NCBI GenBank assembly: GCA_018398765.1
Contig: JAHBMJ010000319.1
Coordinates: 1 to 50,115, forward strand
Length of the DNA: 50,115 nt
Direction of reading: 5' to 3'
Origin: Chromera velia
Lineage: Eukaryota; Sar; Chromeraceae
In this document: one piece after another, positions 1 through 50,115 of the stretch
How the letters are laid out: every line of letters begins with the position of its first letter
How positions within the stretch are numbered: the stretch's first letter is position 1
The notes under the pieces: model-generated
What the model was told of the DNA's origin: nothing
Database searches by the model: none
Seen by the model: only the letters and a program-made list of their open reading frames with translations
Translations under genes and position numbers: made by a program

Positions 1-779
1 TTAGTTAGTTTAAAAAAATTAAGTTATCAAATTACATGAAATTAACGTACGAAATTTAGTCTCAATGTTTTGAAACTAGTTCAAAGAATATCAAAGAAAG
101 TCTAGAAGAAAGTTTTCATGTAAACTTACTAAACTAGTGAGTATAGCATAGTATACCATTGATCGATGTTCCCGGTTTTGCCCGCGGTCCACTAATATGA
201 GAAAGCTAGTATAGTTGAATTTTTGCTTATCAAAAGTATGTAGTTACACATAGTTATATACAGACTAATACAGAGTGTAAGAGTCACAGTAAGACAGTCA
301 AATAAAGTCAAATTTAGTCAAATTAACAAAGTCGCCAACATAACGTATACGTAAGCTACACCAAATTGGTAAAATTTTAATATGTATGGTCTTTCTCTAT
401 TTATTTGATTAATGTTTATTAATGTTTACTCCCAATCACCATCGTTTGTCGCGTCATCGTTAACCATCGTCGTATGGGGCCTGAATTGCGGTGACCTGCC
501 GGCAGTGTTGAATAGTGCAGAATGAAGCTTCCTCGTTCTGAACTCTCGGTTTTCTTTCTTCCCTCAAATAGTACACTGAAGCTCTAATGACTGCAAGCTG
601 ATGAAATGTTGAGCTTTGATTTTTTTGTGATAATTTTTTGTATGGATCAGCTTTTTTTTATTGTTTGATTGCTTCTGCCACCGTTGTACTACAGCCTTGA
701 GGTATTTTGAGCGCGCGGGGGCTATTTCGCATGCGCAGAGCTCTCCGCCCGGGCCCGGGGGCACTGATCGACTCCGCGC
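1..779. other. AT-rich intergenic DNA, no gene seen
   Basis: The first ~480 bases are AT-rich and CpG-poor, with frequent CTAG and TTAA words, like the spacer blocks elsewhere in the window. Composition shifts to about 50% GC after 480. Short open frames on minus (564-836, 722-928) lack convincing protein-like composition and overlap promoter-type sequence. I see no gene, tRNA or rRNA here. Confidence 0.6.
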
Positions 780-1034
780 GACGCGCGGCCCGTCTGGAGT
801 TTTCTTTCCAATGCACTCATAAACATGCATGCACACCGCCGGGGCAAAAATTCAAGTGATGGTTTGCCAGGTTTGCCCATTCTGGTCCATGGACTCTCGT
901 CAAAAGAAAGTCTTCGATCATTGGTCACAAACAGCTCAGAAACAGATTCAAGGTCGAGACTGACAGTTTCGACTCATGCAAGCATGTTTTCTCTAAGCTC
1001 GGCCCGCGCGCGCGTCTCCATGCATGCAACATGC
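780..1034 (+). promoter_or_regulatory. Composite 5' element of the ankyrin gene (CGCG + TGCATGCA + GCAACATGC)
   Basis: CGCG-rich words occur at about 770-790 and 1003-1015. TGCATGCA lies at 826-833 and again at 1021-1028, where it is extended to TGCATGCAACATGC. The element sits roughly 210-470 bp ahead of the first ATG. The same three ingredients recur before most other genes in the window. TGCATGCA is a known ApiAP2 target in apicomplexans; a role in this organism is inferred. Confidence 0.5.
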
Positions 1035-1246
1035 GCGTTGAATTTGACTGACCTTCACAATTAATCAAAAGTCAATTTTGCGGAACCCTTGAATCTCGCA
1101 CCCCCAGACGCTTTCAGGTCACATTTGTGGATGGAAGGCGTTCTCAAGAGTCTGTCACATATATGTCCTTTTCCTGATTCCAGCACGGACAGGCCAAGCG
1201 TTGCACATCTGCATATATACATATACCCTAAGAAATATCTTTGGAG

Positions 1247-2702
1247 ATGGCAACAAGGCGCCGTGTAACAGTCCCATTTGATCTGCCTCCCATCATTCTG
1301 AGAAATGTGCGTCGGTTCAAACCAGTGTCACCGTCCTGCTTGCGGAATGCCGTTCGGGCGTTCATGGAGGGACGGGACGATGCAGGCAGAGACCTCCTCC
1401 TACTCTGCCGGGTAGGTTGTGAGGTCAACGCACTGACGAAGGTTCCCGAAGAGGAGAAACCCCCGCAGCTTCCCGGCACTTTGATTCCTGTAGAAAACTT
1501 TTCAGAGGCCGCCATTCACTTCGCAGTCCGCATAGACTCTGTGGAAACGGTGGAGAGGCTTTTGCTCTTCGGAGCTTTCCTCGAAAGGGAAGATTCTGTG
1601 GGGTTGACTCCTCTGATATTGGGGTCCGCAATGGGGCAGACTGCGGTGGTTCAGGCTCTGCTTAGATGGGGGGCGAATGCGAACCGTGCAGATGTCCGGT
1701 GCTCCATGCAGCGGACGCCCCTCATGTATGCAGCAGAGCGCGGCCACGCACCGGTTGCGAAGGCGTTAGTGGATGCGGGGGCAGAGGCTGAAGAGGTCAT
1801 CTACGGACACACGGTGCTTGCCTTTGCAGCCGCGGGGGTGCATCCGTCTGTGGTGTCCGTTCTCCTCGCCAGTGGTGCAGACGTGAACAGTGCAGACGAG
1901 GACGGAGAGACACCTCTCATGAAGGCTGCCCAGAGAGAGGCCCCACCTCAGTCTGGACACCCTGAAGTGGTCTCCCTGCTGTTGGCGGCCGGGGCTCCAG
2001 TAGATGCGGGGAACCGGGTCGGAAAGACGGGGTTGATGTTCGCCTCCATTGTTGGGAACGATGCGGTGGTGCGAGTGCTCCTGAAGGCAGGGGCGGATGT
2101 GAATCGTACGGATCGGGGGGGGGTTACAGCTTTGCGGTGGGCAGTGCACAGAGGGCATGCGAAGGTGGTGAAGACGTTCTTAGAAGCGGGTGCAGACGTG
2201 AATACCACAGACCGATCGGATGGCACAGTACTCCGGCTGGCGTCAACCATGGGGCAGACTGAGTTGGTTCGGGTTCTTCTTGGCGCCGGGGCCGATCCTG
2301 ACATAACCACCGCAGAGTCGTCCAGAGAAACAGCACTGATAGCAGCGTGATGTAGTGGAGCTTCTGCTTAAAGCGCATGCGGACGTTGATGCTGTCAGTG
2401 CCGATGGGCGCACAGCGCTGATGCAAGCAGCGTTGTTTGGACAGGAGGCCGCTGTCAAAGTTCTCCTCAGAGAAAAAGCGTCTGTCAACAAAACGGGGGA
2501 GTCTGGTGAGACTGCCCTGATGCTCGCTGCCTCACACGGCCGCGTGGGCATCCTGAGGATGCTGATCGAGGCAGGGGCAGAGCTGAACTGTGCCGACGAA
2601 AACGGGGTCACTGCTCTCATCTTGGCCTCTCAGCGCGGCCATACTGCAGCGGTGGACTTCCTTTCCGCAGCAGGAGCAAATTGGCAGGGGGAATTGTTCT
2701 AG
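1247..2702 (+). pseudogene. Intronless ankyrin-repeat protein gene, frame-broken near its 3' end
   Basis: An open frame from ATG 1247 (an upstream in-frame TTG at 1241 is ignored) runs to TGA 2348-2350. It encodes about 367 residues, with some nine ankyrin repeats after a ~70-aa non-repeat N-terminus. Recognisable repeat cores include TPLMYAAERGH, GADVNSADEDGETPLMKAA and VVRVLLKAGADVN. Ankyrin repeats continue without a gap in the +1 frame from about 2349 to TAG 2700-2702 (about 117 residues, three more repeats). At the junction, the five residues normally found between the TALxxAA helix and the VVxLLL helix are missing. A 14-bp deletion explains both the shift and the shortened repeat. No intron with proper borders fits. 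Ankyrin stacks bind other proteins; the partner is unknown. It is either a recent pseudogene, a truncated but working 367-aa protein, or a sequencing error. Confidence 0.75.
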
Positions 2703-3993
2703 GGCGGACAGAGAACGATCGCACTGTGGTCGCACAGTGACTCGCACTCCATCATGTCTAGTTGCTAGAGTTTGTTTTTGAAAGCTGAGACAGACAATCC
2801 GCTTTCTCACCTTGGAGTGGTCTGTGGTCAACTTTTCAAATTCACTTTTACAAGCATTGCATTGTGACTGCAGTGCAAGTCAGTGAGACTCGCATATAGC
2901 TTTTTGTTGTATAACCTTACAATGGGATAATATATAACCATACTGATCATTGGCCAATGGCTTAATCATAGTTCATGATATAGTGTCCCTAGTAATCTCT
3001 AGTAGTATCCACTTACTTCAAATATATGGGAGCAAGTTTGATCTTTTCAAAAAGGTCGAAATAAAAACTTATTGAAAAGAAATAAAAATATGTATAACGA
3101 TACATCTATTAATTTTACACTAAAATTTTACAATAATTTTTTTTCTTAGAGTCGGTAAATCAATCACTCCCTAGATCTGGTTCCTGTTTAGTAGTAGCAG
3201 TATCTATTATATCAGTCTATATCACTACATTAATTAAATTGATGACCATGCAGGTTTTACAAAGTACTATAAAGACTCTAGATAAAAACTAAACCTGGTT
3301 TACTTCATAGTCAAACTAGCAGTCAAATCAACAGTTTTATCAACCTTTGTTAGGTTCTAGGTTAAGTTATAACCCAGTCTTTAACCAGATCTGATTTAAT
3401 CTATTATAAATTTAAGTTAATCACCAAAAAGCATATATTCATATTATTCAATGCAACTATAATGTTTATATCTAAAATTGTCCAGACTCAAGCTGTCACT
3501 CAGCTTAGCCCAATTTAAACCTAGTAACCTATCTAGTAAACTATTCAACTAAATCGAATCAATAACTGACCTAGTAACTGATTTGGACCTCAAATAACAA
3601 AGATTTCTAAGTATTATACAATTTATTAGCCTGTATTAGGAACTTGCTTCATTTTATTAAATGTATATTATCTAGTGATTCTAGTCAAATTAAGTCTTAT
3701 TAGTCGACCTCAGCCAGTGGAATCCGCAGTCAGTAAAAGCTATAGAGAGATCGAATACCAGATCGAGAGACGATATACCTAGCTATATACATACGTATAT
3801 GCATCTGCCTGACGTAGCGCCCGTGGCGCGGAGTTATGATTTTTAGGGATACTTTATAAGTGTGCGCGGAAATTGCAGTAAGACACAATGTTCTATATGC
3901 TAGCCTCTATAAACTAGCCTACATGCTAAGATTCAGGGATGACGGCCTGTTCCGTATACATAACGTAGAGCAGCCTATGCCAAAACAGTACAC
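2703..3993. other. 3' flank and AT-rich, CpG-poor spacer
   Basis: After the ankyrin gene the sequence becomes strongly AT-rich from about 2870 to 3780, with many CTAG/TAGT words and almost no CpG. No open frame of note, RNA gene or terminal repeat is visible. Composition recovers around 3800. Confidence 0.6.
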
Positions 3994-4227
3994 ACCTAGG
4001 CGTATCACAGAAAAAAAAAATAATTTAAGCCTGTTCTCACTTAATTTTTTTTTTTTTGCCCGACGATGTTATGTGACAAACAACTGTTGTTCAAGTGTAC
4101 GTTGCATAACTGTTGTTTTGGTATTGTATAAGTGTTGCTTAGGCGTTGCGCAAAAAAATTAAAAAAAATAATTTAAACCAATTTTGGTTTACTTTTTTTT
4201 TTTTCTTTTGCTGTGATACGCCTAGGT
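3994..4227. mobile_element. MITE-like element with 17-bp terminal inverted repeats
   Basis: The left end ACCTAGGCGTATCACAG (3994-4010) is matched exactly, as reverse complement, by the right end (4211-4227). Inside the ends, A-rich and T-rich tracts and a shared TAATTTAA word are also roughly symmetric. The total is 234 bp with no coding capacity. ACAC lies next to both ends (left flank TACAC, right flank ACACAC) and could be a short target-site duplication. This is the structure of a small non-autonomous DNA transposon. The superfamily cannot be named from these ends alone. The perfect inverted repeats suggest a fairly recent insertion. Confidence 0.7.
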
Positions 4228-4484
4228 ACACACTTAATGATTGGCGGTGTACTGCGGTGTATGCACATTTTCGATCCACGTCACCCTTACACACACTTTT
4301 TCGCACAGAAGCACAAACAACATGGCTCTTTTGAGAAATAGTTTTAATTTGACCGACAATTTTCTGTTCGCAAACAAAACAGCTTTTACACACATCAGTC
4401 TCGATCACTCACAGACTTCTTCTCATGCCCATCATGCAAAGTTATTCATGCTGGCACGTACACATCCGGTTTGAATCTAATTTG

Positions 4485-5917
4485 CTACACGGGCCGCGGC
4501 AGCACGAGTGCCCCCCTTGCGAGTTCCTCAATCAAGTCCGCAAAAGATGTCTCCAGAAGTCTGCGGTTCCTCTCACTTGAGAGGACTGTCTGGAGGCCTC
4601 GGGAGAAGGCCTCAAAGACCTGCGCGTCAATTTCGGTGCATCGAGTTGGAGAAAGCAAATAAGTTGATGAATGCAGAATCAGTGAAGGTGTGCCAGATAG
4701 AATAAGTGCCTCAATGAATGAGAAAACAAAAGAGAAGAGGACCAGCGCCCAAATACACAGACGGCCATTCCAACACTTGGCATGTTCTGAATTCCAAAAA
4801 CAAAACGGACTCACTGACCTCACGAGCAGAGTACCTCAGTCCCCTTCTCTCCCGGGCATTCACAAGTTCCACCAGAGCTCCGAAGGCAGGCTGGTAGCGC
4901 GTCATCGAGATCCCTGCAGTCAGCGCCGTCTCTGTCAGACTCCTCAAACACCTCCCGATCTGTTCATTCAACTCGTCATCCAACTGCGCCCCTAGGGTTG
5001 GAGGCACGGTAGATCTTCCAAACGTCCGGAGGCCCCCTTCCCCTCTCGCCTTGCTGGAACGGCTCTGTGCCACCGCGACTTTCAACCCACCGACTGAGCT
5101 TCTTATACCGCCTTCCTGCTGGAGACCAATAAGTTGCATCGCTCGTGAGAGTCAGTTTGAAAGTGCTAGCACGTGATTGGGCGATCTGCACTGAATTCTC
5201 TAAGATGATTAAGAAGTTTCCAGAGGGGTCTCTCTCATAAGCACGCCAAAACACAGGGATGAAGAGAGGGACAATATCATGAGGAAATCAATACACGTCT
5301 TGATTCTACTCTTGGTTTTCAATGCAACATCTATGTAGACGGCTCTACATTTGTCCATGCAATGAAGCGACCACACCGACAGAGAGACAGAGAGCATCTT
5401 AGAACAATCCCCCCACCTGTCCTTCCTCAAGGGCCCCAGCCAGCACGCCAGAGAGTGCATTTAAGAAGTCCTCAGACCCCTTCGGGCTTTTTGAACTCCC
5501 ACTCGACTTCTGCAGCTGCCCTCTTTGAGAACGACCAGAACCGTCACCCCTGACAGCCCTCGGGTAACCCCTGTCTACTGTCACGGATTCAAACCGACTC
5601 TGATGGAGACGCTCCACAAATTCAACCGACCCCCCATTGACCACGTCCACAAAGCCCAGAGCCTCAAGGCCCTCACAGACCTTCGAGGCGTCAAACGCGG
5701 ACGACGACCCGCCGTCCCCTCCGTATACGAGCAGCGGGGTCTTCTTATCTGTGGGTAGACGGTACAGAATGTGAGAAGCCCGCTCTACGGGAATATTGAT
5801 TGACCCCGGAAGAGAAGAGTAACGGAAAATTTCCCAAGGTCGGGTGTCAAGGAGGAGAAGTCCGGCTTTCTGCAACTGTTGCGCAACTGCAACAGCTCCG
5901 GGTGCTTGTGTCTGCAT
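4485..5917 (-). CDS. Rhodanese-domain protein lacking the catalytic cysteine
   Basis: Modelled as three phase-0 exons: 5917-5417, 5118-4819 and 4619-4485 (TAG), giving about 311 residues. Residues ~18-105 fit a rhodanese homology domain. LLLLDTRPWEIF resembles the first strand and helix, the IPVERA segment follows, then a LLVYGG strand and a VVNGG turn. Active rhodaneses have Cys in the loop after the central strand (VYCxxGxRS); here the loop reads VYGGDGGSSS, so sulfur transfer is unlikely and a binding role is more plausible. After a Ser/Gly-rich linker, exons 2 and 3 encode a helical tail with no family I recognise. Donors are GTGGGG and GTCAGT. The exon 2 acceptor is the weakest choice; another at about 5181 opens a different frame. 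The start is the first ATG before the domain. The gene is divergent from the dynein-docking gene. Confidence 0.65.
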
Positions 5918-6627
5918 TCCGTTCACCACGAGTGCAATTTTTTTCACACAGGAGACTCTAGAAGGCAATGGCTTGCCTTTGAAACACCTGATCTTCGTGT
6001 CCGCACAATAGATGACGGACTGGCTCTGAAATATAGATATCCTCCATCTGAATGGGTGCTCCCTGTTCGTCCGACTGTCAGTGCATCTCGAAGTGTTGCT
6101 TCGATCATGCAACGCAACATGCAACACTCATGCATGTTGCGCCTATACGTGCGATACGGCTTTTGCGCACTTCATGAATGCATGCAGGCTCGCGCGCGTT
6201 TCGCGCGACGTGTTGAAATGTCTGCATGTATCGATCGATGTATATATATATATATATGCATGCATGAATTAATGGATTTAATTAATTGCATGCATGCAAT
6301 CATTGAATGATGCAATGAAAGCCTACTGGAACGAAGTCTCATGGGATGCCAGTCGTGAAAGGGACAAGCTGCAAAGCAGTCTTTGCAACTTTTCGCGCGT
6401 TCTGCCTCCAAATTGTAATACAGACAAAAGACTTGCGCAGAAGAGACAAACTTCGATCTTCACCAAGGTGGTGTTGTCCGTTCGCCAATCGAGACCTAAC
6501 GCTTGCTTCTCCTTCTCTGCAAGCGCTGGCAAGGTGACCCATCCTTACTAAGCGTCAGTTCTTGACCAGAAGGTGACCCCCTAGCTCTTTGTCTTCGCCC
6601 AGCCCCTCTGATCCATCTCATCACAAG
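5918..6627. promoter_or_regulatory. Shared upstream region between divergent rhodanese and ODAD1-type genes
   Basis: About 700 bp separates the two start codons. It holds GCAACATGC-type words and ATGCATG near 6105-6140, TGCATGCA near 6177, CGCGCG stretches at 6190-6215, ATCGATCGA near 6228-6236, a TA run (6240-6256) and more TGCATGCA copies at 6255-6300. It contains all components of the composite element. Function as a bidirectional promoter is inferred from position only. Confidence 0.5.
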
Positions 6628-9600
6628 ATGGAACTCGCCCCTTCAGTTTCCACCTCCTCCCCCCCCCCTCGGACCCCCAAAACCCCCCGCACTCCTGGCG
6701 GGAGTCCGCGAGGGGTCTCCATGACCCCCCGCGCTCTCCAGAACTACCTGGACGATCATGTTCAGAGAATGCAGCAGGAGATTGAGATGGTCACTCGGAA
6801 GCTGGAACTTGAGAAGCGGCGCCGCCACATTCTGGAGGAGTCAGTACAGAGGACCCAAGACGAGTACAACGACAAGAGACTCAAGTACAACCTCACACAG
6901 GCCTCTGATGCGGACGATGTGAGGAAAGCGTATGTGCAGGTGAGTGTCTTGCTGATACACGGGACGGGTGGGTGGGGAGAGGAAGCTCTCAAGCGTTGGT
7001 CGTTAATTCTCCAATACATTACGTTGTTCTGATTCATGCATGCACCGCGTATGCTAGGTATTGAAAGGAGTTTATTTGTTGCTGATGACTTTTCTTACTT
7101 CATCACTATGCTCAAACAGCGAAAGACAAGGCCGAAAGATCCTTATGCGCTGTCCATCACTTTCTTTTCATGGACATGTTCACGTGTCACACACTCAGGT
7201 AGACGGGCAGAGGGCGTCGAATTTTCATATGATCTTTTGGATGTCTACCTCCCATCAGGCTTCTCCGATTGAGTCCTGCTAGTCGATAGATAGTGCCTTA
7301 GATCCGGTCTGATTGCGCCTTTTGCCTTTCATATAGGGCATTCGGCTTTACGAGAAGACTTTGATTACTATATAAACGAATTATCAGTGCCTACTTTCGC
7401 TTCTTACTTGTTTCCTGTTCTGCTTGACTGATACACCTTTCTTTGCGGAAAATTTCTTTTCTCTATACGTTCTTCCTTGGGCTGATAAAAAAACTGTATG
7501 TCGGTTCTTTCAGATCCGACTGATGGAGAACAGACTGGAGAAGGCCCTCTCCAAGTTGAACAACACCATTAATGTGAACAATCAGCTGAGGTCGACAGTC
7601 GACCAGCACCGGTGAGTCAGACTGGGGATTGGGCGGATCGGACAGTACAGAAGAGCAGTCAGAGGGACAGAGAGTTTTGAATTGCATTCACGCCTTTCCT
7701 TACAAGCAATAGGCTCAAATTTGAGGATTGTACTTTCTGTACAGCAAATCATGGCCATCGTTCTCTTCTAAAGATTTCACTTCGCTTCTCCTGTTCCCCC
7801 AATTCTTTGTCTTTGGCATGTCAACTGAATGCAGCCGGGAGACCCTGACTCTTGCTGGGGTCTTCCACCGACTCCGTTACGACATCGAGACGAACTCCAA
7901 GCAGCTTGACTACCTGAAGGTTCAACAGGGGGAGTCAAAGAAGGTCCAACAGGAGGCTGGAAAGAGATTCAGTCAGTCAGTCAGTCAGTCAATTGGACAA
8001 CAGAGGCATCGTGTGGTCTCCCTTTCCTTTCAGACAGGTTCCCATTGGACGATTGTACAGAGGAAACTTCTCGATATAGGCTAGACGAGACAGGAAAAGA
8101 CAACTTGAACCTACCCTGCGCAGGGGTTGACGGTTGATGAAAATGACTTTTTTGAACCTGTGCTTTTCTTTTGTATGTCTGTGCAGACTCTCTGAACAAG
8201 ACTCTGGGTACAGAGAGAGACAAGTACAAGACGACGGAGACCGAGCTAAAGCAAGAAATGAAGGATGCAGACATGAGAATGAAGGAGATGGAAATTAAGG
8301 TCCACAAAGAGACGGTCGCACAGAGAGCGGGAGGGGGGGCGTTCCTTGTGACAGAGGAGGTCGGTCGATCGGTCTACCTGAATTTCGCATACCTCTCTCT
8401 TTAGGTTTTTGGGTTTTTCTGCGGAAGCGTTTTGTCGTTTTTCCCTGCTACAATTTCTTTCCTTTGAGCATCGGATCTGTGCAAGAGAAAAAGAGAAAGA
8501 AGGACGTGAATGTGATGTTCGTACCTCTTTTCTGTTTCGAAAGTCTCTGCCACGTCCACAACACGCCGAGTGTTCAACTAGCCCGTCGCTCTGTTTGTGT
8601 CTGCCCTCTTCTGACTGTATTCTTGTCTCCACAATTGTTTGTTCCCTCGCTCACTTGATTGACGCAGGAGCAAGGGTTCAACCAAGAGGAGATGATGCGG
8701 CGCATTCTGAAGATTTGCTTCTTGAACTCTATCCAGTATAGACACATCAGGGAGCAGCAGAGGGCCATTGAGGTTTTCGAAGAAGCGTTCGCAACCATCA
8801 AGAGTACCACCGGAATCTCCGACATTGAGGAAATTGTAAAGGTCAGAAAACACAGTCCTGATCCAGTCACAGCAGCTCCAGAGGGAGATGCAGAACGGAA
8901 GAGAGAGATGTGCGGTGGGAAAAGGAGAGAAAGACCAAGGGGAGCAAAAACAGGGAGAAAGCCAAAGAGAAAGAGGGAACCGCATCGTTCTGTCTCGCTT
9001 CTCCTTGGTGAAACGAAGAATCTCAAACAGTGATCCTTTGTGCTCTCCTGTCTCTCGTGCATCTGCAGATCTTTGTGAAGCTTGAAGAGAGGAACTTCTC
9101 TCTCTTGACTTTCGTCAACCAGGTCAGTCAGACACTGGGCACATCGTTCTTTTTACTGCGAAATTTCTGGCCTCTAGTTGTGAAGAAGATCCGACTGGGG
9201 TCACAAGGTGAAAATAATCTAAGCTCTCCCGTAGAGAAGCAGTTTAGAAAGTTGAGAGAAAGACTAGGTCCAATCAGGAGAGGGAATCTGCCTAGGGGAG
9301 AGCAGATTCGACTGTAAGACAGACCTCTTTCATTCATTCAGAGGGCAGAGAGGGAGAATGCGTCTCTGCCCGCACGTTCTTTCTTTCAGTAGATCTGAAC
9401 TCCTTCTGCCCTGTGGCGACTCTAATAGACGGAAAGAGAAGGACAGGAAGGGAGCGAAAAAGAGGGGAGAGGAGAGGAAAACAGTGGTGATGGCAAATGT
9501 GGTGATAAGCTGGAGCCATCTAGCAGTGACCCTCTCACTGGCTTGTGCGGAAATGTTTCTATCATGCATTCTTGTTTTGTCTGCGTTCAGGTGAACAGAG

Positions 9601-12600
9601 AGATTGAGGCTGTGGAGGCACGAACGAAGGAACTGAAGGGGCAAATCGCAGCGCATGAGGTCAGTCAGTCTATAGAATCTTCGCCTTTCTTTATAGTTGA
9701 TTTAGCCTTCTTCTCTTTCGCTTCAGTTGGGAGATATGAAAGAACAGATGTATCAATTGTTGAGGTTGTCCTGTTTGGACTTTTGGGGGCCTCCTAGAAG
9801 CTTCAGTCTCAGTGCATGTATTGCATAGAAGAGGGCAATCATAAGTGTGCTCGCATTATTTGCTGTCTATTTTTGATGCTTTTTTATCTGCAGAGCACAG
9901 AACGAGAAGCCGAGAAGAGAAAGGCACTGGCCCTGCGAGAGGTCCAGCACCAGATCGAGACAGTCAGGGCAGCCACAGAGGAGAAGGAGAGGGTACACCT
10001 GAGGAGCCAGGCAACACTCGAGAAGTGCAGACCTCACGTCGAGTCCCTCAGAGATTGGGTCCGTCCCTCCGTCCCTCCGTCAGGCGACATGCACCAGCCA
10101 GAGAGAGAGAAAGAGACGTCCCTATGAATGTGTACTCTCATGTCGTCGATGCAATAGTTGAAGGCGCTTTCTGTTGAATGCTATCGGTTAACTATCCTCA
10201 CACTGAGAATTGCGTCACGTTCCTTTGCTGTTGGGTCATCCGCGCGTCTATCACTGCTTACACGAAGCTGGCCTTGTTGAGGTGCAGAGATGACTCGTGA
10301 CTTCCTGCCTGTATTGCATTTTTCTCTCTCTGCAGACCGATTTTTCCCCAAGTAGGTTTCGAGACCCAGCATTGACACACACACGCACACACACACACAC
10401 ACGCACACACACACACACATACAAACACACACACACACACACACGCACGTACACACGCACGTACACACGCACCATGTGTGTATATAGATTTTATCCATCA
10501 CATTCCGCCATCTCCTGACTTCTGCCCTTCCCCTGCAGGTGGCCAACGAATGGCCCGAGGGTCTATCCAACGACCTGGTGGGACCCGCAGAGGACGACGG
10601 CTTCCTTCCTCACCTGCAGTACATTGAGAGGTACCTTCACAGAAATAAGGAATCGTTGCTGTTTGGCTTACGTTTGTGTATCGTCTCCCCTCTTGACTGC
10701 AGATCAATCAGAGAAGTGTTTTTCTTGTTTGCCTCCCGCTTGCTGTAATGAGAAGTTTCGAATTCCTTCCTCCACACTCCTGTTCGACTTTTGTTCCCCT
10801 CCACCATATCGATGCAAACTTGTTCATCCATTCATCACCCATCTGTTCCGTTCTGTTTGTTTGCAGGTTTGTCCTCCAGTTCAAGGACTACATTCCTTCA
10901 ATGGAGGAGGTGCCCCTCTACCCCGAGAGCTACTCTCCTTCCAACAAGAGTCCGAAAGGTCGGTCAGTTTTTGTTGTGACTGTATGGGGTTATGTCGACC
11001 TTTGCACCTTGTCCGTCTCTGACACTGTCCTTCCATCCATCCATCAAAATGCAGAAAGAAGAATCCTGTCTCTCTGTTGAGCATTCTCTGTATCCTTCTG
11101 TAACCCTCGAAGATTTTCTCTTCGTCCTCCTGACCAAGTCCCCCTTCTTACCTCCTCTGTCTCTTAACGATGCAGCTGGAGGGCCCCTGCCCTCTCAGAC
11201 AGTCCAGCTCCTCAACAAGGCCGCTCAACAACAGCAGCAGAAGATGGGAAGCCCCAGAGCGGCAATGCTCAAGCCAAGTCAGTGCAGTGCGTTTGCCTTG
11301 CGTGAACAGAACAAAGACAAAAACTCAGATCATGTGCGCTTCCAACGAACAGGAGAGAACAAAGAGGAACAGAGTCTTTCATGTAAAAACAAATGAAAAA
11401 AAACACCATGGACTTCACGTGTCGTTTACTGACATCAGCGTGCAAGAGTCTTCAAAGAGCTGAAAAATAAGCCCAAGAGGGGCGGACATGCAAAGATGGA
11501 CCATGGACGTCTGACATCCTGATCGACTTGTGACCCTCTCCTCTCTGCCTCGTTCCCCTCCCCCCTCCCTTACCTTCGTGTGTGCAGGCGAAATTCCAAG
11601 TTCCAACATCGACGACTCCGACGGCGACGATGCAGAGCTCGGACACACGCCTTATGATCGCAAGTCAGCAGGCCATTAATGTGTCAATATCATGCATGCA
11701 CTTTTGTCACTCTTCTCAAACCCGTTGTTCCGTGCCTTTGCTGACGTCACAACAAACTTTGAGTGCTTCATCAGAGAACTCTTCAAAGCTACCGACGGCC
11801 CATTGAAGCCTTCGAAGGACGTGTGAGTTTTCACGTTGAAACCTTGAGGCATATTTGTCCTCTGACCGTTGTGATGGGTTCATTCTCCAAATTTGTCTGG
11901 CTGTTCGTGTGTGTCTGTGGGGATACAGGAAGCTGCGCGAGAAGAGTCTGGAGTCCCTCAAACAACGGAAGAAGGCCCAGAGGGGAGCGGCACAACAAGC
12001 ACCTGGACCTGCTGTGGGAGCTTCCCAGGCGTCGGCAGTCATGGGGCAGGCACCTCCTGCGGCAAGCCCGTGGGGGGCTCGGGGGCCTTCCTCTGGGGGA
12101 GGGGGGGGGTCGAGGGGGAAGGACTCGAGCGAGCCTGAGTGAGTCATCTGCTTAATTGCTTGCTTGTTTTTTTTTATGTTTCTGCTCTTTCTGGGCACAT
12201 TGAAGAAGCCTTTGATTCTTGGTTATTGAAGATTTTCTTGTTTCTGACTGCCACATCAAGTAAAGACGCTTTGGCTCTCCTTGCGGGCCTCTCGTTGTCT
12301 CTGTATCTACTCAGTGAGAATGCTGGGAATCAATCATGTGTGACGAAGAAATTTGTCACTGGTACGAAAGGGGAAAAACAAGACAATGAGGGAGGGAGAG
12401 ATTTCGTCTGAAAGCTTGAGAAGAAGATGGAAGAGAAACATCAACAGGGAAGAGAGAATGCTTTCAAAGTACTAGACTTGGAGACTCACTCATAATCAAT
12501 TTGTGATCTCTTCGACTTCTTGTCATACCCCATTCTCTCTTTCCCCTCTCTCGTGTCTCCGTCCCTTTGTGTGCAGTGACGGAGGAGGTCAGTATTACAT

Positions 12601-13656
12601 TGGACTAGTGGAGGAAGGGCATGTCTGTCTCCTTGTGAAAGGCTGCTCCGTCGAGGCGCTTCCACCGGCGCAAGGATTGTTTTAATTTGCAATCAAAAGT
12701 AACACAAAAAAAAGAGGAAGAGCGCAGTTCCGCTCCCCGTTTATTTTTCCCTCCTTCCTTCTTTCCTTTGTTCCTACATACCTTCTTCATGTTGAAAGAC
12801 ACCGAGGGCATGCAGGCCAGCACAAAGAAAAAAGATGTTCCTCTGACTGTTTGCAGATCGGATGCTCCAGTCAGCAGAGGAACAGGAAAGAGTACAAAAG
12901 GTAGGTGAGATCGATTTCAAAAGACAAAGAAGAAAGGCAATCCTGAGAGAGACAGAGAGAGTGCATAGTCCAGCTGCGTGCAATTTGTGCTTTGCACTTC
13001 TGCCTGTCTCCCCCCCACTGAAATGCCGTACTGCCTCCTCTTTCTCCCCTGTACTCCTCTAGATCATCTTCCCAAACGGAATGTCTCTCTGCCCGTTAGC
13101 GCTTCTTGTTTGTCGTCTTCAATCCTTTCTGTAGTCTTTGCTCTTCATGTGATGCCATTTGCACCAAATTCTGACTGTGACTGCTTTTTTCCTTTCTAGA
13201 TTGGATGCCGAGGCCTTGAGAACACCTTTTTGTTTCACACATACGAACGTCGTGCACATCTTCATTATCCCTAACGTTTCCCTTTTCATCAACCCACACT
13301 CACAAGTTTTCAAATGTACGCTTGACGCAATTGATTGTTGATGCATCAATCACGTTGTTGCAGTACATCAAGGGGATCAAGACGAAGGTCAACGAGATCG
13401 AAGACATGGGGCATGTTCTCCCTCTCGTAAGTTCTCGTTCGTTTCTAACGGAGTCAGACAACTCGAACAGGACCCTGTTTTTTTATTGCCTATCTGTTTT
13501 GGATCAAGTTTGCGATATGTTGTGTTGCTCCTTTTTGGTCCCTTTAAGTGCGTAGAGGGAAGTGATGCGTCCTGTGCCCACCACGTCGTAGCATGAAGTT
13601 TCACCGGAAAGTCCTGGGTGGTTGTCTCTTTCAGGAGCCTGCTGCGATCTCAATGA

Positions 13657-13687
<31 letters not shown>

Positions 13688-13911
13688 TCCATGTCAAGGA
13701 AATGATCGAATTTCTGTCTTACCCTCTCTTCCACCTGCATTTTTTGGGAACTGATTATGAATCGATCAGGGGCCCTTCTCCGAGTTTGTAAAAAAACTGG
13801 TTTCTCTGTCATCGGACTTACAATTCTGGGTGTGTCTGATTCTTCACAAGCATTTATTTTTCTCTTCGATCATGTTTACAGGTGAAAACAGGAAAGGACT
13901 CCGGGAAGTGA
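6628..13911 (+). CDS. ODAD1: Outer dynein arm docking complex subunit (ODAD1/CCDC114/CCDC63, algal DC2 family), 17 exons
   Basis: Exons: 6628-6939, 7514-7611, 7835-7971, 8187-8359, 8668-8841, 9069-9122, 9591-9659, 9894-10058, 10539-10630, 10867-10958, 11176-11277, 11588-11663, 11929-12138, 12577-12587, 12857-12900, 13364-13426, 13882-13911. Together they make 1902 nt (633 aa plus stop), with every junction phase-consistent. Family hallmarks are visible: the ENRLEKALSKLN segment followed by an LR...D..R motif (~residues 107-138), and ATIKSTTGISDIEEIVK with EERNFSLLTFVNQVN (~285-320). Most of the first 400 residues are coiled coil. A Ser/Pro/Thr-rich head and a Gln/Gly-rich, low-complexity stretch flank the coils. 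The family forms the docking complex that anchors outer dynein arms to axonemal doublets. The tail after residue ~585 depends on an 11-nt microexon; without it the frame ends at TGA 12140-12142. Ten of 16 donors have C at +3. Confidence 0.85.
10375..10462. repeat. (CA)n microsatellite in an intron of the ODAD1-type gene
   Basis: An interrupted CA/ACGC dinucleotide tract lies in intron 8 between exons ending at 10058 and starting at 10539. It gives rise to spurious Thr-His and Val-Cys open frames on both strands. Confidence 0.9.
13662..13688. repeat. (CT)n microsatellite in the last intron of the ODAD1-type gene
   Basis: An uninterrupted TC run of about 26 bp lies in the intron between exons ending at 13426 and starting at 13882. 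Confidence 0.9.
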
Positions 13912-15060
13912 GCCAGCGGATCTATTCTTCCTGGAGCGAGAGACATGATTGACCGGAGAGGGCCAGTATGAAGCAAATCTAATGTGTACTGCTTGATCTT
14001 TCCTGTCTCAGAATGGTCTCTATTGCTGTGCCATACTGGACTCGTGGTTCGTTCAATTAACGGGTATAGCTCTTGACACAAGGACCCCTCAGGTGTACGA
14101 AAAACTTCTCGATCGGAGGTGGTTGCCTGGTCTGCCTGAAAGTGGCTCCATGAATTGAAGTGCAAGGTTTGAGTCTTTTTGATTCCTTCTCAAAGAAAGA
14201 GTCATATATTAAGACAAAAAGGCGCAACCAATCTATGTTCAAAGTTTTCAAGTACAGATTTTCAATTCCTAAGTGCCAGTGATACACTGGCAGTTAATTT
14301 TCTTTTAGTTTTTCTTTTGATTCTAATCGACTCATACATAATCCTACATATGATCTAATATGACTCACTATATCCAATATATGTTAAATGTATTCAAGTT
14401 GTTAACATTATAATTTGATGCTAAACCCGCATTGAATCTAGTTAAACTCATGTACTATAATTTAAATATGGCTTATTTCTTGGCTTATTTTTAGTTATTT
14501 AAATTATCAGTAGCTAGGTTATTCAATTCATCAGGTTTCTCATCATGAATCTATAAAAGCTCTAAGTACTGTCAGTTTGAACGTCCAACTTTTTATAGTT
14601 CGCGAGAAATCAACCTCCAAAGTTTAACCAAAATTAGTATACGTAATAATACCGTAATATATAGTTTTTTTCTAAATTACTTTAGTTTACTATTCTAAAT
14701 TACTTTAAAGTACTAACTTGAATTAAGCTAAATTCCTCAAAAATATTTATGTAAATTACTGAAACTTGCAGTACTCATTTAAATTATTTAAACTTGCAGG
14801 GCGGTTTTAGACTAGATTTTTTTTTATTCAACAATGATAATAATAATGATGATGATGATGTATGAGATTAAAGCCGGTGAGCCGTCTAGTGAGCCGTATA
14901 GATAAAATTAAATTAAATTTCAAGAAAAAACTTGCAGAACAATCCCCCAGATATTTCATCAATTTTGTTATTGCTGTATGCACAGACAGATCAACGAATA
15001 TATATATTATAGTATGTAGACAGATAGATAGCCGCACAAGAGAAGGTCTCTGACAAGGAA
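13912..15060. other. 3' flank of the ODAD1-type gene, then AT-rich spacer
   Basis: Sequence of mixed composition to about 14290 probably includes the 3' untranslated region. From 14290 to about 15060 it is AT-rich and CpG-poor, with many CTAG/TTTAAA words. A short ATG-rich (GAT/AAT) stretch sits at 14834-14863. No gene is seen. Confidence 0.55.
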
Positions 15061-15180
15061 ATCCTATTTGATGCTATGAAGGCCAATGGAGATCGAGTCC
15101 GCTGCTGTCACTTCATGCCTTTTCAATATAGATACGCAAATCTCACAGTGGAGGAAGAAGTTTACGATCATGTCAAATCC
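15061..15180 (+). pseudogene. Possible orphan coding fragment (~40 aa)
   Basis: One plus frame from about 15058 to TAG 15180-15182 reads like protein, with motifs such as LFDAMKANGD and LTVEEEVYDH, and is bounded by AT-rich non-coding DNA. It lacks an ATG at its start. It may be an exon of an undetected gene or debris of one. I do not recognise the family. Confidence 0.25.
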
Positions 15181-15230
15181 TAGTCCATCTCCGTGTACGG
15201 ACCCCCGAGGCCAGTTAAAAAGAAAAGTAA

Positions 15231-16150
15231 TTTAAAGTTTGCCTGCAGTAAAAACCAATGGCATGCACCACAGAGAGATTGCTATCACATATAAGAAGTA
15301 TGCAGTACATACATCGATGTATATTGCAATTAGTTCTGAAAGTTGGCTTCTTGTAAAACAGATGCGCCAAAAACGCTTTATAAAAGGACAAAAGCCACAA
15401 AAATGAAACAAAACTAAGCTAGAAAGAAAAAATGTCAAAAAAACAGATCGACGAGGTGGCATACAGGCAGGAAGACAGGCTGGTAAGTACTCCACTGAGC
15501 AGGCAGCAAGGCAGTAAACGATACAAGAGAGACGTAAGCAGACATTCCAATTATTTCCAGAGAGGCGGGATCAGTGAGACAGGGAAGCGTAGAGACATAC
15601 CTTAGAGCAGGCTGAGCCGCTACTGATGACTCTGGAACTGGATGGGTGTCTGGCAAGGTCGGAGACGCTCCTCCAGATGGCAGTCTCGATGTCCTCAACG
15701 ACCTTTCTCCGAAGTTTCCGCGTGTGTTTGCATTTATTAAAGAAAAAACTCTCAATCCAGATCAGTGTATGACTCTAGTGGGCAAGAGCCTGAAGTTTGC
15801 CTGCAACAAAAACCAGTGGCATGCACTATGGAGATATCACAATCACACATCAGAATTATGTACATCACAGTTAGTTTTCAAATTTGCTTCTTATAAAACA
15901 GATAGTATTGCTCCCAATGAAAGACTTTCTACAATGGGACAAACGTTAAAAACATTCAAAAACGTGAAACGAAACTAGTAATTTTGAAAAAAAAAAGTCA
16001 AAAAGGCAGACAGTCTGAGTAAGGGGTCGATCAACGAAGGCAGCATGCAGGCAAGAAGACAGGCCGGTAAGTACTCCACTGAGCTGATGGGAGGGCAATG
16101 AATGATACAAGAGAGACGCGAGCAGACATTCCAGTTATTCCTAGAGAGGC
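15231..16150. repeat. Imperfect tandem duplication, unit ~560 bp apart
   Basis: Copy A (about 15231-15567) and copy B (about 15790-16147) align along most of their length. Shared blocks include AAGTTTGCCTGCA, TGGCATGCAC, GGTAAGTACTCCACTGAGC and GATACAAGAGAGACG. The copies have diverged by many substitutions and indels. In both, a plus frame starts KFAC(S/N)KNQWHA with one synonymous difference (CAA/CAG), hinting at a former exon. Copy B sits in a 110-aa open frame (15646-15978) that has no family I know. Confidence 0.6.
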
Positions 16151-16170
16151 GAGAAAACGCAAAGGCAATG

Positions 16171-17383
16171 AGGCATACCTTGGAGCAGCCGCTCTTTTGC
16201 AGAATGGCTACTTTGTATGACTGAAGACAGAATAGTTGCTCTTTTGCCTGTCCGCCGGCCTTTCTGCCTACTCATTGCAAGGCCTGAAAGGACTAGATTG
16301 ACTGCTTGACTCACCATCGATGACATCGCAACGATGTCTTGCCTGTTCCCACACCCGTATAGTCATGGTTCACTAGGGCCTTCTCCCAGAATAGATCTAT
16401 ATGCATTTTAGTTTGTACCCCTACTGTACTCAAGATAAGAGAAAAAAGCAGGAAGCAATATCACGAAAATGCATATTTTTAACATAAGGTGACTTGGCCC
16501 ATTTGATTCCCCTTTCTAATTTCTATATACGTTGTTTTGAATTTACGTTTAGAAGAGGACTTTTTGGAAAAGTCTAAGTAAATACCACGACTGAGCGATT
16601 ATTCTTTTACGCACAGGTTCTGCAAATTTCAAGGAATGCTTTGTCAATTCAGTCTTCCGCGGATGCAGAAGAAAAGGTTGCAAAAGCTTCCTCGCGTCTG
16701 TCCAAATTGTAATACATGTGTACAACCAATAAAAAATAACAGCAAGACCAACAGTATTAAGGTAAATTTTGGGCTGCAATAGAACTAGGCTCACGGCGGC
16801 TGCTGTTGCTCTGCAGCCCCCCGATTGAGAGAGGCTAAGTAGTTAACTCAACGCCTCTTCCATCAGTTTCCCCCCCTCCCTTTGTATCCTTTTGCCCCTG
16901 TATGAATCCCTAGCCTGAATCCCTGATAGTGCCTGATAGGCGCTCAAAAGACTGCAGAAGAAGAAAATTAATAATTTTTATTATCTTTTCTATGAGTTAC
17001 AGCGGGAAGCCTTGTGCTTTCTGGGAGATGGGTGATGGCATGTAAAGAAAAAAAATATTGGTGGTCTTTTAAAAGATGCTGTAATCTTGTAATCCGTAAT
17101 CAGTTGTAAGAGACATACCATAAAAAGGGGGTATATAATTATTTTTTCCCGTAATCACACTTAATTTCACCCGATTGAAGCTTTTTAAGATGAACCACGT
17201 TCCTTTAGCCTGAAATGTTTATGTAATCTATGTTTTTATTATATGTTTTATATGATCTTACCTATAAAATCTTAGTCGTAATTGAAATAGTTGAATACCT
17301 TAGTTCCCAAGCACGCAAGGGCATGTGGAGACAAAAGATACGACTTTATCCCATGCACTAGTGAGCCTGGTCGATGGCACACT
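16171..17383. other. Intergenic DNA, AT-rich in its middle part
   Basis: From about 16400 to 17290 the sequence is AT-rich with no long open frame. A minus frame at 16549-16794 is Leu/Tyr-rich but has no support. Nothing else is seen. Confidence 0.5.
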
Positions 17384-17617
17384 CTACAAACAAGCCAACA
17401 CATTCTTGTGCAGGCTGGCACTAAGGCTGGCGGGCCAGCTGGCGGGACTTTTCAGTACATGAGAAGTGGGGGCAGGGGTATAGGTGTTGTATGCCACAGG
17501 GGCCACACACTGCGCATCGACGCCATACAAGGCCGACCCACATTCAACCCATGCACTAGCCTGCACGACATAGCCCACAAAAGTTGTAGGCATGCGCGTT
17601 GTCACCATATTAACCAT
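17384..17617 (-). CDS. Small hypothetical ORF (77 aa)
   Basis: ATG 17617 to stop 17384 encodes an Ala/Val/Ser-rich protein with two or three Cys and no recognised domain. Its composition is more protein-like than the His/Gly/Arg-rich frame on the opposite strand (17291-17698). A CGCG/GATCGAT/GCATGCAACATG cluster lies 120-280 bp upstream of its ATG, in the position seen for real genes. No intron is needed. Coding status is uncertain. Confidence 0.25.
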   Translation of the reverse strand: MVNMVTTRMPTTFVGYVVQASAWVECGSALYGVDAQCVAPVAYNTYTPAPTSHVLKSPASWPASLSASLHKNVLACL

Positions 17618-17735
17618 TCCGGTTCCTCATTAACACTGATCGATCTCTTTTTCCGGCCTGCATCTCCACTTATGGGAGCTCTGCAGTTAGTCAGATGATG
17701 AGTAAGTGTGGAGTCCTACCCTGTGGCGCCGCTCT

Positions 17736-17886
17736 CTGGACCCTCGCATGCGCTATATCTGAATGAGCCCGCGTGCCGACGCCAGGCTCCGCCGCCGCGC
17801 TTTATTTTGTACGTGTCGTGCGCGTCGATCAAAATTGTTAAAATCGATCGAGTCTGACCTTCGTATTCAAGCATGCAACATGTTAC
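17736..17886. promoter_or_regulatory. Composite promoter-like element without a clear gene
   Basis: GC-rich sequence with GCATGCGC (17748), GCCGCCGCGC, GTGCGCGTCGATC, ATCGATCGAG (17843-17852) and GCATGCAACATG (17871-17882). The arrangement matches the elements upstream of firm genes. It could serve the small minus-strand frame ending at 17384 or an unseen plus-strand gene. Confidence 0.35.
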
Positions 17887-20270
17887 TTAAGCAACGGATA
17901 GTATCGTTTGAGTCTGATGTCTGTTTACCATAGATCAAGAGAAATTGAGAGTCTGAGAGAGAAGAATGAGTAGAAACTGTGCATGATAGAATGCATCCAG
18001 CTGATTAGAATCCCACTGGGAGATCACGTTAGCGCTTAAACTAATATAGAGCCAAACCTCTTGTAAAGTGTTGCTTGAGTGAGTGTTGCTCACGTTCCTT
18101 CTCTAGATCTTCCCTAAGGTTCTTGTCCTCGCTTTATCTTCTGTCTGGACGCCATAAGGTGGCCGGACAGGGGAGACAAAGCATAAGACAAGATAATGTG
18201 AGACCAAAAAGTTTCTGCTATGCAGGAAGGGAGTTGCAGCCAGGCCCTGAGCCAGCGCTTATGATGCAAGCCCTGGCCAGACCTTTATTCCTATACCTTC
18301 ACTTCATTCTATGTCTCTACGCTAGCCACCGATGTCTGCACACTTTGTCGTATTCAGAAAATCTTAGAACACGACAATAGGAAGATCTGACATGCCTGCC
18401 AATGGTCTGTGGCGGTCTGTAGCCAAATCCGAGTTCAACTCTAAGTTGCCTACCTACGGGTAGCAAGTACATGCATTAGAGGCACGCGAGGCCACTTCGG
18501 TGAAGGAAAAAAGAGGGGGGAATTCAGATAAATTCAGTAGTGCACTCATCCTCATAGAGGACTGAACTATAAAAGACTAATCGGGAGGAAGGAAGAACGA
18601 AAAGTAGTGGACAGCTGAGGACGAAAATACTGGAAACAATCCAAAAATTAAACTGGAGGGCAGGCATCCAGTCAAGAGTGGACATCTCACGCAAATCATT
18701 CAGAGAAAAGACAAAAATGGAACCCAACATTACTTTCTCAACACAACCCACCCCAGAGGCCCTCTCATGAGAAAAATCTAAACGGCATTCGCGTCGGTAA
18801 GTAATTATCAAAGGACGTACACAGGATCTTTTCCTTGGAGTCTCAAATCAAGCAGTAAGTATGCAGGGCAGCACTTGGATCAAGTCCCCATACGCCCCCC
18901 TTTGACTTCCCGTTCTGTCACAGAAAAGGCACTTGATAAATCACTCAGCTTTCTCGCACACAGGCACTCCCCCCAAAATGCAAACATATGCACACAATCC
19001 AAAAGACCGATGAAAACAACCACACATGGGTATACAAGTAAGTACATCTTGAATAGACACACGCGTACATGACGTACAGACGTTCAGATGGACAGACAGA
19101 AGAAAGAGGCAGAATAAAAGAGATTGAGGGGAGCAGCAAGAACGGAGAGAGGGAAGAAAGAAAAGGAACAAAAGGAGTGAGACGGACGGAAGTGAGGAAG
19201 ACTGAGTGCCTGAAACTTTGAATGAATTGCAAGAAGGAGGGCGCGAAGGAGTCACAAGGAAGTAAGAGTGCGCCTGTGCAAGAGAGCGAGACAGAGAGAG
19301 ATCTGTCGCCCCTTCGTTTATTCACTTTGTTCGTTTTTGTTTCCCGTTTACTTGCAGTTTTCTCTTTCTTTTGGTTTTCCTCGTCTGAAGCCCCGGCACA
19401 TTGAATTCGTTTCTGCCGTGTGCAGTCTGAAGTGGTTTCTTCTGTTTTTTTTTGGGGGGGGGGGGGGGTTTACGAGAACTGCCGTCGCTTCGGACTCTTT
19501 CTCTTTTGTTTGGAGGCAGCGATTTTGTTTTGCTTCAATATGCCTTCCCTTTATTTTGTGTTTGCTTCTTTTCTTCGTTTTCTTTTAATTTTTTGTTTTG
19601 TTGGAAGCGCCCAAGGTCCATCGAGGGGAGTTCCCTGAGCGGAGCAGCCAGAGGAAGGGGGTTCCGTTGTGTTTGGTGACCCAGAACAGAGAAGGGGAAA
19701 TGATAAGGGGGGAAAGATACATGACAGCCGCAGCCTGAGACTACAGAGAGAAGCAGACCTGCCCTCTCCTTTCCAAGTCTATAGTAGAAATACGTTACTG
19801 CTATAGCTTTTGTGAGTCCGATCGAAGGCGTAGTGGGGCGCGATGACGTTGAAATGAAGGCGGACCTTTTACTTTTTCACCAACTCGAAGGGAGTCTCTC
19901 GGGTCTCATAGACAAACGGGCAGCCAGGTTATGTTTAACAGATGAGGTTGCGGCTTTCTAACTTAATTCAGAGGTAAAAGTTGAAGCTACTAAGCGTTAA
20001 ATGCAGTTCAGTCTATGAGTCAACGACGATGGTGACAAAACAAAATTCTTAAAAAAATATTTTAAAAACTCTTGAGGCAGTTACCGAGAAGAACAGTTGT
20101 TACTTGATTGCGATCTGGGAAACCAGGCGGGCTCCGGGGTGTGGTCTGAGCCTTAGAAGTGAAGCACACCCCTAGGCACACACCTCTATCATTTGCGGAG
20201 GCGACCTCTATAAGCTAGACAAAACGGCGACAGTTCTCTGAGGTACTACTAAATCACTTGTCACTTACTA
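17887..20270. other. Gene-poor region with low-complexity runs
   Basis: About 50% GC to 19700. It holds purine-rich stretches (19060-19290), a T-run followed by about 17 G (19446-19468), and several open frames dominated by Phe/Leu/Ser or Arg/Glu that look like simple-sequence artefacts. No family, start context or splice chain is convincing on either strand. Confidence 0.45.
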
Positions 20271-20800
20271 GATCACTGATCACTTAAATCAAACTTTGAG
20301 CCTTTCTATAGTTTATTAGTTACTAGTAATATAATTTTTAGTCCCAGACTCCTAGTGTTAGTTGGCTTTCCATGGTTGGAAATGTTCTATTCGCTGTATG
20401 GCTTAGTATATAACTACCTGCTAAACTTATTGTTGGTAGTAGTGTCAGTGCTTAGTGCCTGACCACAACGCTCAGCGTTCGGGCAAGAGCCTAGTTAATC
20501 CTCCAGGTATAAGATCTATAGCCTATTCTATCATATCAATCAATCTAGCTCTATATATTACTATAATATTAGCAGGTTTATATCATATAAATTGCCAGTA
20601 AATATAATATAAATAAAAAATTAAAAACATATATAAATTAAAAACCTAAATAAAATCTATTAGTTAAAAACATATTTCCTGGCACAGTTAGAAAGAATAT
20701 GACATAATCTAATAAATTATAAATCTATAAAAAATATAATTCACTAGAATACTATAGTATTATACTACTAGATATGTAAGACTTCTACGAGCAGTAAGCC
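20271..20800. other. AT-rich, CpG-poor block
   Basis: A compositional block resembling those at 2870-3780 and 36000-36900, with long A/T runs at 20570-20760. No gene is seen. Confidence 0.6.
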
Positions 20801-20804
20801 TAGC

Positions 20805-21083
20805 ATGGATCTGAAACGAAGTGTAGGGAGAACTCAGTGCAGCACTGAATGCTTGTGCCCTCTTATAGCTAAGCCTGCTGAGGTCTACTTTCATATTCCC
20901 GAGAGAAGGGATATTTCTATTTCTCACGAGTGCCGCGAACTGATCCTCTACTATAACACCCGTCTTGCTGAAGGCCCTTCTGCGGGGGTAACACAGGCTA
21001 CACAGGGCCGGCAGGCATCCGGAACCTCTGGACATGCCCTTAAGAAAGGCCGAAAACCAAATTTGAATCAGTCTAAGACATAA
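20805..21083 (+). CDS. Hypothetical 92-aa protein or terminal exon
   Basis: ATG 20805 to TAA 21081-21083. The first ~55 residues look like folded protein (for example AEVYFHIPERRDISIS and CRELILYYNTRL); the rest is a Gly/Thr/Lys-rich tail. It directly follows an AT-rich block with no promoter-type motif. The opposite strand is also open (20760-21194). It could be the end of an older gene whose 5' part is gone. I do not recognise it. Confidence 0.35.
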   Translation: MDLKRSVGRTQCSTECLCPLIAKPAEVYFHIPERRDISISHECRELILYYNTRLAEGPSAGVTQATQGRQASGTSGHALKKGRKPNLNQSKT

Positions 21084-21168
21084 ACATGTACAAGTCAGTC
21101 TGTAAAGAGAGAGACTACAGAGATTCAAGAGACGCCTCTGCGTGTGTGAACGCTTCTCCAAACGATTC

Positions 21169-24100
21169 CTATTCTGCATCATTGACCGCTCCATCGTCTG
21201 GACGGAGTATAAGTCTGCACAACCCCGACAACTTCCCTTTCTGAATAACTTGCGCTAGTCCATTCACTCCCGCTTTTACGTTACGACCCTCCCCCGCAAT
21301 TAATTTCATCTCCAGCTTTATTGGAGGGCCCACCCTTCCTTGGAAGAAACCCTCACAAAGAGGCACAAGACTCTTATTCATGCTCCAACATAGCTTCGCA
21401 CTGCAGAGGGAAGGCACCGTGTTGGTGCTCAAAACTTCTCCTAATGCTACACATCCCTCCATCATTTCTCCCCCCCCCTTCTCATGAGTCGTCACTTGCC
21501 AATCTGAGAGAGAGATCTCTGAGACACGAGAAACGCCCCCCACTCTTACTGTCTTTACTCCCTCTGCACAGCCCGAATCTCCTTGTGGGCAGAATGCTTC
21601 AAAAGAAGACGAGACCGTTCGGCCTCTACAGAGGAGTTCATGAGGACACCTCTTCTTCGGAGATCATTCTTAAGTACGCATCTATCCTCTTCCGCATAAG
21701 GGAAAAGGGCCCCCTTGATGGCCTCAAACTCTTTGTTAGACTCATCAGAAAAGCCGCATCAGAAAAGCCCACCGCAACTGAATCTGCACACATCAATCCG
21801 TCCGTCCATTTATACATTCAAAAAAACATATCAACCAATCGGTGAACACGAGAGCAAAAAGACAAAAAGAGAAGAAGGAACGGAAAGAAAAAAAACGTGC
21901 TTGATGAAATCTGAATCTCTCTCTTCATTTTATGGAAGGAAAAGAATTAAGCAAGCAGGCAAAACAAGCATATCCAGTATGGAAAGAAAGTCTTAGATGT
22001 GTGGAGGACCCAATGGAAGGACGTAGCCGCTTTTTACTCACCAAATCCGAGTGGAAACAGTACGCTAAACGAGATGAAACAGTGTCCACAATAACTCAGA
22101 GGGACCGGACAAGAGACAACAAATAAACGAGATCGATTGAGAGAAACAAGCACCAACTGACCTCTCGAGGAGAAAGACGCACACCCTCAGCCCTTTTACA
22201 CCTTAACACTGCACAGAGAACAGTCCCCGAATGGATTTTATAGTTCTGCACATACGTTTTGTACTCCCCAAACTCCACTCTCCCTCTCTTGAGCAGGCAC
22301 TTCTTCTGCCTGTATAGCCACACCTAGAGCCACGCACGCGCCTTAGCCTCAAGAGGCATCAGGTAACCCCTGAATCGTTTATGAGACTCAAAACGCTGAA
22401 GGCACACATGGGCAGGAGTCCCTCCCCCCAGTTTCTATGCCCATACCACATGCCATGCGCCTCCTCTGACAAGAGGCGGGGGTGCACTGAATCGCAAAGG
22501 GTGGAGGGGGAGAGGAAAAGTCTTTAGGTCAAGCAATTCAAGATATGTCTCTTTCTCTTTCTCCTTCTCCTCTTTTCCCAGGTCTACCTATATCGAGAGT
22601 TTCCCTTCTCGGAGTCTTTCTACATTCATTACGGTGCAGAGGTTCAAGTTAGGATCAAGTTGGGGTACAGAGTCAGGAAAGTCGGGTAACCATTCTGCCT
22701 GTGCAAGGGCGAGTGGGTTCTCTGTCTCGTCACTAGTCTCATCAATCAGACCAAATAATAGAGCGCTTGGTCGCCACTCCGGTTTGGCTCTGGTTTTGTC
22801 CTTCACGGCCGCTTCTCTGAGCACTTCCTCAATTGAGAATGGGCTGTCTCGAGGCGATGGGCTGGGGGGCTGGGCAGCTGCTCTGGCAGGCTGAGGCAGG
22901 GTCCGTAGGGACTACACCTTGGATGCTGCAGGCAGGTAGGATCAGGCAGGCATGTGTGAGGTATATTGATATGCATTGGAACGGTACAGAAGTTTCAAAC
23001 ATATTCAACGTGGTTATACACCGACCGAGAGACGGAAGTCACCTGACACACATCTAACAGAGTACGACAATATCACATACACATGGATCTGTTTCCCTTT
23101 CCCCCAGAAATCAATTCATCCTGAGTCAGACTCACCGGAATATGTTCTTAGACAGAAAGAAGCCGGCGAAGGGAACCTTTCCTCCCCAGAGCTCCTCCCC
23201 CCATCCCTTCTCACCGGAACACTTTGTCCCCTCCACTTTTTGCCCACCACACAGAAGGACTGTCCCCTATCTGATAGGTTAAGTGCCTTTCCTCGTACCT
23301 CTACCCTCTGCTGGAGATAAAGAAGGGAAACCTAGAGAGAAACGTATGGGCCGTATTCGTTGAACTTGTCTGTCCACAGCTTCCACTTTCCGCCCACCCC
23401 TCCCATCAGAGGCTGTGGAGGAGTCGACAGGGAAACTTCCATCATAGAGGGCAAATGGCCCTTGAAGCCCCCGAGGGCAAGGGCAGAGGGGCCCACCCCC
23501 CTGTCCACCGCCAACTCTGCCTTTTCCGTCCCTGGCTTGAACGAAGTCTCCCATGGGACTGGGTCTTTCTTTCCCTCCACAATCTTGATCCCCCCCTCCT
23601 TTGAAGAGTCAATGCGCATCTGCCAGCACCATAGGACTTTTCTGATTTCCCTGTGAAGACGAATCTGCTTCCCCTTTTCATCCCATGTACAGTTGTCAAA
23701 ACGTAAAATGTTACAACTCAAATGAAAGAAATCGTAGTGCACAAAACGATCGGTCGCAGGGAGATACGGAGAGTTAAAGGAAGTTTGAGGCACGCAGACA
23801 GCAGAAAGATGAACGGAAACTCTGCCTCCCTCTTTCTTTTATGGAGCAACGGTACTTTCATGTGTCTCGCTAACCGCTACATCCACTTCCTGTTGGTATG
23901 CCTCACCAATCTTCTCTTCCTTACCATTAACCATCACCTCAGTGCTGCGTTGCACAACCACCCCCCTGGTAAGGGAAGCTGAGGGGGCCAACTCGGCACC
24001 CTTCTCCCCAGGGGGCACTGCCTGAAGAGGGCGTGTGGGTGACTTTGGAGAAGCAGATCTGAGGAGGGTGCAGTCTGACTCTGCAGCAATAGTCAGAGGA

Positions 24101-26825
24101 GGACAGCGATATGTCCCACAGTCACGGCAGAGGACTAAGGGGCGGGGCGGAGAGACGCCCTCTCCAGGGATCAGTTCTCACACACTCTGCTGCTTTTCTT
24201 GTTTTCCTCTCACCGTTTTCTTGTCATTTTCGATGCGGTCATCGCTCACGAACGGAGACGGGTGATACAAATATGAGATGGGCATGCTGCCGCAGTCACT
24301 GTGGCTTTTGACAGCAAAACGGTCCTTTGGAATACACAAATGATTCATTTTGTTTCACTCAAATCATATACAAGTTTTGGTTGTCTGACTTGAAGAGCCG
24401 AAGTCCCCTGCTGGAATGGCTGCTGCGACTGCTGTAGCTGCTGCAGCTGAGGCCTCCCTCGTTTCCCTCTGACCCCTCACCTTGTCACTGAAATGCCCTA
24501 CCCCTAGCCTTGCAAAGGGAAAGGAAAAAGTCCCCCAGAAATCTCAGTGCAAAACTAGATGAAATTCAAAAAGGTCTTTGTTTCCCCCCCCAGCACCTCA
24601 GTTGTCTCAGTCAGATCAAGAGGACCGAGAATTTTTTCCATGAGGTCTGATATCACTTGATACCATCTCTCTCAGAGCTTCTGTTTGTCGCTGCATGAGC
24701 TCTTCGTACGTCTCCTTCCCTCATCTTCCCTTCTTCTCCGACAGTAATGCACTCAAACTTTTCCCACGCTTGAGCCGTGCTGCCTCAGTCAAAGATCTTC
24801 CTTCTTTCACCTCTGTTCCCCCCCGATCCCCTCCCTTGTTTCCCCCCCTATCGTTAGCCGCCTACCGCTTCGAGTTTGAGATCCACTCTCTCTCGAGGGC
24901 CTGCCTGCTGTACAGAAACAGACGGCAGAAACGCTTGGCAACGTGAAGCTTCTCGTCAGGTATTTTGTCCCATTACAAGGCCAGACTGAGTCACTCTCAC
25001 TACCTGCATCCTTGTTCGCGTGCTCATGCTTGTGCTGCTGCTGTTCTATGACTGCTTCCTCATCCTAATTTGGAGTGGGGAGACAGAGGGGAACTATGGG
25101 AGGGGCAGAGGGGTGGGTGGATAGACGGGGAGTGAGGGACTCAGGGGAGGGGGGTAGAGGGCCTGGGCCAGCTCAGCCTAAGGACGAAGAAAGAAACGCA
25201 TCAAATTAGGAGGCTTGCTTCTGTTTCTCTTTTGTCTCCGGGGGTAGAGGGCCTGGGCCAGTTGAGAATAAAGAAAGAGATGTATCAAATTGGGAGGCTT
25301 GCTTCTGTTTCTCTTTTGTCTCGGGGGGTAGAGGGCCTGGGCCAGCTGAAGATGAAGAAAGAGACGCATCAAATTGGGATATTTGCTTCTGTTTCTCTTT
25401 TGTCTCCAGGGGTAGAGGACCTGGGCCACCTGAAGACGAAAAAAGAGACACATCAAATTGGGAGACTTGCTTCTGTTTCTCTTTTCTCTCCTTAGTTGTG
25501 ATGGCCCCTGCACATGCTGCTTCCACAGGTTCTTTGGCTCCTTGTAGAGCCTGTTGGCTCTCACCGTTTCCTGCAAACAGTAATAAGACATGCACAGATC
25601 GAAGGGCTTGCAATGGGGTCTGAAGGTAAGGATTGTTGTTACAGTAGGTAACATCCATGAAGGCACATACCTAGAACAAACTAAAACCAAACTAAAATCA
25701 GGCGAGCAGCGAAGGGAGTTGGCAGAAGCTTGCCTGACCGTGGTTACCGTTTGAGTGGGATCTGGATGAGTAAGAATAGAAGACGGATGTTGTTTCAAGA
25801 ATCTGTCATAACCATGTCCCGTCTCCCTTCGCTTTACCTCAATCAGCTCTGGAAGAAGAACGTCATGACGGAATTAATGATGATCGTTCAAATCAAGTTG
25901 TTCCTCCCCAAGTCGGCCCCCTCAATTCCTTCTAAGGCATCGATTCTTCAATGGCATCTCAAGACCGGGCCTGCATGAGGTACTCCTCTAACGCGAACTG
26001 TTGCTCCTGCCTGCAGGAAAGGGTGTTGCACGCCGATACACAAAAGGAGCCTTTGATCTTCTGGTCCGTCAATAAATTAAGAAGCCGTCACTCAAAGCTT
26101 CATTGTTGTAAATACCTGTGCTTACACACCCTAGCTGTAGTGCTTCTATGTGGGATCAACAAAAAAAGAGACTGCACTCCTGATTCTGGCTTAAGTTGAT
26201 CACTGAATAGATTTATATCCCACAGCTAGGTCAAACTGAAATGTCTTTTTCTCTTTCAGCTCCAAAAAGTGTACATACATGAAGCTGATTTTGTTATCCA
26301 TCTCAGCGAATGCGAAAAAGATTTTTTAGGAGACTTGAGATCTTTGATGATCTTTAAAAGTTATTTATCAAGCCTATCGCGCTTTCAAAATTTTAAATTG
26401 AGGTCCTCACCCTATTTATCGATGATACAAAACCACCATTCCCCCACTCCAGATTCGAGGTAAGAGAAGACACACTTGGTCATCCAAAGCTCTTTCCCTT
26501 GAGTTAATTTAAGGAGAATTGATCGCTAAGCAACACCGAGATAAGAAAAGCGCCTCACTAAGATTTGGTCTGCACTTCCATCCTGAAGAGCGTCCGGAAA
26601 ATGTATGACGCATGCCTACTGATTTTCGTAAAATCTAGCAAAATCGGTTAAATGCTACAGACGGAATATCCTACCGACGTCCTCCACTCGAGCGTCTCCA
26701 CCAATCTCCAACAGTGAATTAAGAATCTTTGTCAGACAACAGATGACAACAGTTGCATGGAAGTCTGATCGATCGAGAAATATCGAGAATGCATGCAATG
26801 CATCATTGCAAAACAAAAAGCCCAT
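21169..26825 (-). CDS. Uncharacterised multi-exon gene (possibly two), structure incomplete
   Basis: Several protein-like minus segments lie in one orientation, some bounded by good splice sites. They are: a possible first exon 26825-26675 (ATG 26825, MGFLFCNDALHAF, donor GTAGGA); a Lys/Gln/Ser-rich repeat exon about 25575-25207; a segment ending at 23136 with donor GTGAGT; a Pro/Gln linker followed by about 80 well-behaved residues, about 22905-22589; a basic segment ending at 22162 with donor GTCAGT (VEFGEYKTYVQNYKIHSG); and a final segment to TGA 21169-21171. Four of these frames share one phase over 2.6 kb, and in-frame TAG codons fall at three of the breaks, so exon borders are unsettled. 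No domain is recognised. The putative 5' end faces the SHMT gene across a GC-rich promoter. It could be one gene, two genes, or partly decayed. Confidence 0.4.
25150..25491 (-). repeat. 84-bp minisatellite encoding a 28-aa repeat
   Basis: Four units start at 25150, 25240, 25324 and 25408; the first interval is 90 bp, the others 84 bp. In the minus frame open to 25206 each unit reads KEKQKQxSQFDxSL followed by a Ser/Pro/Gly stretch ending GPGPLPxET. The 84-bp period is a multiple of three and the frame is kept through three units. The first unit on the plus coordinate (last in translation) has a CAA to TAA change. Confidence 0.8.
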
Positions 26826-26940
26826 TTTTCGGCGCAGCCCGCGCGAATGCATGGCCGCGCGCGGGCCCGGCCCGCGAGTGCATGGGTCGCGCGGGCGGCC
26901 CTATAGGGGCGGCCGTGGGCCGCGCCCTTATAGTGAGCTT
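26755..26940. promoter_or_regulatory. GC-rich bidirectional promoter-like element upstream of SHMT
   Basis: GATCGATCGAG (26767-26777) and ATGCATGCAATGCAT (26788-26802) are followed by about 110 bp of CGCG/GGCC-rich DNA with ATGCATGG and a second TGCATGG (26830-26935). It is about 200-380 bp before the SHMT ATG and overlaps the possible start of the minus-strand gene. Confidence 0.5.
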
Positions 26941-27133
26941 GGTTTGGTGCCAGAGTATGGCTTGGATGCGTATGTGTGTACATACTATACTTCTCTCCTT
27001 TGTCTACAGTACTGCAGGGAAGAGTAGTCTGCATGGTCGAGTGTGTATACGACCTCTCAAGATTGGTGCACTTTGCTCGAAGCGCTTGCTCCCTTCCACA
27101 GTCCTTGCCGTCTCCCCAGTCTCTCTCATCACG

Positions 27134-29141
27134 ATGCCGCGCATCCAGCCAGCCTTGGTCCTCTGCACCACCGGCTGCTTCTTCCTCCTCTCCCCTTTGA
27201 ACTCTCTGTCTTCCTCCATCTTCCACAAGCCTCTGTTCATTCTCTCAAGACTCAGAGGCCTCACTCATAAGAGAATTTCAAGTCAGTCGAGAAGACCTGA
27301 GAGGAGACGGGAAAGAACAAAGAACAGTCTCCTGCACAGATTCCCAAGCCCCCTCTCCTTTCTCGAAGAGGATGACAACGAAGTGTTCGCCATTATGGAG
27401 GACGAAAGAAACCGACAGTCCTCAGAAGTATGCCTGATCGCCAGTGAGAACTATGCCTCCCTCAATGTCATGACTGCCCTCGGATCCGAGTTGATGAACA
27501 AGTACTCAGAAGGGCAGCCGGGGGGGAGGTACTACGCAGGGAATGAGAACATCGACAGGTGGGGACTTTACAAATCGCTCGTTTCTTTTTTTTTGGTCAA
27601 GTTTTTTCTGTTGTTTCTTCTTGCTCTTCTACTTCTTCTTCTCCCTCTTCCTCTTCTTCTTCTTATCTCTATTGAAGAAGCTCTTCTGGTCATCTCTTTT
27701 TAGTGCAACTCCCTTTCACCTTGTGTGTGGCTGTCTGCAGACTCGAGAGGCTCTGCCAAGAGAGGGCACTCCGCCTTTTCGGCCTCGACTCGGGAGAGTG
27801 GGGTGTGAACGTGCAGCCCTACTCGGGCAGCCCTGCGAACTTTGCGGTCTACACGGCACTGTTGGAGCCCCACGACCGGGTGATGGGCCTCAGCCTCGAT
27901 TCGGGGGGACATCTAACTCATGGGTTCTATACTGCGAAGAAACGGGTGGGTCGGTCTTGTTCGGCAAAAAACACAAAAGGGAATCTGTTGCCTTCCCTTC
28001 ATTATTTCTTCCTTTCATCGATCTTGACACATTCTTGCTTTCTTTCTCACGAGAAGGAGAGAGAAAGGCCTAACACCTCACCCCCACCCCTTTTCGGATC
28101 ACCATGGACCTTCCTGCTTCACTGCACCCACAGGACCCTCTTGACTCCCTTGCAATTCTGTTTGCCTGACTGCAGGTGAGTGCCACCTCCGTGTACTTCG
28201 AGTCCCTCCCGTATTCAGTTGACCCAAACACGGGCCTTATTGACTACGATGAACTGCAGAGGTACGTTTGTTGTTTTGCGCGTCGGCCCGGTTGATCTTC
28301 GCCTGTTGATGCGTATCAATCTTTCGTATCGCGAATCACGCGGTCGGCCTTTTGATGGCGCTCAATCTCATTCCTGGCACACAACTGTGATGACAACAAG
28401 ATTCGAACGACGCAAAAAGAATCTCAACTCATTCACAAACAGTTCCGCATGAAGTGGGCCGCTTACTGCTCTGCTCTTCATGACAGCATGGGTTAAGTCC
28501 AACGAAGGGCCTCATCAATCAATCACCGTCAGTGGCCTCCCTGTCAATCTGTTCGTGTCCTTCCTTGTGAGATGTTGAAAGAAGGAAACTTCACTCTCTG
28601 ACTCACTCACCCACGATGGAGCTGCCTTCTTCATTTCCCGATGTATAAATGCACTCGATGGATCGAAAATATCCACCGGCAGAATTTTTTCCGCCTTTCC
28701 TTAATTTTCTTCGCACATTCCCCCCCCCCCCTTCCCAACAGGCTAGCCCTTCTATTTAAACCGAAACTCCTAATTGGAGGTGCCTCAGCATACCCTCGTG
28801 AAATTGACTGGGGGAGGCTGAGAGAGATCGCTGACTCTGTTGGAGCATTCCTGCTTGCAGGTCCGTACGTTTCTTTTCTTCCATCTCCTTCTCTGCTTCT
28901 GGGTAGTGTTGAAAAAAGAAAAGGGCCGAGGAAGAACATCTCGCATGGGTCTCTTGATTCTTCCGTTCTCTCTGCGGTTCGCATTTTCCATGTCCATTTG
29001 TTTGTCTTCACAGAAGCGGTAATCCATTTTGCCGGCATGTCTGCACCTCTCTATTTCTTTGCGTGTGTGTGTGTGTGTGTGTCTGTGTCTCTCTCTCTGT
29101 GTGTGTGTGTGTGTGTGTGCGTGCATGCGTGTGTGTATGTG

Positions 29142-29189
<48 letters not shown>

Positions 29190-31731
29190 CGTGTGCGTGT
29201 GTGAATGTGTTCAGATATGGCCCACATCAGCGGTCTGGTTGCTGGGGGGGTTGCGAAGCCTCCCTTTCCGTTTTGTGACGTCGTGACCTCCACAACGCAC
29301 AAAACGTGAGTGGAAATCATGACAAGATTTATGTTTCTAAAACTTCTTGCTAACCTGCGGAACTTGAAGAAGTGGGGAAGAGGGCAAGGCTCAGAAAGTG
29401 CATGAATGAATGAAATGGCTGGCGCGGGTGGGTTCGCTGTGGGTTGATTCCATTTGCATCAAATGATTGGTGGATAGATGCGTTGGGGGGAAACTGCTTA
29501 GGATGTATCTCAGTGGGCGTGTCTGTGCCTCAGTAGTCGTGTGGCGGAGGAAGGGGGGCAGCTATTCGACTTCCGCAGCATCCGTCTTGCTTTCTTATTG
29601 TCTGGATGGATGTTGTCATTCAATTCAACCGCTCTTCAATTCCCTGCAGATTGAGAGGTCCCCGTTCTGGCATCATCTTCATGAGAAAGGACCTGGAGAC
29701 GAGGATTAATGAGGCCGTCTTTCCGGGGTTGCAGGTCAGAAACAAATAGATAAATAACTTAGAGGAGAGAACGCGAAATGAAGTGCGGGCATGGGATGAT
29801 TTTTCTCATTCCCTGGCTGGTGTAGGTGCAGATGGAGGACAGCATCAGTTGGTCGTTGTCCGGAGAAAAAGCGTATTTTTTCGAAAATGCAACTGGCTTG
29901 TTTCCGCTTTGTTGGTTCCTCTTTTCTTCCACCTACTCTGTGTGTGTCACTCGATGTCCCTCCCCCTTGTTTTTCGTCTTCTCTGTGTACGTTGATCGCG
30001 ATATCTACGCCCAGGGGGGGCCCCACAACGAAAAAATTGGAGCGTTGGCGGTCGCCCTCAGAGAGGCAGACTCTGAAGGATTTCGGGAGTACGCACAAAA
30101 GGTGAGGGGGAATTCGGGGGGTCGGATTGACTGGCTTTGTAAGGGGGAATGGCTGTGGCTTCCGTCAGACCCATTGGAGAGCGCGACCGCGGAAAAGGGG
30201 TGGTGTGCCAGAAAGAGAAAATTCTCAAGTCTGTGTTCCCAGAGGTTGCACCACGCCCAAACGGTCATCTAGCAGTCCTTTATCTTTTATCTTGTCTCTC
30301 GGCATCGGTCTCCCTAGCTCCTTCTTGCGCGCGCGCGCGCGCGCATGTGTGTGTGTGTGTGTGCTCTCTTTCTGAAAGCTTCCACGGATATATTTTTTTC
30401 CTGATGGTTGCAGGTTGTGGCGAATGCACAAGCGCTTGCACGGAGGCTGGTAGAAGTTCATGGTTGCTCTCTGAGTACTGGAGGGACAGACAATCATTTG
30501 GTGTGTCCGCATGAGTGGCGGTCCATTACAGTCACTTGGTTCCTGTCCGGTTTGCCCTTTCCCCCCCTATTTTTCGTTCTCTCTCTCATCGTGCTGGACG
30601 TTTCCGTAAGCACGAGTCCCGCCTCTGTCTCAGCATGCGTGTTTTTTTATGGGTCTTTGCGCGTGCGAGTATGCGCTTGTCCAAGGAAGAAGCAAGCCTT
30701 CTCTCTGATGGACTTCGCATCCTTGATTCCCTCCCAGGTCCTCTGGGATGTTCGCAAGGAAGGTCTGACCGGATCGAAAGTCGAAAAGGTCCTGGAACGG
30801 TGTGGACTCATCGGTCGGTCTGTCGGTCTGTCGGTCAGGACCCGGATGGCTTGCTTTCGGGGTTGTTCTTTTTCTTCTTTCACCCTTTTCGTTTCCTTCC
30901 CTTCGGTGTCTTGAGCTCGTTCTAGCTTTGACACAGGGTACGTACCGTCTCTTTGATGGTACTGGTCGTGCGTCTGCCTCTTTTTCCCTCCATGAATTAA
31001 GTACGAGCAAGGTCAGTACGAGCCAGTGAACAAACAGATGACATTCATTGCCCTTGCAACCGTAATTGGAAACTTTGAGGCTGATCGGCTTGTGTCCGTA
31101 CCCTTCTTTGCTGGTCTGTGTTCTTTTCATCTCGTGGCTTTCCCTTTGTTTGAATTCACTTTGTGTCACCTCTCATTCCCCTACTTGCTCCCATCCTGCC
31201 ATCACTCGACAGTCAGAGGCGCTCAACAAGATATTCATACAAGGAAAGAGGCTTCCTGCGCATTCATGCACTAGTCTGAGTTCCAAGTCTCACTTGCCTG
31301 TGTGTTCATCTCTTTTCGTAATTTGCTTGGTTGGTCTTGCAGCCAACAAGAACACGGTGGCAGGTGACAAGTCTGCCGCCTCCCCTGGGGGTATCCGGTT
31401 GGGGACACCGGCCATGACGACGCGGGGATTCGGTGCGGCGGAGTTCGAGTGGGTGGGGGACCTCCTTGTGGAGGGTTTGGGGATTGCACAGAAGGCGCAG
31501 GACGCTTGTAGAGAGAGAAACGGAGAGGGATCTTCAGGTGTTGTGAAGCTTCGTGAGTTTGTGGAAGTGCTTGAAGATCCTTCTTTGGAGTTCAGAGAGC
31601 AGTGTGAGGAAGTCAGGAGACGGGTGCGGGAGACGGTTGAGAAGTTTCCCCTCCCGTCTGTTCACAAAAGACGAGAAGTGCAGTGTTTGCAACAAAAGGC
31701 AGCAGCGGAAGCGCCGCAGCAACCAAGCTGA
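27134..31731 (+). CDS. SHMT: Serine hydroxymethyltransferase with bipartite plastid-type leader, 10 exons
   Basis: Exons: 27134-27558, 27741-27945, 28176-28261, 28742-28860, 29215-29305, 29650-29734, 30015-30101, 30414-30500, 30738-30813, 31343-31731. They total 1650 nt (549 aa) with all phases consistent. The enzyme interconverts serine plus tetrahydrofolate and glycine plus 5,10-methylene-tetrahydrofolate, using PLP. Seen: [13 protein letters not shown] (~97-109), [45 protein letters not shown], the PLP-lysine motif TTHKT (Lys ~308), [14 protein letters not shown] and [13 protein letters not shown]. No core block is missing. Residues 1-27 form a hydrophobic signal peptide, followed by a ~45-residue Arg/Ser-rich segment before the mature enzyme. 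That order predicts import into a plastid with extra membranes; this is inferred. The C-terminal ~25 residues after the core are Lys/Gln-rich. The first ATG before the signal peptide was chosen. Confidence 0.93.
29058..29212. repeat. (GT)n microsatellite in SHMT intron 4
   Basis: A long interrupted GT tract, with CT and TA (29140-29152) interruptions, runs up to a few bases before the exon 5 acceptor at 29214. It creates false Val-Cys frames on plus and Thr-His frames on minus. Confidence 0.9.
30328..30362. repeat. (GC)n(GT)n microsatellite in SHMT intron 7
   Basis: About 16 bp of alternating GC is followed by about 17 bp of alternating GT, between exons ending at 30101 and starting at 30414. 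Alternating purine-pyrimidine of this kind can adopt Z-DNA; that is general knowledge, not shown here. Confidence 0.85.
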
Positions 31732-32590
31732 GCGTCAACCGGAAGCCAGGATTAGTAGTCGGAGTGATGGCGGGGGCCGCGGGGATGAACATGAGTTTTT
31801 AACATTTCTTTTGAAACTCAGAAGAAGTTTTCAACTATAAATACACTTCAATAGTGTTTGTCATTAAAATTATCAATCAAAAAGGGAAGCGAGGTTCTTA
31901 ATCCAAAACGATTTTTTTTGTAGTATATGAAATCCTTTTTATAAAAGCAGTATCTGAAATATCATATCATACCAGAGTAGGCAGTTTCACAGATGTGGCT
32001 ACTTTAATAATCATTGTCATTAATCAATTTTATGCAAATCTTCGATCGGCGCTATATGTAGTTTTATGCAGTTTTTGATGAAGAGTTATGGAGAGTTTAT
32101 TTATTCTCTGTAATTATATATATTTTAAGGTAGATTTAGGTATAAAATGTTTTTTTAAAGGAGCAATTCCAGGTTTGTGGTTAGCTAGATTAGTAAATCT
32201 TGGTGCTTTTCAAAGTTGTTTGTTTAAACAGTTAGAAATTGGAAAGTGTTAAAGTGTACTAAGGGGAGGGGCGGTTTAAATAAGAAGTTTCAAATATTCA
32301 TCTTTTTTTGATGATTTAAAAATTTTTATGAGAAATTAAGACACTCTGAAAAGTACAGAGTAGTACAGAGTCAGTAGAAGGAAAGCTCAGAGCGATCTCC
32401 AGTGGTCAGTTTTAGAAGACAATCTTCGACTGTCCCTTCGACTGTCCCCCATTGCCGGTCCCTCTACACTAATATGAGTAATATACACATAAAACTAAAA
32501 AAATAAATATGAGTCTGTAGGCTGGGCCCGACCTGGCTGGGCGTCGGGGATCGACTTTGGGGGGGAAATTTCGGGCCTTGCCATGCAAAC
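31732..32590. other. SHMT 3' flank and AT-rich spacer
   Basis: After the SHMT stop, AT-rich, CpG-poor DNA runs from about 31800 to 32520. No open frame or RNA gene is seen. Confidence 0.6.
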
Positions 32591-32599
32591 GCTTGTCAA

Positions 32600-32933
32600 A
32601 GATCCGCGCGCGGACCGAGCGCGCGGATCGATGCAATTAAGGAACGAAGGATGGACGGATGCATGCCTTTCTGTGCATGCATGCATGGAAATACATGGAA
32701 AGACGGACACACGCGCATGAAAGCGTGAACGCATGACAAAACATCTTGCTTCGATCGCACTGCATGTGAGAAAACGAAGAAGAGAAGAGGAACCTTTGCA
32801 CTTGCGTAGCCGCATTGACTGTGGATTGGGAAGATCTCAAGATCGAGATTGACTGTGTGCTGCCACGAAAGTTTGCTCTGCTCGATCACAGCATCAACGC
32901 CACCGCACGATTCCCTCACAACTCTCTACCGGA
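32600..32933 (+). promoter_or_regulatory. Composite upstream element and 5' leader of the kinase-like gene
   Basis: CGCGCGG and GAGCGCGCGGATCGATG occur at 32606-32633. GGATGCATGCC and TGTGCATGCATGCATGG follow at 32657-32688, so all three composite components fall within ~85 bp. The remaining ~245 bp to ATG 32934 is probably promoter plus 5' untranslated leader. Confidence 0.5.
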
Positions 32934-33453
32934 ATGTCGTTCTCAAAAGTTCTCCTCGGCGCATTTGCCGGAGGCTTCGTCCTCACCACCGCCACTCACA
33001 ACTTCCTGGGATCACGTTCCAGTGCGCTCGTGCCCTACGGTGTGTCCCAAGCAGAGGCCTCTGAGCTCGACTCGATGCCCGTGCTGCTGGAGAGGATGTC
33101 TGCCAGTGGGAACCCTCAACAGTGTTCCGGCAAATACCTCGAGGGCCTCGACATGGGCGACTGGAAAGCGGAACAATACTTGGGGGGTGGCATGTTCGGC
33201 AAAGTGTACAAGGCGAAAATCAAGAAGAGCTCACGACCGAAAGATGACAACACGGGAATAGACTGCGGATACCTCGGCAAATGGGGTCGGTCAGTCAGTG
33301 TAGCCATCGATCGATCGAGCGCGTGCATGCATGTCAGCCAGGCAAGGTGCACGGGAAAATAGAGTTTCGAAGGTGGATTCCATGTATGCGTGCTCCTGTG
33401 TGCGGCAGCTGCTTTCTGACTCTGCATGGCTAACTTCTGCACTTCAGACTTCA

Positions 33454-33490
<37 letters not shown>

Positions 33491-34389
33491 ATGTCAGGTT
33501 GACTTTGCCAGTTTCATGCGATCATCCACTTACCCCCTCTGCGTTTCTCACCCCCCTTGATGCTTGTCTACCTGCCCTTGATGCTTGTCTACCTGCAGGC
33601 CGTTCGAAGGTGATGAAGGAATACTTCGCTGTGAAAGTCATGCCCTACCGCACTGGCTCGCATACCTCTAACGGGTACAGCGAGGCAATGCAAGAGGAGG
33701 AGAGGATTCAATATTTCATGACGGAAAGGCACGTTTGCTCGGGTACCGACCGTTGTGAATGTTTCCCTTCTACGGTGCCTCTTTGGTGGGAGTTCGTGAC
33801 CGACAGCCTCGAACTCAGCTTCGTTGATCCGGAAGGTAATTTTAACACCGCCAAGAAACAAGCCTGGATAAGCGGCTGGCATGCCGTCAACGGCAAGGCC
33901 CCGGCAGTCGTGATGATCCAGCAGCTCCAGAAGGGTACGGTCAGTCGATTGGTCGGGCCGTACATAATGAATGCATGCAGGTGTGCCTCCCTTCCGACCT
34001 GTATTGATTCTCTCTACGGCCAGTGCATATATGGACGTTGGAAGAGACTCAGTACGCTGGAAGAAAAACTTTTGTCCCCGGTCACGTCTGACTTCCTTTA
34101 TTCGTGCTTCATGTATGCAGCTGCACGGTTACTGGAAGAGCACGAATCTGGTCGACGATCCCAACAGCACCGGCGAGAAGAAAGCGAAAACGAAGGCTGG
34201 GAAGGCCGCCCTGTTCATGCTCTCCTTCATCATGAACAACCTTCTGTACTGGGACATCAACCACGGAGACGGTCATTGGGATAACCTGATGGTCATGCAC
34301 TTCGCCAACGATGTGGACCCCTGTGATCCCAAATCCAGCGGCCAAAACACCTGCTCGGTCTGGTGTTTCAAGTTCCAGGTCAGTCTATC

Positions 34390-34422
<33 letters not shown>

Positions 34423-34945
34423 TGATCTATGCATCTGTGTGTGTTTGCCGTTGGATGGATGGACGGACGGATGGATGGATGGATGGGTGGATGGATGGAT
34501 GGGTGGATGGGTGGATGGATGGATGCAGGACATGGAGTACGAAAAGGACGAAAACAACGAGGTCAACCTGAACGTGCTTGTCCCGGTCGAGAACGAAAAA
34601 TGCATCAAGGCGAACCAGATGCAAAACTTCATGCTTCGCCTCGGTGACTACGGTGCCGCAAAAGTCGAGAGTTCCAACGCGCGCAACGGCAACTTGCAAG
34701 ACTCCAACAAAAAATACGGGTACTCGGGTAAACTCGGCGACATCTACAGGCCCGCGGGGTCGTGCGAAGACTACAAGGCGTTGAACAAGCTGTGCGAGTC
34801 GTTGGGGTTTGACGACTGTCCTGACTTTACCCCAAACTCTGACAGAAATGACAACATGAAGGCCTATTTGTCCGACTATTTCGATGAGATCATCGTCGAC
34901 CGACCCACCGACGGGACTGGGATCTGTGACTTCGGCCACAATTAA
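32934..34945 (+). CDS. Secreted divergent protein-kinase-like protein, 4 exons
   Basis: Exons: 32934-33285, 33599-33939, 34121-34378, 34529-34945; 455 aa, phases consistent. An N-terminal hydrophobic stretch ([15 protein letters not shown], ~6-20) suggests a signal peptide or anchor. A glycine loop [13 protein letters not shown] (~83-95) and a VAIK-type lysine (YFAVKV, Lys130) fit the N-lobe. The catalytic loop reads HGDGHWDN (~279-286), closer to the HGDxHxxN of aminoglycoside-phosphotransferase/ABC1-type kinases than to HRDLKPEN. The metal-binding motif is DYG (~357) in place of DFG. Essential Lys, Asp and Asn are present, so activity is possible. Several Cys in the C-terminal part would suit a secreted protein. 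No APE-type activation-segment end is obvious. Secreted divergent kinases (ROP, FIKK) are known from apicomplexan relatives; orthology is not claimed. Donors are GTCGGT, GTCAGT and GTCAGT. Confidence 0.75.
33456..33490. repeat. (GT)n microsatellite in kinase intron 1
   Basis: An uninterrupted TG run lies between the exons ending at 33285 and starting at 33599. Further downstream in the same intron a 21-bp sequence is exactly duplicated in tandem (33555-33575, 33576-33596) next to the acceptor. Confidence 0.9.
34391..34526. repeat. Tetranucleotide repeats filling kinase intron 3
   Basis: A (GACA)n tract at 34391-34423 begins 12 bases after the GTCAGT donor. A (GGAT)n/(GGTG) tract at 34452-34526 runs into the acceptor, whose TGCAG is fused to the last repeat. 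The intron is 150 nt and open in frame. Confidence 0.9.
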
Positions 34946-36900
34946 ACGCTTCATTGAACGTTGGTTTTCATGCTCGAGAGTCCAAACAAACAAAAAGAAA
35001 GAAAGAAAAACGAACATCTTGACCGACGCATGCGGCCCCAAATTTGATCTGTTGAATGAATGGATGGATGGTTTTCCTTCCCGCTGCCACTGGCCGGTTT
35101 TTTGTCAACCTTTCTGATTTTGATTGACTACTTGTTCACCTTACTGTTCAATCAAGCAAAAACAAAAAGAAAGATGACCGCCTCATCCGATATGCGTGCG
35201 ATCAAAGATGTGACTGAAACTCGTGAGACTAAAAGAACCGCAAAAGAAACAAGTCAGAGAAGTCTCTCTCCTCGAAACACGTGTGTGCCCTCAAATCCGA
35301 ATACGAACAGAAAGCATGATCGATAACAGACAACAGTGCATGAATGAATAAGCGAAACAGGCAGACAACGCGCGCAATGCATGCACATGATGCTGCTGCT
35401 GGGAAAAGAAGTCCACACAGAAGAATTGGGGACTTTTTTCAGACGGTCAAGAGAGAACCACCGTTTGATTCAATGCACCAGAATATGCATGCACAGAGGA
35501 TCACAGAGGCGCCTTTGTACCAGAATATGCAAAAAGGAAATCACGTTTGTACAACGGTAAAGATGCTTGAACGTGCGTTCTCGGAGAGCCTGCTGTTCCG
35601 TCGGTGCGTCTCCGTGAGTTCATGCAGAATTACGGCCATGCAATCGCATGATCGAAGGACTCCCTGTTGGGAGGGGGACAAAAAAAGGATTAATTGAAAC
35701 TCTTCACAGAAGAGAAGCAGAAAACAGTTCAAGGACGGCAAGTAGAAAAGAACGTGATGAATGGTATAAAGGAGGATTCAATGGAGAAGCGAAAACCACA
35801 TAAACGCCCACTTGCAAGTAAAACTATGCAAACGCAACCTGCTCGTCGTAAGAAAAGGGAAAAGCGAGGAGAAGAAAGGGCACTGTAAAACAATGGCAAG
35901 AAAAAGAAGCGCAGGGAAAAGAAGTTGGTGAGACCTTTCTGCTTGTCTGAAAGAATCACGGAAGACTCGGAATTCAGACCGTGTTGAACATAAATAATTA
36001 ATGTAAGACCGTCACGGTGTTTGAGAGTACAAAAGCGTCAGACGAGTTTCATACCATCGAATCGTTGAGCAAACGCAACCGCTTTCTGAAAATGCACTCC
36101 TTATTCTGACTCATTCAACGCATGGTACTCGAGCAAACGTTTGATCTGTGCCCTCAATTCATGTTACGAATCATGTATTACTAAGATATCAGTGATACTG
36201 TTAGACCATATATAAGAACTTTAATAATTAGGATCGAAGGGCTCACCGGCGTTGAAACCATCTCAATTATAGACTAAAGAACCAAATAAATTCAATTTAA
36301 TTTAAAGTGTGACCTAAGGTACCCTGCAGCTAGCTAGGATTCTACAGGGTTTTAAGCTAGGATTTTAGGGGTTTCAGCTAGAAGATTGCCTAAAAATTTA
36401 CCGGGGTTCAAAATTTTACCTAGAATTTACTGTCTTAAAAAACTTAGTTGTCAAACTTTTCAATATATCTATTTATACCTATAACCGAAAGCAAAATTTT
36501 AGTGATATATCCCAATTGAATTTTGAATATATTTAGATGTATATTAGAAACTGTCTTGTAAGTGAAGTTTTTTTCGGTTTTGGCGGAATGAATTGAGTGT
36601 GTCAAATTAAGACTCAAAGAGTCAGAGTAACAGGAAAAAATGTTGATAAAAATTCTAGTAAAAATTCTAGCTAGTCTAAACTATACTTTGAGAAAACTAA
36701 TCTACACCGTGACAGTCATGGGTATTCATTGACTACTCTTCAAGTTTTATTTATCTAGAAAATTCTGGACCGAAGTCTTGGCGAAATCAAGCGAATTTCC
36801 CTAAAATTTATTTACGCAAAGTTTTGCAAATTATGAATATGTTTTAAACAGCATTCAGAAGCATGAAAAGGACGTCAACTTACACAAAAAAAAAATAAAA
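34946..36900. other. Kinase 3' flank and AT-rich spacer
   Basis: 34946-35960 is mixed composition with A-rich stretches, TGCATGC words (~35380, ~35487) and short open frames (for example 35344-35697) of unconvincing composition. 35960-36900 is AT-rich and CpG-poor with repeated GCTAGGATT(T/C) words near 36330-36375. No gene is supported. Confidence 0.5.
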
Positions 36901-37336
36901 TGCAAGCCTAAACAATAGATAATAATCGGGCATCATGGAAGAGGGTGTGCTGGAGAAATGTTGCATGTAGGATAGCCTGGATAGGCAGACAGGAAAAAAA
37001 AAGTTGGGATCGAAAGTTGTTTGTCATAGTGTTTGTCCAGGCTACCAAGCGGCCGCATCGCCGGAAACTCTGACGCAGATCAAGTGAGCACTCATCCATA
37101 CAGGGTGAACAATTGGCAAGCTAGAGGACAGATGAGGACAGCCTGGGTGGATCACTGAGAGACATCCAATGGAAGGAAAGAAGAGCTGATCTCAGCACCT
37201 CGCTGCACTGTGTGAGCATGTGAGCCTAATGTGAAGTCTCAGTGTGTGGCATGCTCTAGGGCAGGCTTTCTGCTGGGCTTGCCATGCCGCTGTCTGTTGT
37301 GCATGGAACTTGCATTCAAGTGGCAGTCCGTCCACC
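36901..37336. other. 3' flank of the first 243-aa paralogue
   Basis: Mixed composition. It probably contains the 3' untranslated region of the minus-strand gene that ends at 37337. No other feature is seen. Confidence 0.5.
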
Positions 37337-38068
37337 TCACTCTTCGCCTTCCTCCTCCTCACCATCCTCATCCTCCTCGTCTTCCGGAGCTGCGAGGTCC
37401 ATCAGCTCGCCGAAGAGCTTTTTCGACATTTCATCTCCGCAGACTCCTTTTCCAACCAGAGCCTTGCTCGCCTTCAGACACACAGTGACGCACACGATCC
37501 TTGCAAGCATCCCGGGGGACATCTGACGCGCCGGGATCTTCAGCTGCCTGGCCCACTCCTTTGCCTCCTTCACATCGTCAAAACCGGTTGCCTCGTCTTC
37601 GATGCCGAAGGGATCGTCGTGGCGGTCGATGTCTTCAAACGGACCTTGTCCAAGAAAAGCAAGATCGAATTCCCCTTTGCAGTAGCCTTCGTCGTCCTCA
37701 TTGCGCAGAGTAAAAGTGAAGTTCTGTCCAACGACAGAGAACTCCACCTCCACTGTGTCCTCGGACATATTCCAGGACACATCTTGGTTGCTTATGTATT
37801 CCTTCGCACTTTTGACTTCCACTGCTCCCACTATCTTGCGGAGAAGCACTAGCTCTACCGCCTCGAATCGCTCTCTGAGCTCTGCACAGATCTCTTCAAC
37901 TTTTGGGTCCTCTCCCTCCTCCCGCGCCCTCTTTTCAACTTCCTCAAGAAGCTGACGGAGTTTTTTGGCGGTCCGGCCTAGGGTGCCCTTTGGAATGCTA
38001 GCTGCGACTGTGCTGGCATCCTTATTGAGGACAGTGTCCAGCTCTGCGGATTGCCGTTTGGGGGCCAT
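37337..38068 (-). CDS. Intronless unknown protein, paralogue A (243 aa)
   Basis: ATG 38068 to stop 37337. The frame is open further upstream, but the next copy (44268-45005) starts at the equivalent Met, so MAPKRQSAE is taken as the start. Features: a basic N-terminal tip, a charged helical segment with KKLRQLLEEVEKR (~35-47), a middle part with alternating hydrophobic residues and FDLAFLGQGPFEDIDR, a very conserved block WARQLKIPARQMSPG plus ARIVCVTVCLKAS (~180-210), and an acidic tail of Asp/Glu ending EEEEGEE. The acidic tail would suit a nuclear or chaperone-like role, but nothing identifies one. No membrane segment or signal peptide is seen. I know no family for it. TGCATGCA motifs lie 140-310 bp upstream. 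Confidence 0.8.
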   Translation of the reverse strand: MAPKRQSAELDTVLNKDASTVAASIPKGTLGRTAKKLRQLLEEVEKRAREEGEDPKVEEICAELRERFEAVELVLLRKIVGAVEVKSAKEYISNQDVSWNMSEDTVEVEFSVVGQNFTFTLRNEDDEGYCKGEFDLAFLGQGPFEDIDRHDDPFGIEDEATGFDDVKEAKEWARQLKIPARQMSPGMLARIVCVTVCLKASKALVGKGVCGDEMSKKLFGELMDLAAPEDEEDEDGEEEEGEE

Positions 38069-38204
38069 GATCCTTTCAAATTGGTCAGTATTACGGATCT
38101 GAATATCCGGGTTGCACTGTTGCAGCGCACAACGGAACAAAAAAGATGATTCGATGAGCGCCCACGTCAATTCAATGATTTTGGAGGTCAAGAGGCAGTA
38201 CACA

Positions 38205-38375
38205 GTCATATGTGCATGCAAATAGTGCGACAAACAACGCAGATGGCTCGAAATTCGAGAATTTCGAGTCCCACCTTGTCTCTCCTTGACTTTGAGTGTC
38301 GATCGGCGTGCATGCACCACATGCACATTGAAGCTTGGCTTAAGTGCATGCAACTGTGCAACATGCGTGTAACAG
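38205..38375 (-). promoter_or_regulatory. Upstream motif cluster of paralogue A
   Basis: GTGCATGCAAAT (~38212), GTGCATGCACCACATGCAC (~38308-38327), and AAGTGCATGCAAC followed by GCAACATGCGTG (~38341-38369). GTCGATCGGCG lies at about 38298. This is similar in content to the cluster upstream of paralogue B, with less CGCG. Confidence 0.45.
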
Positions 38376-38393
38376 TGAACTGTATGTATATAC

Positions 38394-40688
38394 TGTATAT
38401 TTCACATACTTTGTTCACCGGAGTTTCGGGTCCTCCACTTAAACATACCAAGTTTGAAAAAACTCCAGATAAATCTATGTAAAGAGCCTGCCCAAAAGTG
38501 AGGGGGCACTCATGCATTGCAGCCTACAAGAAGCGTGCACTGCCTCAGTCACAGCTCAGGATTCCTCAATCTAACCTAGAGAGAGAAAAGAGTCGTCAGC
38601 CTCCTAGGTAGACGGTCTGGTGGGTGCCCTGCAGAAAGAAGAAAGCGACACACATGGACAGAGGGGCATGCAGGGAGACGGATGGGCAAATCTTTCAGTT
38701 CTTATCACTCCAATAAAAATTTGATAGAAAAGGCTGTTCTATGGACCCCCCCGACCTCAAAGATGTAATCAGCAACTTTGGAGACCCCCATTTGGTTACT
38801 TGAGCTGTGACCCAAGATCTGCCCCTGCCTTGACTTTGCACGATCTCTCCAGCCAGAAAAGAGACGGCAGACAAATGCATGCACGGGCGGCCCCGGAAGG
38901 CAGTGTGAAAGTGGGCAAAGTATGGGTGAATCTGGTATCTAAAGAAAAATTCATATGGGAGGTCATAGAAGGAGGCAGGAGGCAGGGACGGCATATGAGC
39001 AGGAAAGGGTCTCATGGTATACAGAAAACAAAAAACGCCATCTCTGGCCAGAAAAGCATGGCACAGCCACACAGAGCAGAATGAAAGATATAGAGGGGGG
39101 GGCACGTCTAGCGCTTTGCTGACCTGCCTTCTTCTCTCACCACAGAGAAGAGGAGAGATGCCGAGGGAGTGCACCTGCAGAGGGCATACATGCACTAATA
39201 TATACACTGAATGACAGGCCCCTGCCGCTAGTAAATTCAGCCAAGGAAGAGAAACAAACGAGCACACCGTATATTTCACCATACTTTGCCCACCAAGGTT
39301 TCGGGTCCTCCACCTAAACATACCAAGTTTGAAAAAACTTCAGATAAATCCATGTAAAGAGCCTGCCCAAAAGTGAGGGGGCACTCATGCATTGCAGCCT
39401 ATAAGAAGCGTGCACTGCCCCAGTCACAGCTCAAGATTCCTCAATCTAACCTAGAGAGAGAAAAGAGTCGTCAGCCTCCTGGGTGGACGGTCTGGTGGGT
39501 GCCCTGCAAAAAGAAGAAAGCGACACATATAGACAGAGGGGCATGCAGGGAGACGGATGGGCAAATCTTTTAGTTCTTATCACTCCAATAAAAATTTGAT
39601 AGAAAAGGCTGTTCTATGGACCCCCCCGACCTCAAAGATGTAATCAGCAACTTTGGAGACCCCCATTTGGTCACTTGAGCTGTGACCCAAGATCTCCCCC
39701 TGCCTCGACTTTGCACGATCTCTCCAGCCAGAAAAGAGACGGCAGACAAATGCATGCACGGGCGGCCCCGGAAGGCAGTGTGAAAGTGGGCAAAGTATGG
39801 GTAAATCTAGTATCTAAAGAAAAATTCATATGGGAAGTCATAGAAGGAGGCAGGAGGCAGGGACGGCATATGAGCAGGAAAGGGTCTCATGGTATACAGA
39901 AAACAAAAAACGCCATCTCTGGCCAGAAAAGCATGGCACAGCCACACAGAGCAGAATGAAAGATATAGAGGGGGGGGCACGTCTAGCGCTTTGCTGACCT
40001 GCCTTCTTCTCTCACCACAGAGAAGAGGAGAGATGCCGAGGGAGTGCACCTGCAGAGGGCATACATGCACTAATATATACACTGAATGACAGGCCCCTGC
40101 CGCTAGTAAATTCAGCCAAGGAAGAGAAACAAACGAGCACACCCTTTATTTCATCATACTTTGCCCACCAAGGTTTCGGGTCCTCCACCTAAACATACCA
40201 AGTTTGAAAAAACTTCAGATAAATCCATGTAAAGAGCCTGCCCAAAAGTGAGGGGGCACTCATGCATTGCAGCCTATAAGAAGCGTGCACTGCCCCAGTC
40301 ACAGCTCAAGATTCCTCAATCTAACCTAGAGAGAGAAAAGAGTCGTCAGCCTCCTGGGTGGACGGTCTGGTGGGTGCCCTGCAAAAAGAAGAAAGCGACA
40401 CATATAGACAGAGGGGCATGCAGGGAGACGGATGGGCAAATCTTTTAGTTCTTATCACTCCAATAAAAATTTGATAGAAAAGGCTGTTCTATGGACCCCC
40501 CCGACCTCAAAGATGTAATCAGCAACTTTGGAGACCCCCATTTGGTCACTTGAGCTGTGACCCAAGATCTCCCCCTGCCTCGACTTTGCACGATCTCTCC
40601 AGCCAGAAAAGAGACGGCAGACAAATGCATGCACGGGCGGCCCCGGAAGGCAGTGTAAAAGTGGGCAAAGTATGGGTGAATCTGGTAT
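38394..40688. repeat. 875-bp tandem repeat array, about 2.6 copies
   Basis: Units begin at about 38394, 39269 and 40144, exactly 875 bp apart. The third stops at about 40688, inside the unit, where it runs into unrelated TATATA sequence. Copies are nearly identical, with scattered substitutions. Copies 2 and 3 share most differences from copy 1, so they are the younger pair. Each unit carries AAATGCATGCACGGGCGGCC, a promoter-like combination. Both strands have open frames: about 80-94 codons on plus without an ATG at the start, and up to 208 on minus in copy 1. No known domain appears and reading frames on both strands are conserved only as expected from recency. I see no terminal repeats of a mobile element. 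Confidence 0.9.
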
Positions 40689-40831
40689 ATATATGCCACG
40701 CGAGGGGAGCGTTGCATGAACAACACTTAGCAACAACAACACTTGCAAGCTTCCACTAAATGTTGCGACGGCTAAGTTGATGTTATATATATATAGGCTG
40801 ACCTTGATTCCGAAAATGACGCCACGATTGC

Positions 40832-42599
40832 ATGAAAGACATGAAAGGTTCAGCGTTAGCATGTCATTTTGGTTGTCGGGAAGTCATACTATTGCAAAGG
40901 AGCAGAAATTTTGCAGGACTTTTGGACGTTCTCGCACGCGTCTTCGGCACAGCCCCGTCCGAGGCACGTCTCCTCTGCCACATTGAAAGACAAGGCCTCA
41001 ATGGCGGCCCACTCGAGTCTCTTCCCCCCGCACAACGGGGCCTTTCTGCTGTTCCTCTGGAACGTCTTCGCGGACGGCGGGCAGACTGCCTACCTGATGT
41101 CAGGCTGATGCAGAGAAGGAATTTGCAGAGACAGAAGTGCATGCAGCTCTTTGAAGAAGGGGGGGTGTAGGGATTCTTTCCAAAGCCCAACGTTCTCCGA
41201 CTTTTTCTGATTGTCTTTGTCGTCAATCTGTTGGTCTCTCTGTGTATTCTCTCTCTCAACATTGCAGTGCACAGGGAGATGGAAGAGAGTGGTGAGACAA
41301 TTTCAAAGGCAACACATGCATGAATATATATATATACGCGCATGGAGAGGAGATGGAGGAACATTCGGAAAGGATGTCTTCTCCGTCCCCCTTTTGTATT
41401 GGTCGAGGATGCTCTTTCTCTTGCGGTCACCTCTTTCAATCTCTCCCTTCAACAGAAAGAGGAGGGAAGGAACACCAACCCTTATTACTTCTACCATTTT
41501 CTCCTCATATGGCTTTCTGTCACTATGCAGCTGACCAATTGTTGTATTGTTGTCGATGGTTTGGGGACACAAAGTCGCCTAACACGTCGCTCGTCTGACA
41601 GTGGCGGGGTGTCGAAGAAGGAGCCGCAGGGTGAGACCCTTGACTCTTGAGTAGGAATGGGCATGACATAGCCATGAGAGTGAAGAGAAGAGGAAGGGGG
41701 CAGAGAAAGCAGCGCTGTTGATGCTGCAGTGGGACGTCGCTTTGAAGATTGAGGCCCTCTGTCAGGACGCTTCGTCTTCCCGGAGTTACTATGCGCAGTA
41801 ACAAAACCCTTGAAGAGGCCCCCATTACATCCCATTACCTTCTCCCTCACCGTTCGGTTGATTTCTCGGGAGGTTCGTGCTGGAATTGGCTGTTTACAGA
41901 TTTTTCTGTGGGATCTTCGTCCTCTTTGTGCAACTGGAGTGCTGAACGTGTTTCTCCCAAAGGATTCTAACCCAGGCTTCCATGCAGGATGTTGCATGGT
42001 CTAAGCCACCCTGCAGGGCAGACCGTTTTCTGCACCCTTTCGCCTCTTTTATTCTGGGAATGCGTCGGGAAGCGCAGAGCGAACCTCTGGCGACCTCTGG
42101 CGGCAATACTGGGGATTCCGAGTTATGGCAATGTCCTATTGAAGACGTGCCGTCTCTCCTCTTCAGATTGTCGCTGGTGGTGCTGGAGATTGTCATTTCT
42201 TTCTTTCCTTCCAGCTAGCTTGCTGTGGGATGCAGTCCTCAGGGGCTATCCCACAATCTGAATTCAGTCTCTACCGTTGTCTGTTCTTGCCTTCAGGCGA
42301 TAGAGCGCGAACGAAGAATGAGATGGGATGTGGTGGAGGCAGGTTTGGGTGGGTCTCTGTTGGTCGGAAGGCGAAAGAAAGAGCGGCAGAAAACATCACA
42401 TAGATCTAGAAAACAGGTGCCGCACAGGTACAGAAGGAAAAGGGCTAACGACAGTTCGAGACAGAGTGACCAGATTTCTGTTGATTCTGGGGGACCAAGG
42501 GAGGGACCTTTTTCCATCAATGCCCTCTCAACCAGCGATAGCCTGAAAGTAGTTGAGAATGTGGCGCGGAAAACAGATCCGATTCGATGCAGTTTGTAA
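40832..42599 (+). CDS. Candidate multi-exon hypothetical gene
   Basis: Best-supported parts: a first frame from ATG 40832 (open to 41170; includes LLDVLARVFGTAPSEARLL and an Arg/Leu-rich stretch), an exon-like segment 41531-41630 (acceptor ATGCAG, donor GTGAGA; CCIVVDGLGTQSR), and a terminal exon 42297-42599 (acceptor CTTCAG; AIERERRMRWDVVEAGLGG, then Lys/Arg- and Ser-rich, ending TAA). The exons between 41630 and 42297 are not resolved, and the phase of 41630 does not match 42297 directly. A minus-strand open frame (41491-41997, 168 aa, basic) competes in the middle. No domain is recognised. A TATATATATATA tract lies 40 bp upstream of the ATG. Confidence 0.4.
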
Positions 42600-44267
42600 C
42601 GAACGCCAACTTTGTGAAAATGCAGAGTTTCTCGACATTTTGCTGTTTCCCCCATGCTTTAAATTCCTGATTTACTGGTTTTCTTGTAGATCGACGGGCG
42701 TTTGGAAATGTGTATATGCATATTGGCATGCATGTGTATGTGAGTTGTCTGTACCCTCGCTTTTCTCGCGATGAAATTATGTAGCAGTTGATGTCAGCAC
42801 AAGCGGGAATGAGGGAGTGAGGGTATTAATATTCACCCAGGAGAGCGGCCAGGCTATTTGAACCGGGCTATCGTATGAAGCGAGACACGGCATCACTGAA
42901 GTCTTGCTTTGCCTTTTTTATGTCAATTCATTTTTTTCGTTTCAATGCAGTGAGTTTATTACCTAGAGATCGGCTTTCTTATACACTGGCACTTTGAATC
43001 TAATTTTGACTAGAATTTTGACCAGTTTTTTTTGCAGTTTTTAAATTTTAGTTAACAATTCAGATTCTCTGAATACTTTTAAAGAAAGGTGATTCTTGAA
43101 TTAAGTTTTTTCTTCCTTTGAATTTTATACTGCTTTAGAATTTATTATCAACTTTTAAATAAGTTAAATTGCATTTATGATTGTTCATTTCTAAAAATAG
43201 AAAATTGAAATGAAAATCTACTCGCAAACTTGAACAAACCAAGGTTGCATGCCATGCCCCATAGTTAGTCAGAGCTAGCCAGAGCCCAAATGCTAGCTCA
43301 AGTGCACCGGCTTTAACTGCCTCAAATTAAATGTACTATATCTATAGTACTAGGCCCATAACTAGAGAAATTATAGGTGCCAGTGCCTTTTCATATAAAG
43401 TATTAGTCTAGGTATTAGTACGAACACTAGCAGTCTAGCACCAACAATTTAAATAATACAGTGTTCAAAGGATATTATTATTAGATCATCATTAGATCAT
43501 GAAGTGCATGGGAATTCCGCATTTGTTTGTGTCTGAAATGTTCAACGTTGTTTAAGCTAAATATAGTTCCCGATAGATTAATAGTTGGATATAATTATGT
43601 GCGTATCAAAATTATGGACACTGCATGCATAAGAATCCACCAACAGAATGAAAAGACATGCAAAAGAAAAAAAAGCCACACAAAAGCGGTTGCAATGAAT
43701 GTAGATCATGCGGTGGAAAGGAAAAACAATGAAAGAATAAAAGACGGAAAGACAAACAGTATACACAGTACAGAGGACAGGCGGGAATCGATCCCCGCCG
43801 CGGGATGCATGCGGGCAGTCACTTCACTTATTAAAGGCAAGAAGCTACACAAAACTGTCGACAGGAGAAGTTGGGGGGCAAGCCTCGCCAACCGAGAGAC
43901 CTTCATGAGGACTCTCGTTGACTATGATGGAACGACACGTGGTGGTGGGAATTTTCAAGAAAATACAGTTTGAATCCAGTCTGAGAGTGTTCCTTCTGGG
44001 GTGTCACGCCCCTTCTATAGAATGCTTCCAGCTAGGCTTCCAGACTGAAGAGATAGAGTGAGCATACCTGTGAAAAGTTCTGGTAAAGAGGCATCAAGGG
44101 AAAAGAAAAGGTGTGTTGGTGGCGTGTCAAGCAGAGCAGCTGGGAGAGCATGTCAGTCTGATTTGAAAACTCACTGTATGGCAGTGTCTTTCTCTTGTTG
44201 GGCTGTCCATTCAATGTCCCTGTCTCTTGTAATAACACCGATCATTCACTACGGCACTCTGTCTAGC
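42600..44267. other. Intergenic DNA with AT-rich block
   Basis: 42950-43560 is AT-rich and CpG-poor. A plus frame at 43527-43973 is Lys/Asn-rich and has no family. Near 43778-43815 there is a GC-rich palindrome around GATCGAT followed by CGCGGGATGCATGCGGG, again the composite motif set. The remainder to 44267 is probably 3' flank of paralogue B. Confidence 0.45.
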
Positions 44268-45005
44268 TCACTTCTTCCCCTCCTCCTCCTCAAAGTCCAA
44301 ATCCTCAGCTTCTTCTGGAGTGGCAAAGTGCATGAGCTCGTTGAAGAATTTTTTCGACATCTCATCTCCGCAGAGCCCTTTTGCTTCCAGAACCTGGCTC
44401 GCCTTCAGACACACAGTGACGCACACGATCCTTGCAAGCATCCCGGGGGACATCTGACGTGCCGGGATCTTCAGCTGTTTGGCCCACTCCTTTGCCTCCG
44501 TCACATCGCCAAAATCCTTCACATACTCAGATTCTTCGATACCGAACGGATCGTTCCGCCGATCGATATTGTCGTAGTTGCCCTCGCCCAGAAACGCGAG
44601 ATCAAAATACCCGTCGCAAATGCACTGATAGTTTGTATTGCAGAGATAAAAACGGAACTCCTCCCCGAAAAGAGACCACTCCACCTCGACTGTCTCCTCG
44701 TTGTGCTTGTATTCTTGCATGCTGATGTACTCCTTGGCACTTCTGATGTTCACTGCATTGACGATCTTGCGAAAGATCATCATTTGGTCCTTGGTGGAGG
44801 TGAATCTGTCCCTTAGCTCCGCACATATTGCTTCCACCATGGGATCCTCCCCCTCCTCTCGTGATCTCTTTTCAACTGCCTCAAGAATTTGACGCAGCTT
44901 TTTTGCGCTCTGGTCGAGCGAACCCTTCGGCAGGCCAGCTGCGAATGTGACGGGATCCTTACTGAGTAGACTGTCCTGCTCAGCGGATCGCCTTTTGGGT
45001 GCCAT
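44268..45005 (-). CDS. Intronless unknown protein, paralogue B (245 aa)
   Basis: ATG 45005 to stop 44268. It aligns end to end with paralogue A: MAPKRRSAEQD at the start, PKGSLDQSAKKLRQILEAVE, FDLAFLGEGNYDNIDRRND, the block WAKQLKIPARQMSPG plus ARIVCVTVCLKAS, GDEMSKKFFNELMHFA, and an acidic end (EEEEGKK). The centre is the most divergent part and contains extra Cys/Tyr/Asn. The orientation is the same as A, 6.2 kb away. It has no introns, unlike most genes here, which may mean an ancestral retrocopy followed by DNA duplication, or simply an intronless family. The function is unknown. The upstream region is shared with the ankyrin gene at 45724. Confidence 0.8.
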   Translation of the reverse strand: MAPKRRSAEQDSLLSKDPVTFAAGLPKGSLDQSAKKLRQILEAVEKRSREEGEDPMVEAICAELRDRFTSTKDQMMIFRKIVNAVNIRSAKEYISMQEYKHNEETVEVEWSLFGEEFRFYLCNTNYQCICDGYFDLAFLGEGNYDNIDRRNDPFGIEESEYVKDFGDVTEAKEWAKQLKIPARQMSPGMLARIVCVTVCLKASQVLEAKGLCGDEMSKKFFNELMHFATPEEAEDLDFEEEEGKK

Positions 45006-45723
45006 GGTCTTTCAGTTTCAACGGGTGCAGATGGCCAGCCGCGCAAGCTCGCTTCAGAGTCTTGATGTATATATGTAAACACAGGATCCAATTCAGCTGT
45101 ATATATATATATATATAGAAATTCAGCACAGACCGTTAGTTCGAAGTCGTGCTTGATGAGGTAGTGCGAAACGCAAGTGCTTTTTTGTCCTCTCTGCTTG
45201 CCTCCCGTGGATCTCTGACCGAAAGGTTCTGTAGTTCCCTGCATATATACCTGCGTGCGCTGAATCATCAGAATGCATGACAGCAACACATTCATGAAGT
45301 TGCGCTGATGCATGCAACACGCAACACTTTCGATCACGCGCGTGAACAACATGCGTGCACACACTTTGAGTGCATGTTTCATGTGAGCAACATGCACTTC
45401 CTGGTCCGACAAAGGACCAGAGAGACACTAAAGAACTTCATGAGCCGCGCGCGTTGCGGATCGATGCAACATGCATGCAGCACTGAGCCTGACCTTTTTT
45501 TGCAGCGCACTGCGAGTCTGCGGATCTGATCGATTCAGACGAAGGTGTCAGCTCTCTACACCAGACCAGCATCAAATACCAGCGCACCATTCCCGTCGTC
45601 CTGGCAGAATCTGCAAAACCGAAAGCCCCGCACGCAATTCGAAGTATATATTTACTTCGTACATATATAGACTGCCTGCCAGATGTCACTGCACGAAGTG
45701 CTGCACGCTGAGCAACGGGAACG
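45006..45723. promoter_or_regulatory. Shared upstream region between paralogue B and the exon-modular ankyrin gene
   Basis: 718 bp separate the start codons. Motifs include a TA run (45101-45116), TGATGCATGCAACACGCAAC (~45305-45324), GATCACGCGCGTG (~45330), CAACATGCGTGCAC (~45347), and CCGCGCGCGTTGCGGATCGATGCAACATGCATGCAG (~45445-45480), where all three components are fused within 40 bp. Bidirectional promoter function is inferred from position. Confidence 0.5.
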
Positions 45724-48700
45724 ATGTCTCTCGACGTATGGGGCTTTCCGACGGTCAGATTGCGGTTGCATGGGAAATGAACAACTTCATTTGACGCGTG
45801 TGTTTTCTTTCTGTCGGTTTCTCTGCCGCTAAAGTATAAATAGATTCAGCACAAAGAAGTGGAAAAAGTGGTTGCAGTTTGTGGGCACCACGGAGAGGTG
45901 GCTTCGGTGTCCTGTTGCCCTTCTCCGATTGGTCTTTGCAGAGCTGTACATCATTGCTGTGTCTGCGTCAGATGAAGTCGTGCTTGATTGTCCGCTCTAC
46001 CGGTACTGTTCCCCTCTCTGCAGGTTGCCAAGGAGGTGTCAGCTGAGGGTACAGAAGGCATGTGCGATAGAGGATGCCAGGAGGAAAGCGAAATGAGACA
46101 GGCCTCTCTGGGTGCAGTATGCGAGTTTCCAAAGGTAATTCAAGCTAGTGGGGAGTTCCAACGACTTACTCTTTCACTCACTGACTCACTGGACGTATGC
46201 TTACATTCTCTTTTCTGCTTGGACCTCGCTACCCATTTTCCCGCCTTTCTTTCTCTGTATGTTGGAGTTCTTTTCCCCGGCAGTCCAGATACCCGTCTCT
46301 TCAGTTCTTTTTCAAATGACACCTTTTGTCCATGTATTTTCGTCCGCCACTGCCCGTTTCTCTTTCCTTTCTTCCTGCAGGGCAAATCCTTCCTCAGTGC
46401 AATCCTCAGTCTTCCACCGGTGGGTCGGTCATGCAGTAGATCGGTTGCCAGCGCATCACCCCTCTATTTCGTGTCTGAGTCCGTCTCTTGAAAGACACCA
46501 ACTGCTTTTCGTGAAATGTAAACGAGCTCAGCAGCGACATCCACGATCCACCTCACGGTGCGGCCTTGCGTGGTACGAACTCTTGTTTTCTTCATTTCAG
46601 AAGGCATCTCTGCGAAGTCAAGTTTAACGAGTCTGGTGCTTTTCTCTTTCTTTGATTTTCTTTCTTCGTTCCCGAGAATGCTTTCCGCCTGCCTCTGTAC
46701 CTGCAGGGACCCATGAGCATCCTGAAGAGTTTTCAACCGGTCAGCGGGAGGGAGACTAGGGCCCTCACGCAATCCAGCAGTGAGCGTAGTGGAAGAAGAG
46801 AAGAAAGACCAATGGAAGGATCATACAAGAAGTGTAGGCGAAGACAGGAGAGCATGATAAGGAAATGCGAGACATGCAGAAGGAAAAGAGGCAAACGTTT
46901 AGTCTGAAGAACAGAAAAAGAGACAGACTGTGTGGTCTTCCTGATCTCTTCTTCCCTTCTCAGCAGAAGGATAGCCAGACATCTAGTCTCGGATGTGGAG
47001 GGTGCTTGTGGAGTTCACTTCATTGCTCTCCACTCCTGCTTTTGGTGGACTTTTTAGCAGAGATTCTCTTCGGGCATTGATCCAGCAAACGCGTAAGCAC
47101 ACTTCATGCAGCAAAGCGTAGAATGAATCATTTCCTGCAGTTTTCGGCAAAGGACTTATTGAAGGCGATGGAAAATGATACCCTTGGAGGAGGAGACGGG
47201 AAGAGTGGAGATGCTTGTCTCCTTCTGAGTCTGGGGGCAGATGTGAAAGGGGAAGTGGTCAGCTCTGTTCGCCACTTGAGCTTCTTTCAAGCGTTTCCGT
47301 TGGCATTTCCGTTTAGGCGTGATGAATGCCGTTCACTTTCTTTAGCAATGACTCCATTATTGGAGAGCTACTGCCGACTGTGTGTCCCAACTCGTGGATG
47401 TCTTTTATTTCTCGACAAGTTTCCTTTGCCTGCTAACGTTAGTGCTTTCGGCTCAGCCCGTTGCATTTCTTTGCGAACATGTGCAGTGTTATTTTTTACA
47501 TTTGCAGGAGAGAAACCGGACAGCGATTCATTGGGCTGCGCAGAGAAATCTGAGTGAGATTGTTTTCCTTATGATAGAGAATGGCGCTGACAAAGGAGGA
47601 AGGGATCGGGTCAGTCTCGGAAAGCAAGGGCTTGGTCAGAAAGGGAAGAGAAACGAAGATTTGTGAGTACAGATGGACACAGATGTACTGACACACACAT
47701 GTGGTGACACATATGTTTGCCAAAGGGAACGTGAACCGAAGTTTACGATGCAGCGTGACAGAAGTTGCTCTTTGAGGGGTCAGATTTACGTGGAGACGTC
47801 AAAGTCGACGGGGAGTCTTTTTCTGATGCGTATTCACCGGATTACTCATTCCACTTTCTGTCTGCGCACAGGCACACTGACTCTTCGCATCATTCCTGAC
47901 TGTTCTCTTTGCCTCATTCTTGATATTTGTATGCAGTGTGGCTGGACGCCGCTTCACGTGGCAGCAAACCGCAACCACATGGAGGTCGTCTCTCTTCTTC
48001 TCGAGAAGGGAGCCCACATTGATGCGATGGCGAATGTCAGTCTACTCACAGCAAGCTGAGATCAAATCAGACGCATGCTTGTCCGTAGATTTGAATCAAC
48101 TTGCTGTGTGAGTGGTCGTCTGCGTGTTTGATCAAGCGCTTCCTTCTTCAAGCACTTCCAGACCTGCCCTGCCTGTTGACTACCGAAGACAGATCTCCAC
48201 TCAGGTGTGTGGATTCGTGCGAAAACAAATTCGCTAATCCATGGACTGACCTGCTGAATCTGCTCCCAACCGGAATGAAAAGAATTCCTTCCCTCTCGAA
48301 AGGCATCCTCACCTCTGCTTGACTCTCCTTCGTTTTTTCCTTCCTCACGTCTTCCCTCAGGGAGACCTGACAGCCCTCCACTTGGCGGCAGAGAACAACC
48401 ACACAGACATGGTGGCCCTTCTTTTGGAGAGGGGGGCAGACAAGGAAGCAAAGAACCAGGTCAGTCACTTCATTCATTTGTACATGGGTGAGCAGTGAGG
48501 AATACCCAAAGACTCTGCCTGCCTATCAGACAGTCAGTCAGTCAGTCAGTCTGTCTGTCTGTCTGTTTGTATGTATGTATTTATGTATGCATGTGTGTCT
48601 CGCTGTCTAAATGTCTTTCTGTGTGTGAGTCTGTCCGCCCAAGTGTGTATGTCTACATATGCATCTGGAAATGGGTGTATGTGTGTGCGTGCTTGAGAAT

Positions 48701-49845
48701 GTATTCACGTATGTACGAATGTATGTGGCACACTCACGTAATTACTCAAATCGTTGCAGAGTGGCTGGACGCCCCTCCACGTTGCGGCCAGCAACAACCA
48801 CAAGGAAACCATCGGGCTTCTCTTACGAAAGGGGGCAGACTTGGAAGCGAAGGATCCTGTCAGTCGATCGAGTGGTGTGCAGCGTCTAACGCTACTGCCA
48901 GCTCTGTTTTCCTTTTTGGTATCTCCACATGAGTGCGTGGATGTACAAACACACGTCCAGAGCCTCGATGCAGAAAGTGTGATGCACGTATGATCGATCA
49001 CGTGTACACATGCATTTCTCCATTCATGCATGTTCCTTGGGAGGCAAATTTCGGGAGCTTGGACAGAGAAGTTCGGGTAGACATTCTCCAGTCCCGTGAT
49101 AAACGGATAGTGCCATAAAATTTAAATGAATTTCCGCGTGCAACATGAGTTTATAGCTTTAGATACCACCTGCACAACGTTTGTCTCCGAACGACTTTTT
49201 TGTTTTCTGCTATTGCTCCACCGTGTCGTTACTGCTAATGCGAAAAGGTGCTGCCCTGCAAGTGAAGTTGTTAGATTTTGTCCGTTACGGTCGGACTCAT
49301 TGCACGCATCCAACCAAAACCTTCGCCACGGAGTGTCATTGTGCTGTTCTTTCTGCCCGTGTTCCTTCCTTCCTTCCCCTCTCTCTGTGAGTGGGGGATG
49401 TGCTGTTGCAGTTTTTGTGGACACCGCTTCATGTCGCAGCGAGCAGGAACCGCACAGATGCCATCGCCCTGCTTCTGGAGACAGGGGCAGATATGGAAGC
49501 CACGAGTCTGGTCAGTCGCTCTTTTCCTTCACGGCACGCACTCTTCTGCAGCCACTATATAGATGCACACGTCTGCCACTAAATGCACAAGATTTAAAGA
49601 CCATGACGATGATGATGCTCATGCATGTCAGGTCAAGACTCATGCATGTTGTCGATAGGACATTCATTCGTTTGACATGGAAGACTTTGGATATTTGTAA
49701 CTTTCTCTCTCCTCGTGTTCCGTGCATCTGCATGCAGACGGGACACACGCCCCTCCACCAGGCCGCGCACGGAAGTAACAAAGAGGCCGTCGCCCTCCTT
49801 CTCGAAAGTGGCGCCGACAAGGAAGCAATGGATCCTGTCAGTGAG

Positions 49846-49877
<32 letters not shown>

Positions 49878-50115
49878 CCCTCCCTCCCTCTCCCTCCCCC
49901 CCCCCCCCCTCTCTCTCTCTGTGTGTAAGACGAAACCATCTTACTCTCGCGGCATCATTCGCATGGAGGGTGTCAGGCGAAAATGAGAAAAATGATCAAT
50001 ACGACGATCACCTATACGGTCAAGATCGTTTCTTCCAACGCTTAAAGCTTCGCTCTCTCTGTCTCTGTCTCTCTCTCTTCCCTCTCTCCCTCTCTCTCTC
50101 TCGCTCCCCCCCCCC
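45724..50115 (+). CDS. Ankyrin-repeat protein built of one-repeat exons (5' part; runs off the window)
   Basis: Modelled exons: 45724-45753, 45844-45897, 46024-46134, 46381-46419, 46707-46739, 47141-47257, 47508-47609, 47937-48035, 48361-48459, 48760-48858, 49412-49510, 49738-49836; 327 codons so far, all in phase 0. The first five exons encode a ~89-residue non-repeat N-terminus (EVEKVVAVCGHHGEVAKEV); the start exon is the least certain. From 47141 each exon is one ankyrin repeat; the five from 47937 on are exactly 99 nt. The consensus is xGWTPLHVAAxxN, then an E..xLLLExGADxEA ending. Donors of the last six exons are all GTCAGT. The protein presumably acts as a binding scaffold; its partner is unknown. 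More repeat exons likely lie beyond the edge. Confidence 0.85.
48533..48620. repeat. GTCA / GTCT / GTAT repeats in an ankyrin-gene intron
   Basis: (CAGT)n passes into (CTGT)n and then (GTAT)n between the exons ending at 48459 and starting at 48760. The repeat words resemble the GTCAGT donor used by this gene. Confidence 0.8.
49845..50115. repeat. CT-rich simple sequence at the right edge
   Basis: A (CT)n run (about 49846-49872), a C-rich stretch with about 14 C (49896-49910), another short CT run, and at 50051-50115 more CT ending in poly-C. It lies in the intron after the last visible ankyrin exon. The poly-C at the very end may mark an assembly break. Confidence 0.85.

What the first reader, a model, noticed from the sequence alone, without database searches (positions are those of the whole stretch)
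780..45480. Recurring three-part 5' element: CGCGCG + GATCGAT + TGCATGCA/GCAACATGC
The same motif set appears at 780-1034, 6105-6300, 17740-17886, 26755-26940, 32600-32690, 38205-38375, 43778-43815 and 45300-45480. Most of these lie 100-500 bp before a modelled start codon. At 45445-45480 and 32606-32688 the parts sit within 40-85 bp. TGCATGCA is an ApiAP2 target in Plasmodium and Cryptosporidium (established); the coupling to CGCGCG and GATCGAT as a promoter module is my inference.
Basis: partly seen in the sequence, partly recalled or inferred. Interest (0 to 1): 0.7.

Follow-up and report, generated by a model that had tools for sequence, protein, structure and literature searches.

The report
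Clustered promoter words in an alga
The recurring motifs are real and tend to sit a few hundred bases before genes, but they form a loose set of promoter words in CpG-rich gene starts, not a fixed three-part switch.

Summary
The window is a whole contig of a 178 Mb photosynthetic eukaryote with many ApiAP2-type domains, most consistent with Chromera velia (inferred). The motifs exist, but all three exact words occur at only 4 of the 8 cited places; a further triple (35318-35493) lies in a 3' flank. In the window CGCGCG (12/16 sites), TGCATGCA (12/24) and GCAACATG (6/8) fall in the 9.4% modelled as 5' flank; GATCGAT is weaker (5/17). Genome-wide, TGCATGCA and CGCGCG lie within 30 bp 5.8 times more often than 300-330 bp apart, TGCATGCA-GATCGAT 2.5 times, CGCGCG-GATCGAT 1.7 times. 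At 24 gene starts chosen without the motifs, CGCGCG is 10.6-fold enriched, CATGCA 1.75-fold (LHC genes only), GATCGAT about 3-fold on six sites, TGCATGCA not significantly; 1 of 24 has all three. Best reading: CpG-rich promoters with a loose lexicon that includes a CATGCA element like that of Toxoplasma promoters. What binds it is not shown.

The parts
712..1034 (+). motif cluster A: CGCGCG at 3 merged sites, TGCATGCA x2, GCAACATGC; upstream of an ankyrin-repeat gene (ATG 1247)
   Evidence: sites; Ank; 5' flank
6105..6400 (.). motif cluster B: all three words plus GCAACATGC on both strands; between a rhodanese-like gene (- strand, ATG near 5917-5919) and a + strand ORF (ATG 6628), i.e. a divergent 5'-5' region
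17638..17882 (.). orphan group: GATCGAT/ATCGATC and GCATGCAACATG; no CGCGCG, no TGCATGCA; no gene modelled nearby
26755..26895 (+). motif cluster D: all three words; upstream of a serine hydroxymethyltransferase gene (ATG about 27134)
32605..32690 (+). motif cluster E: all three words within 85 bp; upstream of a modelled + strand gene (ATG about 32934; kinase-like by eye; no Pfam hit for its two long ORFs)
33306..33331 (.). ATCGATCGATCGAG + TGCATGCA inside the presumed first intron of the same gene (counter-example to strictly 5' location)
   Evidence: intron by eye
38205..38375 (-). cluster H: TGCATGCA x3, GCAACATGC; no CGCGCG, no GATCGAT; upstream of paralogue A (- strand, ATG 38068)
43778..43815 (.). 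ATCGATC and TGCATGC only; 3' of paralogue B; ARAGORN found no tRNA in the window
45270..45540 (-). cluster I: all three words plus GCAACATGC; upstream of paralogue B (- strand, ATG 45005); upstream sequence not convincingly alignable with paralogue A's
38405..41030 (.). tandem repeat of 875-bp period (about three units, ends approximate) that accounts for three TGCATGCA copies (38876, 39751, 40626)

Best explanation
The sites are parts of gene promoters. In this genome the few hundred bases before start codons are CpG-rich (CpG o/e near 1, at the same G+C as elsewhere) and carry a loose set of short, mostly palindromic words: CGCGCG and related GC words, CCCGGAAA, and the CATGCA core, sometimes doubled as TGCATGCA. 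They sit mainly at -200 to -500 from the ATG, cluster within tens of bases of each other without fixed order or spacing, and turn over quickly between paralogues. Shown: location, clustering, lack of a fixed grammar. Inferred: they are binding sites in an open promoter region, with CATGCA/TGCATGCA read by an ApiAP2-type protein as in apicomplexans, and CGCGCG either a binding site or a mark of CpG-protected open chromatin.
For: Window: 12/16 CGCGCG, 12/24 TGCATGCA, 6/8 GCAACATG and 5/17 GATCGAT sites in 4.7 kb of modelled 5' flank, against 1, 3, 0 and 2 in 4.4 kb of 3' flank; of six microsatellite control words the largest bias is TGGA 4/15 (p 0.046). Independent starts (14 LHC and 10 housekeeping genes, chosen by protein, not motif): CGCGCG 22 sites in 13/24, 15.3 against 1.4 per 10 kb in random contigs, in 100-bp bins from -600 to 0: 0,3,5,10,4,0; CCGGAAAG 13 sites in 11/24, 9.0 against 0.7; CATGCA 42 against 24.0 expected, 28 of 42 at -200 to -400; GATCGAT 6 against 1.9; none of six control words enriched. 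Among 2027 6-mers CGCGCG ranks 2nd and CATGCA 19th; CCCGGAAA is first of 9972 8-mers; promoter CpG o/e 1.01 against 0.71 at GC 0.495 against 0.492. Genome-wide near/far pairs: TGCATGCA-CGCGCG 3357/574, TGCATGCA-GATCGAT 1337/531, CGCGCG-GATCGAT 539/320. Nine window clusters share with each other or with L001-L068 only patches of 20-64 bp. Toxoplasma has a gCATGCa motif in 44% of TSS windows (PMC7854901, passages).
Against: In the 10 housekeeping genes alone CATGCA (12 against 10.0) and TGCATGCA (2 against 1.6) are not enriched; over all 24, TGCATGCA is 7 against 3.7 (P 0.086) and ranks 2947 of 9972 8-mers. AT-rich words such as AAAAAT also rank high at these promoters. A triple occurs in a 3' flank (35318-35493) and a pair in a presumed intron (33306-33331). 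Anchors are ATGs, not transcription starts, and were modelled by me. Six of the LHC genes share an N-terminus, and the tubulin, H3, H4 and HSP70 genes are paralogues, so sites are not fully independent. The random background is 69 kb and itself contains promoters. No expression, chromatin or binding data were available.
Confidence: 0.62

Rival explanations
1. CpG-island by-product: promoters are protected from CpG loss (by lack of methylation), so CpG words such as CGCGCG and GATCGAT survive there passively and nothing reads them; only CATGCA and CCCGGAAA would be true sites.
For: Promoter CpG o/e 1.01 against 0.71 in random contigs at equal GC; several CpG-rich 6-mers (CCCGCG, GGCCCG, CCGCGC) are enriched with CGCGCG. 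Window 5' flanks 0.94 against 0.65-0.79 in the other classes.
Against: CGCGCG is 29 observed against 4.8 expected from an order-2 model trained on the promoters themselves, so CpG content alone does not give the count. TGCATGCA, which has no CpG, is the word most tightly coupled to CGCGCG of those tested.
Confidence: 0.25
2. Microsatellite noise: the three words are just (CG)n, (GATC)n and (TGCA)n fragments in low-complexity intergenic DNA.
For: Most classes of tandem tetranucleotide words are over-represented in this genome; the ATCG and ATGC classes are among many. Some tandem words pair too: TGCATGCA with TGGA (7 against 2.68, p 0.016), TGGA with AATG, ACTG with AATG, AC with AG in L001-L050; GATCGAT with AATG (3 of 9 against 0.46, p 0.006) and AC with AG in random contigs.
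Against: Other tandem words (TGGA, ACTG, ACAG, AATG, AC, AG) show little or no promoter bias and none pairs with CGCGCG or GATCGAT in the window.
Confidence: 0.08
3. One reading: a coupled three-part promoter module CGCGCG + GATCGAT + TGCATGCA/GCAACATGC.
For: Four cited places hold all three words; three-way co-occurrence around GATCGAT 6/17 against 0.07 expected at 100 bp; L049 (an LHC promoter) has all three.
Against: 1 of 24 independent promoters has all three; CGCGCG-GATCGAT near/far is only 1.7, and 9 of the near places listed are one repeat family; no spacing preference for TGCATGCA-CGCGCG; GCAACA is not a general promoter word.
Confidence: 0.05

Closest known systems
Toxoplasma gondii gCATGCa promoter motif (44% of TSS windows, most concentrated about 82 nt upstream; PMC7854901) and the TRP2-like TgAP2X-7 motif [C/T/G]GCATGCA[G/C/A][C/T/G][G/A] (PMC12482157)
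   Same: CATGCA core, upstream of genes, in unrelated genes
   Different: Here the core is only 1.75-fold enriched over 24 promoters and not in the housekeeping subset; TGCATGCA travels with CGCGCG; distance to TSS unknown; no trans factor identified
Plasmodium PF14_0633 / AP2-Sp site TGCATGCA (PMC2965767)
   Same: Same octamer; the genome encodes many AP2 domains, and the two searched match chain 3igm (PF14_0633) weakly (E 9e-4 and 1e-4)
   Different: Stage-specific regulon in a parasite; of the DNA-contact residues of PF14_0633 (recalled: N72, R74, R88, S90) only the R88 equivalent is kept in L004 (L003 by eye)
CpG-island promoters of animals and plants (recalled)
   Same: CpG o/e near 1 at promoters against 0.7 elsewhere
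   Different: G+C itself is not raised; methylation in this organism untested

Membership tests
Toxoplasma-type gCATGCa promoter element | CATGCA core enriched upstream of genes | tested here: met
   42 sites against 24.0 expected over 24 promoters, 17/24 genes; met in LHC14 (30 against 14.0), not met in HK10 (12 against 10.0)
Toxoplasma-type gCATGCa promoter element | Narrow positional peak relative to the transcription start | not testable with these tools
   No TSS data; relative to ATG 28 of 42 sites lie at -200 to -400
ApiAP2 TGCATGCA (PF14_0633/AP2-Sp) site | An AP2 domain keeping the base-contacting residues of PF14_0633 | tested here: inconclusive
   30 of 56 AP2 hits were translated and read by eye; N-x-R at the contact place in L029 only, with an insertion later in the domain; L004 keeps only the R88 equivalent. 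Contact residues recalled, not from a call; 26 domains not read
ApiAP2 TGCATGCA (PF14_0633/AP2-Sp) site | Full octamer enriched at promoters | tested here: inconclusive
   Window 12/24 in 5' flank; 24 independent promoters 7 against 3.7, P 0.086
CpG-island promoter | CpG o/e raised at promoters | tested here: met
   1.01 against 0.71
CpG-island promoter | Unmethylated while the rest of the genome is methylated | not testable with these tools
   No methylation data
Dispersed repeat or transposon end | Clusters share a common sequence beyond the short words | tested here: not met
   blastn of 9 clusters against the window and L001-L068: only 20-64 bp patches
Three-part module as proposed | All three words together at most promoters that carry any | tested here: not met
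   1 of 24 promoters

The most novel reading that the evidence does not exclude
A free-living photosynthetic relative of the Apicomplexa already uses a CATGCA/TGCATGCA promoter word of the kind found at many Toxoplasma promoters, embedded in CpG-preserved promoters with CGCGCG and a CCCGGAAA word; the apicomplexan GCATGC promoter code would then predate parasitism.
Probability: 0.35. Interest if true: 0.6.

Novelty: new member of a known kind. Interest (0 to 1): 0.42.

Why it matters
No promoter map of this lineage turned up in the searches made here (listings only, 25 of 204 papers shown and 9 of 11, plus passages of the genome paper). If the words are read by proteins, they give testable promoter anatomy for the nearest photosynthetic relatives of malaria parasites and Toxoplasma (if the organism is Chromera), and help date the GCATGC promoter word relative to the origin of parasitism.

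Tried and rejected
Rejected: raw over-representation as evidence (tandem words in general are over-represented); a common repeat family; a tRNA or a known RNA family in the window (none found). Base-level footprint between the paralogue promoters: the coding parts align, the upstream parts hardly do, though both carry TGCATGCA and TGCAACA. Hexamer coding score trained on 67.5 kb of long ORFs: useful but insensitive. Naming the organism by PDB light-harvesting matches failed: no near-identical chain.

Weak points of my own tests: the window 5'/3' classes were drawn by me after reading the finding, with start coordinates off by 0-3 bases. L051 and L055 were looked at because of their motifs; they entered the word count but not the independent tests. 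Of the 20 LHC loci held, 8 had a usable start by my reading. Of the 10 LHC-hit loci fetched (L063, L065, L067, L068) were dropped for lack of a clear start, although L068 had a possible one. Of 45 matches, I used 10 starts.
Full report
What the window is. The window is an entire contig (C318, 50115 bp) of a eukaryotic genome of 177.8 Mb in 4040 contigs. The genome gives 56 AP2-domain hits and 58 chlorophyll-binding (LHC) hits, both lower bounds. Two AP2 domains searched against solved structures match chains named AP2IX-6 and AP2VIIb-2 (Toxoplasma-style names, recalled) and, weakly, Plasmodium PF14_0633. Size, fragmentation and gene content fit Chromera velia CCMP2878 (193.66 Mb, 5953 scaffolds; PMC4501334, passages seen), but I found no identity proof. 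The name is an inference.

Check of the observation. All three exact words (either strand) occur at 6105-6300, 26755-26940, 32600-32690 and 45300-45480; the other four cited places lack one or two. A further triple at 35318-35493 was not listed. Three TGCATGCA copies come from a tandem repeat of 875-bp period.

Chance. All three words are self-repeating or palindromic words, and most such words are over-represented here: the tandem tetranucleotide classes ATCG (16.9-fold), AGCT (11.7), ATCC (10.1) and ATGC (8.7) lead in the window. So raw counts are no evidence. Co-clustering is. With circular shifts in the window, CGCGCG lies within 100 bp of TGCATGCA in 11 of 16 cases (1.3 expected), CGCGCG near GATCGAT in 7 of 16 (1.04), and GATCGAT near TGCATGCA in 7 of 17 (1.36). 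Of eight other words, only (AT)n paired with the TGCATGCA and GCAACATGC tracks at p below 0.05, and AC with AG. In loci L001-L050 (137 kb unique, gene-biased) CGCGCG-TGCATGCA was 5 of 33 against 1.04 (p 0.017), CGCGCG-GATCGAT 4 of 33 against 0.86 (p 0.02), GATCGAT-TGCATGCA 2 of 21 against 0.76 (p 0.18). Controls paired there too: TGCATGCA-TGGA (7 against 2.68, p 0.016), TGGA-AATG, ACTG-AATG and AC-AG. In eight random contig starts (69 kb of readable DNA) CGCGCG-TGCATGCA was 3 of 10 against 0.43 at 100 bp (p 0.013; at 250 bp p 0.11), CGCGCG-GATCGAT 0 of 10, and the control AATG paired with GATCGAT (3 of 9 against 0.46, p 0.006). The window is about 1.8 to 2.6 times richer in the three words than the random contigs (sites against those), so it is not typical.

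Genome-wide coupling. I compared pairs 0-30 bp apart with the same pairs 300-330 bp apart, both directions: TGCATGCA-CGCGCG 1552+1805 against 276+298 (5.8-fold); TGCATGCA-GATCGAT 742+595 against 291+240 (2.5-fold); CGCGCG-GATCGAT 300+239 against 180+140 (1.7-fold), where 9 of the near places listed are one repeat family. The far counts for TGCATGCA-CGCGCG (276 and 298) are near the independence expectation per direction (355 from random contigs, 432 from all DNA then fetched). In the 100 near places listed the gap is flat from 0 to 30 (16, 14, 21, 14, 18 in bins of five and 17 in the last of six), so there is no fixed spacing. The intended control pair TGGATGGA-CGCGCG did not complete.

Location in the window. 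With starts modelled from Pfam hits (ankyrin, rhodanese, SHMT), a paralogous gene pair and two ORF-based starts, 4707 bp are 5' flank. They hold 12 of 16 CGCGCG sites, 12 of 24 TGCATGCA, 6 of 8 GCAACATG and 5 of 17 GATCGAT; 4403 bp of 3' flank hold 1, 3, 0 and 2. Of six microsatellite control words, TGGA reached 4 of 15 (p 0.046) and the other five p 0.66 or more; an (AT)n word was also enriched, 7 of 20. I drew these classes after reading the finding, so this is not a blind test.

Independent test. I took 24 start codons chosen by protein and not by motif: 14 LHC genes with a signal-peptide start and 10 housekeeping genes (alpha-tubulin 2, H3 3, H4 2, HSP70 2, EF1A 1). In 600 bp upstream, against random contigs: CGCGCG 22 sites in 13 of 24, 15.3 against 1.4 per 10 kb (2.1 expected, Poisson P 1e-15); CCGGAAAG 13 sites in 11 of 24, 9.0 against 0.7 (P 1e-10); CATGCA 42 sites in 17 of 24 against 24.0 expected (P 5e-4); GATCGAT 6 in 4 of 24 against 1.9 (P 0.012); TGCATGCA 7 in 6 of 24 against 3.7 (P 0.086); TGCAACA 3 against 2.9; GTCTCC 22 against 16.0 (P 0.09); none of six control words enriched. 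Positions in 100-bp bins from -600 to 0: CGCGCG 0,3,5,10,4,0; CATGCA 3,7,12,16,3,1; CCGGAAAG 0,3,4,5,1,0. The LHC set carries the CATGCA signal (30 against 14.0); the housekeeping set does not (12 against 10.0). Among 2027 6-mers CGCGCG ranks second and CATGCA 19th, GATCGA 185th, GCAACA 681st; among 9972 8-mers CCCGGAAA is first (13 in 10 of 24, 0.7 expected) and TGCATGCA 2947th; AT-rich words such as AAAAAT rank high too. Promoter CpG o/e is 1.01 against 0.71 at equal G+C. These P values treat sites as independent; paralogues in both sets make them too small.

What it most likely is. CpG-preserved promoter regions carrying a loose lexicon: GC words such as CGCGCG, CCCGGAAA, and CATGCA, sometimes doubled to TGCATGCA. 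The words cluster but have no fixed number or spacing, and in the paralogue pair (ATGs at 38068 and 45005) the upstream sequence has become hardly alignable while words of the set remain on both sides. Location and clustering are shown; that proteins read the words is inferred. CGCGCG exceeds an order-2 model trained on the promoters themselves (29 against 4.8), so it is not merely CpG content, but passive survival of CpG words in unmethylated promoters remains a serious rival.

Comparison with what is known. A gCATGCa motif lies in 44% of Toxoplasma TSS windows, most concentrated about 82 nt upstream (PMC7854901, passages); TgAP2X-7 likely binds a GCATGCA motif (PMC12482157, abstract and passages); GCATGC is called a general feature of Toxoplasma promoters (PMC10470533, passages); PF14_0633 is given the motif TGCATGCA (PMC2965767, passages). 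The element here resembles these. Membership is not shown: the octamer is not significantly enriched at the independent promoters, and the DNA-contact residues of PF14_0633 (recalled) are mostly not kept in the AP2 domains that I compared. Searches for Chromera with TGCATGCA, with ApiAP2 and motif terms, with cis-regulatory, and with transcription start site listed no paper whose title or abstract start reports promoter words in Chromera. Of the papers listed there I opened two (PMC7854901, PMC2965767); the genome paper was reached by its DOI. Subscription journals are mostly missing from that library.

Verdict. Real and promoter-associated, but not a three-part module.

Noticed in passing
L033, L034, L035, L037, L039, L040, L041, L049, L059, L060, L061, L062, L064, L066 (LHC promoters): GTCTCC (often CCGTCTCC) occurs within 600 bp upstream in all 14 of 14 LHC genes with a modelled start, in 12 of 14 at -200 to -150 from the ATG; it is not enriched in the 10 housekeeping promoters (3 of 10). 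Possible LHC-specific core promoter element; six of the 14 genes share an N-terminus.
   Followed up: partly
promoters of L035, L037, L059, L060, L064, L066 and of L069, L070, L074, L076, L078: CCCGGAAA / CCGGAAAG are the most promoter-specific 8-mers found (13 sites each, in 10 and 11 of 24 promoters, against 0.7 and 1.1 expected).
   Followed up: partly
L072, L073, L075 (two H3 genes, one H4 gene): A shared block upstream: AAATTATATATAGG... ...GCCCTATATATAATTTTC, then GATTCGACGTTGGAAGGAAATGACGGG (by eye); looks like a histone-specific promoter block.
   Followed up: no
window 37337-38068 and 44268-45005 (- strand): Two paralogous single open frames without a Pfam hit, with an acidic C-terminal stretch by eye; upstream sequences hardly alignable.
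   Followed up: no
window 1247-2703: The ankyrin-repeat frame ends near 2350 and seems to resume in another frame (by eye): an intron, an assembly error or a pseudogene.
   Followed up: no
G000 C3, C89, C331, C453, C480, C485, C587: A dispersed repeat containing CGCGCGCATTCAGCACCAGCCAGTTCAGATCGAT and near variants adds 9 of the places listed for the CGCGCG-GATCGAT pair.
   Followed up: no
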